Shown here: in pieces, positions 1-64,000 of the stretch
Layout of the letters: each line of letters opens with the position of its first letter
Position numbering within the stretch: position 1 is the first letter of the stretch
Assembly: GCF_015277895.1 (NCBI RefSeq)
Contig: NZ_CP063815.1
Location: 1,426,001 to 1,490,000 of the forward strand
From: Microbacterium abyssi
GTDB lineage: Bacteria; Actinomycetota; Actinomycetes; Actinomycetales; Microbacteriaceae
Direction of reading: 5' to 3'
Length of the DNA: 64,000 bases
Notes under the pieces: model-generated
What the model saw: only the letters and a program-made list of their open reading frames with translations
Told to the model about the DNA's origin: nothing
Databases searched by the model: none
Position numbers and translations under genes: made by a program

Positions 1-96
1 CTCGTCGGTCAGCGCCGTCGCCTGCTCGGCTACCTTCAGGGTGTGGACATCGAGCGCTACCGCTCGCTGATCCAGCGCCTCGGACTGCGGCGATAA
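1..96 (+). CDS. rpsO: 30S ribosomal protein S15, C-terminal end (partial)
   Basis: The last 31 codons and TAA stop of the S15 gene; the beginning lies before the window. The visible peptide contains [10 protein letters not shown] and ends RLGLRR, the conserved S15 C-terminus. S15 is a primary binder of the 16S rRNA central domain. In most bacteria rpsO is followed directly by pnp; here pnp starts 8.4 kb downstream and a strong hairpin ends this transcript about 100 bases after the stop. Confidence 0.95.
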
Positions 97-193
97 GCCG
101 CAGGACGCAAAAGGCACAGTCTGAAGTGGATCGGCGCACGCCGATCCGAGTCGCCGATAACGACCAGCGTTCAATCGCGCGAAACTTTCTTGG

Positions 194-222
194 AAGGCCT
201 CCCCACGGTGTGGGGAGGCCTT
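194..222. terminator. Bidirectional hairpin terminator between rpsO and the DUF488 gene
   Basis: A perfect 12-bp stem (AAGGCCTCCCCA / TGGGGAGGCCTT) with a 5-base loop sits between two convergent genes. A-rich and T-rich ends on the stem let it act in both directions. The right arm touches the stop codon of the DUF488 gene. Confidence 0.85.
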
Positions 223-761
223 CATCGTTCCCGCTCAGTCGAGTACGTGACGGTGTCGCCGTCGACGACGGCCCCCGTCGTGAGCTCGGCCGGTTGCAGC
301 CGCCCCTCGCCCATCAGGTGGAACACCGCCTCGCCTCGTGCGACCAGATGATCAGCGATGATGCGCCGGTGGCATCGCCACCAGACCGCCTCCGAGCACA
401 TGACGGTCGTGCGCAACTCGCGCCCGCGATCGAGCAGCCTGTCCAGGCCCGAACGGAACTCATCCGAGAGCGCATGGTCGGCGTAGTTGTGAAAGCTGCG
501 GTTCTGCCAGAACGCGTTCGTCTCGAACGGCACCTCCTTCGAAACCGGCCGGCGGCCCCCGAGCTCCGCGATGCGCTCGAACCGGATGCCGGTGGCGCCG
601 AGCGATTCGCGCAGCGAGTCCTCGTCGAACTGCGGATGCCGCCGGGAGCCGGGGAGCCTGCGCACATCCACGACCAGGCCGATCTGGGCAGACGTCAGCA
701 CCGAGATGAACTCATCGATCGAGCGGTCCGAGTGTCCGACGGTGTGAAACGGCAGCGACAT
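222..761 (-). CDS. DUF488 family protein
   Basis: A 179-residue protein of the DUF488 family, whose biochemical role is unknown. The hallmark HTVGHS motif lies at residues 6-11, and the conserved C-x-E-x(5)-CHR-x(2)-IA block (CSEAVWWRCHRRIIADHL) lies in the C-terminal third; the cysteines and histidine suggest a metal or catalytic site, which is inference. Length is normal for the family. The ATG is preceded at 6 bases by a TAGCCT -10 box, so a leaderless transcript is likely. It is convergent to rpsO and codirectional with the oxygenase gene upstream, but has its own promoter. Confidence 0.85.
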   Translation of the reverse strand: MSLPFHTVGHSDRSIDEFISVLTSAQIGLVVDVRRLPGSRRHPQFDEDSLRESLGATGIRFERIAELGGRRPVSKEVPFETNAFWQNRSFHNYADHALSDEFRSGLDRLLDRGRELRTTVMCSEAVWWRCHRRIIADHLVARGEAVFHLMGEGRLQPAELTTGAVVDGDTVTYSTERER

Positions 762-767
762 CCGTCG

Positions 768-773
768 AGGCTA
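768..773 (-). promoter_or_regulatory. -10 box of a leaderless promoter for the DUF488 gene
   Basis: TAGCCT read on the minus strand, 6 bases before the ATG at 761. Transcription would start at or next to the start codon. Confidence 0.6.
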
Positions 774-789
774 CCTGGGAAGCCCGGGC

Positions 790-1794
790 TCAGGCCGTGG
801 GGCTCAGCAGGTCGGCGTGGTGGATCTCGGCGACGTTCGGGTGCGCGCGCAGTCGCGACTTGAGGGAGTTCTCGCCGTACAGGCTGTGGATCGGGTTGTC
901 CGGGTCCTCGGAGACGCCGGTCGCCTCGGCCCGGAGCTCTTCGGGCAGCTCGATGAGCGGCAGCTTGGCGTCGAGCGCCGGGCTGAAGAAGAACGGCACC
1001 GAGATGCGGTCGTCGGGAGCCTTCGGCGAGATCACCCGGTGGTTGGTGGCCTTGAGGTAACCGCCGGTGGCGTACTCGAGCATCTCGCCGATGTTCACGA
1101 TGAATGCGTCGTCGACCGGCGGGGCATCGACCCAGGCGCCGTCGCGCTCGACCTGCAGGCCGCCCTTGCCGGGTTCCACCCAGAGGAGGGTGAGCACGCC
1201 GGAGTCCTTGTGCGCACCGACCCCCTGCTGCGGCTCGGGGGCGTCGGTGCCGGGGTAGCGGACGATCTTCAGCAGGCTCGCCGGGTCTCCGAAGTCGGCG
1301 TCGAAGTGCGTCGACTCTGCGCCGAGAGCCTCCGCCCAGCTGCGCAGGAGGCGCCGGGAGATCCCGGTGAGGTGCTCGCGCCATGACTCGGCGACCTCGC
1401 GCAGCTCGGGCTGGGCGGCCGGCCAGAGGTTGGGGCCGATCAGCCGGTTGAACGCAGGGCCGCCCTCGACCGGCTCCCGCTCCGGGCCGATGTCGATCTG
1501 CTCCCGCCAGTCGACCTTGCCCTGGGTGAGTTCGCCGCCGATGCGGGTGTACCCCCGGAACTGCGGGCTGTGCACGTTCTCGATGGCCAGCTTCTCCTTC
1601 TCTGGCAGTGCGAAGAAGTCGCGCGCCGCCTGCTGCAGGCGGCGGAAGAGCTCGGGCTCGATGCCCGTGCCGATGAGATAGAAGAAGCCGACGTCGTGCG
1701 CGGCAGCCGCCAGGTCGTCGCGGAACTGCGCGGCGGCCTCCGGCCCCTGGTCGAGCTGGGACAGGTCGAGGACGGGGAGGTTCAGATCAGCCAT
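790..1794 (-). CDS. Isopenicillin N synthase-like 2-oxoglutarate/Fe(II) oxygenase
   Basis: A 334-residue non-haem iron dioxygenase of the isopenicillin N synthase-like group. The N-terminal DIOX_N part spans about residues 5-110, and the jelly-roll core about 170-275. The iron ligands are visible as H195-x-D197 (GAHKDSG) and H252 (ATNHRV); R263 of the RIS motif should bind the 2-oxoglutarate carboxylate. The substrate cannot be told; relatives hydroxylate or desaturate small molecules. The gene stands alone, divergent from a small membrane protein, with a TACGCT box 6 bases before the ATG. Confidence 0.85.
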   Translation of the reverse strand: MADLNLPVLDLSQLDQGPEAAAQFRDDLAAAAHDVGFFYLIGTGIEPELFRRLQQAARDFFALPEKEKLAIENVHSPQFRGYTRIGGELTQGKVDWREQIDIGPEREPVEGGPAFNRLIGPNLWPAAQPELREVAESWREHLTGISRRLLRSWAEALGAESTHFDADFGDPASLLKIVRYPGTDAPEPQQGVGAHKDSGVLTLLWVEPGKGGLQVERDGAWVDAPPVDDAFIVNIGEMLEYATGGYLKATNHRVISPKAPDDRISVPFFFSPALDAKLPLIELPEELRAEATGVSEDPDNPIHSLYGENSLKSRLRAHPNVAEIHHADLLSPTA

Positions 1795-1800
1795 GCCCCG

Positions 1801-1806
1801 AGCGTA
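1801..1806 (-). promoter_or_regulatory. -10 box of a leaderless promoter for the oxygenase gene
   Basis: TACGCT on the minus strand, 6 bases before the ATG at 1794. It shares the 73-base divergent region with the promoter at 1856. Confidence 0.6.
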
Positions 1807-1855
1807 CGGCGAGATTCCACGGCGGCAGTCGAGTGTTTCGAAGATTTACCGTCGG

Positions 1856-1861
1856 TAGCCT
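1856..1861 (+). promoter_or_regulatory. -10 box of a leaderless promoter for the small membrane protein gene
   Basis: TAGCCT, 6 bases before the ATG at 1868, back to back with the oxygenase promoter. Confidence 0.6.
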
Positions 1862-1867
1862 GAAATC

Positions 1868-2323
1868 ATGCCTCGTCTGTGGATTGCGCTTCGCCTGTTA
1901 CTGCCGGCGGTCTGGATCGGCCTGATCGCGGGCTTGAGTTTCATCGAGACGCCGCTGAAATTCCTCGCGCCCGGAATAACGACCCCCCTGGGCCTGGGCA
2001 TCGGACGACTCGTGTTCATCTCGCTGTCCGTCGCGGGCTGGATCATCCTCGTGGCTCTCACGCTCATCGGACAGGCGCGTCCTCGTGAGACCGGGCGCGG
2101 CTGGCTGCTGATCGGCGCTATGTGGCTGATCATGGCGATCGAGTCGTTCCTGATCCGCCCGGCGCTCGCTGCGCGCAGCGATGTCATCATCGCCGGCGGA
2201 GACCCGGGGGACTCCTGGCTGCACTACGGCTACATCGCGGCTGAGCTCGTGCTGCTCGCGGTCCTGGTCTGGTACTCCGTGCACGCCTCGCGCAGCATCC
2301 GCGTCGAGCCGCCGGCCGCCTGA
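1868..2323 (+). CDS. Small integral membrane protein, function unknown
   Basis: A 151-residue protein with four hydrophobic stretches long enough to cross the membrane (about residues 8-28, 43-65, 75-95 and 120-140). I do not recognise a catalytic motif. A conserved-looking SFIETPLKF segment follows the first helix. It is divergent from the oxygenase gene and converges on the acyltransferase gene with only 7 bases between the stops and no terminator hairpin there. The start is supported by the -10 box 6 bases upstream. Confidence 0.75.
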   Translation: MPRLWIALRLLLPAVWIGLIAGLSFIETPLKFLAPGITTPLGLGIGRLVFISLSVAGWIILVALTLIGQARPRETGRGWLLIGAMWLIMAIESFLIRPALAARSDVIIAGGDPGDSWLHYGYIAAELVLLAVLVWYSVHASRSIRVEPPAA

Positions 2324-2330
2324 CATTCGG

Positions 2331-3464
2331 TCAGCGCTCGCGCGGTCGACGCGACCCCGTCGGATCGTCGCGACGCGAGGTCTCGGCCAGCTGGGCGTCC
2401 GAGAACAGCCATCGTGCGCGGGGCTCGATGAGCGGCCGGAACACCCAGCGCACCGGCTTCGTCGCCAGAACCAGTGCTATCACCACGGACAGCACGATGA
2501 CGCTCGGCAGCCAGATCCAGGTCGGCTCCGCGTGGCGCAGGATGCCGGACTCGCGGAACGGGTACAGCACGAACGAGTGCAGCAGGTAGACGTACATCGT
2601 GTACTGGCCGAACTTCGTCCACCAGTGCGTACCGCGCGGGATGAGCACGAAGAACGCGACGCTGAGCACCAGCCCGATGACGATGAGCATCAGGCGGATG
2701 CCGCCGGACCACCACACCTGCGCGCCGAGGTCGGCGTACGAGTCGTTGTAGAAGAACCAGGTGGTCAGGTCGACGCTCTTCCAGACGTGGACCCAGTTCC
2801 ACGCGATGAACCCGTCGACCGCGAAGACGAGCAGGGCGAGTACACGCAGCCACCACGGGCGGAAGTCGATCAACCGCAGCCGGTTCACGAGGTCATGCTC
2901 GCGCAGCCACCAGCCCAGCACGAAGAACGGCAGGAATCCGAGCGTGCGGGACAGCGAGAACGTGCTGTCGACGTTGGGCAGGTATCCCGCGCCGACGGAG
3001 ATGAGCAGCGCCCACAGCAGCGGCCAGCGCAGCAGAGCCAGGTAGGGGAGCACCAGCCGGAAGATCCCCAGAGCGAGCAGGAACCACAGCGTCCACGACG
3101 GCTGAGTGAGGTTCGGATTCGCCTCGCCCTCGAACGCCCACTTCGTCAGGGTCCACAGCAGCTCGAAGATGACGTATGGAACGAGGATGTCGGTGATCAC
3201 CCGAGCCATCTGCTTCTTGTTCGGCGGGGCGGACTTCGAGAAGTACCCGGCGATGATCGCGAACGCCGGCATGTGGAACGCGTAGAACGACAGGTACAGC
3301 GCCATCGCGATGTCGGAGTCGTAGGTGAGGCGCTGGATCGCGTGGCCCAGAACGACCAGGACGATGCAGGCGTAGCGGGCGTTGTCCCAGAACGGAACGC
3401 GCCTGCGCGACCGTGCGATCGGACCTGTGACGGGGCCGGTCGGCGCCTGCGGAGTACTGCTCAT
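2331..3464 (-). CDS. Membrane acyltransferase, acyltransferase 3 family
   Basis: A polytopic protein of 377 residues with about ten hydrophobic helices, of the acyltransferase-3/OpgC type that transfers acyl groups to extracytoplasmic sugars or peptides. The segment WDNARYACIVLVVLGHAI near residue 30 holds the conserved histidine of the family's first helix. Two ATG codons lie in tandem (3467 and 3464); the TAGCCT -10 box is exactly 6 bases from the second, so I start there. No glycan biosynthesis genes flank it, so the acceptor is unknown. It is divergent from the monooxygenase gene. Confidence 0.8.
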   Translation of the reverse strand: MSSTPQAPTGPVTGPIARSRRRVPFWDNARYACIVLVVLGHAIQRLTYDSDIAMALYLSFYAFHMPAFAIIAGYFSKSAPPNKKQMARVITDILVPYVIFELLWTLTKWAFEGEANPNLTQPSWTLWFLLALGIFRLVLPYLALLRWPLLWALLISVGAGYLPNVDSTFSLSRTLGFLPFFVLGWWLREHDLVNRLRLIDFRPWWLRVLALLVFAVDGFIAWNWVHVWKSVDLTTWFFYNDSYADLGAQVWWSGGIRLMLIVIGLVLSVAFFVLIPRGTHWWTKFGQYTMYVYLLHSFVLYPFRESGILRHAEPTWIWLPSVIVLSVVIALVLATKPVRWVFRPLIEPRARWLFSDAQLAETSRRDDPTGSRRPRER

Positions 3465-3470
3465 CATTGA

Positions 3471-3476
3471 AGGCTA
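3471..3476 (-). promoter_or_regulatory. -10 box for the acyltransferase gene
   Basis: TAGCCT on the minus strand, 6 bases from the second of two tandem ATG codons and 3 from the first; this spacing favours the second. Confidence 0.55.
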
Positions 3477-3507
3477 CCGTCCGGGAATAAAGTTGAGGGG
3501 GTGGCGT

Positions 3508-3520
3508 TGTATCAGATACA
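3508..3520. promoter_or_regulatory. Palindromic operator candidate upstream of the monooxygenase pair
   Basis: TGTATC-A-GATACA is a perfect 6-bp inverted repeat around one base, in the 113-base divergent region between the acyltransferase and monooxygenase genes. A further GATAC lies 11 bases downstream at 3533-3537. The A+T-rich palindrome stands out in this GC-rich DNA. It is most likely a repressor site; no regulator gene is adjacent. Confidence 0.5.
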
Positions 3521-3577
3521 TTCAAGTGCATAGATACGGATGCCACCGCATCCGCCTCGAGAACCCGGAGCACCAAC

Positions 3578-4804
3578 ATGAGCGACCAGGCCGAAACCTC
3601 AGGCATCCAGTTCGGACTCTTCACCGTCAGCGACATCACCCAGAATCCCACCACGGGGGAGACACCCAGCGAGCGGCAGAAGATCAAGGACGCGATCACG
3701 ATCGCAAAGCATGCCGAAGAGGTCGGTCTCGACGTCTACGCCGTCGGCGAGCACCACAACCCGCCGTTCTGGTCCTCGTCGCCGACCACGACCCTCGCTG
3801 CGATCGCCGCGCAGACCGAGCGCATCATCCTCTCGACCTCGACGACCCTCATCACCACGAACGACCCGGTGAAGATCGCCGAGGACTTCGCGATGCTGCA
3901 GCACATCTCGGACGGCCGCACCGACCTCATGCTGGGCCGCGGCAACACCGGACCCGTCTACCCGTGGTTCGGACAGGACATCCGTCAGGGCCTGCCGCTC
4001 GCGATCGAGAACTATGCGCTGCTGCGCAAGCTCTGGGATGAGGACGTCGTGGACTGGGAGGGCAAGTTCCGCACGCCGCTGCAGGGCTTCACCTCGACCC
4101 CGCGTCCGCTGGACGGCGTCGCCCCCTTCGTGTGGCACGGGTCGATCCGCACCCCCGAGATCGCCGAGCAGGCCGCGTACTACGGCGACGGCTTCTTCGC
4201 CAACAACATCTTCTGGCCCAAGGAGCACTACCAGCGTCTGATCGAGCTCTACCGCCAGCGCTTCGCCCACTACGGCCACGGCACGCCCGAGCAGGCCATC
4301 GTCGGGATCGGCGGCCAGGTCTTCATGCGTGCCAACTCGCAGGACGCCGTGAACGAGTTCCGTCCGTACTTCGACAACGCGCCCGTCTACGGCCACGGCC
4401 CGAGCATGGAGGACTTCACCGAGATGACGCCGCTGACGGTCGGCTCGCCGCAGCAGGTCATCGACCGCTACGCCGCGATGCGCGACACGTTCGGCGACTA
4501 CCAGCGGCAGCTGTTCCTCATCGACCACGCCGGCCTCCCGCTGAAGGTCGTGCTGGAGCAGCTCGACATCCTCGGCGGCGAGGTGGTGCCCGCCCTGCGC
4601 AAGGAACTGGCGAAGAATCGTCCGGCGAGTGTTCCGGATGCTCCGACCCACGCCGCCCGCGTCAAGGCGGTCTACGGCGACGGACCTGCCCGCGAGGCGC
4701 GCCCCGGCGTCAACCGCGGCGACAACCTTACGGCAGGTTCCCCCTACCAGGACACCCCGGCTCCTGCCGGCTCCGCATTCGGCCTCGGCCGGAAGGAGGC
4801 GTGA
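3578..4804 (+). CDS. Luciferase-like flavin-dependent monooxygenase (CE1758-type)
   Basis: A 408-residue LLM-class monooxygenase with the TIM-barrel fold that uses reduced FMN and oxygen. The N-terminus IQFGLFTVSDI, the AVGEHHNPPFW segment, the ILSTSTTLITTNDPVKIAEDFA strand and the RTDLMLGRGNTGPVYPWFG loop are typical of the subgroup that occurs next to an FMN reductase (the CE1758/CE1759 pairs of actinobacteria). The stop is 2 bases before the reductase ATG, so the two are cotranscribed and probably form a two-component system. The substrate is unknown. An AAGGAGGCG near the gene end serves as ribosome site for the reductase. Confidence 0.88.
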   Translation: MSDQAETSGIQFGLFTVSDITQNPTTGETPSERQKIKDAITIAKHAEEVGLDVYAVGEHHNPPFWSSSPTTTLAAIAAQTERIILSTSTTLITTNDPVKIAEDFAMLQHISDGRTDLMLGRGNTGPVYPWFGQDIRQGLPLAIENYALLRKLWDEDVVDWEGKFRTPLQGFTSTPRPLDGVAPFVWHGSIRTPEIAEQAAYYGDGFFANNIFWPKEHYQRLIELYRQRFAHYGHGTPEQAIVGIGGQVFMRANSQDAVNEFRPYFDNAPVYGHGPSMEDFTEMTPLTVGSPQQVIDRYAAMRDTFGDYQRQLFLIDHAGLPLKVVLEQLDILGGEVVPALRKELAKNRPASVPDAPTHAARVKAVYGDGPAREARPGVNRGDNLTAGSPYQDTPAPAGSAFGLGRKEA

Positions 4805-4806
4805 CC

Positions 4807-5451
4807 ATGCCAGAGCGTCGCATCGCGGTCATCTCCGCTGGGCTCTCCAACCCGTCATCGACCAGGATGCTGGCCGACAAACTGGCAGCCGAGACGGTCA
4901 AAGAGCTTGCTGCCCGCGACATCCAGGCCACGGTCGACCTCATCGAGCTGCGCGATCTCGCGCACGACATCACCAACAATCTGCTCACCGGCTTCGCGCC
5001 GGCGGAGCTGGAGTCGGCGCTCAACTCGGTCTACTCCGCCGATGCCCTGATCGCGGTGACCCCGATCTTCTCGACCAGTTACTCCGGACTCTTCAAGTCG
5101 TTCATCGATGTGCTCGACCCGGACGCTCTGACCGGCAAGCCGGTCCTCATCGGCGCGAACGCGGGCACGCCGCGACACTCTCTCGCGATCGACTACGCGA
5201 TCCGACCGCTGTTCGCCTACCTGCATGCCGAGGCCGTCTCGACCGGCGTGTTCGCGGCATCCGGTGACTGGGGCGGCGCTGGTGACGACGTGGCTCCCCT
5301 GAGCAAGCGCGTCGAGAAGGGCGCGCGCGAGTTGGCCGAGGCCGTCGCGCGCAACGACGCCGTCACATCGAACGATCCGTTCGACCCGGCGAACTACCTC
5401 GGCGAGGGCCGCTCGTTCGGACACCTGCTGGGTGGCCTCGCCGGCGAGTGA
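4807..5451 (+). CDS. NAD(P)H-dependent FMN reductase (CE1759-type)
   Basis: A 214-residue flavodoxin-like FMN reductase. The N-terminal AVISAGLSNPSSTRMLADKL is the FMN-phosphate loop, VTPIFSTSYSGLFKSFID is the flavin-contacting segment, and IGANAGTPRHSLAIDYAIRPLF follows as in the CE1759 family. It would supply FMNH2 to the monooxygenase encoded 2 bases upstream. The ATG at 4807 is preceded by AAGGAGG with good spacing, which fixes the start although the frame is open further upstream. A strong hairpin follows the stop. Confidence 0.88.
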   Translation: MPERRIAVISAGLSNPSSTRMLADKLAAETVKELAARDIQATVDLIELRDLAHDITNNLLTGFAPAELESALNSVYSADALIAVTPIFSTSYSGLFKSFIDVLDPDALTGKPVLIGANAGTPRHSLAIDYAIRPLFAYLHAEAVSTGVFAASGDWGGAGDDVAPLSKRVEKGARELAEAVARNDAVTSNDPFDPANYLGEGRSFGHLLGGLAGE

Positions 5452-5465
5452 CACGCACCGAAGAC

Positions 5466-5498
5466 GAAGGCGCCGGACCCGAAGGGGCCGGCGCCTTC
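5466..5498. terminator. Hairpin terminator after the monooxygenase/reductase pair
   Basis: An 11-bp perfect stem (GAAGGCGCCGG / CCGGCGCCTTC) between convergent genes, likely active in both directions. Confidence 0.8.
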
Positions 5499-5505
5499 TC
5501 GATGA

Positions 5506-5685
5506 TCAACCGCTCTTGCGTCGGAACTCGCGCCGCGTCTGCGGGGCGTTCACCGCGTGGACGGCGGAGTCGCCATCCAGGTGCGACTCACCGTCGCGAT
5601 GGTGAGCGTTCTTCTTCTCGAGCGCTTCCTTGAACTTGCGCTTCATGTCCTCAGACGGAGGAACTGCGCCTTCTTCGGTGCTCAT
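5506..5685 (-). CDS. DUF5302 family small protein
   Basis: A 59-residue, strongly charged, cysteine-free protein beginning MSTEEGAVPPSEDMKRKFKEALEKK and ending REFRRKSG. It matches the actinobacterial DUF5302 family, whose members are small, mostly disordered proteins of unknown function. It has a lysine-rich helix in the first half (SEDMKRKFKEALEKK) and a basic tail. TAGGCT lies 6 bases before the ATG, giving a leaderless start. It lies between two convergent units and is codirectional with the DedA gene. Confidence 0.8.
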   Translation of the reverse strand: MSTEEGAVPPSEDMKRKFKEALEKKNAHHRDGESHLDGDSAVHAVNAPQTRREFRRKSG

Positions 5686-5691
5686 GGGGTC

Positions 5692-5697
5692 AGCCTA
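5692..5697 (-). promoter_or_regulatory. -10 box of a leaderless promoter for the DUF5302 gene
   Basis: TAGGCT on the minus strand, 6 bases before the ATG at 5685; it overlaps the DedA gene stop region, so the small gene has its own start of transcription. Confidence 0.55.
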
Positions 5698-6315
5698 GTC
5701 GGGCTGCACCGGTGACGGAAAGGTCGCGCGCCTGCGGTCGCGTCGCCGGATCAGCAGGTCGATCAGCGTGCCGATGACGAGGGCGACCACGACCGACACC
5801 GTGATCGCCACCATCGGTCCGCCGGGGAGGATCGCCGCGAACAGGGCCCCGACCGCCGCTTGGTAGGTCGCCCAGCCGGCCGCGGCCAATGCGACCAGAC
5901 CGGCGTAGCGCGGGATCGGAATCCGAGTCGCGCCGGCGACGAGATTCACGGCGAGCCGCGCGAACGGGATGAAGCGCGCGGTGAACAGCACCACTGCAGT
6001 GCCGGACTGCAGGCGGTCGTGCGCCCAGCGCCGTGCCTGCTGCACGCGCTGGGCGCGCATCCAACGCCAGCGCTCCACGCCTGCCCAGCGTCCGATCGCG
6101 TAGCAGAGCATGTCACCGCACGCGGCGGCGACGGTCGCACAGGCGATCACGGCCCACAGCGGGGGAGTCCCGGACGAGATCGACAGCGCTCCGAGCGCCG
6201 TCACCGCGATCTCGCCGGGCACGATGACGAAGAACGCGTCGCCGACGACGAGGACCGTCATGACGATCAGCGCCCATGGGCCATGGACGGCGTCGAGGAC
6301 CGCGTCGGGAATCAC
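5695..6315 (-). CDS. DedA family membrane protein
   Basis: A 206-residue DedA/SNARE-associated family protein, a group involved in lipid carrier flipping and membrane homeostasis. Seen here: an N-terminal helix, the re-entrant segment IVPGEIAVTALGALS with the family glutamate, the CGDMLCYAIGRWAG block, the FTARFIPFARLAVNLVAGATRI block with the two conserved arginines, and two C-terminal helices. It starts with GTG at 6315; the sequence before it is divergent from the glycosyltransferase fusion gene. Confidence 0.85.
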   Translation of the reverse strand: MIPDAVLDAVHGPWALIVMTVLVVGDAFFVIVPGEIAVTALGALSISSGTPPLWAVIACATVAAACGDMLCYAIGRWAGVERWRWMRAQRVQQARRWAHDRLQSGTAVVLFTARFIPFARLAVNLVAGATRIPIPRYAGLVALAAAGWATYQAAVGALFAAILPGGPMVAITVSVVVALVIGTLIDLLIRRRDRRRATFPSPVQPD

Positions 6316-6455
6316 CCCTTCACGATGCGCCCGCGAAGTGAACGGAAACCGAATCGGGGACAGCCGGTGAAGGAAAGCCGTGCAACGGGTGAACTCTCGG
6401 TCCCTTGAGCCCGTCGCGGCTCAAGACATCCACGGACGCGGGGCATCCTGACATC

Positions 6456-8396
6456 GTGAGAGTCGCGATCGTGACCGAATCCTTCCTGCCGCACATGAAC
6501 GGTGTGACCGGATCTGTGCTGCAGATCCTTCGACACCTCGAACGGACCGGCCACGATGCCCACGTGATCGCTCCGGGAGCCGCTGGCATCCCGGGCACGA
6601 TGCACGGCGCATCGATCGAGCCGGTGATGAGCCTGGCGCTCCCCGGGTATCGCAACGTTCGCGTCGGCACCGTCACCGCGCACCGCATCGCGGAGTCGCT
6701 GTCGAGCTTCCGGCCCGACGTCGTGCACCTCGCATCCCCGTTCGCGCTGGGCTGGCGCGGCGTGCTCGCCGCCACGCGCCTCGCGCTTCCGGTCGTGGCG
6801 GCATACCAGACGGACGTCGCCGCCTATACAGAGCGGTATCGCGTCGCGGCCACCACGAACTTCGCTCAGAACCACATCCTGCGCCTGCACCGGCGTGCGA
6901 CCCTGACGCTCGCGCCATCCTCCGAGTCGGAGCAGCAGCTTCACGGGCTCGGGGTGGACCGGATCCGCCGGTGGGGCCGCGGCGTGGATGCGGAGCGCTT
7001 CCACCCCGGCGCTCGCGTCGAGCAGTGGCAGCATCGCTCACCGGATGAGATCGTGGTCGGCTACGTCGGGCGACTGGCCGCCGAGAAGCAGATCGAGGAT
7101 CTCCGCGTGCTGCACGGGATTCCCGGCATCCGCCTCGTCATCGTCGGCGACGGTCCGTCCCGTCCTCGCCTCGCGGCCCAGATGCCGGATGCCGTGTTCC
7201 TCGGCCACCTCGACGGGGACGAGCTCGCCGCCGCGATGGCATCCTTCGACATCTTCGTGCATCCGGGCGAGAGCGAGACGTTCGGGCAGACGCTGCAGGA
7301 GGCGCACGCCAGCGGGGTCCCGATCGTGGCGACCGGTCGCGGCGGCCCGCTGGATCTGATCCGGATGGGCATCGACGGCTGGCTGTATCGCCCCGGAGAC
7401 CTGGATGACCTGCGGATGCGCGTCATGGATCTCGCAGGCGACGCGCGCAAGCGCCGGGCGTTCGGCGCGGCGGGGCGCAGGGCGGTCGAGGGGCGCAGCT
7501 GGCAGGCCGTCTGCGATCAGCTGATCGGCCACTTCGAGGAGGCGCGCGAGCTCCAGCGGGTGGATCGCGCGCTGCGCGCACCACGGGTGCGCAGGCCCGA
7601 GCCGTCGCATCCCGGCGCCGGCCGACGGTGGCAGCGTTTCGTCGCCCTCGGCGACTCGCTCACTGAGGGTCTCTGCGACCCGGCGCCGGACGGGGCGCTG
7701 CGCGGGTGGGCGGATCGACTCGCCCTGCTGCTGTCGGCCAGGGGCGGCATCCACTATGCGAACCTCGCGGTCCGATCGCGTCGCGTGCGGGACGTGCGCG
7801 GCGCGCAGCTCGCGCGAGCCAGGGACCTCAGGCCGGACCTGGTGTCGATCCTGATCGGCGCGAACGATCTCGTGAGGTCGCACGCGGACGTTGCTGCGCT
7901 CGCTGCCGAGGTCGAGGAGACGGTTCGCGTACTGCGCGATGACGGCGCCGACGTGCTGCTGGTGACGCCGTTCCTGCCCGACCGCCGGGCGGCGGGGCTG
8001 TTCGCGGCGCGGTTCTCCACGTTCGCGGTCCACCTCGCCGGCATCGCCGAGCGGCACGGTGCGATCCTCCTCGACACCGACCTGCACCCTGCGCTGGCGT
8101 CCAGACCGAACTGGGGCGAGGACCTGGTGCACCTCGGCAGCAGAGGACATCGTTTCCTCGCGTATCGCGCCGGCGAGCTCCTCGGAGTGCCGCACGCCGA
8201 GACACTCGGCGCGCTCGATCAGGTGCTGCACGACGTGGACGCCACCACCAAAGCGCAATGGTGGCGCGAGCACGCCCTCCCCTGGGTATGGCGCCGGATG
8301 CGCGGGCGCGTCGCGGGTGACGGGCGCGTCGCCAAGCACGACGAGTACGTCTACATCGGCCGGTCGTCCAGCATGCGCAGCGTCGAAGTCGGCTGA
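6456..8396 (+). CDS. Fusion protein: GT4 glycosyltransferase + SGNH hydrolase
   Basis: A 646-residue two-domain protein. Residues 1 to about 370 are a GT4 glycosyltransferase of the MgtA/PimB type: RVAIVTESFLPHMNGV at the start, a GYVGRLAAEKQIEDL strand, and ESETFGQTLQEAHASGVPIVAT (E-x7-E) near 271. From about 392 an SGNH/GDSL hydrolase follows: GDSLTEG (block I), IGANDL (block III) and EDLVHLG (block V, Asp/His). A linker rich in Arg and Pro joins them. No signal peptide is seen, so it is probably cytoplasmic; it could glycosylate and acylate or deacylate one lipid or glycan. The GTG start at 6456 puts the first beta strand at the terminus; an earlier TTG at 6405 is less likely. Confidence 0.88.
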   Translation: MRVAIVTESFLPHMNGVTGSVLQILRHLERTGHDAHVIAPGAAGIPGTMHGASIEPVMSLALPGYRNVRVGTVTAHRIAESLSSFRPDVVHLASPFALGWRGVLAATRLALPVVAAYQTDVAAYTERYRVAATTNFAQNHILRLHRRATLTLAPSSESEQQLHGLGVDRIRRWGRGVDAERFHPGARVEQWQHRSPDEIVVGYVGRLAAEKQIEDLRVLHGIPGIRLVIVGDGPSRPRLAAQMPDAVFLGHLDGDELAAAMASFDIFVHPGESETFGQTLQEAHASGVPIVATGRGGPLDLIRMGIDGWLYRPGDLDDLRMRVMDLAGDARKRRAFGAAGRRAVEGRSWQAVCDQLIGHFEEARELQRVDRALRAPRVRRPEPSHPGAGRRWQRFVALGDSLTEGLCDPAPDGALRGWADRLALLLSARGGIHYANLAVRSRRVRDVRGAQLARARDLRPDLVSILIGANDLVRSHADVAALAAEVEETVRVLRDDGADVLLVTPFLPDRRAAGLFAARFSTFAVHLAGIAERHGAILLDTDLHPALASRPNWGEDLVHLGSRGHRFLAYRAGELLGVPHAETLGALDQVLHDVDATTKAQWWREHALPWVWRRMRGRVAGDGRVAKHDEYVYIGRSSSMRSVEVG

Positions 8397-8423
8397 CACC
8401 GGAGAAGTCCAGCGCCGCGCTGA

Positions 8424-8429
8424 TAGGCT
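8424..8429 (+). promoter_or_regulatory. Candidate -10 box for pnp with a long leader
   Basis: TAGGCT about 105 bases before the pnp start. A second candidate, TATGAT, lies at 8480-8485. No good -35 is evident for either, so the choice is uncertain. Confidence 0.35.
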
Positions 8430-8455
8430 GAAACTGGATTGCTGTGCGCAGTCCG

Positions 8456-8473
8456 CGTGCGCGCATGCGCACG
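8456..8473 (+). promoter_or_regulatory. Hairpin in the pnp leader
   Basis: CGTGCGC-GCAT-GCGCACG forms a perfect 7-bp stem with a 4-base loop inside the region upstream of pnp. In enterobacteria PNPase controls its own message through a leader hairpin cut by RNase III; whether this stem does the same is inference. Confidence 0.45.
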
Positions 8474-8534
8474 GGTACGTATGATCTCGGCCGTCACACG
8501 GACGGACGAGTCTAAACAAAGAAGGAGAGACCTC

Positions 8535-10808
8535 TTGGAAGGTCCTGAAATCACTGCCGCCGAGGCCGTTCTCGACAACGGCCGCTTCGGCACCCGCACT
8601 GTCCGCTTCGAAACCGGTCGTCTCGCTCAGCAGGCGCAGGGTTCGGTCGCGGCTTATCTCGACGGAGAGACGATGATCCTCTCCGCAACCAGCGCCGGCA
8701 AGCACCCGCGCGAAGGCTTCGACTTCTTCCCGCTGACCGTCGACGTGGAAGAGCGTTCGTACGCGGCAGGAAAGATCCCCGGCTCGTTCTTCCGTCGTGA
8801 GGGTCGTCCCTCGACAGAGGCGATCCTGGTCTGCCGTCTGATCGACCGTCCGCTGCGCCCGTCGTTCGTCGACGGCCTGCGCAACGAGGTCCAGGTCGTC
8901 ATCACCGTGCTGTCGATCGCTCCGGGCGAGTACTACGACGCACTGGCGATCAACGCGGCTTCCGCATCGACGCAGATCTCGGGTCTGCCGTTCTCCGGTC
9001 CGATCGCAGGCGTCCGCCTCGCGCTCATCCCTGGCCAGGGCGAGCACGCTGACCAGTGGGTCGCGTTCCCGAACGAGGCGCAGGTCGCAGAGGCCGTCTT
9101 CGACCTCATGGTCGCCGGTCGCGTGGTCAAGAAGTCCGACGGCTCCGAAGACGTCGCGATCATGATGGTCGAGGCCGAGGCGACCGAGAACAGCTGGAAC
9201 CTCATCAAGGGCGGCGCAGTCAAGCCGAACGAAGAGGTCGTCGCGGGTGGCCTCGAGGCCGCCAAGCCGTTCCTCAAGCAGCTCGTCGAGGCGCAGGCCG
9301 ATATGGCTTCGCACTCCTCGAAGGCGCCTGGCGTCTACCCGGTCTTCCCGGCATACGAGCAGGGCACCTACGACTTCATCGCCGCATCCGCGACGGCCGA
9401 CCTCGAGAAGGTCTACCAGATCGCTGACAAGCAGGAGCGTCAGAGCGCCGATGACGCGGTCAAGGACCGCGTCAAGGCCGAGGTGGCTGCGGCCATCGAG
9501 GCGGGCACGCTGCCGGAGTCCGCTGCCGGCGAGGTGTCCGGCGCCTACAAGTCGGTCACCAAGGGCATCGTCCGCGGTCGCGTCCTGGCAGAGGGCGTCC
9601 GCATGGACGGTCGTGGCCTGGCCGACATCCGCCCGCTGGACGCCGAGGTGCAGGTCATCCCGCGCGTGCACGGTTCGGCGATCTTCCAGCGCGGCGAGAC
9701 CCAGATCATGGGCGTCACCACGCTGAACATGCTCAAGATGGAGCAGCAGATCGACTCGCTGTCCCCGACGACGAGCAAGCGCTACATGCACCACTACAAC
9801 TTCCCGCCCTACTCGACCGGTGAGACCGGTCGTGTCGGTTCGCCGAAGCGTCGCGAGATCGGGCACGGCTTCCTGGCCGAGCGCGCGCTCGTTCCGGTTC
9901 TGCCGAGCCGCGAGGAGTTCCCTTACGCGATCCGTCAGGTGTCCGAGGCTCTCGGCTCCAACGGCTCGACGTCGATGGGCTCTGTCTGCGCCTCCACCCT
10001 GTCGCTGCTGAACGCGGGTGTGCCGTTGCGCGCAGCCGTCGCCGGCATCGCCATGGGTCTCGTCTCCGACGAGGTGAATGGCGAGACCCGTTACGCGGCT
10101 CTGACCGACATCCTCGGTGCGGAAGACGCGCTCGGCGACATGGACTTCAAGGTCGCAGGCACCAGCGAGTTCATCACCGCGATCCAGCTCGACACGAAGC
10201 TCGACGGGCTCCCGTCCGACGTTCTCACCGGCGCGCTGACGCAGGCCCGCGATGCACGTCTGACGATCCTCGGTGTTCTGAACGCCGCGATCGACGCTCC
10301 TGACGAGATGGCGCCCACCGCGCCCCGCGTCATCAGCGTGCAGATCCCGGTCGACAAGATCGGCGAGCTGATCGGCCCGAAGGGCAAGACGATCAACGCG
10401 ATCCAGGACGAGACCGGCGCGCAGATCTCCATCGAGGAGGACGGCACCGTCTACATCGGCGCGACCGATGGCCCCTCGGCCGAGGCGGCCCGTGCCCAGG
10501 TGAACGCGATCGCCAACCCCACCAACCCGGAGGTCGGCGAGCAGTTCCTCGGCACCGTGGTGAAGATCGCCTCGTTCGGCGCCTTCATCTCGCTGCTGCC
10601 CGGCAAGGACGGCCTGCTGCACGTCACCGAGGTGCGCAAGCTCGCCGGTGGCAAGCGCGTCGAGAACGTCGAGGACGTCCTCTCTGTCGGTCAGAAGCTC
10701 CTCGTGAAGATCACGAAGATCGACGACCGCGGCAAGCTGTCGCTCGAGCCGGTGCTCGACGACGCTCCCGCCGAGGAGGCCGCGCAGGCGGAGACCACCG
10801 AGGCGTAA
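8535..10808 (+). CDS. pnp: Polynucleotide phosphorylase
   Basis: A 757-residue PNPase, a 3'-5' phosphorolytic exoribonuclease of the RNA degradation machinery. Domain order: RNase PH domain 1, all-helical linker, RNase PH domain 2 (RRREIGHG-type segment near 435), KH domain with [22 protein letters not shown] at about 600-640, and S1 domain with [23 protein letters not shown] at about 675-735. The start is TTG at 8535, preceded by AAGGAGA at 7-8 bases and followed by [18 protein letters not shown] as in relatives; the frame is open further upstream but without a ribosome site. It is separated from rpsO by 8.4 kb. Confidence 0.96.
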
Positions 10809-10821
10809 ACCCCGGCACGTC

Positions 10822-10860
10822 GGCCCGGGTTCCGTTCCGCGCGAGCGGAATCCGGGCCTT
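10822..10860 (+). terminator. Hairpin terminator after pnp
   Basis: A 13-bp stem with one G-T pair (GGCCCGGGTTCCG / CGGAATCCGGGCC) ending in TT, 11 bases after the pnp stop. Confidence 0.8.
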
Positions 10861-10987
10861 CGTCGTACCTGTCGTGATCGAAACGTTATGGGAAGTTCGC
10901 CGCACGTTATCGGCAATGGTCGGCGAGTTCGCCTGAGTCGCTTACCCTCGAAGTACGCACCGGGAGTGCACGCGGGGGTGGTGAAGG

Positions 10988-12013
10988 ATGCGATTGTTCA
11001 GCGCAGGAGCAGCTGATCAGCCCGCACACGCCCAGGTTGCCGCCGAGCACCCTTCGGCACCGATCCCCGTCGTCGGCCCTGGCGTGGGGGAGCGTATCCG
11101 GGTTCCGCTCGGTGAGACGGAGTTCTCCAGCTTCCCGCTGATGCTGGGGGCTGCGGAGTTCGGCTGGAACGTCGATCTCGAGACCAGCCACGCGATCCTG
11201 GACCGGTACGTCGAGTTCGGCGGGAACGCGATCCACACCGCCGACGGCTTCTCCGGGGGCCGCAGCGAGCACATCATCGGCCAGTGGCTGCGATCGCGCG
11301 GACTGCGCGACGGCACCATTCTCAGCGTGCGGATCGGATCGCACGCCGACAATCCCGGCCTCGGCTCCGTCAACCTCGTGCGGGCCGTCGAAGGATCGCT
11401 CACCCGGCTGGACGTCGACCGGATCGATGTGCTCTACCTGGACGCCACGCTGGACAGGGCGACGAACCTCGAGGACACGCTCGCCACCGTCGAGTGGCTG
11501 CGCGACGCCGGCAAGATCGGCGCCGTCGGCGCCTTCGGCTTCGCGCCTGAGCGTCTGGTCGAGGCGCGGATCCTCGCATCCGCCGGGTACCCGCGAATCG
11601 AAGTGCTCGATGAGCCGTACAACCTCATCCGCCGCGACCGCTTCGAGGGCGACCTGCGTCTCGTCGCCGGAGCTCAGAACCTGGCGGTGACCCCTTCGCA
11701 CGCGCTCGAGCACGGATTCCTGTCCGGGCGCCACCGCAGCAAGGCTCTCGTGTCCCGCGGCGTGCGCGGCGATCAGCTGCGGGGTCACCTGAACCGTCGT
11801 GGCACCCGCATCCTCCGCGCGCTCGACCAGGTCGCCGCAGAGGTCGACGCGCCGATCGCCGCAGTGTCCATGGCATGGCTGCTCGCACAGCGCACGGTCG
11901 TGGCTCCGATCGTGAACAGCTTCGCCATCCAGCACGTCGATGAGCTGATGCAGGGCGCCGGCGTTTCGCTCTCGCGGACCCAGGTCCTGGAACTCACGCG
12001 CGCCGGAGCCTGA
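10988..12013 (+). CDS. Aldo/keto reductase-like protein lacking the catalytic tetrad
   Basis: A 341-residue protein with the AKR barrel after a 35-residue unconserved N-terminal extension. Fold landmarks are clear (GNAIHTADGFSGGRSEHIIGQWL, VRAVEGSLTRLDVDRIDVLYLD, VEWLRDAGKIGAVGAFGF). At the places of the tetrad Asp-Tyr-Lys-His, however, it has H83, F88, R115 and D152. The usual cofactor-phosphate motif is also altered (APIVNSFAIQHV). It is therefore probably not an ordinary reductase and may be a binding or regulatory protein. The gene is single, followed by a phosphatase gene about 60 bases on. Confidence 0.8.
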   Translation: MRLFSAGAADQPAHAQVAAEHPSAPIPVVGPGVGERIRVPLGETEFSSFPLMLGAAEFGWNVDLETSHAILDRYVEFGGNAIHTADGFSGGRSEHIIGQWLRSRGLRDGTILSVRIGSHADNPGLGSVNLVRAVEGSLTRLDVDRIDVLYLDATLDRATNLEDTLATVEWLRDAGKIGAVGAFGFAPERLVEARILASAGYPRIEVLDEPYNLIRRDRFEGDLRLVAGAQNLAVTPSHALEHGFLSGRHRSKALVSRGVRGDQLRGHLNRRGTRILRALDQVAAEVDAPIAAVSMAWLLAQRTVVAPIVNSFAIQHVDELMQGAGVSLSRTQVLELTRAGA

Positions 12014-12070
12014 GCTCTGCCGGTAGGGTGGAATCGCCCCAGTGAAGGCTGGCGACGAAGCGAGCGGGTT

Positions 12071-12673
12071 GTGACGCACTACATATATCTGGTCAGACAT
12101 GGTGAACATCAGGATGCCGAGCACGGCGTCGACGACGGACCCCTCTCTCCCAGGGGGCAGCGACAAGCGGAACTCATCGCTGACCGGCTCTCCGGACTCC
12201 CGCTCGATGCGATCTGGCATTCTCCGCTGCTGAGGGCCACGGAGACCGCGCGGGCGATCGCCGAACGGCTTCCCTCGGTCACGCCCGTGCCCAGGGCGTT
12301 GTTGTTCGACTGCGTGCCGACCGGCATGACCGATGAGACACCGGTCGTTTATGAGCCGTTCTTCGGATCCTTGACCGACGCGGAAGTCGACGCGGGGCGC
12401 GCACAGATGGCCGACGCGGTCAACGAGTTCCTGGTGCGCAAGCAGGGCGATGTGCACGAAGTGCTGATCACGCACAACTTCGTGATCGCCTGGTTCGTGC
12501 GAGAGGTGCTGGGTGCTCCGGAATGGCGCTGGATGACGCTCAATCAGGCCCACTGCGGACTGACGGTCATCGCCCAGAAGCAGGGCAGGCCGTGGACGCT
12601 GATCAATCACAACGAACTGAGCCACCTTCCGGTGGAGCTGCGTACCGGCCTGCCGGACGCGATGCCGGTGTGA
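12071..12673 (+). CDS. Histidine phosphatase family protein (phosphoglycerate mutase-like)
   Basis: A 200-residue member of the branch-2-like histidine phosphatase superfamily. LVRHGEH at residues 7-13 carries the phospho-accepting histidine and first arginine, HSPLLRATETA the second arginine, and ITHNFVIAWF the late catalytic histidine. The substrate is unknown; relatives act on sugar phosphates or small phosphoesters. It starts with GTG at 12071. The dapB gene follows 19 bases downstream but has its own promoter. Confidence 0.85.
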   Translation: MTHYIYLVRHGEHQDAEHGVDDGPLSPRGQRQAELIADRLSGLPLDAIWHSPLLRATETARAIAERLPSVTPVPRALLFDCVPTGMTDETPVVYEPFFGSLTDAEVDAGRAQMADAVNEFLVRKQGDVHEVLITHNFVIAWFVREVLGAPEWRWMTLNQAHCGLTVIAQKQGRPWTLINHNELSHLPVELRTGLPDAMPV

Positions 12674-12680
12674 CCGCAAA

Positions 12681-12686
12681 TAGACT
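12681..12686 (+). promoter_or_regulatory. -10 box of a leaderless promoter for dapB
   Basis: TAGACT followed by GGACGC and the ATG at 12693. The same 15 bases, TAGACTGGACGCATG, stand before dapF at 30540. Confidence 0.65.
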
Positions 12687-12692
12687 GGACGC

Positions 12693-13439
12693 ATGACCAA
12701 GCAGGTGGCACTCGTCGGCGGGTCCGGCAAGCTCGGAACGATCATCGCGCACGTGATCGACGAGCTCGAAGGGTTCGAAGTCACTCGGCTGCTGACATCG
12801 TCGAGCACGCTGAGCGAACTGGACGGAGTCGATCTGGTCGTGGACGCCTCGACGCCGCAGGTGAGCGTGGATGTCGTGCGCGCCGCCGTCGAGCGCGGCA
12901 TCAACGTTCTCGTCGGCACCTCCGGCTGGTCCGCCGAGCGGATCGCGCTGATGCGCCCGCTCGTCGAAGCCGCAGGCACCGGCGCCGTGTTCATCCCGAA
13001 CTTCTCGCTCGGCTCTGTACTGGGCTCCGCGCTGGCCGCGGCCGCCGCCCCGTTCTTCTCCTCGGCGGAGATCGTCGAGGCGCACCGCGACACCAAGGTC
13101 GACTCGCCGAGCGGCACGGCGGTGCGCACCGCCGAGCTCATCGCAGCCGCGCGCACCGAGCAGGGTCCTGTGAGCGCGCCGCACGCCGATCAGCGCGCGC
13201 GGGGTCAGCAGGTCGCGAGCGTCCCGGTGCACTCGCTGCGCCGCCCCGGCGTCATCGCACGTCAGGACGTCATCCTCTCCGGCCCCGGCGAAACCCTCAC
13301 GATCACCCATGACACGGTGGAGTCGGCGAAGGCCTACGCGCCCGGCATCCGCCTCGCCGTTCCTTTCGCGGCAGCCGCGCAGGGAGTCGTGGTGGGACTG
13401 GAGAACATGATCGACATCGGGATCCAGGCGCGCGCATGA
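12693..13439 (+). CDS. dapB: 4-hydroxy-tetrahydrodipicolinate reductase
   Basis: A 248-residue DapB of the diaminopimelate/lysine pathway, reducing the dehydrated dapA product with NAD(P)H. The Rossmann motif VGGSGKLG is at residues 8-15, VDASTP and GTSGW mark the cofactor side, and EAHRDTKVDSPSGTA holds the catalytic His and Lys. The C-terminus GVVVGLENMIDI is typical. The usual double His of E-x-HH is HR here. The stop overlaps the next ATG by four bases (ATGA), so the downstream membrane protein is translationally coupled. dapA and dapF lie elsewhere in the window. Confidence 0.95.
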   Translation: MTKQVALVGGSGKLGTIIAHVIDELEGFEVTRLLTSSSTLSELDGVDLVVDASTPQVSVDVVRAAVERGINVLVGTSGWSAERIALMRPLVEAAGTGAVFIPNFSLGSVLGSALAAAAAPFFSSAEIVEAHRDTKVDSPSGTAVRTAELIAAARTEQGPVSAPHADQRARGQQVASVPVHSLRRPGVIARQDVILSGPGETLTITHDTVESAKAYAPGIRLAVPFAAAAQGVVVGLENMIDIGIQARA

Positions 13440-13879
13440 TGGCCCGCGCCGGGGTGATCGTCGTCGGGCTCTGCCTGATCCTGTACTTCGTCCTCACCGG
13501 ACAGTGGGCGTATCTCTACGTGACCAGCGGTGAGGCCATCGGGATCGCCATGGGTGCGGCTCTCATCGTGTTGCCGCTGATCGGGGCATGGGCCCTCGTT
13601 CGCGAGATCGAGTTCGGCATTCAGGCGGACCGTCTCGGCACGAAGCTGGATGCCGAGGGCGGCATGCCAACCGCGGAGGCCGAACTCACCCCGAGCGGCC
13701 GGCTCGCCAAGACGGATGCCGAGCCGCTTGTGCAGCGCTACACGGCCGAGGCCGATGCCGCCGGCGACGACTGGCGGGCACGCTACCGGCTCGGTGTGGT
13801 GCAGGATGCCGCGGGGCGCCGTAAAGACGCTCGCGCCAGCATCCGCGACGCGATCCGGCTCGCGAAGAACGCGAGCTGA
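13436..13879 (+). CDS. Membrane protein with a short helical-repeat C-terminus, function unknown
   Basis: A 147-residue protein with two membrane helices (about residues 5-22 and 33-57) and a soluble C-terminal part. The end, YTAEADAAGDDWRARYRLGVVQDAAGRRKDARASIRDAIRL, resembles a tetratricopeptide-type helix pair. Its ATG overlaps the dapB stop, so it is in the dapB operon. I do not recognise a function. Three copies of GGATGCC fall within this short gene. Confidence 0.75.
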   Translation: MMARAGVIVVGLCLILYFVLTGQWAYLYVTSGEAIGIAMGAALIVLPLIGAWALVREIEFGIQADRLGTKLDAEGGMPTAEAELTPSGRLAKTDAEPLVQRYTAEADAAGDDWRARYRLGVVQDAAGRRKDARASIRDAIRLAKNAS

Positions 13880-13886
13880 TCGCGTC

Positions 13887-14312
13887 TCAGGCGAGCGTCG
13901 CCTCGAGTGTGATGTCGATCCCGGACAGCGCCTGTGAGACCGGGCAGCCGGTCTTCGCGCCCTCGGCGATCTCCTGGAACTGCTCAGGGGTGAGGCCGGG
14001 CACGGACGCGTTCACGTTCAGGTGGCTGCCGGTGATGCCGACGCCCGGCTTGAAGGTCACCGATGCGGTCGTGTTGACGCGCTCAGGCGGGGTGCCGTTG
14101 TCGGCCAGGGCGTTCGAGAGCGCCATGCTGAAGCACGACGAGTGCGCGGCGGCGATGAGCTCCTCCGGTGTCGTGGTCGTGTCAGAGCCTTCGCTGCGCG
14201 CTTTCCAGTTGATCGGGAACGTGCCGAGGTTCGAAGAGGAGAAGGCGACGTTGCCCGACCCCTCCATCAGAGAACCGTTCCAGGTGGTGGTGGCTTCGCT
14301 GGTGACGGGCAT
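13887..14312 (-). CDS. OsmC/Ohr family peroxiredoxin
   Basis: A 141-residue OsmC-type protein that reduces organic hydroperoxides through two cysteines. The pair is visible at C60 (HSSCFSMAL) and C123 (TGCPVSQAL). The family glutamate is in TPEELIAAAHSSC. Length and layout are normal. A GGAGGAAT ribosome site precedes the ATG, unlike the leaderless genes around it. It converges on the dapB operon with 7 bases between the stops. Confidence 0.9.
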   Translation of the reverse strand: MPVTSEATTTWNGSLMEGSGNVAFSSSNLGTFPINWKARSEGSDTTTTPEELIAAAHSSCFSMALSNALADNGTPPERVNTTASVTFKPGVGITGSHLNVNASVPGLTPEQFQEIAEGAKTGCPVSQALSGIDITLEATLA

Positions 14313-14382
14313 GATTCCTCCAGAGTCGTGGCGGGGTGTGCGGCCAGCCTATCGACCCGGGTGCGTGTGGGGAACCGTCCGC

Positions 14383-14961
14383 TCAGGCGGCACGTGGCGC
14401 CTTGCCGACGAGACCGGCGCGCTGCAGCAGGAGGTAGATCTGGCAGCCGAGGCAGAACGCGAAGGCGGCGTTCAGGAACGCGGCGATGAAGGCCGCACCG
14501 GCGGCGATCGGCAGCGCCAGTGGAAGTCCGGCGAGGTGCAGTGCAAGCCCGATGACGACCACGGCGAGGCCGACGCCCTGGGCGAACCGCGGGGGACGCG
14601 GATCCTCGAGCTCGGTCCGCGCCGGCAGGCGGGGGCGCACGAAACGACGGAAGACGACGCCCCACGGTGCGGTCCGCGGCGACACGACGCCCCACAGGAA
14701 CAGCAGCGCGATGACGAGGAGCAGCAAGAAGCCGGGGTCGAGGGCGCGCTGCGCGATCGACGCCTGCGTGATCGCCCAGATTCCGCCCGGCACGAAGGTG
14801 GCATCGGCGAGAGGCTGATAGGCGAACCACCCGAAGGCCGCCGCATCCTGCGCCGTCGACAGTCCGACGAGGCCCAGCACGACGGCTGCGAGCAGCAGCA
14901 CGGAGGTGATGGTCGCCGCGAAGCGCGGGCCGCGCGGATCGATTCCTGCGGGAGGGGTCAT
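14383..14961 (-). CDS. DUF4395 family membrane protein
   Basis: A 192-residue DUF4395 protein with four or more hydrophobic helices, two near the N-terminus and two near the C-terminus, and the conserved C-x-GC segment (FAFCLGCQIYLLL) in the last helix. Members usually sit beside a membrane-anchored thioredoxin, as here: the thioredoxin reading frame ends in a four-base overlap (ATGA) with this start. The cysteines suggest a partner in thiol exchange, which is inference. The start is fixed by the overlap. Confidence 0.85.
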   Translation of the reverse strand: MTPPAGIDPRGPRFAATITSVLLLAAVVLGLVGLSTAQDAAAFGWFAYQPLADATFVPGGIWAITQASIAQRALDPGFLLLLVIALLFLWGVVSPRTAPWGVVFRRFVRPRLPARTELEDPRPPRFAQGVGLAVVVIGLALHLAGLPLALPIAAGAAFIAAFLNAAFAFCLGCQIYLLLQRAGLVGKAPRAA

Positions 14962-15384
14962 GATTGCTCCTGGAAGGTCAATACAGTGTCTACGGCATCC
15001 TCGATCGAACGCCGATCGGGCACGCCTCCCCACCGGGAGAGGACAGCGCCGGAGGCGTCGATGAGGAACGTCGTCGGTGTCCAGCACGTGATATCGGGTC
15101 GCGAGATCGCCGCGGTTCGTGAGATCGACCTCGACGAGCGGGATGCCGCGGTCGGTCGCGATGTCGCCGAGCAGCCGCCGCACCTGCGGGCACCGCGCGC
15201 AGAACTCGGTGCTGAACTGCACCAGTGCGGCGGATGCGACAACCGCACCCGGTAGGTCCGTCGGCCGCACGCGCACAGCGCCGCCGGAGCGCCGGCGACC
15301 GTCCTGCGTCCGCAGCAGGACTCCTGCCACGACGGCGAGCAGCACGATTCCACCGGCGATCAGCATGGCGGTGGAGACGGGCAT
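14958..15384 (-). pseudogene. Membrane-anchored thioredoxin, frameshifted
   Basis: The reading frame starts MPVSTAMLIAGGIVLLAVVAGV (a membrane anchor), continues through the thioredoxin active site FCARC and the VEVDLTNRGDLATRYHVL strand, and then is lost. The remaining part, PTTFLIDASGAVLSRWGGVP to EDAVDTVLTFQEQS with the cis-Pro region, continues in the next frame from about 15076-15082. One extra base or two missing ones (possibly a CCCC tract reduced to CC) explain it. It could be a true lesion or a sequencing error; the downstream DUF4395 gene is intact. Confidence 0.8.
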
Positions 15385-15474
15385 CTTCGCAGGATAGAGC
15401 GAGCTCCTCCTGTGCGGATCGGATATGACAGCGGATGACGGCGAAGCATCCGCCTCGACACGACGCAGGCCGGG

Positions 15475-15480
15475 TATCGT
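15475..15480 (+). promoter_or_regulatory. -10 box of a leaderless promoter for thyA
   Basis: TATCGT, 7 bases before the ATG at 15488. Confidence 0.55.
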
Positions 15481-15487
15481 GTCAGGC

Positions 15488-16297
15488 ATGAGCGCAGCCG
15501 TCCCCACGCCGTACGAAGATCTGCTCCGCGACGTGCTGGAGCACGGCACGCACAAGGATGACCGCACCGGCACAGGGACGACCAGCGTCTTCGGCCGTCA
15601 GATCCGGTTCGACCTGTCGCAGGGGTTCCCGCTCATCACCACGAAGCGCGTGCACTTCAAATCGATCGCCTACGAGCTGCTCTGGTTCCTGCGCGGCGAT
15701 TCCAACGTCGCCTGGCTGCAGGACAACGGCGTCACGATCTGGGACGAGTGGGCCGACGCCGACGGCGACCTCGGCCCGGTCTACGGCGTGCAGTGGCGGT
15801 CGTGGCCGACGCCGGATGGCGGTCACATCGATCAGCTCGCGCAGGTCATCGAGCAGATCAGGGCGACCCCGGATTCGCGACGTCTGATCGTCTCGGCCTG
15901 GAACCCCGCTGACATCCCCGACATGGCGCTCGCCCCCTGCCACGCCCTGTTCCAGTTCTACGTCGCCGACGGCCGGCTGTCGTGCCAGCTCTATCAGCGC
16001 AGCGCCGACATGTTCCTCGGAGTGCCGTTCAACATCGCCAGCTACGCACTGCTGACGATGATGATCGCGCAGCAGGCCGGGCTCGAGCCCGGCGACTTCG
16101 TCTGGACCGGCGGCGACTGCCATGTGTACGACAACCACGTCGAGCAGGTGCGCGAGCAGCTGAACCGCGATCCCTACCCGTACCCGACGCTGCGATTCGC
16201 GAGGAAGCCGGAGTCGATCTTCGACTACGAGTTCTCGGACTTCGTCGTCGAGGGCTACCGGCACCACCCGGCGATCCGCGCGGCGGTGGCGGTATGA
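15488..16297 (+). CDS. thyA: Thymidylate synthase
   Basis: A 269-residue ThyA converting dUMP to dTMP with methylene-tetrahydrofolate. The nucleophile is C151 in [19 protein letters not shown] near residue 25, the [10 protein letters not shown] phosphate-binding block, and [25 protein letters not shown] follow in order. The start is at the ATG that gives the usual N-terminus and lies 7 bases after a -10 box; an ATG 63 bases earlier in frame adds an unconserved extension. The stop overlaps the dihydrofolate reductase ATG by four bases, forming the usual thyA-folA pair. Confidence 0.96.
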
Positions 16298-16770
16298 CCT
16301 GGGTGGGGTTGATCTGGGCTGAGGCCGCCGGCGGCGTCATCGGCGCCGAAGGCGGGATGCCGTGGCACGTGCCGGAGGATCTCGCGCACTTCAAGGACAT
16401 CACCGTCACCGCGCCGGTCGTGATGGGCCGGAAGACCTGGGACTCGCTGCCGGAGCGCTTCCGTCCGCTCCCGGGCCGCGAGAACATCGTCATCACGCGG
16501 CAGCAGGACTGGGAAGCAGCGGGGGCGCGGCGCGCCGCGGACCTGTCCGGCGCCGTCCGCGGGCTCGAGAAGGTGTGGATCATCGGCGGAGCCGAGATCT
16601 TCGCGCAGGTGATCGGAGGGGCCGATCGGCTCGAGGTCACCGAGCTCGACCTCGACGTCGCAGGCGACGCCTACGCGCCGTCGAAGGAGGGCTGGCGGCT
16701 CGTCGACGAAGGGGAGTGGCAGACGTCCCGCTCGGGCATCCGCTACCGGTTCCTCGGGTACGAGCGCTGA
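16294..16770 (+). CDS. folA: Dihydrofolate reductase
   Basis: A 158-residue DHFR regenerating tetrahydrofolate from the dihydrofolate made by ThyA. Seen: [30 protein letters not shown] at the start with the catalytic acidic residue after [16 protein letters not shown] for NADPH binding, and [12 protein letters not shown]. The ATG overlaps the thyA stop; its own stop overlaps the next start by one base, so thyA, folA and the dehydrogenase form one operon. Confidence 0.95.
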
Positions 16771-17531
16771 TGCCGACCGCGCTGATCACGGGGGCGAGTG
16801 CGGGTCTCGGCGAGGAGTTCGCCCGTCAGCTCGCCGCACGAGGAGCCGACCTGGTGCTGGTCGCGCGGTCGGCCGAACGGCTCGACGCGCTGGCCGTCGG
16901 ACTGCGAGACGCACACGGCGTCTCAGTCGAGGTGCTCGCCGCGGATCTCGTCACAGAAGACGGCGTGGCGCGTGTGATCGCACGGGTCGCCGATCAGGAG
17001 CATCCGATCGGCCTCCTGGTCAACAATGCGGGGTTCGGGTTGCCGCTGCACTTCGCCGATAACGACATCGACGACGAGGTGCAGCACCTGCGCATCCACG
17101 TCGAGGCGCCGATGCGGCTCATGCACGCGGCGCTGGGCAGCATGCGCGGACGCGGCGGACGGATCATCAACGTGGCATCCGTCGCCGGGTTCATCTCCCG
17201 CTCGACGTACTCCGCGTGCAAGCAGTGGCTGATCGGCTTCAGCCGGTGGGCGAATGCCGAGTACGCGAAGGACGGCGTCAGCGTCACCGCGGTGTGCCCC
17301 GGCTTCACCCACACCACGTTCCACGAGCGGATGGGCCTCGCACCAGGCCGCGAGGGGATCCCCGCGATCGGGTGGCTGAATGCACCGGACGTCGTGCGAG
17401 AGGGCCTGCGGGATGCCGCGCGCGGCAAGGCCGTCTCCGTCCCCTCGCTGCGCTACAAGGCGGTCGTCGCGCTGACGAAGGTGCTCCCCTCATCGCTCAC
17501 CGCACGCGCAGCGCAGCGCGGAAGGGTCTGA
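16770..17531 (+). CDS. SDR family NAD(P)-dependent oxidoreductase
   Basis: A 253-residue classical short-chain dehydrogenase. TGASAGLGEEFA (residues 7-18) is the cofactor loop, NNAG is at 85-88, and the catalytic triad reads S137, Y147 and K151 (STYSACK). The segment GFSRWANAEYAKDGVSVTAVCPGFTHT is typical of the DltE/YqjQ-like group. The substrate is unknown. The ATG overlaps the folA stop by one base, so it is translated with the folate genes, although no functional link is evident. Confidence 0.88.
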   Translation: MPTALITGASAGLGEEFARQLAARGADLVLVARSAERLDALAVGLRDAHGVSVEVLAADLVTEDGVARVIARVADQEHPIGLLVNNAGFGLPLHFADNDIDDEVQHLRIHVEAPMRLMHAALGSMRGRGGRIINVASVAGFISRSTYSACKQWLIGFSRWANAEYAKDGVSVTAVCPGFTHTTFHERMGLAPGREGIPAIGWLNAPDVVREGLRDAARGKAVSVPSLRYKAVVALTKVLPSSLTARAAQRGRV

Positions 17532-17540
17532 CCTCCGGTC

Positions 17541-17595
17541 GAGAGGGCAGTCCGACACGGTGTTCCGCGTCCGGACCGTGCCGAATCGCCCTCTC
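17541..17595. terminator. Long hairpin between the SDR and NUDIX genes
   Basis: GAGAGGGC at 17541-17548 pairs with GCCCTCTC at 17588-17595, and an inner CACGGT / ACCGTG pair stacks inside. It lies between convergent genes and lacks a T run. Confidence 0.55.
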
Positions 17596-17604
17596 GTCGC
17601 CGAA

Positions 17605-18141
17605 TCAGGCGAATCGCCCCAGGTGGATGCCGGCATAGGCCAGTGCCGCGACCGTCTCACCGTCACGGATACGGCCGTCGGCGACCATCCCGAGCGCATC
17701 TGAGAGCGGTACCCACGAGACCTCCTCGATCCCCTCGTCATCGTGCGCGGCACTTTGGTGGGCCTTACTCAGGCCCCGGGCGAGGAACACGTGCTCGGGC
17801 GCGATCGTGACGCCGTTGAGCGCGTTCATCGTGCCGATCTCCGTCCACTCCTCAGCGCGCATGCCGGTCTCCTCGAGCAGCTCGCGCTGCGCCGCGACCA
17901 GCGGATCCTCGCCGTCGCTGCCGCCCGCCGGCACCTCGACCGAGCGTCCGACGGTGTATCGATCGAGCGTGATGAGGCACACCCGGTCCTCCGCATCGAG
18001 CGCGACCACGAACACCGCTGCGTTGCGCAGAGTGACGACGCCGTAGATGCCGTCGCCGGCGGGTCCGGTCACGGCGTCCTCCCGCACTGAGATCCACGGG
18101 TTCTCGTAGACGACCCGCGAATCGTTGGTCTGCCATGTCAT
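17605..18141 (-). CDS. NUDIX hydrolase (ADP-ribose pyrophosphatase-like)
   Basis: A 178-residue NUDIX enzyme. The Nudix box is visible as GGSDGEDPLVAAQRELLEETG with the REL-EETG core, preceded by VEVPAGG as in ADP-ribose and nucleoside-diphosphate-sugar pyrophosphatases. FVVALDAEDRVCLITLDRY is the first sheet. The substrate is not certain. The gene is divergent from dapA; each has its own -10 box in the 55 bases between the starts, so the two promoters lie back to back. Confidence 0.88.
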   Translation of the reverse strand: MTWQTNDSRVVYENPWISVREDAVTGPAGDGIYGVVTLRNAAVFVVALDAEDRVCLITLDRYTVGRSVEVPAGGSDGEDPLVAAQRELLEETGMRAEEWTEIGTMNALNGVTIAPEHVFLARGLSKAHQSAAHDDEGIEEVSWVPLSDALGMVADGRIRDGETVAALAYAGIHLGRFA

Positions 18142-18148
18142 GGAGGCG

Positions 18149-18154
18149 AGCCTA
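18149..18154 (-). promoter_or_regulatory. -10 box of a leaderless promoter for the NUDIX gene
   Basis: TAGGCT on the minus strand, 7 bases before the ATG at 18141. Confidence 0.55.
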
Positions 18155-18184
18155 TCCGGGGCGATCCGGCAGGGGCGAAACCGA

Positions 18185-18190
18185 TACGCT
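18185..18190 (+). promoter_or_regulatory. -10 box of a leaderless promoter for dapA
   Basis: TACGCT, 6 bases before the ATG at 18197. A GGAGG directly touches the ATG, too close to act as a ribosome site. Confidence 0.55.
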
Positions 18191-18196
18191 TGGAGG

Positions 18197-19174
18197 ATGA
18201 CACACTCGGGCAACCCCTTCGGACAGGTACTCGTCGCGCTCGTCACTCCGATGACGGCCGACGGCGAAGTCGACTGGGCCGCCACAGAGAAGCACATCGA
18301 TGACGTCATCACCGCAGGAGCGGACGGCATCGTCGTCACCGGTACGACGGGGGAGACCTCCACTCTCACCGACCCCGAGAAGCTCAAGCTCGTCGAGGTC
18401 GGCAAGTCGGTCTCGGCCGGGCGAGCCAGGATCATCACCGGCGGCGGCTCCAACGAGACCGCGCATGCCATCGAGTTGTACAAGGCCAGCGAGAAGGCCG
18501 GCGCCGACGGCATCATGATCGTCACGCCGTACTACAACAAGCCGACGCAGGCCGGCATCCTCACGCACTTCCGCCTCGTCGCCGACGCGACCGATCTGCC
18601 CGTGATCCTCTACGACATCCCGGGCCGGACCGGAGTGCCGATCAAGTACGAGACGATCCTGCGCCTGGCGAAGCACCCGAACATCCTCGCGGTGAAGGAC
18701 GCCAAGGGCGACTTCAGCGAGGTCAGCCGCGTGCTGAACCAGACCGACCTGATGTACTTCTCCGGCGACGACGCGAATGTCCTCCCTCACCTGTCGATCG
18801 GTGCCTCCGGTCTCATCGGCGTGACCGCGAACATCACCGCGACGCCGTACCGCACGATCGTGGATGCCGTCAACCGCGGCGACCTCGCCACGGCCACCGC
18901 CGAGCACAAACGCCTCGAGCCGCTGGTGCGGGCCACCATGACACACGTGCCCGGAACCGTGTCGGCGAAGTACATCCTGCACGGCCTGGGCCGCATCTCA
19001 AGCCCCCGCGTCCGCCTTCCCCTGGTGGGCCCGGAGGAGTGGGAGGCCGCGCTCATCGAAGACGAGCTCGCGCTAGTCACGGACGTGCCCGGTGCCGATT
19101 TCTCGAACTTCCGCCCCGACCGCAACGCGGCCGCGGGCGGTGCGCTGCCGAAGGTGCACGGCACGACGCGCTGA
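18197..19174 (+). CDS. dapA: 4-hydroxy-tetrahydrodipicolinate synthase
   Basis: A 325-residue DapA, condensing pyruvate with aspartate semialdehyde, the step before DapB. The Schiff-base lysine is K167 (ILAVKDAKGD); the Tyr/Thr relay is seen in GTTGETSTL (T50, T51) and VILYDIPGRTG (Y139), and VTPYYNKPTQ holds the interface tyrosines. The C-terminus is somewhat longer than in E. coli. The gene is leaderless by its -10 box. RNase J follows after 66 bases with its own ribosome site, and the dapA-RNase J pairing is common in actinobacteria. Confidence 0.96.
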   Translation: MTHSGNPFGQVLVALVTPMTADGEVDWAATEKHIDDVITAGADGIVVTGTTGETSTLTDPEKLKLVEVGKSVSAGRARIITGGGSNETAHAIELYKASEKAGADGIMIVTPYYNKPTQAGILTHFRLVADATDLPVILYDIPGRTGVPIKYETILRLAKHPNILAVKDAKGDFSEVSRVLNQTDLMYFSGDDANVLPHLSIGASGLIGVTANITATPYRTIVDAVNRGDLATATAEHKRLEPLVRATMTHVPGTVSAKYILHGLGRISSPRVRLPLVGPEEWEAALIEDELALVTDVPGADFSNFRPDRNAAAGGALPKVHGTTR

Positions 19175-19240
19175 GACGACGGGCGCAGAGTGCGCCCACT
19201 GCAATACGGACACGGAGCGTGTCCGACTGAGGAGACATCA

Positions 19241-20917
19241 ATGTCCATTCCCATCGCCGCCCCTGAACCGCTCGCAGCGGGAACCCTCCGCGTCGTCCCG
19301 CTCGGCGGTCTCGGCGAGGTCGGCCGAAACATGACGACCTTCGAGTTCGACGGAAAGATACTCATCGTCGACTGCGGCGTTCTGTTCCCCGAGGACCATC
19401 AGCCAGGCGTCGATCTGATCCTGCCGGACTTCGAGCCCATCAAGGACCGCCTCGACGACATCGTCGGCGTCGTGCTGACGCACGGCCACGAGGACCACAT
19501 CGGGGCGGTTCCGTACCTGCTGCGCCTCAAGAGCGACATCCCCCTGATCGGATCGGGACTCACGCTGGCGCTGGTCGAGGCCAAGCTCAAGGAGCACCGC
19601 ATCAAGCCCTTCACCCTCACGGTGACGGAGGGACAGCACGAGAAGGTCGGACCGTTCGACCTGGAGTTCGTGGCAGTGAACCACTCGATTCCCGACGCAC
19701 TCGCCGTCGCGATCCGCACCCCGGCGGGGCTCGTCCTCGCCACCGGTGACTTCAAGATGGACCAGCTGCCGCTGGACGGCCGCATCACCGACCTGCGCGC
19801 CTTCTCTCGCCTCGGCGAAGAGGGGGTCGACCTGTTCCTCGTCGACTCCACCAACGCCGACGTCCCTGGCTTCACCCCCACGGAGCGCTCGATCGGCCCG
19901 GTGCTCGATCAGGTGATCGCGAAGGCGAAGCGCCGCGTGATCGTGGCGAGCTTCTCCAGCCACGTGCATCGGGTGCAGCAGGTGTTGGATGCCGCGCACG
20001 AGAACGGCCGCCGTGTGGCGCTGCTCGGCCGCAGCATGGTTCGCAATATGGGGATCGCCGCCGATCTCGGCTACCTGAAGGTGCCGGAGAACGTGCTGAT
20101 CGACTACAAGAAGGCCAAGGACATCCCCGACGACGAGATCGTCTACATGTCGACCGGATCGCAGGGCGAGCCGATGGCCGTGCTCAGCCGCATGGCCAAC
20201 CTCGACCACGCCATCGAGCCGGGGGAGGGCGACACGGTCATCCTCGCCTCGAGTCTCATCCCAGGCAACGAGAACGCCGTGTACCGCGTGATCGACGGCC
20301 TCACCAAGCTCGGTGCGAACGTCGTGCACAAGGCCAACGCGCGCGTTCACGTGTCCGGCCACGCGGCCGCCGGCGAGCTGCTGTACTGCTACAACATCCT
20401 GAAGCCGAAGAATGTCCTGCCCGTGCACGGCGAGTACCGGCATCTGATGGCGAACGCGAAGCTGGCGCAGGAGACCGGCATCCCGGCGGAGAACACGTTC
20501 CTCGCCTCGAACGGCACGATCCTCGACCTCAAGGACGGCCAGGCGCGCGTCGCCGGCCAGTACGACATCGGATTCGTGTATGTCGACGGCTCGACCGTGG
20601 GCGAGATCACGGACGCCGATCTCAAGGATCGCCGCATCCTGGGCGAGGAGGGATTCGTCTCGATCATCGTCGTAGTGGATGCCGCGACCGGCCGGATCAT
20701 CACCGGACCCGAGATCCACGCACGAGGGATCGCTGAGGATGACTCGGTGTTCGACGACGTGGTGCCCAAGATCGTCACTGCGCTCAAGGAGGCGTCCGGC
20801 AACGGCGTCCGCGACACGCATGCGCTCTCGCAGGTCGTGCGCCGCACGATCGGCCGCTGGGTGAACCAGAAGCTGCGTCGCCGTCCGATGATCGTCCCGC
20901 TCGTCATCGAGGCCTGA
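19241..20917 (+). CDS. rnj: Ribonuclease J
   Basis: A 558-residue metallo-beta-lactamase/beta-CASP ribonuclease, with both 5'-3' exo- and endonuclease activity in RNA turnover. The zinc motif HGHEDH is at residues 81-86, DCGVLFPED and HSIPDALAVAI supply further ligands, SGHAAAGELL marks the beta-CASP domain, and a roughly 100-residue C-terminal domain follows. The ATG at 19241 is preceded by GAGGAGA. It lies downstream of dapA and, with pnp in the same window, makes up much of the RNA decay apparatus. Confidence 0.95.
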   Translation: MSIPIAAPEPLAAGTLRVVPLGGLGEVGRNMTTFEFDGKILIVDCGVLFPEDHQPGVDLILPDFEPIKDRLDDIVGVVLTHGHEDHIGAVPYLLRLKSDIPLIGSGLTLALVEAKLKEHRIKPFTLTVTEGQHEKVGPFDLEFVAVNHSIPDALAVAIRTPAGLVLATGDFKMDQLPLDGRITDLRAFSRLGEEGVDLFLVDSTNADVPGFTPTERSIGPVLDQVIAKAKRRVIVASFSSHVHRVQQVLDAAHENGRRVALLGRSMVRNMGIAADLGYLKVPENVLIDYKKAKDIPDDEIVYMSTGSQGEPMAVLSRMANLDHAIEPGEGDTVILASSLIPGNENAVYRVIDGLTKLGANVVHKANARVHVSGHAAAGELLYCYNILKPKNVLPVHGEYRHLMANAKLAQETGIPAENTFLASNGTILDLKDGQARVAGQYDIGFVYVDGSTVGEITDADLKDRRILGEEGFVSIIVVVDAATGRIITGPEIHARGIAEDDSVFDDVVPKIVTALKEASGNGVRDTHALSQVVRRTIGRWVNQKLRRRPMIVPLVIEA

Positions 20918-20965
20918 ATCGACCCGAAAGCCGCGTCATTACGGGGCGCTGTCGGCGGCCGAACG

Positions 20966-20971
20966 TAGTCT
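20966..20971 (+). promoter_or_regulatory. -10 box of a leaderless promoter for ftsK
   Basis: TAGTCT, 6 bases before the ATG at 20978 and directly abutting the GTG at 20972. The spacing favours the ATG as start. Confidence 0.55.
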
Positions 20972-20977
20972 GTGAGT

Positions 20978-23698
20978 ATGGCCAGGAGCACCACGAAGAC
21001 CTCGCGCGCGTCCGAGAAGACGTCCTCGCGTGCCAAGGCGCAGACGGCCCCCACGAAGAAGATCCCGGCGGCGCCGAAGAAGTACATCGACGAGGTCGAC
21101 AGGCCTCCGCTCGTGGCGCGTGCCTGGACAGGACTCGCGCACGGCGTCGGCGGCCTGTTCCGGGCGTTCGGCCCCGAGGCGCTCGAGAAGGACCAGCGGC
21201 GCGACGGATTCCCGTTCCTGCTCGTGATCCTCGCGTGCCTCGGCGCAGTCGACGAGTGGTTCTTCATCGGCAACGAGGTCGCGCAGAACATCAGCGCCTA
21301 CACCGTAGGCGGTCTCATCGGCCGCACGGCGTTCCTCATGCCCGTGCTGCTGCTGATCCTCGCCGGCTGGCTGTTCCGGCATCCCTCATCCGTGCACGAC
21401 AACGGGCGCATCGGCATCGGCTTCGGACTGTTCGTCGTCTCGATCGCCGGCATCTGCCATGTCGCGGGCGGCCAGCCCGAGCCGAATCAGGGCATGCCGG
21501 CGCTCAGCGCCGCGGGCGGGCTCTTCGGCTGGATGCTGGGGGAGCCGCTGTCGTACCTCACCGATGTGGTGGCCTACATCGTGCTCGTGTTGCTGGCTGT
21601 GCTGAGCATCCTGATCATCACCAAGACGCCGCCGAACAAGATCGGTCCGCGTCTGGGTGACCTGTACGCGTGGATGTTCGGCGCAGAGCGCAGCAAGCCC
21701 GAGTCGCAGCCGGCCGCAGAGGACGCCGAGGAGGAGTCCGACGATTCGCTGCCGTGGTGGCGGCGCAACAAGACCGGTCGCGAAGAGGATCCCGACGAAG
21801 GGATCGGCTCCCAGGATCTCACCGAGCTTCTCGCCCCGACGGACGATGTTCCCGACAACACCGCCTACGACCAGGCGGTCATCCTCGCCGACCCGTCGGA
21901 TGCTGCGACCGAGGTCCTCACCGATGTCGAGGGCGTCATGGCCGGTCTCGCAGGTCGCGGCAGCACGGCGCTCATGGACGACTCCGGCGACACAGGCGAG
22001 CAGCCCGAACTGCCAGGGCTGTCCGGCTTCGGCACCGACGGTCCCGGCGATCGCGGCCTGCAGGCGCCCAGCACGCCCTATGTGCTTCCCTCCACTGCCG
22101 TCCTCCGCGAGGGGCCGCCGCCGGTCATCCGTTCCGACGCCACGGATCGGGTCATCGAACAGATCACGGGCGTATTCACGCAGTTCAAGGTCGATGCGAA
22201 GGTTACCGGCTTCTCACGCGGTCCGACGGTGACCCAGTACGAGGTCGAAGTCGGCCACGGCGTCAAGGTCGAGAAGATCACGCAGCTGAGCAACAACATC
22301 GCCTATGCGGTGGCATCCAACGATGTGCGCATCCTCTCGCCGATCCCCGGCAAGAGCGCGATCGGCATCGAAATCCCGAACGCCGACAAGGAGATGGTCG
22401 CGCTCGGCGACGTGCTGCGTTCGCCCGCAGCCCAGAAGAGCACCCACCCGATGACGATCGGTGTCGGAAAGGACGTCGGCGGCAACATCGTCGTCGCGAA
22501 CCTCGCGAAGATGCCGCACCTGCTGGTGGCGGGTTCGACCGGATCCGGTAAGTCGAGCTTCGTGAACTCCATGATCACGAGCCTGCTGATGCGTGCCCGT
22601 CCAGCAGATGTGCGCATGGTCCTGATCGACCCGAAGCGCGTCGAGCTCACCAGCTACGCCGGCGTCCCGCACCTGATCACCCCTATCATCACCAACCCGA
22701 AGAAGGCCGCGGAGGCCCTGCAGTGGGTGGTGAAGGAGATGGACATGCGGTACGACGACCTGGCGTCGTTCGGATTCCGTCACATCGACGACTTCAACAA
22801 GGCCGTGCGCGCCGGCGAGGTCGAGGTGCCGGTCGGCAGCGAGCGCGTGCTCAAGCCGTATCCGTACCTCCTCGTGGTCGTGGACGAGCTCGCCGACCTC
22901 ATGATGGTCGCGCCACGAGACGTCGAGGATTCGATCGTCCGCATCACGCAGCTGGCCCGAGCGTCCGGCATTCACCTCGTGCTGGCCACGCAGCGCCCGA
23001 GCGTCGACGTCGTCACCGGACTCATCAAGGCCAACGTGCCCTCGCGCCTCGCGTTCGCGGTCACGAGCGTCACCGACAGCCGCGTCATCCTCGACGCACC
23101 CGGTGCCGACAAGCTGATCGGCCAGGGTGACGCCCTGTTCTCGCCGATGGGCACGTCCAAGCCGTTCCGACTGCAGGGTGCATGGGTCGAGGAGAGCGAG
23201 ATCGACGCCGTCGTCAAGCACGTCACGGCGCAGGCCCGCCCCGAGTACCGCGCCGACGTGCAGGAGGCGATGGATCCGGCGAAGAAGAAGGAAGTCGACG
23301 AGGACATCGGCGACGACCTCGAGGTGCTGCTCGCGGCCGCCGAGCTCGTCGTGTCGTCGCAGTTCGGGTCGACCTCGATGCTGCAGCGCAAGCTGCGCGT
23401 CGGGTTCGCCAAGGCGGGTCGGCTGATGGACCTCCTCGAATCCCGCGAGATCGTCGGGCCCTCCGAGGGATCCAAGGCGCGTGACGTGCTGGTGACGGCC
23501 GAACAGCTGCCGGCCGTGATGGCGAAGCTCCGCGGCGAGGACGCTCCGTCCGCCCCGGCGGCGGCAGCCCCGGCAGCAGCGGCTCCGGCGTCCGTCGACT
23601 ACGGACGCGATCCGATCGAGGCGCAGTTCGAGGGGATGCCGGTCGTCGACGAGGGTGAGGGCGATGAAGACGCCTGGGGCCTGACGGGTCGCGACTGA
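20978..23698 (+). CDS. ftsK: DNA translocase FtsK/SpoIIIE
   Basis: A 906-residue septal DNA translocase. A lysine-rich N-terminus is followed by four membrane helices (about residues 65-210), an acidic linker (to about 385), the alpha/beta motor with Walker [10 protein letters not shown] near 520 and Walker [11 protein letters not shown] near 632, and a C-terminal winged-helix gamma domain ([26 protein letters not shown]) that reads orientation sequences. An Ala/Pro stretch (about 852-870) follows. I start at ATG 20978, not GTG 20972, because of the -10 spacing. The stop overlaps the pgsA start. Confidence 0.95.
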
Positions 23699-24273
23699 TG
23701 GCCATCCCGCGGCAGCTGCCGAACGCGATCACGATCGCCAGGATCCCGCTCGCCGTCGTGTTCTTCGTGCTGCTCCTGCTGGGCGGTTCCTACGGGCTGG
23801 ACGACCTCGTCATCCGCTGGGTCGCCGGCGTGCTGTTCGTCGTCGCGATCTCCACCGACTGGGTGGACGGCTACCTGGCCCGCAGATACGACATCGTGAG
23901 CGACTTCGGCAAGCTCTGGGATCCGATCGCCGACAAGCTGCTCACCGGCGCCGGCTTCGTCGGGCTGGCGATCCTCGGTGAATGGCCTTGGTGGATCGTC
24001 ATCGTCATCCTCATCCGCGAGTGGGGCATCACGGTGCACCGCTTCATGGTCGCGAACACGCACATCGTCGCTGCGGCGTGGATGGGCAAGCTCAAGACGG
24101 CGTTCCAGGGCGTCGCGCTCGGCTGGTGGCTGCTGCCGCTGCACCAGTTGATCGGGATGGAATGGTGGACGGGCATCGGGATCGTGCTGATGTACGCGAC
24201 CGTCGTGCTCACGCTCGCCAGCGGGATCGACTATGTCATCTCACAGGTGCGCGGATCGCGGACGGCCCGGTGA
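23698..24273 (+). CDS. pgsA: CDP-diacylglycerol-glycerol-3-phosphate 3-phosphatidyltransferase
   Basis: A 191-residue membrane enzyme making phosphatidylglycerol phosphate. The CDP-alcohol phosphatidyltransferase signature is complete, DWVDGYLARRYDIVSDFGKLWDPIADK (D-x2-DG-x2-AR-x8-G-x3-D-x3-D). Four to six membrane helices are evident, and LPNAITIARI at the N-terminus is typical. The ATG shares a base with the ftsK stop, and the next gene starts four bases before this stop, so ftsK-pgsA-cinA are coupled. Confidence 0.93.
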   Translation: MAIPRQLPNAITIARIPLAVVFFVLLLLGGSYGLDDLVIRWVAGVLFVVAISTDWVDGYLARRYDIVSDFGKLWDPIADKLLTGAGFVGLAILGEWPWWIVIVILIREWGITVHRFMVANTHIVAAAWMGKLKTAFQGVALGWWLLPLHQLIGMEWWTGIGIVLMYATVVLTLASGIDYVISQVRGSRTAR

Positions 24274-24755
24274 GCAGCGACGCCGCACGCCTCGTCGCGG
24301 AGCTCACCGCCCGCGGCTGGACGCTCGGCGTCGCCGAGTCGCTCACCGGCGGCGCACTGGCCGCCGAGATCGTCTCCGTCCCCGGGGCATCTGCGACGCT
24401 GCTCGGCGGGGTCGTCGCGTACGCGACCCCCTTGAAGGCGACGCTGCTGGGGGTGGATGCCGTGCTCCTCGCAGAGCACGGCCCGGTGCATGCCGAGGTC
24501 GCCGCGCAGATGGCTTCAGGGGTGCGCGCCGCCGTGCAGGTGGACGGCCGGGTCGCTGACATGGGTATCTCGACGACGGGGCTAGCCGGTCCGGATTCAC
24601 CCGACGGACAGCCGGTGGGCACCGTGCACATCGGCATCTCGACACAGGATGAGGTGCGCACGCGCGTGTTCCGCTTCGAGGGGGACAGGGCGTCGGTGCG
24701 TGCGCAGTCCGTGAGCGCGGCGATCATCGCGGCGCTGGAGGCCGCGGGGGAATAG
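24270..24755 (+). CDS. CinA-type C-terminal domain protein, nicotinamide-nucleotide amidase
   Basis: A 161-residue stand-alone CinA C-terminal (PncC) domain, deamidating NMN to nicotinate mononucleotide in relatives. GVAESLTGGALAAEI near residue 18, GGVVAYATPLKATLLGV and GISTTGLAGPDSPDGQPVGTVHIG are the family blocks. The N-terminal COG1058 domain of full CinA is absent, as is common. It starts with GTG at 24270 overlapping the pgsA stop by four bases, and precedes the clgR-like, DUF3046 and recA genes as in many actinobacteria. Confidence 0.92.
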   Translation: MSSDAARLVAELTARGWTLGVAESLTGGALAAEIVSVPGASATLLGGVVAYATPLKATLLGVDAVLLAEHGPVHAEVAAQMASGVRAAVQVDGRVADMGISTTGLAGPDSPDGQPVGTVHIGISTQDEVRTRVFRFEGDRASVRAQSVSAAIIAALEAAGE

Positions 24756-24899
24756 CGGATGCTCCGTCAGCGTTGTCGAAGATGTGTCATTCTCAACGAA
24801 AGCACAGCGTGAAACGGTAGCGTTTTCAGCAGCGAGTCGGGTTAGACTGGCGATCCGTTCGGAGATGGCTCCGATCTGGGGAATGGAGAGGAGGTTCCG

Positions 24900-25208
24900 A
24901 TGATTCTTGTTCGACAGGAAATCGGCGATGTGCTGAGGGACTTCCGCCTGCAGAAGGGCCGTACGCTCCGGCAGGTCGCGAGCAAGGCTTCGGTCGCGCT
25001 CGGATACCTCAGCGAAGTCGAACGTGGCCAGAAGGAAGCCTCCAGCGAGATCCTCGCCTCGGTCGCCGAGGCTCTCGACGTCCCCATCTCCATGATCATG
25101 CGCGAAGTCGGTGATCGGATCTCAGTCCTCGAGGGCATCCAGGTCTTCCCCGACGTGGTCCCCGACGATCTGGTGGCTTCGGTCGAGCCAGAGCTGTCGC
25201 TGCACTGA
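24900..25208 (+). CDS. clgR: ClgR-like helix-turn-helix regulator
   Basis: A 102-residue XRE-type regulator. The HTH covers about residues 8-65 (EIGDVLRDFRLQKGRTLRQVASKASVALGYLSEVERGQKEASSEILASVAEAL), matching ClgR, which activates clp protease and stress genes in actinobacteria. Position between the CinA-like gene and recA is the conserved one. GAGAGGAGG gives a strong ribosome site. ClgR homologues end in a short degradation-signal tail; this one ends PELSLH, and whether it is a Clp substrate cannot be seen. A TAGACT box at 24845-24850 could be its -10. Confidence 0.82.
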   Translation: MILVRQEIGDVLRDFRLQKGRTLRQVASKASVALGYLSEVERGQKEASSEILASVAEALDVPISMIMREVGDRISVLEGIQVFPDVVPDDLVASVEPELSLH

Positions 25209-25232
25209 CGCGACTGAGGATTCAGCACGACG

Positions 25233-25457
25233 ATGCGGCGCAGTGAGTTCCTTCGCGCGGTCGAAGATGAGTTCGGCGCGCGCGCTGTCGCGCTGATGAC
25301 CGACCTGGTGCTCGGTGCGGTCGGAAACCGGACGGCCTCCGAAGCGCTGGATGCCGGTGTGCCGCCGCGCGAGATCTGGCTGGCGCTGTGCGACGAGAAC
25401 GATGTTCCGCAGGCGCGACGCTACGGTGTCGGGCGCTTGGAGCCGCGACGCGGCTGA
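25233..25457 (+). CDS. DUF3046 family protein
   Basis: A 74-residue helical protein of the actinobacterial DUF3046 family, function unknown. Typical elements are RRSEFLRAVEDEFG at the start, LVLGAVGNRTASEALDAG in the middle and PREIWLALCDENDVPQARRYG near the end. It is found almost invariably between the clgR-like gene and recA, as here. It probably shares the clgR transcript, 24 bases downstream. Confidence 0.88.
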   Translation: MRRSEFLRAVEDEFGARAVALMTDLVLGAVGNRTASEALDAGVPPREIWLALCDENDVPQARRYGVGRLEPRRG

Positions 25458-25487
25458 GTCCTTCTCTCCTCCGATCTCGGCGTGTCG

Positions 25488-25503
25488 TCGAAGATCTGTT
25501 CGA
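25488..25503. promoter_or_regulatory. LexA (SOS) box upstream of recA
   Basis: TCGAAGATCTGTTCGA matches the actinobacterial/Gram-positive SOS box TCGAAC-N4-GTTCGA at nearly all positions, with perfect TCGAA/TTCGA arms. It lies 198 bases before the recA start, directly after the DUF3046 gene, the position known for recA control in relatives. Confidence 0.75.
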
Positions 25504-25700
25504 AGTGCGCGTATCGTTCTGCACAAGTGGTTTCGACGTGCTGTATTCCACCGTTCATGGCATTTCCGACGCGATGTCGGTGGTCCCTCCTACGGTGAAC
25601 ACAGGCCGAGAAGCCATACGCCTTGTCGGAGAGTCCACCCCAGCCGGGGCGGCCGCGACAGCCTACAGGCGGCACCACGCGAACACATGAGGAGCACGTC

Positions 25701-26756
25701 ATGCCAACACCCGCAGACCGCGAGAAGTCTCTGGAATCAGCTCTCGCCCAGATCGATCGCCAGTTCGGGAAGGGCTCGGTCATGCGACTGGGCAGCGACG
25801 AGCGTGCGCCTGTCGCAGTCATCCCGACCGGTTCCATCGCCCTTGACGTCGCCCTCGGCGTCGGCGGCCTTCCGCGTGGCCGCATCGTGGAGATCTACGG
25901 TCCGGAGTCGTCGGGTAAGACGACGCTGACCCTGCACGCGATCGCCAACGCCCAGCGCGCCGGCGGCATCGCCGCGTTCATCGATGCGGAGCACGCGCTC
26001 GACCCCGAGTACGCGAAGAAGCTCGGCGTCGACATCGACGCGCTTCTGGTCTCGCAGCCCGACACCGGTGAGCAGGCACTCGAGATCGCCGACATGCTCG
26101 TCCGCTCCGGCGCGATCGACCTCATCGTCATCGACTCCGTGGCGGCGCTCGTGCCGCGTGCGGAGATCGAGGGCGAGATGGGCGACTCACACGTCGGTCT
26201 GCAGGCCCGCCTCATGTCGCAGGCGCTGCGCAAGCTCACCGGTGGGCTCAACCAGACCAACACCACCATGATCTTCATCAACCAGCTGCGCGAGAAGATC
26301 GGTGTGTTCTTCGGCTCGCCCGAGACCACCGCCGGTGGAAAGGCGCTGAAATTCTACGCGTCCGTCCGCATGGACATCCGTCGTATCGAGACCCTCAAGG
26401 ACGGCACGGACGCAGTCGGAAACCGCACTCGCGTCAAGGTGGTCAAGAACAAGATGGCGCCGCCGTTCAAGCAGGCCGAGTTCGACATCCTCTACGGCGT
26501 GGGAATCTCCCGTGAGGGAAGCCTGATCGACTTCGGCGTCGAGCACGCCATCGTCAAGAAGTCGGGCTCGTGGTACACCTACGACGGTGACCAGCTCGGG
26601 CAGGGCAAGGAGAACGCCCGCAACTTCCTGATCGCCAACCCCGACATCGCGCTGACGATCGAGACGCAGATCAAGCAGAAGCTCGGCATCGGCGGTGCCG
26701 CGGCTCCCGAGGCCGTGCCGGCTGCGGACGAGCTCGCGCAGCGCCGCCCGGCCTGA
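25701..26756 (+). CDS. recA: Recombinase A
   Basis: A 351-residue RecA, catalysing strand exchange and LexA cleavage. The P-loop GPESSGKT is at residues 67-74; [22 protein letters not shown] is the Walker B/L1 region, [32 protein letters not shown] covers L2, and the C-terminus is short and Ala/Pro-rich. No intein is present. The start is the ATG at 25701 after GAGGAGC. About 240 bases of upstream DNA carry an SOS box. The stop shares a base with the recX ATG. Confidence 0.97.
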
Positions 26757-27478
26757 TGTCTCAGGTTCATGACGGGGGCGAGGATCGCCTCGCCCCCGTC
26801 ATCCCGCTCTTCGGCGGCAAGATGACGCGAGCGTCCGAGATCACGCCCGCACCCGAGCCACCGGTCGCCCGGGACGGCCACGTGGCTGAAGCTCCACTCC
26901 GCGATGTTGCGCACGCTGCGCACATGGCACAGCGCGAGGCCGAGGTGCCGCATGGTGACCCCGGTGACGCCGACGAGATCGCCCGTCGCGCCGAAGAAGC
27001 TCTGGTGCGCAAGCTGCGGGCTCGCTCGCTCTCGGTCTCCGAAGCCAGGCAGGTGCTCCGCGGGCAGGATCTCGACGCGGCGCGCATCGATGACGTGATC
27101 GACAGGTTCTGCGAGCGCGGTTACCTCGACGACGCGCTGTTGGCCGAGCACCTGGTGATCTCCGGCATCGAGCGCAAGGGGCAGGGGCGCGTGGCGCTCT
27201 CCCGTGCGCTCGCCCAGCGCGGCATCCCCCGGGATGTCGTCGATGTCGCGCTCGGCGACCTGCCGGACGACGACGCCGAACGGGCGCTCGAGTTCGCCAG
27301 GACGAAGGCGCGATCGCTGTCCCGACTCGATTTCGATACCGCACTGCGTCGCCTGATGGGGCAGCTCGCGCACCGTGGCTACGGCGGATCGGTCGCCATG
27401 ACGGCCGCGCGCACCGCGCTCACCGAGGCATCCCTCGGCGGACCGACCAGCGGTGTGCGGTTCGTCGAGTCGGATTGA
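26756..27478 (+). CDS. recX: RecX regulatory protein with N-terminal extension
   Basis: A 240-residue RecX, which caps RecA filaments and limits recombinase activity. The helical core begins about residue 75 (RAEEALVRKLRARSLSVSEARQVL), with the three-helix repeats typical of the family (ERGYLDDALLAEHLV; ALAQRGIPRDVVDVAL; RRLMGQLAHRGYGGSVAM). The first 70 residues are an unconserved, low-complexity extension. The ATG overlaps the recA TGA by one base, so RecX is coupled to RecA. Its TGA is part of the TTGACC that may be the -35 of miaB. Confidence 0.9.
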   Translation: MSQVHDGGEDRLAPVIPLFGGKMTRASEITPAPEPPVARDGHVAEAPLRDVAHAAHMAQREAEVPHGDPGDADEIARRAEEALVRKLRARSLSVSEARQVLRGQDLDAARIDDVIDRFCERGYLDDALLAEHLVISGIERKGQGRVALSRALAQRGIPRDVVDVALGDLPDDDAERALEFARTKARSLSRLDFDTALRRLMGQLAHRGYGGSVAMTAARTALTEASLGGPTSGVRFVESD

Positions 27479-27501
27479 CCTTCGGATTCGACTCGTAGAA
27501 T
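27475..27501 (+). promoter_or_regulatory. Candidate promoter for miaB
   Basis: TTGACC at 27475-27480 and TAGAAT at 27496-27501 with a short 15-base spacer, followed 9 bases later by the ATG. The -35 contains the recX stop codon. Confidence 0.45.
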
Positions 27502-27510
27502 AGGAGCACC

Positions 27511-29061
27511 ATGACTATTCCGCGCAGCGAACCGACGATCATCACGGCGTCGCCAGCGGCTGTCGACGCCGACGGTCGCCAGCGAACGTATGAGGTGCGC
27601 ACCTTCGGGTGCCAGATGAACGTGCACGACTCCGAGCGACTCTCCGGCTCCCTGGAGAGTGCTGGATATGTGCGGGCCGATGCCGGTTCCGAAGCCGACG
27701 TCGTGATCATCAACACCTGCGCCGTGCGCGACAATGCCGCCGGCAAGCTCTACGGAACGCTCGGCCACCTCGCCTCGGTCAAGCGCCGCAAGGACGGCAT
27801 GCAGATCGCGGTCGGCGGCTGCCTCGCCCAGATGGACAAGGACGCCGTCCTCGACAAGGCCCCCTGGGTCGACGTCGTCTTCGGCACGCACAACATGGGG
27901 TCGCTTCCCGGGCTCCTCGAGCGCGCCAAGCACAACGACGACGCCGAGCTCGAGATCCTCGAGTCGCTCGAGGTGTTCCCCTCGACGCTGCCAACCAAGC
28001 GCGACTCCGCGCATAGCGGCTGGGTCTCCATCTCGGTCGGCTGCAACAACACATGCACGTTCTGCATCGTTCCGAGCCTTCGTGGCAAGGAGAAGGACCG
28101 TCGCCCTGGCGACATCCTGAACGAGATCCGTCTCCTCGTCGAGGACGGCGCGATCGAGGTGACCCTGCTCGGCCAGAACGTGAACTCCTACGGCGTCGAG
28201 TTCGGCGACCGTCAGGCCTTCAGCAAGCTGCTGCGCGCGGCCGGTCAGATCGACGGACTCGAGCGCATCCGCTTCACGAGCCCGCACCCCGCCGCGTTCA
28301 CCGATGATGTCATCGACGCCATGGCCGAGACCCCGTCGGTGATGCCGCAGCTCCACATGCCGCTCCAGTCCGGCAGCGACCGCATCCTGAAGGCGATGCG
28401 CCGCTCCTACCGCAGTGAGCGGTTCCTCGGCATCCTTGATCGCGTCCGCGAGCGCATGCCGTATGCCGCGATCTCCACCGACATCATCGTCGGGTTCCCC
28501 GGCGAGACCGAGGAAGACTTCGAAGACACCATGCGCGTCGTCGAGCAGGCGCGCTTCGCGAACGCGTTCACATTCCAGTACTCGATCCGCGAGGGCACGC
28601 CTGCGGCGACCATGGAGAACCAGGTGCCGAAGGCGGTCGTGCAGGAGCGCTACGAGCGTCTGATCGCACTGCAGGAGCGCATCTCCCTCGAAGAGAACCA
28701 GAAGCAGGTCGGCCGGGAGGTCGAGGTGCTCGTCTCCGTAGGCGAGGGCAAGAAGGATGCCGAGACGCACCGCCTCACCGGTCGGGCGGAGGACAACCGC
28801 CTGGTCCACTTCGAAGTCACGCAGGGATCGGAGATTCCGCGTCCCGGCGACATCGTGACCGTGAAGATCACCCACGGGGCACCGTTCCACCTCCTCGCGG
28901 ACGATCCGACAGGAGCGCCTCTGCGCATCCGCCGCACCCGCGGCGGCGACGCCTGGGACCGTGCACAGGCAGAGTCGTGCGGCGCGCCCGCGCCCACGGG
29001 CGCGTCCGGCGCTCCGCGTTCGGTGTCGCTGGGCCTTCCCACGCTCCGCGTCGGTGTCTGA
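27511..29061 (+). CDS. miaB: tRNA-2-methylthio-N6-isopentenyladenosine methylthiotransferase MiaB
   Basis: A 516-residue radical-SAM methylthiotransferase modifying A37 of tRNAs. The N-terminal UPF0004 domain has its three cysteines in TFGCQMN (C34), NTCAV and GGCLAQ; the radical SAM cluster is C178-x3-C182-x2-C185 (CNNTCTFC). [18 protein letters not shown] and the C-terminal TRAM domain follow. The last 40 residues are an Ala/Pro/Gly tail. The reading frame overlaps the start of miaA, which makes the isopentenyl group MiaB builds on. Confidence 0.95.
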
Positions 29062-29995
29062 CGGAGGCGTGTCCGCCCTCCGGGCCTCCGACAGGCGGCT
29101 CTGGGCTGTCGTCGGCGCCACCGGCACCGGCAAGAGTGATCTCGCGCTCGGCCTCGCCGAGACGCTGCGCGCACGCGGCAACCCGGCGGAGATCGTCAAC
29201 GCCGATGCCATGCAGCTGTATCGCGGCATGGACATCGGGACGGCGAAGCTGTCACCGGCGGAGCGCCGCGGTATCCCGCACCACATGCTCGACGTCCGTG
29301 ACGTCAGCGAGGACGCCGCCGTCGCCTGGTACCAGCCGCTCGCGCGCGCAGCGATCGACGGCATCCATGCGCGCGGCGGCGACGCGATTCTCGTGGGCGG
29401 GTCCGGGCTGTACGTGTCGAGCGTGATCTTCGACTTCCGGTTCCCGCCACGGGATCCGGAAGTGCGCGAGCTCCTCGAGCGCGAACTCGAGGAGCTGGGG
29501 GCGGCCGCGCTGTTCGCCCGGCTCCAGCAGGCGGATGCCGCCACCGCGGCGCGCATCGACCCGAAGAACGGCCGACGGGTCGTCCGCGCGCTCGAAGTGC
29601 TCGCCCAGGGCGCCAAGACGCACGGCGCCGCACTTCCGGACGAGCCTCAGCTCTGGCATCCGCGCACCCGCGTCCTCGGCCTGCAGGTCGAGCGTGCGGA
29701 ACTGGTCGAACGGCTCGACCGCCGCGTCGAGCGGATGTGGGCGCAGGGCATGCTCGAGGAGGTCGCGCGGTTGCGCGCCGCAGGGATCGAGCGCGGCACG
29801 ACGGCGCCACGCGCCATCGGGTACGCGCAGGCGCTCGCACAGCTGGCGGGGGAGGTCGCCGAGGGCGAGGCGATCTCCGATACCCAGGCGCTGACGCGGC
29901 GCTACGCGCGACGACAGGTGTCGTGGTTCAAACGTTACCCGCACATCGAATGGATCTCGCCGATGTCCGACCCCCATGACATTCTGGCGGGATGA
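29054..29995 (+). CDS. miaA: tRNA dimethylallyltransferase MiaA
   Basis: A 313-residue enzyme adding a dimethylallyl group to A37 of tRNAs. The P-loop GATGTGKSD is near residue 18, [17 protein letters not shown] is the family signature, HHMLDV and LVGGSGLYV follow, and [13 protein letters not shown] closes the tRNA-binding part. The start is uncertain: GTG at 29054 overlaps the miaB stop, and a second GTG at 29069 would shorten it by five residues; neither has a well-spaced ribosome site, so coupling to miaB is likely. Confidence 0.93.
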
Positions 29996-30516
29996 CGACC
30001 CACTATTACACGGCGAGCAGCCTGGACGGGTTCATCGCCACCCCCGAGCACTCCCTGGACTGGCTGCTGAAGCAGGACATCGACGAGAAGGGGCCGATGG
30101 CGTACGCCGGGTTCATATCGGGCGTCGGCGCGCTCGCGATGGGCGCTTCGACCTACGAGTGGGTGATGCAGCACGAGAACGGCGTGTGGGGCTACGAGCA
30201 GCCGACTTGGGTGTTCACCCATCGACAGCTGACCGTACCCGCAGGCGCCGACGTGCGACTCACGCACGACGAGGTGCGCCATGTCCACTCTGCGATGACC
30301 GAGGCGTCCGGAGGCGACGATCTTTGGATCGTCGGCGGGGGAGACCTCGCGGGGCAGTTCGCGGACGCCGGTCTGCTGGACGAGGTGTGGCTGCAATACG
30401 CACCCGTCACGCTCGGCGCCGGGGCGCCGGTGCTGCCGCGTGCTCTCGACCTCGAGCTGCTCGATGTCGCCCGCAATCACGCTTTCCTGTGCGGCCGCTA
30501 TCGCGTGCTGAAGTGA
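29992..30516 (+). CDS. Dihydrofolate reductase family protein (RibD C-terminal type)
   Basis: A 174-residue protein with the DHFR/RibD C-terminal fold. It starts with [22 protein letters not shown], has MGASTYEWV in place of the MGRKTW motif, and [14 protein letters not shown] for NADPH binding. Such YwjB/YyaP-like proteins are reductases of unknown substrate. It is not the housekeeping DHFR, which is at 16294. The ATG overlaps the miaA stop by four bases, so it ends the miaB-miaA operon. Confidence 0.85.
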
Positions 30517-30539
30517 GCCGACCGCGGGTCGCGGATCTC

Positions 30540-30545
30540 TAGACT
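30540..30545 (+). promoter_or_regulatory. -10 box of a leaderless promoter for dapF
   Basis: TAGACT followed by GGACGC and the ATG at 30552, identical over 15 bases to the dapB start region. Confidence 0.65.
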
Positions 30546-30551
30546 GGACGC

Positions 30552-31424
30552 ATGGTCGCATTCACCAAGGGGCACGGCACCGGCAACGACTTCGTGATCA
30601 TCGCCGACCCCGACGGCGAGCTCGATCTCTCCGCCGAACAGGTCGCGGCACTGTGCGATCGCCACTTCGGAATCGGGGCAGACGGGGTGCTGCGAGTGGT
30701 CCGATCCACGGCCATCCCCGAAGGAGCGGCTGCTCTCGCAGAGGAACCCGCCGCCGAGTGGTTCATGGACTATCGCAACGCCGACGGCTCGATCGCCGAG
30801 ATGTGCGGCAACGGCGTCAGGGTCTTCGCGCACTATCTGCTGCGCGCCGGACTCGCCACGATCGAATCGGGAACCAAGCTTCCGGTCGGCACCCGTGCCG
30901 GTGTCCGAGACGTGACCACCAGCACGAACGGCTACCAGGTCGACCTCGGCAGGTGGCGGCTGTCGGGCGACGACTCGCTCGCCAAGGCACGCGGCCTCGA
31001 CGTCGCACGACCGGGACTCGGCATCGACGTCGGCAACCCGCACGTCGTGGTGGCGCTGGCGTCCGACGAGGAGCTCGCAGGCCTCGAGCTTGAGTACATC
31101 CCAGAGCTCGAGCCGGCGCTGCCTGCCGGCGCGAACGTCGAATTCGTGGTGCCAGGGGAGCCGCTCGTGCGCGACGGCATCGGGCACGTCACGATGCGGG
31201 TCTTCGAGCGAGGTGTGGGGGAGACCCTCAGCTGCGGCACCGGCGTCGCCGCGACCGCCCTCGCAGTGCGTCACTGGGCAGGGGACCGCGCACCGGACAA
31301 CTGGCGAGTGGAAGTACCCGGCGGCACGCTCGGCGTCCGCATGTTCCCGGCCGAGGACGGCGAGCACGTCGCGCTGTCGGGACCGGCCCAGCTCGTGTAC
31401 AGCGGTACCGTCGACCTGGTCTGA
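30552..31424 (+). CDS. dapF: Diaminopimelate epimerase
   Basis: A 290-residue cofactor-independent epimerase converting LL- to meso-diaminopimelate for cell wall and lysine. The two catalytic cysteines are C85 ([13 protein letters not shown]) and C228 ([13 protein letters not shown]). [11 protein letters not shown] at the N-terminus and GNPHVVV are typical. It completes, with dapA and dapB, three lysine-pathway genes in the window, none of them adjacent but all with leaderless-type promoters. Confidence 0.96.
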
Positions 31425-31514
31425 GTCCCGCACAGTACGCAGATGCTCCGCGAATGCGTCGTTGCGTGACGAGCGACTCGGCATCGTGTGCCGTCATGGT
31501 TCACGATGGTGCGC

Positions 31515-32897
31515 ATGAGCAAGCAGATCCGCTTCAACGCCTTCGACATGAACTGCGTCGCCCACCAGTCCTCCGGGATGTGGCGGCATCCGCTCGATCA
31601 GTCCGCGCGGTACAAGGAGCTCGGCTACTGGACTGAGCTCGCACAGCTCCTCGAGCGCGGCCACTTCGACGGACTGTTCATCGCCGACGTGCTCGGCACC
31701 TACGACGTGTACGGCGCATCGAACGAGGCGGCCATCCGTCACGGGGCCCAGGTGCCGGTCAACGACCCGGTCCTGTTGGTGAGCGCCATGGCAGCCGTCA
31801 CCGAGCACCTCGGGTTCGGCGTGACCGCCGGCACCGCGTACGAGCATCCGTACCCGTTCGCACGCCGGATGAGCACGCTCGACCACCTCACCCAGGGTCG
31901 CGTCGGCTGGAACGTGGTCACCGGCTACCTGCCGTCGGCCGCCCGCAACATGGGCCACGACGACCAGCTCGAGCACGACCAGCGCTACGACGTGGCCGAC
32001 GAGTACCTCGAGGTCGCCTACAAGCTGTGGGAAGGATCGTGGGAGGACGACGCCGTCATCCGCGACCGCGAATCCGGCGTCTTCACCGATCCCGCCAAGG
32101 TGCATGAGATCGGTCACCACGGCGAGCACTTCACGGTTCCCGGCATCCACATCTCCGAGCCGTCCCCGCAGCGCACCCCGGTGATCTACCAGGCCGGCGC
32201 CTCGCCCCGAGGCATCGCCTTCGCCGCCGGCAACGCCGAGGCGATCTTCGTCGCCGCGCCCACCAAGACGGTGCTCGCCGGCACGGTGAAGCGCATCCGC
32301 GACGCCCTCGAGGCGGCCGGCCGCCACCGGTACTCCGCAAAGATCTACACCCTTCTGACGATCATCACCGATGAGACGAGCGAGAAGGCGCACGCCAAGC
32401 ACGAGGACTTCCTGCAGTATGCGAGCGACGAGGGCGCGCTCGTGTTCATGTCGGGCTGGATGGGCGTCGACCTCTCGCAGTTCGACTTGGATGAGCCGAT
32501 CGGCAACGTCAAGAGCAACGCCATCCAGTCGACCGTGGCGAACTTCCAGCAGGCGAACGACGACGGCAAGGAGTGGAAGGTCCGCGACATCGCCAGGCTC
32601 GGCAACATCGGCGGCCTCGGCCCACGCGTGGTCGGATCGCCTGAGGAGGTCGCGGACTTCCTGCAGGAGTGGGTGGACGAGACGGACGTCGACGGCTTCA
32701 ACCTCGCGTACGCCATCACCCCTGGCACCTTTGAGGACATCGTCGAATTCATCGTCCCCGAACTGCAGCGCCGCGGCGTCTATCAGACCGAGTACACGTC
32801 CGGCACGCTGCGCCACAAGCTGCTCGGCCGGGGCGACCGCCTCCCGGACGAGCACCGCGGGGCAGGCTTCAGCCTGCGCGACGGCGCACGGGCCTGA
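31515..32897 (+). CDS. FMN-dependent monooxygenase of the NtaA/SnaA/DmoA family
   Basis: A 460-residue LLM-class monooxygenase of the nitrilotriacetate monooxygenase subgroup, which oxidises small sulphur- or nitrogen-containing compounds with FMNH2. Typical are IRFNAFDMNCVAHQSSGMWRHP at the start, FIADVLGTYDVYG, GRVGWNVVTGYLPSAARNMG and VIYQAGASPRGIAFAAGNAEAIFV. The substrate is unknown. I start at ATG 31515; another ATG at 31506 adds three residues. No flavin reductase is adjacent, so it must use one from elsewhere, possibly that at 4807. Confidence 0.87.
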   Translation: MSKQIRFNAFDMNCVAHQSSGMWRHPLDQSARYKELGYWTELAQLLERGHFDGLFIADVLGTYDVYGASNEAAIRHGAQVPVNDPVLLVSAMAAVTEHLGFGVTAGTAYEHPYPFARRMSTLDHLTQGRVGWNVVTGYLPSAARNMGHDDQLEHDQRYDVADEYLEVAYKLWEGSWEDDAVIRDRESGVFTDPAKVHEIGHHGEHFTVPGIHISEPSPQRTPVIYQAGASPRGIAFAAGNAEAIFVAAPTKTVLAGTVKRIRDALEAAGRHRYSAKIYTLLTIITDETSEKAHAKHEDFLQYASDEGALVFMSGWMGVDLSQFDLDEPIGNVKSNAIQSTVANFQQANDDGKEWKVRDIARLGNIGGLGPRVVGSPEEVADFLQEWVDETDVDGFNLAYAITPGTFEDIVEFIVPELQRRGVYQTEYTSGTLRHKLLGRGDRLPDEHRGAGFSLRDGARA

Positions 32898-32930
32898 GGA
32901 CCGGCGCGCGCGAGGCGAGCGGGATGCCGC

Positions 32931-33572
32931 TCAGGCGACGTCGATCGGTTCGGTCGGCGGCGTGCCGTGCCGGCGGACCTTGATCACCCGATAGCCCTTG
33001 CCCGTGGCGGTGCGGTACACGCTGTAACCGGGGGCGAAGGTCGCGCTCAGCCAACGCTGCAGCGAATCGGCGCCGAGGTTGCGCTGCACGACCAGCCAGG
33101 CGTCGCTGCGCTCGTCCAGGCGGGGGATCCACCGCTCGAGCATGTCGTGGAGCACGTTCTTACCCACCCGGATAGGCGGGTTCGAGCGGATCGTCCGGAA
33201 TGAGACGCTGTCGGGAACATCGTCGGGCAGCACGGCGTTGACATTGGTGAGGCCCAGCGCCTCGGCGTTGCGCTGGACGAGGTCGAGCGCGCGCTCGTTG
33301 ACATCCACCGCCCACACCGTCGCATGCGGAGACGCCATCGCCATCGTGAGGCTGATCGGTCCCCAGCCGCTGCCGAGGTCGAGGAAGTGGCCGCCCGGCG
33401 GCACGGGAGGCATGTTGGCGAGCAGGACTGCGGTTCCGGCATCCAGGCGGTCGGGACTGAACACGCCGCCAGCGGTGGTGACCTCGAGGTCCCTGCCCGC
33501 AAGACTCACACGAATGGTCCGCAGGTTCTCCGCACTTGCCGGGGTCGCAGAGAAATAGTGATCTGACCCCAT
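32931..33572 (-). CDS. RsmC-like class I SAM methyltransferase
   Basis: A 213-residue methyltransferase of the MTS/RsmC-like group. The SAM loop LDLGSGWGPISLTMA is near residue 64, AVDVNERALDL is motif II, and SNPPIR (about 131) is the NPP[YF]-type catalytic motif of N-methyltransferases acting on rRNA guanine. The N-terminal half of true RsmC is missing, as in many actinobacterial members. The rRNA target is inferred. TACGCT lies 6 bases before the ATG. It is divergent from hflX. Confidence 0.86.
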   Translation of the reverse strand: MGSDHYFSATPASAENLRTIRVSLAGRDLEVTTAGGVFSPDRLDAGTAVLLANMPPVPPGGHFLDLGSGWGPISLTMAMASPHATVWAVDVNERALDLVQRNAEALGLTNVNAVLPDDVPDSVSFRTIRSNPPIRVGKNVLHDMLERWIPRLDERSDAWLVVQRNLGADSLQRWLSATFAPGYSVYRTATGKGYRVIKVRRHGTPPTEPIDVA

Positions 33573-33578
33573 ACGGTG

Positions 33579-33584
33579 AGCGTA
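33579..33584 (-). promoter_or_regulatory. -10 box of a leaderless promoter for the methyltransferase gene
   Basis: TACGCT on the minus strand, 6 bases before the ATG at 33572. Confidence 0.55.
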
Positions 33585-33631
33585 CCGGACGGGTGGGTTA
33601 AGGTTAATACGCCGAACATAGAAGGCAGAGG

Positions 33632-35137
33632 ATGACGAAGACCACAGACGACACCCACGGCGACGAGACCCTCGATCGCGTGCTCGCCAGCGCAGAGAAG
33701 CGCACCGAACCGAGAGTCTTCGGTGCAGCGCAGGCGCTGCAGGCCACGGCGACTGCCGCGTACGGCGATCGCGACGGCGACCAGTGGGATCTCGAGGACC
33801 GCCACGCGCTGCGCCGCGTCGCCGGACTCTCCACCGAACTCGAAGATGTCACAGAGGTCGAGTACCGCCAGCTGCGACTCGAGAACGTCGTGCTGGCGGG
33901 CGTGTACCCGCAGGGCGCGCAGACGGATGCCGAGAACTCGCTGCGCGAGCTCGCCGCCCTCGCTGAGACGGCCGGAGCAGTCGTGCTCGACGGCGTGCTG
34001 CAGCGCCGTCCGCATCCCGATCCGGCCACTTATCTCGGCCGCGGCAAGGCCCAGGAACTGAAGGATCTCGTCGCCGCGACCGGCGCCGACACCGTGATCG
34101 CCGATGCCGAGCTCGCGCCCAGCCAGCGACGTGCGCTCGAGGACGTCGTCAAGGTCAAGGTGATCGACCGGACGACCGTCATCCTCGACATCTTCAGCCA
34201 GCACGCCAAGAGTCGTGAGGGCAAGGCGCAGGTCGAGCTCGCACAGCTCGAGTACCTGCTGCCGCGCCTGCGCGGCTGGGGTGACTCGATGAGCCGTCAG
34301 GCCGGTGGCCAGGTCGGTGCCGGCGGTGCGGGTATGGGTTCGCGCGGTCCCGGTGAGACGAAGATCGAACTCGATCGGCGCCGCATCCGCACTCGCATGG
34401 CGATGCTGCGCCGGCAGATCCGCGACTTCGCGCCGGCGCGAGACGCCAAGCGTGCGGAGCGCAAGCGGAACACCATCCCGTCGGTCGCGATCGCCGGGTA
34501 CACCAACGCCGGCAAGTCGAGTCTGCTCAATGCGCTCACGAGCGCGGGGGTGCTGGTCGAGAACGCGCTGTTCGCGACGCTGGATGCCACGGTCCGCCGC
34601 TCCGAGACGACCGACGGCCGCGTCTACACGTTCACCGACACCGTCGGATTCGTGCGGAACCTGCCGCATCAGCTCGTCGAGGCGTTCCGCTCGACGCTCG
34701 AAGAGGTCGCCGACGCCGACATCGTGCTGCACGTGGTCGACGGATCACACCCCGACCCCGCCGGTCAGCTGCAGACGGTCCGTGACGTGATGGGCGATGT
34801 CGGAGCGCGCGATCTGCCCGAGATCGTGGTGTTCAACAAGGCCGACCTGATCGCAGAAGACGACCGCCTGGTGCTGCAGGGTCTCGAGCCCCACGCCCAC
34901 TTCGTGTCATCGCGCTCCGGTGAGGGGATCGAGGAGTTGCGTGCGGCTATCGACGTCGCACTGCCCAAACCCGCCGTCGAGGTGCGTGCACTCGTGCCGT
35001 ACGGCCGGGGAGACCTGGTCGCGGCGGTGCACGAGACCGGCATCCTGGTGTCGGCGGAGCACGGCGAGCACGGCACTGAGATCCACGCGCACGTCTCGGA
35101 GCGTCTGGCCGCGGATCTCGCGCCCTTCGCGCACTGA
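33632..35137 (+). CDS. hflX: GTPase HflX
   Basis: A 501-residue ribosome-associated GTPase that splits stalled or inactive ribosomes. The N-terminal domain runs to about 215 (DAENSLRELAALAETAGAVV and PDPATYLGRGKAQEL), then a glycine-rich loop (GGQVGAGGAGMGSRGPGE) and helices, and the G domain with P-loop GYTNAGKSS near 289, DTVGFVRNLPH and FNKADL. It is about 70 residues longer at the N-terminus than E. coli HflX. AGAGG precedes the ATG. Confidence 0.93.
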   Translation: MTKTTDDTHGDETLDRVLASAEKRTEPRVFGAAQALQATATAAYGDRDGDQWDLEDRHALRRVAGLSTELEDVTEVEYRQLRLENVVLAGVYPQGAQTDAENSLRELAALAETAGAVVLDGVLQRRPHPDPATYLGRGKAQELKDLVAATGADTVIADAELAPSQRRALEDVVKVKVIDRTTVILDIFSQHAKSREGKAQVELAQLEYLLPRLRGWGDSMSRQAGGQVGAGGAGMGSRGPGETKIELDRRRIRTRMAMLRRQIRDFAPARDAKRAERKRNTIPSVAIAGYTNAGKSSLLNALTSAGVLVENALFATLDATVRRSETTDGRVYTFTDTVGFVRNLPHQLVEAFRSTLEEVADADIVLHVVDGSHPDPAGQLQTVRDVMGDVGARDLPEIVVFNKADLIAEDDRLVLQGLEPHAHFVSSRSGEGIEELRAAIDVALPKPAVEVRALVPYGRGDLVAAVHETGILVSAEHGEHGTEIHAHVSERLAADLAPFAH

Positions 35138-35159
35138 TTCCGGATGCCGCGCCGGGGTG

Positions 35160-35819
35160 TCAGCGCGCCGTGAACCGCGCCTCGACCGTCGCTGAGACGA
35201 TGATGTCCTCCGGCTCGTACTCCATGACCGGGGCCGAGTCCGCGGCGGCGAACGCCGCACCGCGCGCCGTCAGCATCTGCGGTGCCGCCTGCTCCCGGGA
35301 GATCAGTCCGGTGTCGGCGATCTCGACCGGTGTCACGGACTCGAGGCCGAGAGCTGCGGCATACGCCTGAGCGCGCTGCAGCGCGACGCCGACGGCGGAG
35401 CCGGCGACCTCGCGTTCGATGTCGGCACGCGTCTGCGGAGTCAGATGCCAGTTCACCCAGCCGACGTCCACGCCGTCCCACGCCGAGACCTCCGACACCC
35501 AGATCGACAGCTCGGAAGCCTCGGTGAAGGTCGCGGCGAAGTCGACGCTCGCGTAGTAGACGGGGGCGAGCTGCTTGCCCTGGTTGTTCCAAGGGCGCTC
35601 TGCGCGAACCGCGAGGCGCTTGCTGTTCCACTCGACGACCGCACCGGCGTCCTGGCGTTCGGCGATGCCCGCGCGCACCGGATCGGCGCGCTGGGCGACC
35701 TGTTCGACGACAGCGGCCCGCGCCGGGCCTTCGGCGCGAACCGTGACGTGGATCGTGGCTCGCTCGGGTGCGACGCGCACCTCGTTCTCGCCCCGGACGG
35801 TGATGGTGACATCGCTCAT
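35160..35819 (-). CDS. SIMPL (DUF541) domain protein
   Basis: A 219-residue SIMPL/DUF541-domain protein. ITVRGENEVRVAPERATIHVTV at the start is the family's first strands; the rest alternates strands and helices, with RAQAYAAALGLESVTPVEIADTG near 160. Unlike most bacterial members it has no signal peptide, so it is probably cytoplasmic. The function of such proteins is not established. TAGAGT lies 7 bases before the ATG. It converges on hflX with 22 bases between the stops. Confidence 0.82.
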   Translation of the reverse strand: MSDVTITVRGENEVRVAPERATIHVTVRAEGPARAAVVEQVAQRADPVRAGIAERQDAGAVVEWNSKRLAVRAERPWNNQGKQLAPVYYASVDFAATFTEASELSIWVSEVSAWDGVDVGWVNWHLTPQTRADIEREVAGSAVGVALQRAQAYAAALGLESVTPVEIADTGLISREQAAPQMLTARGAAFAAADSAPVMEYEPEDIIVSATVEARFTAR

Positions 35820-35826
35820 GGCTGCG

Positions 35827-35832
35827 ACTCTA
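35827..35832 (-). promoter_or_regulatory. -10 box of a leaderless promoter for the SIMPL gene
   Basis: TAGAGT on the minus strand, 7 bases before the ATG at 35819. Confidence 0.5.
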
Positions 35833-35946
35833 CGCCAGGAATAGCGCGTGCCTCCGATCCGTTGTATCCTGTGATGCTCGGGTGTTTCGACATCCGAGCA
35901 TGGTAATTCCACAGAGTGACAGCGGTCCCTTCGCAAGAAGGACCAC

Positions 35947-36313
35947 GGGGCTGATCGGTTTCGACAGCGCCTGTGAATCCACGAGAAGCGGGCCGAGGAT
36001 GCAGGGTTATCTCGTGAACGCTCCCTGCAAAACAATAGTTGCCGAAACAAAGCGCAACGACTTCGCCCTCGCTGCATAAGCGAGCCCGATAGTCCGTCAG
36101 ACCGTACGTGATTCCGATACGGATCCTGGCGTCATCTAGGAATCTTGCTGCGTGACGGCGTCTGGACGTCACGCGGGACTCTTCCCAGGCTGGGCTTGTC
36201 GACTTAGGTGTCTGTGACAAAGGTCGGAGCCGAGCAGGACGTCTGCACAGACTGCGCCCGGAGAAGCCGTGGGTACTCAGCGTTGGACGGGGGTTCGATT
36301 CCCCCCAGCTCCA
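35947..36313 (+). ncRNA. ssrA: Transfer-messenger RNA
   Basis: A tmRNA rescuing stalled ribosomes. The 5' end GGGGCTG pairs with CAGCTCC at 36306-36312 as acceptor stem; the T arm GGGGGTTCGATTCCCCC is at the 3' end; the CCA is not encoded (genome reads CGA after the discriminator). The tag reading frame runs 36041-36079: resume codon GCC after TAGTT, coding AETKRNDFALAA and stop TAA. The ALAA end is the ClpXP/ClpAP recognition signal. A very strong terminator follows. Confidence 0.93.
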
Positions 36314-36331
36314 CGATGCCGCTGTCACGTG

Positions 36332-36373
36332 GACGAAGGCCCGTTCCCTGTGTCACAGGGAACGGGCCTTCGT
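36332..36373. terminator. ssrA: Terminator after tmRNA
   Basis: A perfect stem of about 20 bp from GACGAAGGCCCG to CGGGCCTTCGTC, with a tip at CCTGTGTCACAGG. It also serves the convergent lipoprotein gene. Confidence 0.88.
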
Positions 36374-36380
36374 CATGCGC

Positions 36381-36956
36381 TCAGGGCTGCTCGATCAGCA
36401 CCAGGCTCTGCATGGTGTCGGCGACAGTGACCCAGCCGTCGCCGAACTCGTAGGTCATTCCGTAGCCGGCCTCGTCGACCGCGATCGAGAACTGCGGATC
36501 CTCGGTGATGTAGGTGTGGCCGTCCTGGTCGGCGCGAGTCCAGCCCTCGGCGAGCAGCTTCTGCTGCGCCTCCGCCGACTCGTCCGCGGGCAGTGGCGCC
36601 CATCCGAACACCTGCACGTGGTCGGACGCCACGGTGTAGTCGCCCCAGACGCACTGCAGACCGCCCTCGACGATGTCGGCGCCGAGGCGGAACTCGTCCT
36701 CTCGGGACGTCCAGCCGTGCTCCTCGAAGATCTCGATCGTGCTCGGCGCGATGATCGTCTCGCACGTCGGATCAGCGGCGGGTTCTTCTGCCGTCTCGGA
36801 CTGCGTCGGCGCCGGCGACGGAGTGGATGCCGGTTGGGCGTCCGAGGTGGGAGACGGCGTCGTCGTCGGCGCGATCTCGGGCTGCGGCGCGCAGGCGGTC
36901 AGCGTGGCCAGAAGCGCGATCGACGCGAACGCGAGGGCGGGAATGCGGGGATTCAT
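36381..36956 (-). CDS. Secreted lipoprotein, function unknown
   Basis: A 191-residue lipoprotein: signal peptide with hydrophobic core ALAFASIALLATL and lipobox LTAC with the cysteine at residue 22. A Pro/Thr/Ser/Ala-rich linker (about 23-60) acts as spacer, then a compact domain with two cysteines (PTCETII and LQCVWGDY) that could form a disulphide. I do not recognise the domain. The stop lies by the tmRNA terminator, and hisN is 12 bases upstream in the same direction, so the two may be cotranscribed. Confidence 0.8.
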   Translation of the reverse strand: MNPRIPALAFASIALLATLTACAPQPEIAPTTTPSPTSDAQPASTPSPAPTQSETAEEPAADPTCETIIAPSTIEIFEEHGWTSREDEFRLGADIVEGGLQCVWGDYTVASDHVQVFGWAPLPADESAEAQQKLLAEGWTRADQDGHTYITEDPQFSIAVDEAGYGMTYEFGDGWVTVADTMQSLVLIEQP

Positions 36957-36968
36957 CGGTTCTTCCGG

Positions 36969-37772
36969 TTAGTCGTTCGCGTGGGTCAGGTCGAGGAAGA
37001 CGTCATGCAGGATGCCGTTGGTCGCGAGCGCCGATCGCTCCGAGATGCTGTCGGCACCGCCGAATGACGTGAACGTCCCACCAGCCTCTCGCACGATGGG
37101 CACAGCGGCGGCGATGTCGTACTCCTTGACGTCGAACTCCGCGACCATCTCGAGCCGCCCCTCGGCGAGCATCATGTACGCATACACGTCGCCGTAGGCG
37201 CGGTCGCGCCAGACCCGGTCGGCGACGCGCAGCAGAGCGGGGAGGTGTCCGGCATCCGCCCATTGGGTGATGCTCTGGAAGCTGATTGCCGCGTCGTCCA
37301 GCGAAGCGACCGCCGACGTCTCCACGCGGCGGGGGCCGCCATGCGCGGCCGTCCACGCGCCCGCGCCCGTCGAGCCCCACCAGCGTCGGCCCAGGGCCGG
37401 CATGCTGACGACCCCCACCTGCGGGACGCCGTCGATCGCGAGGGCGATCATCGTGCCCCACAGCGGGATCCCGCGCATGAAGTTCGCGGTTCCGTCGATC
37501 GGGTCGATGATCCACTGGCGCTGTGCGTCGCCCTCCACACCGAACTCCTCGCCGAAGATCCCATCGGACGGGCGCTCCTCGGCGAGCACCGCGCGCAGAG
37601 CTCGTTCCGTTGCGAGGTCTGCGTCGGTGACGTGCGACCGGTCCGCCTTGGTGGAGATCTTCAGATCTGCGGTGTCGAAGCGCGGCAGCGACTCCGCATC
37701 GGCGGCATCCGCCAGTCGGAGCGCCAGCGCGAGATCGGAGGCGAAGCCTTCGGTGGCGGGGGATTCGGTCAC
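36969..37772 (-). CDS. hisN: Inositol monophosphatase family protein, probable histidinol-phosphatase
   Basis: A 267-residue Mg-dependent phosphatase. The metal motifs are GEEFG (Glu of site 1), WIIDPIDGTANFMRGIPLWGTMIAL (D-P-I-D-G-T) and the late EYDIAAAVPIVREAGG (D of W/E-D-x-A-A). It resembles actinobacterial HisN, which makes histidinol, more than inositol or fructose phosphatases, but substrate is inferred. The GTG at 37772 is chosen since TATCCT lies 6 bases upstream and the family start fits; the frame is open 35 codons further. Confidence 0.85.
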   Translation of the reverse strand: MTESPATEGFASDLALALRLADAADAESLPRFDTADLKISTKADRSHVTDADLATERALRAVLAEERPSDGIFGEEFGVEGDAQRQWIIDPIDGTANFMRGIPLWGTMIALAIDGVPQVGVVSMPALGRRWWGSTGAGAWTAAHGGPRRVETSAVASLDDAAISFQSITQWADAGHLPALLRVADRVWRDRAYGDVYAYMMLAEGRLEMVAEFDVKEYDIAAAVPIVREAGGTFTSFGGADSISERSALATNGILHDVFLDLTHAND

Positions 37773-37778
37773 GTACTC

Positions 37779-37784
37779 AGGATA
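37779..37784 (-). promoter_or_regulatory. -10 box of a leaderless promoter for hisN
   Basis: TATCCT on the minus strand, 6 bases before the GTG at 37772; it decides the start. Confidence 0.55.
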
Positions 37785-37877
37785 CTGGGCGGGAAGGCGC
37801 GCAGAGCGCGGCGTCGATTTCGCATGCGCTGCCGAAGCTGGTAATGTAATTCCTCGGCCGGGGAGATCCCGGGCCAC

Positions 37878-37950
37878 GCACCTCTAGCTCAATCGGCAGA
37901 GCAATTGACTCTTAATCAATGGGTTCAGGGTTCAAGTCCCTGGGGGTGCA
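37878..37950 (+). tRNA. tRNA-Lys (anticodon CTT)
   Basis: A 73-base tRNA. Acceptor stem GCACCTC / GGGGTGC (one G-T pair), D arm with AGCTCAATCGGCAGAGC, anticodon stem ATTGA / TCAAT with loop CTCTTAA giving anticodon CTT, and T arm CAGGG-TTCAAGT-CCCTG. The CCA is not encoded. It stands alone and is followed at once by a terminator. Confidence 0.95.
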
Positions 37951-37956
37951 CGGATC

Positions 37957-37994
37957 AGCCTCGGAACACTCTCGCCAGTGTTCCGAGGCTTTTC
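37957..37994 (+). terminator. Terminator after tRNA-Lys
   Basis: A 14-bp perfect stem (AGCCTCGGAACACT / AGTGTTCCGAGGCT) with a 6-base loop, followed by TTTTC: a classical intrinsic terminator. Confidence 0.9.
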
Positions 37995-38010
37995 TGCTTG
38001 TGAGGCCGGG

Positions 38011-38493
38011 TCACGCGACGGCGATGATCTCGCCGCTCGTGAGCTGTCGCAGCGTGTCGAAGGTCAGCGGCATGACCGTGTGCGGGTGGCCCGCAGCCGC
38101 CCAGATCTCATCAAAGTCTTGCAGCGCCTCGTCGATGTAGGTGCGCAGCCGTGTGGGATGTCCGACGGGAGCGACGCCGCCGATCGCCTGCCCCGTCGCT
38201 TCGCGCACGACGGATGCCGGTGCCATCTCGACGCGGTCGGCGCCGATGCCCGCCGCGACGACGGCGACGTCCGCTCGGTGACCGCCGCTCGTCATCACCA
38301 GAACGGGCTCGTCGTCCGCCAGGAACACGAGGCTGTTCGCAATCGCCGCGACCTCGCAGCCGATCGCTGCGGCCGCCTGTGCCGCGGTGTGCGCGGAATC
38401 AGGCAGTACCCGTATCTCCGGCTCGAGACCGGCGGACTCCAGGTGCTGCCTGACGATGCGACTGCGTTCGGGGAGAGGCGCGGTTTCGCTCAT
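38011..38493 (-). CDS. YbaK/EbsC-type aminoacyl-tRNA deacylase
   Basis: A 160-residue YbaK/ProX-domain protein that hydrolyses mischarged tRNA. It has the TAAQAAAAIGCEVAAIANSLVFLADDEPVLVM core with the conserved lysine position replaced by N in IANSLVF, then SGGHRADV and ATGQAIGGVAPVGHP, the family's glycine-rich loop. The lysine of YbaK (normally IVKTL) is thus not evident. TACGGT stands 6 bases before the ATG. The MFS gene downstream on the same strand is 33 bases from no shared feature; they are separate units. Confidence 0.85.
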   Translation of the reverse strand: MSETAPLPERSRIVRQHLESAGLEPEIRVLPDSAHTAAQAAAAIGCEVAAIANSLVFLADDEPVLVMTSGGHRADVAVVAAGIGADRVEMAPASVVREATGQAIGGVAPVGHPTRLRTYIDEALQDFDEIWAAAGHPHTVMPLTFDTLRQLTSGEIIAVA

Positions 38494-38499
38494 GGCCCC

Positions 38500-38505
38500 A
38501 CCGTA
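38500..38505 (-). promoter_or_regulatory. -10 box of a leaderless promoter for the YbaK-type gene
   Basis: TACGGT on the minus strand, 6 bases before the ATG at 38493. Confidence 0.5.
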
Positions 38506-38525
38506 GCGAACGGCTCAGAAGCGAA

Positions 38526-39758
38526 TCAGCCGGCGTCGCCGACCGTGATCGCCTCGGCGTCTTCTGTGACGGCATCCGCCGGCTCATCGTCGATGTGCGC
38601 GAGGATCTTCCGGCCGAGGAAAACGGTGAGTGTCGCGACGAGCACGGATGTCGCGGCGAACAGGTACGGCACCGTCGAGTTGAACGCGTGCCACAGGAGC
38701 GCCGCGATCGGAGGCGCCACTGCGCCGCCGATGAATCGCACGGCCGAGTACGCCGATGAGGCGACGGAGCGCGGCAGGTCGGTCGCCTCCATCACGGCCT
38801 CGGTGAGGACCGTGTTCATGACGCCGAGCAGCAGTCCGCCGATGATGATGCAGGCGACCAGCGCCGGTGCCGTCTCGGCGACGAGCCCGGCGACCACCAG
38901 ATCAGCGGCGAGCAGCGGCAGGACCGTCAGGATGATCGCGGTGCGCGACATGCGCCGCATCATCCACGGCGCCACCCAGATACTGGTGATCGCCAGCGCG
39001 ACACCCCAGCCGAAGAACGTCAGCCCGATTCCCATCGCACCGAATCCGAGCGGGAACGGCGAGAACGCGAGCAGCACGAAGAACCCGATGTTGTAGAACA
39101 GAGCCGCCACCGCGAGGATCGCGAGGGCCGGACGGCCGAGCGCCTTGAACGGCGCTGAGAACGGCACAGGTTCCCGCTTCTCGCCGGGGCCGCGCAGCAG
39201 CGTGAGCACCGCGATGAAGGCGATCGCCATCAGAACGACGACGCCGAAGAACGGGCCGCGCCAGCTCACCTCTCCGAGCAGTCCACCCAGGAGCGGGCCG
39301 ATGGCGATCCCGAGACCGAGCGCCGCCTCGTACAGGACGATCGCCGCGCCGCTTCCGCCGGAAGCCGACCCGACGATCGTGGCCAGTGCGGTCGAGATGA
39401 ACAGCGCGTTGCCCAGACCCCAACCGGCACGGAAGCCGATGATCGCGTCGACGCTCCCGCTCAGAGCGGACGCGAGGGCGAAAACGATGATGAGGGCGAG
39501 CCCGATCATGAGGGTGGCCTTGGCGCCGATCCGGCTCGATATCCAACTGGTGACGAGCATGGCGAGCCCGGTCACGAGCAGGTAGCTCGTGAAGAGCAGC
39601 TCGGTCTCGGTGGGACTCGCCTCGAGCGAGGCGGCGATCGCCGGAAGAATCGGATCCACGAGCCCGATGCCCATGAACGCCACGACGCTGGCGAATGCCA
39701 CCGCCCAGACCTGTGCCGGCTGACGCCAGATCGATCCCGTCGTCTTGGCCTTGTTCAT
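38526..39758 (-). CDS. MFS drug-efflux type transporter
   Basis: A 410-residue major facilitator with 12 membrane helices. The DHA1-type start FMGIGLVDPILPAIAASLEASPTETELLFTSYLLVTGLAML, motif A variant SSRIGAKATLM between helices 2 and 3, and motif C-like LGLGIAIGPLLGGLLGEVSWRGPFF in helix 5 point to a drug/proton antiporter. It ends in a 30-residue acidic tail. Its ATG overlaps the stop of the MarR gene by four bases, so both lie in one autoregulated operon. Confidence 0.9.
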   Translation of the reverse strand: MNKAKTTGSIWRQPAQVWAVAFASVVAFMGIGLVDPILPAIAASLEASPTETELLFTSYLLVTGLAMLVTSWISSRIGAKATLMIGLALIIVFALASALSGSVDAIIGFRAGWGLGNALFISTALATIVGSASGGSGAAIVLYEAALGLGIAIGPLLGGLLGEVSWRGPFFGVVVLMAIAFIAVLTLLRGPGEKREPVPFSAPFKALGRPALAILAVAALFYNIGFFVLLAFSPFPLGFGAMGIGLTFFGWGVALAITSIWVAPWMMRRMSRTAIILTVLPLLAADLVVAGLVAETAPALVACIIIGGLLLGVMNTVLTEAVMEATDLPRSVASSAYSAVRFIGGAVAPPIAALLWHAFNSTVPYLFAATSVLVATLTVFLGRKILAHIDDEPADAVTEDAEAITVGDAG

Positions 39759-40198
39759 TCGCGTTCTCCATTCTGCGAGAGCTGCTCGACGCTGTGCGCA
39801 GCCAGGATCTCCGCCGCGCGATGAAGTGCTTCCCAGTCCGCGGCATCCAGGTCCGCGAAGCGCGGGGCCAGCGTGATGCGGAAGGACTCGCGCCACTGTG
39901 CCAGCGCACTGCGACCGGCTGCCGTGATGTCTACGACGGTCGCCCGGGAATCCGACGGGTCCGGGGAGCGGGTCACGAGACCCGCGCGCTCGAGATCGCC
40001 GATCAGGCGCGTCATACCCGGCTGCGTCGTGCGCGATGCGCGCGCGAGAGCGCCGACCCGCTGGCCGGACTCGCGCTCGAGCAGGGTGAGCGCGCGCCAC
40101 TGCGCGGCGGGCGCGTCGTTCGCGGCCTCCTGCGCGGCGATGCGCGCCAGAGCATGCGCGGAGACGACGATCGACGAGATGACCTCATCACGTTTCAT
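39755..40198 (-). CDS. MarR family transcriptional regulator
   Basis: A 147-residue MarR-type repressor. The winged helix is visible as AAQWRALTLLERESGQRVGALARASRTTQPGMTRLIGDLERAGLVTRSPDPSDSRATVVDITAAG (about 30-100) with the DxR wing (PSDSRAT). Long N- and C-terminal helices make the dimer interface. It is the first gene of the operon with the MFS pump and probably controls it, responding to a drug-like ligand. A perfect palindrome sits 14 bases before its ATG. Confidence 0.92.
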   Translation of the reverse strand: MKRDEVISSIVVSAHALARIAAQEAANDAPAAQWRALTLLERESGQRVGALARASRTTQPGMTRLIGDLERAGLVTRSPDPSDSRATVVDITAAGRSALAQWRESFRITLAPRFADLDAADWEALHRAAEILAAHSVEQLSQNGERE

Positions 40199-40211
40199 AC
40201 CATCAAAGTAT

Positions 40212-40225
40212 ATACCAACTGGTAT
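40212..40225. promoter_or_regulatory. MarR operator
   Basis: ATACCA-AC-TGGTAT, perfect 6-bp arms, 14 bases upstream of the MarR start codon, in an A+T-rich patch that should hold the promoter. Size and place fit autoregulation by the adjacent MarR protein. Confidence 0.7.
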
Positions 40226-40274
40226 GCAATGAATGCTTGACCCCGAGCGGTGACCCACCTAGAGTTCAAATAAC

Positions 40275-40290
40275 CTGAATCAGCTTTCAG
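40275..40290. promoter_or_regulatory. Inverted repeat upstream of the ABC importer operon
   Basis: CTGAA-TCAGCT-TTCAG, next to a possible -10 TAACCT at 40271-40276, about 45 bases before the binding-protein start. It could be an operator for a regulator of the importer; the arms are short and the call is weak. Confidence 0.3.
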
Positions 40291-40329
40291 TTTCAGCATC
40301 AAGACCTTCCAAGGGCGAAAGGCATTCAC

Positions 40330-41517
40330 ATGCGAGTTTCGAAGAAGTTGCTCCTGGGCTCCGTGGTCGCCACGGCCGCCCTCGTTCTGGCGGCCTGTGC
40401 GCCGCAAGCCGCGACCGGTGGCGGCGACGGCGAGGGCGAGGGGCCCGCCGAGATCGTCGCCGGCGTCATCACCAGCGAGACGGGCCCTCTGGCCGGCTAC
40501 GGCAAGCAGTACCTCGACGCGTTCAAGGCTGGTCTCGACTACGCGACCGGCGGGACGAACGAGGTGGACGGCACCAAGATCACGATCGAGTACCGCGACG
40601 ACGCCGGCGACCCCGACACCGCAGTGACTGCCGCTAAGGAGCTCATCGGCGACGGCGTCAACGTCCTCCTGGGCAGCGCCTCATCTGGCGTGGCGCTCGC
40701 CATGGCAGAACAGGCCGAGCAGAACAAGGTGCTGTTCATCTCCGGCCCCGCGGCCGCCGACGCCGTCACCGGCATCAACGACTACACGTTCCGCTCCGGC
40801 CGCCAGTCGGCGCAGGACGTCGCCACGGCCGGTACCTTCCTCGACGACATCGACGGCAAGACCGTCGCCGTGTTCGCGCAGAACAACGCGTTCGGTCAGG
40901 GCAACGTCGCCGCCGTCGAGGCGATCCTGGGCGGCAAGGGCGCGACGGTCACTCCGGTGCTCGTCGCGGAGGACGTGACCGAGTTCACCCCGTTCGCACA
41001 GCAGGTGCTCGGCGCCCAGCCCGACCTCGTGTTCGTCGCGTGGGCCGGTGCGACCTCCGGCGCGATGTGGCAGGCGATGAGCCAGCAGGGCGTGCTCGAG
41101 GACATCCCGGTGGTCACCGGACTCGGCGACGCCGCGACCTTCGGCGCGTACGGCGAGGCGAGCGAGCAGATCAACTTCCTGAACCACTACTTCCCGGGCG
41201 CACCCGACAACGAGGTGAACACCGCGATGGTCGAGGCAATCGAGGCCGAGGGCGGCACGCCCGACCTGTTCAGCCCCGACGGCTTCAACGCCGCGATCAT
41301 GCTCGTACAGGCGGTGAAGGAGGGCAAGGGCGACGTGGATGCCATGATCGCCGCCCTCGAAGGATTCGAGTTCGAGGGGCCGAAGGGCACCAACACCGTG
41401 CGCGCCGAGGACCACGCGCTGCTGCAGGACATGTATCAGGCGAAGCTCGTCGCCGACGGCTCCGGGTTCGTGGCCGAACTCGTCGCAACGGTCGACGCCG
41501 CCGACGTCGCTCCGTGA
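40330..41517 (+). CDS. ABC importer substrate-binding lipoprotein, LivK type
   Basis: A 395-residue binding protein of the branched-chain amino acid/amide family (type I fold). Signal peptide and lipobox LVLAAC (Cys23) anchor it outside the membrane. GVITSETGPLAGYGKQYLDAFKAGLDYA, VLLGSASSGVALAMAEQAEQNKV and FRSGRQSAQDVATAGTFL are the two lobes. It starts the five-gene importer operon. Members of this family import amino acids, amides, aromatic acids and other small acids; the genes further on suggest an acid or ester, by inference. Confidence 0.9.
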   Translation: MRVSKKLLLGSVVATAALVLAACAPQAATGGGDGEGEGPAEIVAGVITSETGPLAGYGKQYLDAFKAGLDYATGGTNEVDGTKITIEYRDDAGDPDTAVTAAKELIGDGVNVLLGSASSGVALAMAEQAEQNKVLFISGPAAADAVTGINDYTFRSGRQSAQDVATAGTFLDDIDGKTVAVFAQNNAFGQGNVAAVEAILGGKGATVTPVLVAEDVTEFTPFAQQVLGAQPDLVFVAWAGATSGAMWQAMSQQGVLEDIPVVTGLGDAATFGAYGEASEQINFLNHYFPGAPDNEVNTAMVEAIEAEGGTPDLFSPDGFNAAIMLVQAVKEGKGDVDAMIAALEGFEFEGPKGTNTVRAEDHALLQDMYQAKLVADGSGFVAELVATVDAADVAP

Positions 41518-41536
41518 CCGGAAGGCGAAGCACTCG

Positions 41537-42331
41537 ATGAACGACACCCCAGTCCTGTCCGAACGCAGAACCGAGGGCGCGGCGCTGCGCGTCGAGGGCC
41601 TCGGCCTGCAGATCGGCGGAGCGACGATCCTCAAAGACGTCGATCTCGACATCGCACCCGGTTCCCTCGTGGGAGTCATCGGTCCGAACGGCGCCGGCAA
41701 GACCACGCTGTTCAATGCGATCTCGGGCGTGATCCGGCCCACCGCCGGACGGATCCTCCTCGACGGCGACGACATCACCGGCCTGTCCGTCCCGAAGCGG
41801 GCGCGGGCAGGGCTGGGGCGCACGTTCCAGACCTCGAGTCTGTTCCCCAGGCTCAGCATCCTCGAGAACGTCCGCGTGGCCGTGCAGTCAGGGCACGGCG
41901 GCAGCTACTCCCTGCTGAAGTTCCCGCGTCGCGACGACGCCGCGACGGCTCAGGCGATCGCCGTGCTCGAGCGGGTCGGACTCGCGCACCGGCTGAACAC
42001 CCCGGCCGGTGACATCAGTCACGGCGACAAGCGCAAGCTCGAGATCGCCTCTCTGATGGCCACCGACTCCCGGCTTGTGCTCCTCGACGAGCCGATGGCC
42101 GGCGTCGCGTCCGGTGATGTCGCGGGTCTCGTCGAGAACATCCGCGAGATGCAGCGCGCCAGCGGCTGCACCGTGCTGATGGTCGAGCACCACATCGACG
42201 TGCTCATGGGCCTGGTCGATCTCGTCGCCGTGATGTACTTCGGCACGATCATCGCCCTGGACACCCCGCAGAGCATCATGGAGAACCCGACAGTGCAGAG
42301 CGCGTATCTCGGAACGGGGGCCACGGCGTGA
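41537..42331 (+). CDS. ABC importer ATP-binding protein, LivG type
   Basis: A 264-residue ATPase. Walker A GPNGAGKTT, the LivG-type signature SHGDKRKLEIA in place of LSGGQ, and Walker B LVLLDEPMAGV are visible; the C-terminus has the typical LivG extension (FGTIIALDTPQSIMENPTVQSAYLG). It follows the binding protein by 19 bases and its stop overlaps the next start by four. Confidence 0.93.
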   Translation: MNDTPVLSERRTEGAALRVEGLGLQIGGATILKDVDLDIAPGSLVGVIGPNGAGKTTLFNAISGVIRPTAGRILLDGDDITGLSVPKRARAGLGRTFQTSSLFPRLSILENVRVAVQSGHGGSYSLLKFPRRDDAATAQAIAVLERVGLAHRLNTPAGDISHGDKRKLEIASLMATDSRLVLLDEPMAGVASGDVAGLVENIREMQRASGCTVLMVEHHIDVLMGLVDLVAVMYFGTIIALDTPQSIMENPTVQSAYLGTGATA

Positions 42332-43038
42332 GCGAACCCATCCTGCAGGTGCGATCCCTGCGCGCCTCCATCGCCGGCCAGCAGGTCGTCGAGGACGTCA
42401 CATTCGACGTGCCCGCCACCGGCATCACCGCCGTGCTCGGCCGCAACGGCGTCGGCAAGACCTCGACGCTGCGCGGCATCCTCGGCCTCATCTCGCGGCG
42501 CGGCGAGGTGCTGCTCGAGGGGGAGCGGATCGACGGTCTTCCCACCCACAAGATCGTCCAGCGCGGCGTCGGGTACGTCCCGGAGGACCGCGAGGTCTTC
42601 GCCGGTCTCACGGTCGCCGAGAACCTCGCCCTCGCGGAGCGACAGAGTGCGCCGCGGCACGAGTTCGTCGCCGAGCTGTTCCCGGACCTCGTGCAGCGGC
42701 GCGACCAGCGCGCCGGCACCCTGTCGGGAGGGCAGCAGCAGATGGTCTCCGTGGCGCGCGCTCTCCTCAACGACAACCGGATCATCCTCGTCGACGAGCC
42801 CACCAAGGGCCTCGCACCGAAGATCGTCCAGGAGGTGGCGGAGGCCCTGGCCGAAGCCGGCAAGACCGTGCCGATCCTGCTCGTCGAGCAGAACCTCGAG
42901 GTCGTGCGTCAGCTGGCCGGCGGCGCCGTGGTGATCGCCGGCGGCCGCGTGGTTCACACCGGCGACGCGAACGCGATCCTCGACGACCCCGATCTCACCC
43001 GGCGACTTCTCGGCGTCAGTGCGGAGGCCCACGCATGA
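42328..43038 (+). CDS. ABC importer ATP-binding protein, LivF type
   Basis: A 236-residue second ATPase of the importer. Walker A GRNGVGKTS, signature LSGGQQQM and Walker B IILVDEPTKGLAP are complete. It overlaps the LivG gene and the permease gene by four bases each, so the stoichiometry is set by coupled translation. The two ATPases form the heterodimer typical of Liv systems. Confidence 0.93.
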   Translation: MSEPILQVRSLRASIAGQQVVEDVTFDVPATGITAVLGRNGVGKTSTLRGILGLISRRGEVLLEGERIDGLPTHKIVQRGVGYVPEDREVFAGLTVAENLALAERQSAPRHEFVAELFPDLVQRRDQRAGTLSGGQQQMVSVARALLNDNRIILVDEPTKGLAPKIVQEVAEALAEAGKTVPILLVEQNLEVVRQLAGGAVVIAGGRVVHTGDANAILDDPDLTRRLLGVSAEAHA

Positions 43039-43913
43039 GCGCTCTCATCCTCACCCTCGTCATCGGCACAGGCCTCGGCGCCCTCTACTTCCTCGTGGCC
43101 AGTGGCCTGAGCCTCATCTACGGACTCATGCACGTGCTGAACTTCGCCCACGGCGCGTTCCTCACCCTCAGCGCCTTCGTCGGTTGGGCGGTCGCGCAGG
43201 CGATCGGCGCCGACACGTGGCCGGGGTTCCTGCTCTCGATCCTCGTGGGGGCTGTGGTCGGTGCGGTGTTCGCCACCCTCACAGAGCTCATCCTGATCAG
43301 GCCGCTGTACGAACGGCACATCGAGCAGGTACTCGTGACCGTCGGACTCTCGTTCGCCGCGATCGCCCTGTTCGAAGGCATCTGGGGTACGGATGCCATC
43401 AACATCACGGGCCCGTCCTGGCTCGGCCGCACCACCGACGTGCTCGGCGCCAGCATCCCGAACAAGTACTGGGTGCTCATCATCGCCGCGGCCCTCGTGC
43501 TGGCGGGCCTCGTGCTCTTCCTGAAGAAGACCCGCTACGGCATGATCATCCGCGCCGGCGTCGAGAACCGCGCCATGGTCACCGCGCTCGGTATCGACGT
43601 GCGCCGCTCATTCACCCTGGTGTTCGCGATCGGCGGGGCGGCGGCCGGCATCGGCGGCGTGCTCGCCATGCACGCCATGACCTACGTCTCGGCACACCTG
43701 GGCTCGACCCTGCTGATCTTCGCGTTCATCGTCACCGTGGTCGGCGGCCTCGGGTCGCTGACGGGGGCGGCGATCGCCTCGGTGCTCGTCGCGGTGCTGC
43801 AGCAGGTCGCCAACACCTATCTCGGCGGCACCGGCGACTTCATAGTCGTGATTCTGCTCGCCGTCGTCCTGCTCGTGCGACCTGCCGGTCTCATGGGAAG
43901 GAAGGCATCATGA
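43035..43913 (+). CDS. ABC importer permease, LivH type
   Basis: A 292-residue inner-membrane permease with eight or so helices. FLVASGLSLIYGLMHVLNFAHGAFLTL at the start is the LivH signature, and AMVTALGIDVRRSFTLVFAIGGAAAGIGGVL is the cytoplasmic loop contacting the ATPase. It overlaps the LivF and LivM genes by four bases each. Confidence 0.93.
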   Translation: MSALILTLVIGTGLGALYFLVASGLSLIYGLMHVLNFAHGAFLTLSAFVGWAVAQAIGADTWPGFLLSILVGAVVGAVFATLTELILIRPLYERHIEQVLVTVGLSFAAIALFEGIWGTDAINITGPSWLGRTTDVLGASIPNKYWVLIIAAALVLAGLVLFLKKTRYGMIIRAGVENRAMVTALGIDVRRSFTLVFAIGGAAAGIGGVLAMHAMTYVSAHLGSTLLIFAFIVTVVGGLGSLTGAAIASVLVAVLQQVANTYLGGTGDFIVVILLAVVLLVRPAGLMGRKAS

Positions 43914-45016
43914 CCATCAAGCGCCTCGCGCCCGTCATCGTCGGCGCCGTACTCGTCAGCGTGATGGCGATCCTGCCGCTGCTGAACCTGTCACTGCCGG
44001 GCATCCTGCCCGGCCCGACCTACACGCCGGGCTCGCTCGCGCTGCTGTCGCTGTGCATGGTCTTCGCGGCGCTCGCGCTGTCGTACAACCTGCTGCTCGG
44101 CTCGGCCGGGATGCTCTCGTTCGGGCACGCGCTGTACTTCGGCGCCGGAGCGTACGGTCTCGGCATCCTTCTCGACGCCTTCGCGCTTCCGCTGTGGCAG
44201 GGCGTGTTCGTCGCGCTCATCGGCGGCATGGTCATCGCGCTGGTCACCGGCGCCGTCGCGATGCGGGTGAACGGCATCCCGTTCGCGATGGTCACCCTCG
44301 CCTTCGCGCAGGCCGGATCCGTGCTGGTCCGACGCAATCAGGCGGTCACCGGTGGCGAGGAGGGGCTCGGCCTCAACACCGAAAGCGTCCCCGACTGGCT
44401 GGTCGGGGTGATCAACACCCGCAACCTGTACTGGTTCGCGCTGATCGTCCTCGTGATCGTCTATCTCATCGTCCTCTGGGTCGACAGGTCGCGCCTCGGC
44501 CACCTCGCCGCCGCGGCGCGCGAGAACGAGCTGCGGGTGCAGGTGCTGGGCCTGCGACCCGCCCGCGCGAAGCTGATCGTCTTCGTGATCGCCGCGCTGT
44601 GCGCGAGCCTGGCCGGCATCGCCTATCTGCTCCTGCAGTCGGGCACCCAGCCGAGCGCTGTGGGCGCCGACCTCACCATCACCGTCCTGGTGATGGTCGT
44701 ACTCGGCGGCGTCGGATTCCGCTGGGGCGCGATCGTCGGCGGCGTGCTGTACACGATCCTCGATCAGCGGCTCACGGTGCTCGCCAGGGCCGAGGGGATC
44801 CAGGCGCTGCCGGACTTCCTGCGCATCCCGCTCTCGGAGCCGCTGTTCCTGCTGGGCGTACTGTTCATCCTTGTGGTCATGTTCCTGCCCGGCGGCATCG
44901 CCGGCACCGTCGACGGTCTGCGCCGCCGCCGTCGCGGCGCCGCAGCCGCCGCTCCCGGGTCGCTCGGGGCGCTCGAGGACAGCGAGTCGGCCGAGGCCGA
45001 GGTGAGCGTGCGATGA
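43910..45016 (+). CDS. ABC importer permease, LivM type
   Basis: A 368-residue permease with about nine helices. ALALSYNLLLGSAGMLSFGHALYFGAGAY is the LivM signature, and ARENELRVQVLGLRPARAKLIVFVIAALCASLAGI the ATPase-contacting loop. The ATG at 43910 overlaps the LivH stop; the frame is open upstream but inside LivH. The C-terminus is an Arg-rich then acidic tail. The stop overlaps the ligase start, tying import to CoA activation. Confidence 0.93.
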   Translation: MTIKRLAPVIVGAVLVSVMAILPLLNLSLPGILPGPTYTPGSLALLSLCMVFAALALSYNLLLGSAGMLSFGHALYFGAGAYGLGILLDAFALPLWQGVFVALIGGMVIALVTGAVAMRVNGIPFAMVTLAFAQAGSVLVRRNQAVTGGEEGLGLNTESVPDWLVGVINTRNLYWFALIVLVIVYLIVLWVDRSRLGHLAAAARENELRVQVLGLRPARAKLIVFVIAALCASLAGIAYLLLQSGTQPSAVGADLTITVLVMVVLGGVGFRWGAIVGGVLYTILDQRLTVLARAEGIQALPDFLRIPLSEPLFLLGVLFILVVMFLPGGIAGTVDGLRRRRRGAAAAAPGSLGALEDSESAEAEVSVR

Positions 45017-46578
45017 CCGCCGACGTCGACGGGCAGCACACCGTCGGGAGGTGGCTGCGTGACCGCGCGGCCTCGCACCCGGCGAAGATCGCGATCGACG
45101 ATCGCGGTGTGGCGCTCGACTACGCGACCCTGGCCGCGCGGGCAGAGCGGCTGGCACAGCGGCTGAAGGGTGCCGGATACGGCGCAGGGCAGCGGATCGC
45201 GACGGTGTCAGGGAACTCCGCCGACCACGTGGTGGCGTTCTTCGCCTGCGCGTTCCTCGGCATCGCCTTCATCCCGCTGTCGTGGCGGCTCACCCCCGCC
45301 GAGCTCGCCGAGCTGATCCGGCGCAGCAGTCCGGAGCTGGTCCTCGTCGAGGACGAGTACGTCGCCCTGGCCGGCGCCGCGCTGCGGACACTCGGTGACG
45401 ACGCGCCCGCCTACGTCTTCCTCGGCGGCACCGGCGCGGAAGCCTCCGTGCCTGCGGCTGCAGAGGCTGCGGCATCCCGCGCCGTCCGCGACGAGGATCC
45501 GCTGCTGATCATCTTCACCTCCGGCAGCGAGGCGGCGCCGAAGGGCGTCGTCCTGACGCACGCGAACTGCTTCTGGACGAACATGGCGCTGTCCCAGGCC
45601 ATGCCGATGGTCTCCACCGACGTCGTCCTGGCGATGCTGCCGCAGTACCACGTCGCCGCCTGGAACGTGCAGCCGCTGCTCGCCTGGTGGACCGGGGCGA
45701 CGGTCGTGCTCGAGAGGTCGTTCCAGCCGGGCCGCGTCCTGCAGCTCATCTGCGAGCGCCGGGTCACGACGATGATGGGCGTTCCGACCCAGTACCGGAT
45801 GCTGATGGAGACGCCGGGCTGGGCGGAAGCGGATCTGTCGTCACTGCGCCACGTGCTCGTCGGCGGGGCGACGATGCCGGTCGATCTCGTCGAGGCGTGG
45901 GCGGCGCGGGGCGTCGCCTTCACACAGGGGTACGGGCTGACCGAGGGGGGTCCCAACGTGCTGGCGCTTCCCGCGGCCGAACTCGCCGCCCACCCCGGCA
46001 CGGTGGGGCGTCCGTATCCGTCCGTCGACGTGTGCATCGTCGACGTCGCCAGCGGATTGCCTCTCGACGGTGCGGCCACGGGGGAGCTGTGGGTGCGCGG
46101 TCCCGGAACCTTCGCGGAGTATCTCGACGACCCGGACGCCACGGCCAGGACCCGCTCGCAGGACTGGCTGCGCACGGGTGATCTCGCGCATCGGGATGCC
46201 GACGGCATCTACCGGATCGTCGACCGGCTCAAGGAGATCTACGTCTCGGGTGGCGAGAACGTCGCCCCCGCCGAGGTGGAGCGGGCGCTGGGTGCGCATC
46301 CCCTCGTGGGGTCCGTCGCCGTCGTCGGCGCACCGGATCGCGTCTGGGGTGAACGCGGCGTCGCCTTCGTCGTCGCCCGTGAGGCGCTGTCGTCGGACGA
46401 GCTGCTGGCGTTCGCGCGTGAGAGGCTCGCGGCTTTCAAACTGCCGGCGCACGTGGTCTTCGTCGACGTGCTGCCGCGTTCCACGATCGAGAAGGTCGCC
46501 CGTGCCCGGCTGCGTGCGATGGCCGCGCAGCTGGTGGCAGAGCGAGAAGCAGAGGATGCCGATGAACGAATCCGCTGA
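45013..46578 (+). CDS. Acyl-CoA ligase (ANL superfamily)
   Basis: A 521-residue adenylate-forming enzyme that activates a carboxylic acid to its CoA thioester. The P-loop is IIFTSGSEAAPKGVVLTH, a variant of the usual YTSGTTGxPKG. YGLTEGG (A5), RTGDLA (A7), KEIYVSGGENVAPAEVE (A8) and STIEKVAR (A10, catalytic Lys) are present. The acid is not known; its place in the importer operon suggests the imported compound or a breakdown product. It overlaps LivM by four bases and the TetR gene by about 17. Confidence 0.9.
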   Translation: MTADVDGQHTVGRWLRDRAASHPAKIAIDDRGVALDYATLAARAERLAQRLKGAGYGAGQRIATVSGNSADHVVAFFACAFLGIAFIPLSWRLTPAELAELIRRSSPELVLVEDEYVALAGAALRTLGDDAPAYVFLGGTGAEASVPAAAEAAASRAVRDEDPLLIIFTSGSEAAPKGVVLTHANCFWTNMALSQAMPMVSTDVVLAMLPQYHVAAWNVQPLLAWWTGATVVLERSFQPGRVLQLICERRVTTMMGVPTQYRMLMETPGWAEADLSSLRHVLVGGATMPVDLVEAWAARGVAFTQGYGLTEGGPNVLALPAAELAAHPGTVGRPYPSVDVCIVDVASGLPLDGAATGELWVRGPGTFAEYLDDPDATARTRSQDWLRTGDLAHRDADGIYRIVDRLKEIYVSGGENVAPAEVERALGAHPLVGSVAVVGAPDRVWGERGVAFVVAREALSSDELLAFARERLAAFKLPAHVVFVDVLPRSTIEKVARARLRAMAAQLVAEREAEDADERIR

Positions 46579-47251
46579 GACCGTCAGCACGGACGAGCTG
46601 GTCTCGCCAGCGACGGGACGCCCGCTGACCAAGCGCGGCGAGGCGACCAGACGAAAGCTGCTCGAGGCCGCGGAGGCGGTGTTCGCCGCCCTCGGCTACC
46701 ACGAGGCGTCGATCGTGAAGATCACCGAGCGTGCGGGCGTCGCCCTCGGCACCTTCTACCTGTACTTCGACAGCAAGCAGACGATCTTCGAGGCCCTCGT
46801 GATCGACCTGAACCGGCGCGTGCGGCACTCGATGTCCGAAGCGATGGCGCAGGCGGCCGATCGCATCGAGGCGGAGCGCCTCGGGTTCGAGGGGTTCTTC
46901 CGGTTCACGGCTGCGCACCCCGCTCTCTACCGGGTCGTGCGGGAAGCCGAGTTCGTCTCGCCCGCGACGCTGCGCATCCACTACGAGCGGATCGTCGAGG
47001 GCTATCGCGCAGGTCTCCGTGCCGCGCAGCAGGATGGCGACATCGACCCCGCACTCGACCCCGAGGTCGCAGCCTGGGCGCTCATGGGTGCCGGCGAGCT
47101 GATCGGCATGCGCTACCTGCTCTGGGAACGGGATGCCGACGGGCGACCGCCTGCCCAGATCGACACCGCCGTCATCGACGGTATGACGCGCTTCATCGGC
47201 AACGCACTGCGGCCGCACGCCGCCGGGCAGAAGGAGACAGACAATGGCTGA
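46562..47251 (+). CDS. TetR family transcriptional regulator
   Basis: A 229-residue TetR protein. The HTH is GEATRRKLLEAAEAVFAALGYHEASIVKITERAGVALGTFYLYFDSKQTIFEAL (about 25-80), preceded by a 20-residue tail. The ligand-binding part (FFRFTAAHPALYRVVREAEFV) suggests an acyl-CoA-responsive regulator. ATG at 46562 or 46556 is possible. It lies inside the operon it probably controls, overlapping the ligase before it and the dehydrogenase after it by eight bases. Confidence 0.88.
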   Translation: MNESAETVSTDELVSPATGRPLTKRGEATRRKLLEAAEAVFAALGYHEASIVKITERAGVALGTFYLYFDSKQTIFEALVIDLNRRVRHSMSEAMAQAADRIEAERLGFEGFFRFTAAHPALYRVVREAEFVSPATLRIHYERIVEGYRAGLRAAQQDGDIDPALDPEVAAWALMGAGELIGMRYLLWERDADGRPPAQIDTAVIDGMTRFIGNALRPHAAGQKETDNG

Positions 47252-47996
47252 GCAGGATCTGGCCGGCCGCCGCGTCGTCATCACCGGGGGCGCGAGCGGC
47301 ATCGGACTCGCGTGCGCTCAGGAGTTCGCCTCGCGCGGCGCGCACGTCGTGATCGCTGACCTGAACCGCGATGCCGCCGAAGAGCATGCGGACGCGGTCG
47401 GCGGCGAGGCCTGGGTCGTCGACCTCTCCGACACCACCGCGCTCGACGATCTGACGCTCGAAGCCGACATCCTGGTCAACAACGCCGGGATCCAGCGAGT
47501 CAGCCCGATCGCCGAGTTCGATCCCGACGCGTTCCGGAGCATCCAGCGCATCATGATCGAGGCGCCGTTCCTGCTGATCCGCGCCGCCCTCCCCGGCATG
47601 TACGAACGAGGCTGGGGCCGCGTGATCAATATTTCCAGCGTGCACGGCCTGCGGGCCAGCCCGTTCAAAGCGGCGTACGTCGCGGCCAAGCACGGGCTCG
47701 AGGGCTTGTCGAAGGTGACGGCGCTGGAGGGCGGCGCGCATGGAGTCACGAGCAACTGCATCAACCCCGGCTACGTGCGCACGCCGCTGGTCGAGAAGCA
47801 GATCGCCGACCAGGCGAAGGTCCACGGCATCCCGGAGAGCGAGGTCATCGAGAAGATCATGCTCACCGAGAGCGCGATCAAACGCCTCGTCGAGGCGACC
47901 GAGGTCGCCTCGCTCGCCGGCTGGTTGGCCTCGCCCCACGCCACGATGGTCACCGGCGCCTCGTACACCATGGACGGCGGATGGACCTCTCGATGA
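47244..47996 (+). CDS. bdhA: 3-hydroxybutyrate dehydrogenase
   Basis: A 250-residue SDR. TGGASGIGLA (residues 14-23) binds NAD, NNAG is at 79-82, and the triad is S132, Y145, K149. The stretch SSVHGLRASPFKAAYVAAKHGLEGLSKVTALE and NPGYVRTPLVEKQI are highly characteristic of D-3-hydroxybutyrate dehydrogenases, which oxidise (R)-3-hydroxybutyrate to acetoacetate. The acetoacetate-using CoA-transferase and thiolase lie 2 kb downstream, so the assignment fits its context. It overlaps the genes on either side. Confidence 0.86.
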   Translation: MAEQDLAGRRVVITGGASGIGLACAQEFASRGAHVVIADLNRDAAEEHADAVGGEAWVVDLSDTTALDDLTLEADILVNNAGIQRVSPIAEFDPDAFRSIQRIMIEAPFLLIRAALPGMYERGWGRVINISSVHGLRASPFKAAYVAAKHGLEGLSKVTALEGGAHGVTSNCINPGYVRTPLVEKQIADQAKVHGIPESEVIEKIMLTESAIKRLVEATEVASLAGWLASPHATMVTGASYTMDGGWTSR

Positions 47997-48901
47997 GCAC
48001 GCACACCTATCGCACCGTCGACGTCCCGGTGTCGGGCGGAGACCTGCGCGTCGGCGTCTGGGATCCGGCGGAAGGAGCCGATGACGCCCCCAGTATCCTC
48101 GCGATCCACGGTGTCACCTCCTCGCATCTGGCCTGGCCGTTCCTGGTCGATCAGTTGCCCGGCATCCGCGTGATCGCCCCCGACCTACGCGGCCGCGGAG
48201 CGAGCAGCGGCATCGCCGGTTCCGCCGGCATGACAGCGCACGCGACAGACATGCTCGCCGTACTGGACGCCTTCGCGCTGAGCGCCGTCCCCGTCGTCGG
48301 CCACTCGATGGGCGGATTCGTCGCGGTGGTGCTCGCGCACCTGCACCCGGAGCGGGTGCAGCAGCTGATCCTCATCGACGGCGGTCTTCCCCTGGACGTC
48401 CCCGCCGACGTGGCACCGGAGGAACTGGTCTCGATCATCCTCGGGCCGACGGCCGATCGTCTTTCGAAGCGATGGCGCGACGCGGGCGAGTACACCGAGC
48501 TCTTCTGGCGGCACCACCCCGCGTTCGAGGCCGACTGGGGCGCAGCCCTCGAGAGGTACATCGCCTACGATCTGCTGCCGGAGGGGGAGGTGTTCCGCCC
48601 GGCGACGAGCTATCAGACAGCGGTCGAGGACACCGTCGACCTCAATCTCGGGACCGCGCTGACCGACGCCCTCGCGCACATCGCGCACCCGACGCTGTTC
48701 ATCACCGTGCCGCGCGGGCTGCAGAACGAAGAGCCCGGCCTGTACCCGCCGGCTCATCGCGACCGGCTGCTCGTCGAGCATCCCGAGATCAGCCACCGAC
48801 ACATCGACGGCCTGAATCACTACACGATCGTCATGAGCGACCGCGGCGCCAAGGCGCTCGCACCGCTCGTCCAGTCCGCGATCGGAGTCGTCGGAGCGTA
48901 G
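47993..48901 (+). CDS. Alpha/beta hydrolase
   Basis: A 302-residue alpha/beta hydrolase. The oxyanion region is AIHGVTSSHLAWPF, the nucleophile S105 is in VVGHSMGGF, and the catalytic His is in HIDGLNHYTIVM near the end. No signal peptide, so it acts inside the cell. Next to the 3-hydroxybutyrate dehydrogenase it could split a hydroxyacid ester or oligomer, or a lactone; this is inference. The ATG overlaps the dehydrogenase stop by four bases. Confidence 0.87.
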   Translation: MSTHTYRTVDVPVSGGDLRVGVWDPAEGADDAPSILAIHGVTSSHLAWPFLVDQLPGIRVIAPDLRGRGASSGIAGSAGMTAHATDMLAVLDAFALSAVPVVGHSMGGFVAVVLAHLHPERVQQLILIDGGLPLDVPADVAPEELVSIILGPTADRLSKRWRDAGEYTELFWRHHPAFEADWGAALERYIAYDLLPEGEVFRPATSYQTAVEDTVDLNLGTALTDALAHIAHPTLFITVPRGLQNEEPGLYPPAHRDRLLVEHPEISHRHIDGLNHYTIVMSDRGAKALAPLVQSAIGVVGA

Positions 48902-48907
48902 CGGCGC

Positions 48908-49696
48908 TCAGCGACGCGCGCCGGCGATCCGGGAGGAGAGCTGGTGCGCATGCGCCATCAGCGTCCGTCCCAGCTGGGCGAGGCGGTCGGGGCCGAACCG
49001 GAACTCGACCCCGGTCAGGCTCAGCGCCCACTCCGGCCGGCCGCTGCGGTCGAAGACCGCGGCCCCCATGCCCCAGCTGCCCTCGACGATCAGGCCGGGG
49101 TTCACGGCGTACCCGCGTTCCTTGGTCTCGGCGAGGCGCCGCCGCAGCGGGGCGAGCCCGTGGGTGCGTCCCCAGCGCTCACTGAGCTCGGGGTGGCGTT
49201 CGAGGTAGGCATCCACATCGTGGTCAGGCAGGAACGACAGGATCGCGAGCCCTGCGCTGGCCACGCCGAGCGGGAAGCGCACGCCCTCGCTGAGCACGAA
49301 CGACCGGATCGGGAACGAGCCCTCCTCGCGCAGCAGGCAGACGGTCTCGTCCGCGCGGCGGACCGAGAGGAACGCGCTCTCCTCCGTCTTGACGGCCAGC
49401 GAGCGCACGATGTCGCGTGCCAGCGCTGTCACGTCGTATCGGGCCGCTGCCACGGATCCCATGAGGAACAGCTCCGGTCCCGGCATCCACCGGGCGGTCT
49501 CCTCGTCGCGATCGACGAGGCCCTCGGCGCGCAGGGCGCTGAGCAGCCGGTGGACCGTGGAGCGGGACAGATCGGCCGCATGCGCGAGCGACTGCAGCGT
49601 CGCGCCGTCCTCTCCGCCGGACGTGACCAGACGCAGCAGGCGGGCGGCGCGCGCCACTGCCTGTGCACCGGGAACGACGCGACCTGGGCTGTCCAT
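48908..49696 (-). CDS. IclR family transcriptional regulator
   Basis: A 262-residue IclR regulator. The N-terminal winged HTH spans about residues 12-75 (AVARAARLLRLVTSGGEDGATLQSLAHAADLSRSTVHRLLSALRAEGLV), then the effector domain with RADETVCLLREEGSFPIRSFVLSEGVRFPLGVASAGLAIL. It is divergent from the CoA-transferase genes and presumably controls them. A perfect 5-bp inverted repeat covers its own start codon. TAGCGT lies 7 bases before the ATG, so its promoter is leaderless and overlaps the operator. Confidence 0.92.
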   Translation of the reverse strand: MDSPGRVVPGAQAVARAARLLRLVTSGGEDGATLQSLAHAADLSRSTVHRLLSALRAEGLVDRDEETARWMPGPELFLMGSVAAARYDVTALARDIVRSLAVKTEESAFLSVRRADETVCLLREEGSFPIRSFVLSEGVRFPLGVASAGLAILSFLPDHDVDAYLERHPELSERWGRTHGLAPLRRRLAETKERGYAVNPGLIVEGSWGMGAAVFDRSGRPEWALSLTGVEFRFGPDRLAQLGRTLMAHAHQLSSRIAGARR

Positions 49697-49705
49697 AATG
49701 TGGAC
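49691..49705. promoter_or_regulatory. IclR operator
   Basis: GTCCA-TAATG-TGGAC, an inverted repeat with a 5-base spacer like known IclR-type sites, lying over the IclR start codon and abutting its -10 box. Confidence 0.65.
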
Positions 49706-49709
49706 GCTA
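49704..49709 (-). promoter_or_regulatory. -10 box of a leaderless promoter for the IclR gene
   Basis: TAGCGT on the minus strand, 7 bases before the ATG at 49696; it overlaps the operator by two bases. Confidence 0.5.
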
Positions 49710-49800
49710 CCCTCCGAATCGCCCACATCGCAAGACCGGGGTTCAGTAGGCGAGGCTGAGGGCGGATGCTGGAGGAAGACCTCACACGAAGGAGTGCTGC

Positions 49801-50589
49801 GTGATCGACAAGCAATGGGCATCGGCTGCCGAAGCCGTCGCCGACATCCAGGACGGTGCGTCCCTCGCCGTGGGCGGGTTCGGCCTCTCCGGAAACCCGA
49901 TCGCGCTGATCGAAGCCCTGCTCGCTCAGGGCACGACCGACCTCGGCATCGTCAGCAACAACTGCGGAGTCGACGACTGGGGACTCGGCATCCTGCTGAA
50001 CGCGCAGCGCATCCGCAAGATGACCTCGTCGTACGTCGGCGAGAACAAGGAGTTCGAGCGGCAGTTCCTCTCCGGTGAGCTCGAGCTCGAACTCACCCCG
50101 CAGGGGACGCTCGCCGAGAAGCTGCGCGCCGGCGGATCAGGCATCGCCGCGTTCTTCACCCAGACCGGCGTCGGCACGCAGGTCGCAGAGGGCGGCCTGC
50201 CGCGCCGCTACAACGCCGACGGCTCGATCGCGGTCGCCTCACCCGTGAAGGACGTGCGCTCCTTCGACGTCGACGGCACGCCGAAGGACTTCGTCCTCGA
50301 AGAGGCCATCACGACCGACTTCGCACTCGTGCACGCCGCGGCCGGAGACCGGCACGGCAACCTCGTCTTCAACAAGGCCGCGCGCAACTTCAACCCGCTC
50401 GCCGCCATGGCGGGCAGGATCTGCATCGCCCAGGTCGAGCAGCTCGTCGAACCGGGGCAGATCGACCCGGACCGCGTGCACCTGCCCGGTGTCTTCGTGC
50501 ACCGCATCGTCGAGGTCGGTACCGACATCGAGAAGCGCATCGAGCGGCGCACGGTCACCCGGCCGGCCTCCGCAACGGAAGGAGCCTGA
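49801..50589 (+). CDS. scoA: 3-oxoacid CoA-transferase subunit A
   Basis: A 262-residue alpha subunit of the succinyl-CoA:3-ketoacid CoA-transferase type. [64 protein letters not shown] and [11 protein letters not shown] are the family blocks, favouring acetoacetate as substrate over 3-oxoadipate, though this is not certain. It starts with GTG at 49801 after GAAGGAG. The beta subunit follows 2 bases after the stop. Confidence 0.9.
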
Positions 50590-50591
50590 CC

Positions 50592-51245
50592 ATGGCACTC
50601 ACTCGCGAGCAGATGGCCGCCCGTGCCGCCGCCGAGCTCACCGACGGCTCCTACGTGAATCTGGGCATCGGACTGCCGACCCTCGTTCCCAACTACGTTC
50701 CCGACGGTGTCACCGTCGTGCTGCAGTCCGAGAACGGCATCCTCGGCGTCGGCCCGTATCCGACCGAGGACGCCGTCGACCCCGACCTCATCAACGCCGG
50801 CAAGGAGACCGTCACGACCCTGCCGGGTACGGCGTTCTTCGACTCGGCGACCAGCTTCGGCATGATCCGCGGCGGCAAGATCGACGCCGCGATCCTCGGC
50901 GCCATGCAGGTGTCCGCCACCGGCGACCTCGCGAACTGGATGATCCCGGGCAAGATGGTCAAGGGACCCGGCGGTGCGATGGACCTCGTCCATGGCGCTG
51001 GCCGACTCATCATCCTCATGGAGCACGTCGCCAAGGACGGCTCCGCGAAGATCGTCGATGAGTGCTCGCTGCCGCTGACCGGCAGGGGGGTGGCGCACCG
51101 CATCATCACCGACCTCGCCGTGATCGACGTCACGGACGAGGGGCTCGTCCTCGTGGAGACCGCGCCGGGCGTGACCGCCCAGCAGGTCATCGACGCGACC
51201 GAACCGCCGCTGATCGTGTCGGAAGAACTGAAGGAGATCTCATGA
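50592..51245 (+). CDS. scoB: 3-oxoacid CoA-transferase subunit B
   Basis: A 217-residue beta subunit with the catalytic glutamate E47 in [11 protein letters not shown], which forms the CoA-thioester intermediate. [43 protein letters not shown] and [19 protein letters not shown] are characteristic. With subunit A it would turn acetoacetate into acetoacetyl-CoA. The stop overlaps the thiolase start by four bases. Confidence 0.91.
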
Positions 51246-52420
51246 CCGATGTCGTCATCGTCGCCGCCGCACGCACCCCGCAGGGGCGCCTCAAGGGACA
51301 GCTCGCGTCGTTCACCGCTCCGCAGCTCGGCTCGTTCGCGATCAAGGGCGCCCTGGACCAGGCATCCATCGACCCGGCCGCGGTCGACGCCGTCATCGTC
51401 GGCCAGGTGCTCGCGGCGGGCTCCGGCCAGAACGCCGCGCGCCAGGCGTCGATCGGCGCCGGCATCGGCTGGGACGTGCCCGCCCACTCGGTCAACAAGG
51501 TCTGCCTGTCCGGGCTCACGGCGATCATCGACGCGGCGCGCATGATCCGCACCGGGGATGCCACGACGGTGGTCGCCGCGGGCATGGAGTCGATGACCCG
51601 CGCTCCGCACCTGCTGATGGGCTCTCGCGACGGCTGGACGTACGGAACGGTCGAGGTACTCGACCACATGGCCTACGACGGGCTCACCGACGCGTACGAC
51701 CAGGAGAGCATGGGCGCATCGACGGAGCGGCACAACGAGCGCTTCGAGCTCACCCGCGAGGCGCAGGACGAGGTGGCCGCCCTGTCGCACCAGCGTGCTG
51801 CCGCCGCCGCGGATGCCGGCGCGTTCGATGCCGAGATCGTCACCGTCGAAGTGCCGCAGCGTCGTGGCGAGCCGATCGTCGTCAGCCGAGACGAGGGCGT
51901 GCGCCCGGACACCACGGTCGAGACGCTCGGGAAGCTCCGTGCCGCCTTCGCCGACGGCGGATCGATCACCGCCGGCAACTCGTCGCAGATCTCCGACGGC
52001 GCATCGGCCGTCGTGGTCACCACTCGCGAGAACGCTGAGGCCCGGGGCTGGCCCGTGCTCGCCACGATCGGCGCGAGCGGCCAGACCGCCGGTCCCGACA
52101 ACTCGCTGCAGGCGCAGCCGGCGCAGGCGATCGCCCGCGCTCTCGCGAAGCAGGGGATCAAGGCTGCCGACCTCGACCTCGTCGAGATCAACGAAGCCTT
52201 CGGCGCGGTCGTCGCACGCTCGCAGACTGAGCTCGGCATCTCGAGCGACATCGTGAACATCCACGGCGGCGGCATCGCGATCGGCCACCCGATAGGCGCC
52301 TCCGGGAACCGGCTCGTCGTGCACATGGCGCACGAACTCGCGAAGCGCGGTACCGGCACCGTCGCGGTCGGACTGTGCGGCGGCGGTGGTCAGGGCGAGG
52401 CGCTGATCCTCACACGCTGA
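51242..52420 (+). CDS. Acetyl-CoA acetyltransferase (thiolase)
   Basis: A 392-residue thiolase. The nucleophile C88 is in NKVCLSGL, the catalytic His in [12 protein letters not shown] near 350, and the second Cys in GLCGGGGQG near 380. It would split acetoacetyl-CoA into two acetyl-CoA, the last step for 3-hydroxybutyrate. A 3-oxoadipyl-CoA thiolase role is the alternative, but no other aromatic-ring genes are nearby. The ATG overlaps the scoB stop. Confidence 0.92.
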
Positions 52421-52442
52421 GCGAACGAGCCGGGTGCGGGGA

Positions 52443-52739
52443 TCAGCGCCGGTCCTTGGCGTGTCCCTGAGCGTCACTCAGCGCCTTCTGGGACCGGAAC
52501 TGCAGACGCTGGGCCTTCTTCGCCTTCTTCACGGACTGCGGTGAGTCGGCGTCGACGAGATCGCCGCGACGCTCGCGCCTCATGTCGACCACCGCGCCGA
52601 TCGCGAGCGCCAGGGTGATTCCCCAGCTCAACCAGGAGATGACAGATCGCCAGGTGATGGGTTCATCGCGCGTGCCGCGCAGCAGCTGCACCCCTGCCGA
52701 GATCGCTGCGACGAGTCCGGTGCTGAAGAGGTAGCGCAT
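52443..52739 (-). CDS. Small membrane protein, function unknown
   Basis: A 98-residue protein with two membrane helices (about residues 2-20 and 32-50) and a basic C-terminal tail (VKKAKKAQRLQFRSQKAL) in the cytoplasm by the positive-inside rule. I do not recognise it. It converges on the thiolase gene with 22 bases between the stops. TAGCGT lies 6 bases before the ATG. Confidence 0.7.
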   Translation of the reverse strand: MRYLFSTGLVAAISAGVQLLRGTRDEPITWRSVISWLSWGITLALAIGAVVDMRRERRGDLVDADSPQSVKKAKKAQRLQFRSQKALSDAQGHAKDRR

Positions 52740-52745
52740 GGCCCC

Positions 52746-52751
52746 ACGCTA
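52746..52751 (-). promoter_or_regulatory. -10 box of a leaderless promoter for the small membrane protein gene
   Basis: TAGCGT on the minus strand, 6 bases before the ATG at 52739. Confidence 0.5.
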
Positions 52752-52912
52752 CCGGCATCCGTTCCCGCACGCGTAAGGCCTGGAAACACTCAGCGAGGAT
52801 CGCTAGGATCGACGCGGCGCGTGAGCGCTTGAAGCTGTGTATCTACCGGCCGTCGGCATCCCGACGGAAAGCGGCGGCACCTGATCCCGCGCCGTTCGGG
52901 CGCGCGAGAGCC

Positions 52913-54166
52913 ATGACCCAGACACACGCACCTGCCCCCTCCCGAGGGCCCGCCTCCGCGAGCCTGCTCCGCACCGCGGGGCTTCCATACTTCCTGATCG
53001 CGTTCGTTGCGCGCCTGCCGTTCGCCATGATGGTCGTCGGCGTCCTCACCGTCGTCGTCTCGGCCCGCGGATCCTTGTCGCTCGGCGGCCTCACCTCGGC
53101 TGCCGTCGGCATCGGCACCGCCTGCTTCGGGCCGCTGCTCGGGGCCGCCGCCGATCGCTTCGGCCAGCGCTCCGTCCTGATGATCCTCGCGATCGCCAAC
53201 AGCGCGATGCTGATCGTTTTCACTCTCGTCGTCTACAGCACGGCCGTGGACGCACTCGTGCTGCTCGCCGCCTTCGGAATCGGCGCGACCGCGCCCCAGG
53301 TCGCGCCGATGTCCAGATCACGCCTGGTCGCGATCATCAACGAGCGGATGCCGGAATCGCAGCGCGCACGCACTCTCTCCGGAACCATGGCCTACGAGTC
53401 CGCGGCGGATGAGACGGTGTTCGTGTTCGGTCCGTTCCTCGTCGGCATCGCCGGATCATGGATCGCGCCGTGGGCACCCCTGGTCGGAGCAGCTGCGCTC
53501 ACCATCGCGTTCGTCGTCGCCTTCGCGCTGCATCCCAGCGGACGTCACGTCTCCGCCGAGCGGGGGAGCGACGGGCGGGCCCCGTCCGCGGCATCCGAGC
53601 TGTTCCGCCCGCAGCTGCTCGTCGTGGTCGTCGGCATCCTCGGCGTCGGGCTCTTCTTCGGCGCCACGCTGACCTCGCTCACGGCGTTCATGGCCGACAG
53701 GGGAGCGCCGGAGGAAGCCGGTCTGCTCTACGGCGTCATGGGCGTCGGGTCTGCGATCCTCGCCCTCGGTGTCGCCTGGCTGCCGCCGCGCTTCTCTCTG
53801 CGGGCGCGCTGGCTGGTGTTCGCCGCGATCCTGCTGCTCGGCTCCCTGCTGCTGGCCGGGGTGGGATCCCCGACAGGCATGGCTGCGGTACTGGCGCTCA
53901 TGGGCATCGGCATCGGCCCGACACTCGTGACGCAGTACAGCTTCGGTGCCGCCCGCAGTCCGCTCGGTCGTTCGGCCACCGTGATGACGATGCTCGGCTC
54001 CGGCGTGATCGTCGGCCAGTCCATCGGCTCCGCAGTCACCGGCGAGGTTGCGCAGTCCGTCGGCACCGTCCCGGCGCTGATGCTGCCGGCCGGCGCTGCC
54101 GCGATCGTGCTCGTCGCCGGCGTCCTGAATTGGTTCGCCAGCCGCACCGGGCCGCGCACTCGGTAG
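52913..54166 (+). CDS. MFS transporter
   Basis: A 417-residue major facilitator with 12 membrane helices. The loop AAADRFGQRSVLMIL between helices 2 and 3 is a motif A; helix 5 reads FVFGPFLVGIAGSW. The YfmO/DHA-like layout suggests export, substrate unknown. The ATG at 52913 gives a short N-terminal tail; an upstream ATG at 52829 would add 28 residues without conservation. Its TAG stop is part of the TAGCCT that may be the otsA -10 box. Confidence 0.88.
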   Translation: MTQTHAPAPSRGPASASLLRTAGLPYFLIAFVARLPFAMMVVGVLTVVVSARGSLSLGGLTSAAVGIGTACFGPLLGAAADRFGQRSVLMILAIANSAMLIVFTLVVYSTAVDALVLLAAFGIGATAPQVAPMSRSRLVAIINERMPESQRARTLSGTMAYESAADETVFVFGPFLVGIAGSWIAPWAPLVGAAALTIAFVVAFALHPSGRHVSAERGSDGRAPSAASELFRPQLLVVVVGILGVGLFFGATLTSLTAFMADRGAPEEAGLLYGVMGVGSAILALGVAWLPPRFSLRARWLVFAAILLLGSLLLAGVGSPTGMAAVLALMGIGIGPTLVTQYSFGAARSPLGRSATVMTMLGSGVIVGQSIGSAVTGEVAQSVGTVPALMLPAGAAAIVLVAGVLNWFASRTGPRTR

Positions 54167-54169
54167 CCT
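54164..54169 (+). promoter_or_regulatory. Candidate -10 box for otsA, overlapping the preceding stop codon
   Basis: TAGCCT, its first three bases being the MFS stop codon. The start codon is about 31 bases further, with a GAGGAGC ribosome site, so here a short leader is present. Confidence 0.45.
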
Positions 54170-54200
54170 GGGGTCAGGCCACAGGCAGCGAGGAGCTCCC

Positions 54201-55613
54201 ATGAACACCGCAGAATTCGTCGTCGTCGCGAACCGTCTTCCGGTGGACAGAGTGGTGGGGCCGGACGGCTCTGAGACCTGGCGCACCTCTCCGGGCGGTC
54301 TCGTCGCGGCCCTCGAGCCGGTGATGAAGTCGGTCGACGGCGCCTGGGTGGGCTGGGCGGGTCAAGCCGACCTCGAACTCGAGCCATTCGTCGCGAACGA
54401 CATCCGGCTCATCCCGATCGCCCTCAGCGAGCAGGAGGTCGCCGAGTACTACGAGGGATTCGCGAACGACACCATCTGGCCGCTCTACCACGACGTGATC
54501 GCGTCCCCGCAGTATCACCGGGAGTGGTGGGACGCCTACGTGACCGTCAACCGCCGATTCGCCGAGGCTGCAGCCCACGCGGTGGCGCCGAACGGCACTG
54601 TCTGGGTGCACGATTACCAGCTGCAGCTCGTGCCGGAGATGGTGCGGGCGCTCCGCCCCGACGTCACGATCGGGTACTTCCACCACATCCCGTTCCCCGC
54701 GCACGGACTCTACGCGCAGCTGCCGTGGCGCGATCAGGTGCTGCGCGGGCTCCTCGGCGCCGATGTCATCGGCTTCCAGCGGGCGCAGGACGCCAACTAC
54801 TTCCTCGCCGCCGTGCGGCGCCGCCTGCAGTACAGCGTGAAGGCGTCGATCGTCGAGGTACCGGGCGAGAGCGGATCGCGTCCGGTGCTCGCCAAGGCGT
54901 TCCCGATATCGATCGACACCTCTCCGTACCTCGAACTGATCGCGAAACCGGAGGTGCAGGCGCGGGCGCTCGAGATTCGCGAGAGCCTGGGCCGCCCCTC
55001 ACGCATCCTCCTCGGCGTCGACCGGCTCGATTACACCAAGGGCATCCGGCATCGCATCAAGGCCTACGGAGAGCTGCTCGCCGAGGGGCGCCTGAACGTC
55101 GAGGACGTCACGCTGATTCAGGTCGCCAGCCCCAGCCGTGAGCGCGTCGACGCGTACGTGCACCTTCGCGACGAGATCGAGCTCGCTGTCAGCCGGATCA
55201 ACGGCGACACCGACACCATGGGCCACACAGCCATCCGCTACCTGCACCAGGGGTTCCCGCGTGAGGAGATGGTCGCCCTGTACCTCGCAGCCGACGTCAT
55301 GCTCGTCACGGCGCTGCGCGACGGCATGAACCTCGTCGCCAAGGAGTACATCGCCACCCGCGCCGACAACCGCGGCGTGCTCGTGCTCAGCGAGTTCACC
55401 GGCGCCGCCGACGAACTGCGCCGCGCTGTGCGCGTGAACCCGCACGACATCGAGGGACTCAAGGATGCCATCATGACCGCCGTCGAGATGGAACCGGCCG
55501 AACAGGGCAGGCGGATGAGATCACTGCGCAAGCGCGTTCTCGAGCACGACGTCAATGCCTGGTCGTCGTCGTTCCTCGAGGCGCTGTCCGCCGTGCGCGC
55601 ACGGCACGGGTGA
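54201..55613 (+). CDS. otsA: Trehalose-6-phosphate synthase
   Basis: A 470-residue GT20 enzyme joining UDP-glucose (or another NDP-glucose) to glucose-6-phosphate. VVANRLPVDRVV at the start, GLVAALEPVM, VWVHDYQLQLVPEMVRAL near 135, GYFHHIPFPAHGLYAQLPWR, GVDRLDYTKGIRHRI and ALRDGMNLVAKEYIA are the substrate-binding blocks. GAGGAGC precedes the ATG. otsB follows about 80 bases downstream, making the two-step trehalose pathway for osmotic and stress protection. Confidence 0.95.
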   Translation: MNTAEFVVVANRLPVDRVVGPDGSETWRTSPGGLVAALEPVMKSVDGAWVGWAGQADLELEPFVANDIRLIPIALSEQEVAEYYEGFANDTIWPLYHDVIASPQYHREWWDAYVTVNRRFAEAAAHAVAPNGTVWVHDYQLQLVPEMVRALRPDVTIGYFHHIPFPAHGLYAQLPWRDQVLRGLLGADVIGFQRAQDANYFLAAVRRRLQYSVKASIVEVPGESGSRPVLAKAFPISIDTSPYLELIAKPEVQARALEIRESLGRPSRILLGVDRLDYTKGIRHRIKAYGELLAEGRLNVEDVTLIQVASPSRERVDAYVHLRDEIELAVSRINGDTDTMGHTAIRYLHQGFPREEMVALYLAADVMLVTALRDGMNLVAKEYIATRADNRGVLVLSEFTGAADELRRAVRVNPHDIEGLKDAIMTAVEMEPAEQGRRMRSLRKRVLEHDVNAWSSSFLEALSAVRARHG

Positions 55614-55691
55614 CAGACCGTCATGCGTGAGATCGGGGTCGCGCACGCGTGAGAGGCTGGTCGAGAATCGACCCCGACGAGGAGACCCGCT

Positions 55692-56489
55692 GTGACCCGC
55701 ACCTGGACGCCCGGAACCGCCGACGACGCACTGACCGCCATCGCCACCACCCCGCGACTGGTCATCGCCCTCGACTTCGACGGAACGGCATCCCCGCTCG
55801 TGCCCGACCCGATGGCCGCTCGCGCGCTGCCGGAGGTCAAGGTGCAGCTCGACCGTCTCGCGGCGCTGCCGGACACGTTCGTCGCCTACGTCTCCGGACG
55901 CAGCATGAACGACCTTCGCGTCATCACCGAGCACAGCGACGAATCGAGCTTCTCGCTCGCCGGATCCCACGGGGCGCAGTACTGGTTCCCGGGTGTGGGC
56001 GACTCCGACGCCCCTGGCTCGGCGACCGAGGCCGGCGCGCGCGAGGAGCTCTGGGCCGCCGCACAGCCGATCGTCGATCGCTACGAGGGCGTCGGGCTCG
56101 AGCCGAAGACGTTCGGGATGGGCATCCACACCCGTCGCGCGACGCCGGAGGTCGAAGCTGCCGCCTTCGCGGAGATCGACGCCCTGGTCGCGGAGCGCTT
56201 CCCGCACTGGCGGCGCCGCTCCGGCCATCGCGTGCTGGAGTTCTCCTCGCGCGTCGAGGGCAAGGACACCGCGATGAGCGTGCTGCGCGAGCAGTTCGAC
56301 GCCACCGGCATCCTGTTCGCCGGCGACGACGTGACCGACGAGGACGCCATGCGGGTGCTGCAGCCCGGCGACCTCGGCGTAAGGGTCGGTCCCGGCGAAA
56401 CGGCGGCCGCAGTGCGTGTGGACACTCCACAAGACATCGCCGCTCTTCTGGGCGCGCTGGCGTCGGAGCGCGCCGCCGGACGGGAATAG
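55692..56489 (+). CDS. otsB: Trehalose-6-phosphate phosphatase
   Basis: A 265-residue HAD-type phosphatase. ALDFDGTASPLV near residue 30 holds the nucleophile and the acid/base Asp, YVSGRSMNDL the second motif, and FAGDDVTDEDAMRVL the metal-binding aspartates. The cap domain of the IIB type lies between. The start is GTG after GAGGAGA. The TAG stop is the first half of the TAGACT box that serves ilvD, so the two genes are joined stop-to-promoter. Confidence 0.93.
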   Translation: MTRTWTPGTADDALTAIATTPRLVIALDFDGTASPLVPDPMAARALPEVKVQLDRLAALPDTFVAYVSGRSMNDLRVITEHSDESSFSLAGSHGAQYWFPGVGDSDAPGSATEAGAREELWAAAQPIVDRYEGVGLEPKTFGMGIHTRRATPEVEAAAFAEIDALVAERFPHWRRRSGHRVLEFSSRVEGKDTAMSVLREQFDATGILFAGDDVTDEDAMRVLQPGDLGVRVGPGETAAAVRVDTPQDIAALLGALASERAAGRE

Positions 56490-56492
56490 ACT
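56487..56492 (+). promoter_or_regulatory. -10 box of a leaderless promoter for ilvD, containing the otsB stop
   Basis: TAGACT, 6 bases before the ATG at 56499; TAG is also the otsB stop codon. Confidence 0.6.
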
Positions 56493-56498
56493 GCCGTC

Positions 56499-58217
56499 AT
56501 GTCCTCGCAAGATCCTTCTTCGAACGCGCCCATCGACATCAAGCCCCGCAGCCGCGTCGTCACCGACGGCATCGAGGCCACGACTTCCCGAGGCATGCTC
56601 CGTGCCGTCGGGATGGGTGATGAGGACTGGGACAAGCCGCAGATCGGCATCGCGTCCAGCTGGAACGAGATCACGCCCTGCAACCTGAGCCTCGACCGGC
56701 TCGCGCAGGGTGCGAAGGAGGGCGTGCACTCGGGCGGTGGCTACCCGCTGCAGTTCGGCACCATCTCGGTCTCGGACGGCATCTCGATGGGCCACGAGGG
56801 GATGCACTTCTCGCTCGTGTCGCGCGAGGTCATCGCCGACTCGGTCGAGACCGTCATGATGGCCGAGCGCCTCGACGGCAGCGTGCTGCTGGCCGGCTGC
56901 GACAAGTCGATCCCCGGGATGCTGATGGCCAGTGCGCGCCTCGATCTCTCCAGCGTCTTCCTCTACGCCGGCTCCATCGCACCGGGATGGGTGAAGCTCT
57001 CGGACGGCACCGAGAAGGACGTCACCATCATCGACTCCTTCGAGGCCGTCGGCGCCTGCCGTGCGGGTCTCATGAGTGAAGAGGACCTCAAGCGCATCGA
57101 GTGCGCGATCGCTCCTGGCGAAGGCGCGTGCGGCGGCATGTACACCGCGAACACGATGGCATCCGTCGCCGAGGCCCTCGGTCTCAGCCTGCCCGGCTCC
57201 GCCGCCCCGCCGGCGGCTGACCGCCGCCGCGACTACTTCGCCCACCGCTCCGGCGAGGCCGTCGTGAATCTGCTGCGTCAGGGGATCACGACCCGCGACA
57301 TCCTCACCAGGGAGGCCTTCGAGAACGCGATCGCCCTGGCCATGGCCCTCGGCGGTTCGACGAACGTCGTGCTGCACCTGCTCGCCATCGCCCGCGAGGC
57401 CGATGTCGAACTGAGCCTGCACGACTTCAACCGCATCGGCGACAGGGTGCCGCACGTCGCCGATATGAAGCCCTTCGGCAAGTACGTCATGAACGACGTC
57501 GACCGCCATGGCGGCATCCCCGTGATCATGAAGGCCATGCTCGACGAGGGCCTGCTGCACGGCGACGCCCTCACCGTCACCGGCAAGACGCTCGCCGAGA
57601 ACCTCGCGGACCTCGACCCGCAGCCGATCGACGGCGAGGTCATCCATACCTTCGACAACCCGATCCACGCCACCGGCGGCCTCACGATCCTGCATGGATC
57701 GCTTGCCCCCGAAGGCGCGGTCGTGAAGACCGCCGGCTTCGACGCCACCGTGTTCGAGGGCCCCGCGCGGGTCTTCGAGCGCGAGCGCGCCGCGATGGAT
57801 GCCGTCGCGAACGGTGAGATCAACGCCGGCGAGGTCATCGTCATCCGCTACGAGGGTCCCAAGGGCGGACCGGGCATGCGCGAGATGCTCGCGATCACCG
57901 CTGCCATCAAGGGCGCGGGGCTCGGAAAAGATGTACTACTCTTGACGGACGGACGATTCTCAGGCGGCACAACCGGCCTGTGCATCGGCCACATAGCACC
58001 CGAAGCGGTGGACGCTGGTCCCATCGCCTTCGTGCGCGATGGTGATCTGATACGGGTCGATATCGCAGCTCGCTCTCTTGACTTACTCGTCGACGAGGCA
58101 GAGCTCGCCTCCCGCCGCTCTGGCTGGGAGCCGCTTCCCCCGCGCTATACCCGTGGCGTTCTTGCCAAGTACTCGCGACTCGTGCGCTCCGCTGCGGAGG
58201 GTGCGACGACCGGATGA
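56499..58217 (+). CDS. ilvD: Dihydroxy-acid dehydratase
   Basis: A 572-residue iron-sulphur dehydratase, third step in valine and isoleucine synthesis. The cluster cysteines are C61 (NEITPCN), C134 (LAGCDKS) and C211 ([11 protein letters not shown]). [20 protein letters not shown] near the C-terminus is the family signature. The last about 97 codons (from 57923) use CTA, TTA, TTG, ATA and GTA codons that are absent before, so the 3' end looks like another origin; the protein stays in frame. ilvB follows after 42 bases. Confidence 0.95.
57923..58217 (+). other. ilvD: Segment of ilvD with foreign-looking codon use
   Basis: About 295 bases at the ilvD 3' end have lower G+C and carry CTA, TTA, TTG, GTA and two ATA codons within 97 codons. 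I see no CTA, TTA or ATA codons in the preceding 470 codons of the same gene. The encoded protein keeps the family signature. Recombination with an ilvD allele from a lower-GC relative would explain it. Confidence 0.5.
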
Positions 58218-58259
58218 TGCTTTCGTCTTCCGACGACATTCAGATCACCAAGGAATGAC

Positions 58260-61642
<3,383 letters not shown>

Positions 61643-61657
61643 CGCCGACATCGTTGA

Positions 61658-61685
61658 GAAAGGGCGCCCCTCGGGGCGCCCTTTC
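61658..61685 (+). terminator. Terminator after ilvC
   Basis: GAAAGGGCGCCCC / GGGGCGCCCTTTC, a 13-bp perfect stem with a tight loop. Confidence 0.85.
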
Positions 61686-61712
61686 GCGTCGGAGCGGTCC
61701 GTGGCGACCCTT

Positions 61713-61727
61713 AGACATCCGATGTCT
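61713..61727. promoter_or_regulatory. Operator candidate upstream of the fucosidase gene
   Basis: AGACATC-C-GATGTCT is a perfect 7-bp inverted repeat centred 45 bases before the fucosidase start codon, in the promoter zone. The protein that binds it is unknown; the convergent ROK regulator is a candidate. Confidence 0.6.
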
Positions 61728-61764
61728 GTGCCAGGATGGAGACTGATCCAGAGAAAGGTGCGGC

Positions 61765-63030
61765 ATGCGGCAGCAGTGGTTCGACGAGGCGCGATTCGGG
61801 TTGTTCGTCCATTTCGGGCTGTACAGCGCGGCAGCGCGTCACGAATGGGTGCAGAACTACGAGCGCCTCACCGACGACGACTATCGGCAGTACTTCGAGA
61901 ACTTCGATCCCGACCTCTTCGATGCGCGGGCGATCGCGCGTCGGGCCAGGAACACCGGTATGGGGTACGTCGTACTGACCACGAAGCATCACGACGGTTT
62001 CGCGCTCTGGGACTCGGGGCTCACCGACTTCACGTCACAGACCGCGTGCGGCCGCGACCTGGTGCGCGAGTACGTCGACGCGCTCCGTGCAGAGGGTCTC
62101 AAGGTAGGTCTCTACCACTCGGTGATCGACTGGCACCATCCGGATTTCACCGTCGACTGGAACCACCCGCGCCGTGACGACGAGAATGCTCACGAGCTCA
62201 ACGCGGGGCGCGACATGGCTCGCTACCGCGCCTACCTGCACGGTCAGGTGCGCGAGTTGCTGACCGGCTACGGCGAGATCGACTACCTGTTCTTCGACTT
62301 CACGTACCCGGAGGCCAAGAACGGCTGGGAGGGCAAAGGACCGGAGGACTGGGATGCCGACGCGCTGCTGGCGATGTGCCGGGAGCTGCAGCCGGGGATG
62401 CTCGTGAACGACCGGCTGGGCATTCCCGCCGACTTCGTCACGCCCGAGCAGTATCAGCCGACGTCGCGGCTCGTGGAGGACGGCGTTCCAGTGGTCTGGG
62501 AGGCGTGCCAGACGCTCAACGGATCCTGGGGCTACCACCGCGACAACACCGACCAGAAGTCGGCGGTGCTGCTCGCGCAGATGCTCGTCGATTCCGTGTC
62601 GATGGATGGGAACATGCTGCTGAACATCGGTCCCGACGGCCGCGGTGCGATCGCTCCACGCGACGCCGCGACGCTCGGCGAGCTCGGCGAGTGGATGCGT
62701 CTTCACCGGGATTCCGTCATCGGTGCGGGGCATGCCTCGTTCACGCCGCCTCGAGAAGGCGTCTACACGCGCCGCGGCGACCGGGTGTACCTGCACCTCT
62801 TCAGCTGGCCGCTCGGTTACGTGCACCTTCCCGATCTCGCGGGACGTGTGCGCTATGCGCGCCTGCTCAATGACGGCTCGTGGCTGAAGACGTCCGTGTC
62901 CGACCCGGAACAGCAGGCGACGCTCATGACTCCGGCCGGCGAGGCGGAGGGCACCCTGACGGTGCACCTGCCGGTGCGACGACCGGACGTCCTGATGCCG
63001 GTCGTCGAGCTCACGCTGAAGGACGACTAG
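61765..63030 (+). CDS. Alpha-L-fucosidase, GH29
   Basis: A 421-residue GH29 glycosidase releasing L-fucose. WFDEARFGLFVHFGLYSAAARHEWVQ and LTTKHHDGFALWDS are the barrel's first strands with the fucose-binding His residues; the nucleophile is D178 in YGEIDYLFFDFTYPEA. NMLLNIGPDGRGAI precedes a C-terminal beta-sandwich. No signal peptide, so it acts on fucosides that have been imported. The ROK gene converges on it with 21 bases between the stops. Confidence 0.9.
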   Translation: MRQQWFDEARFGLFVHFGLYSAAARHEWVQNYERLTDDDYRQYFENFDPDLFDARAIARRARNTGMGYVVLTTKHHDGFALWDSGLTDFTSQTACGRDLVREYVDALRAEGLKVGLYHSVIDWHHPDFTVDWNHPRRDDENAHELNAGRDMARYRAYLHGQVRELLTGYGEIDYLFFDFTYPEAKNGWEGKGPEDWDADALLAMCRELQPGMLVNDRLGIPADFVTPEQYQPTSRLVEDGVPVVWEACQTLNGSWGYHRDNTDQKSAVLLAQMLVDSVSMDGNMLLNIGPDGRGAIAPRDAATLGELGEWMRLHRDSVIGAGHASFTPPREGVYTRRGDRVYLHLFSWPLGYVHLPDLAGRVRYARLLNDGSWLKTSVSDPEQQATLMTPAGEAEGTLTVHLPVRRPDVLMPVVELTLKDD

Positions 63031-63051
63031 GCGGAATCGTCGGTGGCCGTC

Positions 63052-64000
63052 TCAACCGGCGGCCACCGGCAGCTCGATCTGCTCGAGCGCCATGCGCGCC
63101 GCACCGTGCAGGATCGCATCCGCACCGGTGGCCGCCGCCTCGATGCGCAGCCGCTGCGTGGCCAGCGGGTGGCAGGCTTCGTACACGCGGCTGCGCACGG
63201 CGGCGATGAACGGCTCCGAGGCGCTCATGCTCCCGGTGAGGAAGACGGCATCGGGGTTGAAGAAGTTGACGACTCCGGAGAGGGCCTGTCCGAGATGCGT
63301 TCCTGCCGTCCGGACGAGAGTCGTCGCCTCCGGGTCGGCGTCGCGGGCGAGCGCCAGCACGTCGGCGATGGTGCCGACGTCCGTGTGGCCCCGCTCATGC
63401 ATCTGGCGCACCAGGCTCGCCCCACTGGCGACCGTCTCGAGGCATCCGGTGTTGCCGCAGGAGCAGGGGAGGTCGCCGCTGCCGTCGATTCGCGTGTGAG
63501 TGATGTCGCCGGCTGCACCGGTCGCACCGCGATGCACATGCCCGTCGACCACGATCCCGCTGCCGATGGCGGTGCCGGCCTTGACGGTGATGCTGTGGCG
63601 GGCGTATCCGAACTGCTCGCGATGCTCGCCCAGTGCTGCGAGGTTGGCGTCGTTGTCCACGGCCACTCCCGCCCCGTACCGCTCGTGCAGATACTCGCGG
63701 ACGGGGAAGCCGGGCCATCCGGGCATGCGTGACGGCTGATCGACAGTGCCCGCCGCGATGTCCACCGGGCCGGGCAGGCTCACTCCGACCGCTCTGAGGA
63801 CCTCGTCCCCGATGAGACGGTCCAGCACCTCGCCGACGCGATTCAGGGTCCGTTCCGGGCCCTCGGTGAGATCGACCGAGATCGTCTGCGAGTTCAGCAG
63901 GGCGCCGCTGAGCGAATGGCGTCCGATCAGAGCGTGCCGGCCACCGAGATCGACGGTGAGGATGATCCCGGCGAAGGCGGGCACGCGCAGGACGCGAGGG
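63052..64000 (-). CDS. ROK family transcriptional regulator (partial, start outside window)
   Basis: At least 316 residues of a ROK protein, open beyond the window edge. Visible are the ATP-type loop TVDLGGRHALIG, SLPGPVD, AVDNDANLAALGEHREQFGYARHSITVKAGTAIGSGIVVDGHVHRGATGAAGDITH, and the zinc motif PCSCGNTGCLE. The frame continues upstream of the GTG at 63984 (RPRVLR), so an N-terminal DNA-binding part is expected outside the window. It likely regulates sugar genes, perhaps the fucosidase next to it. Confidence 0.87.
   Translation of the reverse strand, partial: PRVLRVPAFAGIILTVDLGGRHALIGRHSLSGALLNSQTISVDLTEGPERTLNRVGEVLDRLIGDEVLRAVGVSLPGPVDIAAGTVDQPSRMPGWPGFPVREYLHERYGAGVAVDNDANLAALGEHREQFGYARHSITVKAGTAIGSGIVVDGHVHRGATGAAGDITHTRIDGSGDLPCSCGNTGCLETVASGASLVRQMHERGHTDVGTIADVLALARDADPEATTLVRTAGTHLGQALSGVVNFFNPDAVFLTGSMSASEPFIAAVRSRVYEACHPLATQRLRIEAAATGADAILHGAARMALEQIELPVAAG

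Follow-up and report, generated by a model that had tools for sequence, protein, structure and literature searches.

Self-DNA uptake tags have, to our knowledge, been described to date in two Gram-negative families only, and the cyanobacteria possess in HIP1 a single palindromic octamer with extreme over-representation in and between genes. The DNA uptake sequence (DUS) of the Neisseriaceae is reported to form family-wide dialects around an invariant CTG core, with two dialects rarely together (PMC3630211), to be read by ComP (PMC3868556) and to be uncommon in genes that are accessory or surface-variable (PMC5031613). The USS of the Pasteurellaceae is described as having no orientation bias, uneven spacing and a drive-like near-match profile (PMC1939737). 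Transformation of Micrococcus luteus uses two tad clusters, minor pilins and ComEA/ComEC, and the terms 'uptake sequence' and 'sequence-specific' are absent from the main text of that paper (PMC4322843).

Here we propose, with a probability of roughly 60%, that the word GGATGCC of Microbacterium abyssi is a putative DNA uptake sequence, namely a self-recognition tag for natural transformation, and the first in a Gram-positive lineage. The word resembles the Neisseriaceae DUS in its thousands of copies per genome, its enriched near-matches, its copies inside genes and its family-wide dialects around a core (CTG there, GGAT here), two of which are seldom found together. It differs from DUS in being of unrelated sequence and from another phylum, in its length of 8-9 bases as compared with 10-12, in its monoderm hosts with Flp/Tad rather than type IVa pili, and in dialects that switch within one genus. 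With the Pasteurellaceae USS it shares the high copy number, the lack of orientation bias, the uneven spacing and the drive-like near-match profile, whereas the sequence is different and USS hosts are Gram-negative with a demonstrated uptake preference; for our word such a preference is a prediction. Like HIP1, it shows an extreme octamer excess inside and between genes, but HIP1 is one palindrome and the Microbacteriaceae dialects are mostly asymmetric and change between close species. The genome of M. abyssi encodes comEA-comEC as well as two pseudopilin-containing Tad clusters, a set like that of Flp/Tad transformation in M. luteus.

In the window, that is, the whole stretch of 64,000 nt that was analysed, an exact count gave 99 copies, 45 as GGATGCC on the forward strand and 54 as GGCATCC, i.e. 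on the reverse strand. The original prediction had counted about 98 (about 44 and 54), with about 15 expected from independent bases. In 100 dinucleotide shuffles the mean was 15.9 (maximum 24). The third-order Markov expectation is 22.1, an observed/expected ratio of 4.5. Forward-strand copies have their first base at 584, 634, 2540, 2696, 3538, 7187, 12112, 13648, 13714, 13804, 15141, 16355, 17411, 17625, 18862, 19987, 20677, 23634, 24455, 25349, 28755, 29533, 32922, 33925, 34582, 35142, 36825, 37010, 38212, 41337, 43391, 46194, 46554, 47131, 51556, 51811, 53346, 55463, 57797, 59300, 59859, 59897, 60820, 61081 and 62352. Those on the reverse strand lie at 3602, 5256, 6442, 6585, 7125, 7238, 7746, 13344, 14994, 16735, 17174, 18554, 20477, 21378, 22312, 25134, 27221, 27427, 28429, 29360, 29655, 31585, 32142, 33438, 35039, 37251, 37704, 38571, 39842, 42475, 44000, 44162, 44273, 45471, 47826, 48161, 49208, 49482, 49987, 50736, 51361, 52754, 52855, 53590, 53633, 55041, 55787, 56121, 56307, 57158, 57513, 58502, 61052 and 63441.

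Across the whole 3.27-Mb chromosome there are 5,183 copies (2,578 forward and 2,605 reverse), or one per approximately 630 bases, as compared with 142 + 132 for the reversed word used as control. The third-order Markov ratio was 4.0 in an 800-kb sample. When the 825 genes called in an 864-kb sample were shuffled 30 times with protein sequence and codon usage held fixed, 1,253 copies were observed versus 412 expected (sd 15.7), a ratio of 3.0; both ratios, which come from large samples rather than the whole genome, exceed the two-fold level that the original prediction had set as its own threshold. Against the codon-shuffled genes of the same 864-kb sample the word ranks top at k = 7, 8 and 9, with GGATGCCG at rank 1 among all 8-mers (961 versus 218, ratio 4.4), and it is better written as C-GGATGC-C/T-G/A/T than as the bare heptamer. 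As in uptake sequences, the excess is extreme beyond codon and composition effects, and near-matches are enriched in a graded manner, namely 6.4-, 1.7- and 1.0-fold at zero, one and two mismatches. Six of seven control words had one-mismatch values of 1.15-1.34, and the seventh, CGGATCCCG, which is one of the word's own near-matches, had a comparable 1.63.

The suggestion that this is a selected genomic word which shapes codon choice is supported by the codon-shuffle excess together with the context-bound use of GAT and GCA. GAT accounts for about 24-25% of Asp codons in general versus 84% (445/528) in NNG-Asp-GCC-G, the switch being seen only in the exact word context, and GCA for 10% of Ala codons overall versus 73% (280/383) in G-GCA-TCC. 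The five Asp-Ala sites quoted earlier all read NNG GAT GCC G on the forward strand, namely CTG GAT GCC GAG (Leu-Asp-Ala-Glu, with GAT where GAC is usual; 13648..13654), ACG GAT GCC GAG (13714..13720 and again 33925..33931), GTG GAT GCC GTC (18862..18868) and GTG GAT GCC GCG (59897..59903). Similarly, the four Ala-Ser sites, where the copy is antisense to the gene and on the reverse strand, all read NNG GCA TCC with GCA, which is rare elsewhere: ATG GCA TCC TTC (7238..7244), GTG GCA TCC GTC (17174..17180), GTG GCA TCC AAC (22312..22318) and ATG GCA TCC GTC (57158..57164). The three copies assigned to gaps, at 3538..3544 and 35142..35148 (forward) and 52754..52760 (reverse), indeed lie outside called genes. 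By our own gene calls, 39 of the window's 99 copies are sense in genes, 50 antisense and 10 outside genes, and the word excess is 3.2-fold between genes versus 4.1-fold within them. Stretches that look acquired contain few copies; these stretches had been chosen for low word density.

Gene-strand counts are near equal (605 sense, 647 antisense), which disfavours an RNA-level function, and the replichore counts in genes are 578 leading (46%) and 675 lagging (54%). As in uptake sequences, there is thus little or no polarity by strand, gene or replichore, and neither a segregation-orienting nor a Chi-like polarity was found by this count. The original prediction had doubted a segregation-orienting motif on the ground of strand balance; the doubt stands after the replichore test, with the refinement that equal strand counts alone do not exclude polarity on a circular chromosome. 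A terminator role was also rejected, with 11 GGATGCC-NN-GGCATCC pairs in 864 kb and one of the 11 scored as intergenic.

A new result of this analysis is that GGATGCC belongs to a set of dialects spanning the family. Other Microbacteriaceae enrich other words around a GGAT core, namely GGATCCG, GGATGGC, CCGGATG, GGATCCT and CAGGATC, and such kindred dialects with a common core are a feature of uptake sequences; one genome has the word CACCGAT, outside the core, and no clear GGAT word was found in at least nine sampled genomes of the family. In whole genomes, GGATGCC and GGATCCG are mutually exclusive (19 genomes with one, 13 with the other), GGATCCG is strong in two separate Microbacterium clades of the TopA tree, and close relatives of similar G+C carry a different word. 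Most dialects are asymmetric; CGGATCCG is its own reverse complement and therefore directionless. The two dialects mostly occupy different positions in topA, and the idea that one was converted into the other in place was therefore rejected. Among the matches listed from the open-access literature, neither this word nor any actinobacterial uptake sequence was reported, which is weak evidence of absence.

The dialects, the palindromic dialect, the lack of polarity, the absence of RecC, the competence genes and the published transformation in the family favour an uptake-like function, without proving it. The original prediction had left four functions open, and the other three, a Chi-like site, methylation and a nucleoid-protein site, rank lower. 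According to the uptake model, free DNA bearing the tag would be bound and imported better by competent cells and imported tagged fragments would recombine into the chromosome, so that tagged alleles would spread and, over time, tags would fill genes and gaps in both orientations where the protein code permits. The tag would have shifted among related species into dialects around the GGAT core, and uptake would therefore be species-biased. Uptake genes are present in M. abyssi, and the transformation record is that of two other Microbacteriaceae, Rhodoluna lacicola and Aurantimicrobium photophilum (PMC11577799). Since comEC (60/60 genomes) and the tad-1 ATPase (every genome tested) are found also in genomes without a clear word, both are uninformative as word predictors and were discarded as such. 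In several genomes no complete ATPase of the second tad cluster was seen, which did not track the word, and its absence is unsure because only part of the candidates was scored; lesions in Tad-1 were not significantly associated with a weaker word (p = 0.17).

A Chi-like signal, read by an AdnAB-type helicase-nuclease whose activity would be altered at the word and thus favour recombination of self-DNA, is improbable in our estimation. M. abyssi has two adjoining large frames that match UvrD and PDDEXK_1 and resemble adnA-adnB, and such parts are widespread (PDDEXK_1 in 26/26 genomes, UvrD in 25/25). The length of the word fits the octamer Chi of E. coli (GCTGGTGG), which is likewise over-represented and more frequent in core DNA than in acquired DNA, as reported (PMC8022716), with our acquired-looking stretches chosen for low density. 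However, Chi is polarised, a defining trait according to the same source (PMC8022716), and read by RecBCD, whereas 54% of our copies are lagging, one dialect is a palindrome without direction and RecC was absent from all 33 family genomes tested, on which ground RecBCD-Chi was rejected. Moreover, Chi is described as well conserved in Enterobacteriaceae and this word switches within a genus, and at one dialect switch the divergence of AdnB is hardly in excess (75.9% versus 79.7%). About equally improbable is a target of widespread DNA modification by a methyltransferase with fast-changing target, the excess reflecting epigenetic selection or modification-linked mutation. HIP1 provides a precedent for extreme octamer excess, GGATCCG includes the palindromic GGATCC, and each of the two CG-transition products, GGATGCTG and GGATGCCA, shows approximately 3-fold enrichment, compatible with a modified C; yet GGATGCCT, which is no such product, is also enriched (2.4-fold), most dialects are asymmetric, and words tied to restriction are typically avoided in genomes, not enriched.

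The binding site of a putative nucleoid or chromosome-organising protein would agree with the genome-wide spread and little polarity, but even spacing was not found (CV 1.12 versus 0.95 random), the intergenic excess is no higher than the genic one and the word switches repeatedly among close species, making this explanation less probable still. Least probable is the view that codon usage or mutation bias, at 68% G+C, produced the excess as a by-product. Parts of the word do coincide with common codons (GGC ATC), but the codon-shuffled and Markov controls, the switch to GAT in the exact context only and the persistence of the excess between genes rule out such bias as a full account, and it is further contradicted by close relatives of similar G+C that bear another word.

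Returning to the uptake sequence, the word would probably act at the uptake step, and its reader may be some exposed portion of the Flp (Tad) pilus. Excess protein divergence is no more than suggestive as to the reader, and divergence at one dialect switch makes the Flp-pilus pseudopilins a lead. We therefore entertain, as a tentative and rather doubtful extension, that Microbacteriaceae possess a third self-recognition system for transformation, independent of those of Neisseriaceae and Pasteurellaceae and the first in a monoderm, with a GGAT core and at least six dialects. The dialect would be set by fast-evolving pseudopilins (TadE and an Rv3654c-family TadE-like protein) of an Flp/Tad competence pilus, and a change in pseudopilin specificity would rewrite thousands of sites. 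If true, this would be a third, independent case of uptake tags, in Actinomycetota; its repeated within-genus dialect switches would offer material for tag-reader co-evolution, the dialect would predict which species exchange genes, and many environmental Microbacteriaceae might become easier to manipulate genetically if the DNA supplied carried the appropriate word. Were the reader intracellular, there would still be no explanation for a word that switches fast and occurs at thousands of sites across the genome. In two related Paopuvirus phages the word is found at about 2-fold, a level for which the uptake model gives no reason.

The heptamer GGATGCC occurs 99 times in the window (45 on the plus and 54 on the minus strand), compared with 15.9 expected from dinucleotide shuffles and 22.1 from a third-order Markov model. 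On the whole Microbacterium abyssi genome, a single chromosome of 3,267,287 bases (G000) of which the window forms bases 1,426,001-1,490,000, we counted 2,578 + 2,605 copies versus 142 + 132 for the reversed word. A sample of 864 kb, made up of the window and forty 20-kb pieces distributed around the chromosome, held 1,354 copies, and shuffling synonymous codons within each of its 825 called genes gave 412 heptamers where 1,253 were observed. In the same genes, the top octamer was GGATGCCG (961 vs 218 codon-shuffled) and the top nonamer CGGATGCCG (418 vs 72). Position 8 was G in 76% of 1,350 sites, beyond which the flanks carried little signal except a three-base rhythm. The neighbours GGATGCTG (3.1x), GGATGCCA (3.1x) and GGATGCCT (2.4x) were also enriched over codon shuffles of the genes of M. 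abyssi, a test in which GGATGCCC showed no enrichment, and near-matches to CGGATGCCG were in 1.7x excess with one mismatch and at 1.0x with two.

The original prediction held that the word bends codon choice, and all twelve positions that it quoted read as stated on re-checking. Asp-Ala after a codon ending in G is indeed written GAT GCC, with GAT making up 84% (445/528) of Asp codons in the context NNG-Asp-GCC-G versus 24% overall; before GCC, where the preceding codon does not end in G, its share is 25%. The claimed use of GCA in Ala-Ser was likewise borne out, at 73% (280/383) in G-GCA-TCC versus 10% of Ala overall. GCA also reaches 71% (32/45) in A-GCA-TCC, which speaks for position 7 accepting T in addition to C.

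The word has little direction in M. abyssi: in the sampled genes it runs sense 605 times and antisense 647 times. With the origin set at base 1, where DnaA-box-like sites lie, and the terminus opposite, the leading strand carries 578 of the copies in genes and the lagging strand 675. The excess over the Markov model was 4.1x in genes and 3.2x between them, and spacing in the sample was no more even than random. Three stretches poor in copies (L024, L028 and L036), judged from their translations, carry either polysaccharide-synthesis genes or a mix of metal-resistance and element-like genes; having been chosen for low density, they showed an excess of 1.4x versus 3.2x elsewhere. As a separate observation, the sample contains eleven perfect inverted pairs GGATGCC-NN-GGCATCC, nearly all within genes (for example at genome positions 165147, 490663 and 2615234), at least eight of which form the 16-base palindrome GGATGCCGCGGCATCC.

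The ratio of GGATGCC to the reversed word was 2.8x-25x in 59 genomes of the genus, M. abyssi included, and about 1.1x-3.9x in 39 genomes from other families of the order. Among 160 genomes of the family, the excess ranged from none (genus g81; 229 vs 245 in G148) up to 7,364 copies (G154), and genomes without it often had another word that kept the GGAT core. We scanned 40-100 kb of each of 28 further genomes, 26 of them in the family, for top words, taking as expectation whichever of the codon-shuffled and Markov values was higher. The top words with this core were GGATCCG (G043, G057), GGATGGC (G032), CCGGATG (G026), GGATCCT (G101) and CAGGATC (G144). No clear GGAT word was found in nine scanned family genomes (G142, G132, G113, G121, G127, G156, G112, G114, G217), whose top heptamers reached z of 3.5-6.3, so that words with z up to about 6.3 are called tentative; calibration in four genomes gave a largest z of 4.1-4.4 among 20 shuffled genomes. 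Tentative words are GGATGCGG (G035), CGGATGCTG (G050), GCGGATC (G102, G148), CAGGATC (G111) and GGATCC (G131), the last being strong against codon shuffles (z 9.6). The top word of G107, a 1.43-Mb genome, was CACCGAT, which lacks the GGAT core; it occurs 67 times vs 19 codon-shuffled (L078-L082), followed by A or G, and is possibly a far dialect.

Other patterns were seen alongside these. Unlike in other sampled genomes, the tetramer GGAT is strongly depleted in genes of g81 relative to codon shuffles (223 vs 469 in L053-L057 and L177 of G148; 85 vs 208 in L103-L104 of G217), perhaps a restriction or drag effect, and GCGGATC stands above the Markov expectation in G148 (43 vs 7). G063, from another family of the order, has an excess of the HIP1-like palindrome CGACGTCG (62 vs 20 codon-shuffled, L073-L077), which bears no relation to GGAT. 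In G142 (L083-L087), 100 kb contain 27-28 copies each of TATCGAGA and GATACGCC, where about one or fewer is expected; they are absent from its top coding words and may thus belong to an intergenic repeat element.

Per-locus codon-shuffled counts in the best 80 loci of a Tad ATPase scan, nearly all from Microbacterium and mostly of about 20 kb, set GGATGCC loci apart from GGATCCG loci; the M. gubbeenense locus, for example, has 56 GGATCCG vs about 8 and 3 GGATGCC vs 5. CCGGATG was present in the loci of M. halophytorum and Frigoribacterium sp. JB110 (record name). Whole-genome counts for 40 handles, representing 39 distinct genomes (G057 and G274 gave identical counts), confirmed that the two dialects exclude each other: 19 genomes hold 3,484-7,364 GGATGCC and 674-1,423 GGATCCG, 13 distinct genomes (G043, G057, G131, G256-G262, G275-G277) hold 5,158-9,980 GGATCCG and 454-1,441 GGATGCC, and the remaining seven have other words or none. 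The two-strand count of CGGATCCG, which equals its reverse complement, may overstate the number of sites by a factor of up to two. Strong GGATCCG occupies two separate clades (SH-aLRT 100 each) of an 85-row TopA protein tree, namely clade A (M. nanhaiense, gubbeenense, indicum and sorbitolivorans) and clade B (Microbacterium sp. 8M, Au-Mic1 and five MAG rows), the latter nested in a 45-row group whose other rows have GGATGCC, a weak word or none; weak GGATCCG labels sit on a few rows elsewhere (L223, 9 vs 4; L243, 11 vs 4; L245, 15 vs 7). In topA few sites of one dialect coincide with those of the other, so a switch would consist of losing and gaining sites and not of converting them in place.

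Phages are poorer in the word than the genes of M. abyssi (3.0x), yet are not empty of it. The genes of five M. foliorum phages (141 kb) together contain 74 copies where 44 are expected, mainly owing to two related Paopuvirus (L268 and L269) with 19 vs 9 and 22 vs 10 codon-shuffled (about 2x) and far more than the Markov expectation (19 vs 2.2, 22 vs 2.7). The M. nematophilum phage Min1 has 13 GGATGCC vs 11 and 17 GGATCCG vs 9.

Uptake genes are widespread, with comEC in 60/60 genomes tested and matches to the tad-1 ATPase family in 37/37, 25 of them above the curated cut-off. M. abyssi has comEA-comEC at L051 and two Tad clusters. The first, before topA, encodes the ATPase, TadBC, a 65-aa Flp-like protein (DUF4244 match), a TadE minor pilin (Rv3655c subfamily) and a Rv3654c-family TadE-like protein, and the second three pseudopilin-like proteins. 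Transformation of Micrococcus luteus is reported to need two tad clusters (PMC4322843), and Rhodoluna lacicola and Aurantimicrobium photophilum, both Microbacteriaceae, are reported to be naturally transformable (PMC11577799). Taken together, the copy number, the dialects around a fixed core, the lack of direction, the graded excess of near-matches and the uptake machinery match the DUS of Neisseriaceae and the USS of Pasteurellaceae; the decisive feature, which the word would be predicted to share, is uptake preference. We found no report of the GGATGCC word in the open-access literature searched. RecC was present in 0/33 family genomes; an AdnAB-like pair is visible in M. abyssi, and its UvrD part was present in 25/25 genomes. 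The lack of polarity, the palindromic dialect and the switching within a genus make a Chi-like site read by AdnAB the less probable reading. The word may also be a modified one, with which the enrichment of both CG-transition products is compatible.

The divergence of pilins at one dialect switch may point to the reader of the word. TopA of clade B and of neighbouring GGATGCC lineages, used as control, is equally distant from the remaining GGATGCC set (identity 0.878 and 0.875), so that other proteins can be compared. For clade B vs control, identities were 0.766 vs 0.758 for Tmk, 0.809 vs 0.828 for Flp, 0.806 vs 0.850 for HolB, 0.739 vs 0.786 for TadA, but with a wider gap 0.555 vs 0.672 for TadBC, 0.547 vs 0.654 for TadE and 0.554 vs 0.730 for the Rv3654c-like protein. 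Of the second-cluster pseudopilins, one gave 0.625 vs 0.668 and another 0.559 vs 0.647; clade B yielded no copy of the third. Mean identity of the AdnB-like helicase part to M. abyssi was 75.9% across seven genomes of clade B and 79.7% across six controls. Pilins of clades B and A were no more alike than expected (for TadE, B-A lay below S-A). The divergence is a lead only to a candidate reader, as it comes from a single switch, the genes had been selected in advance and differences look larger in proteins that evolve fast. A coverage rule flagged tad-1 lesions in 12 of 67 loci, several barely, with no significant difference in word strength (medians 2.43 vs 2.62, p = 0.17); post hoc, four of five clear lesion loci (L220, L222, L230, L193 and L205, all but L205) were among the lowest 13 of the 67. 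Some of the Tad pilus genes of these five Microbacterium loci seem to be absent, cut short or split between frames. In the tad-1 cluster of M. indicum (L240), the Rv3654c-like frame continues, by eye, into sequence resembling an M23-type peptidase.
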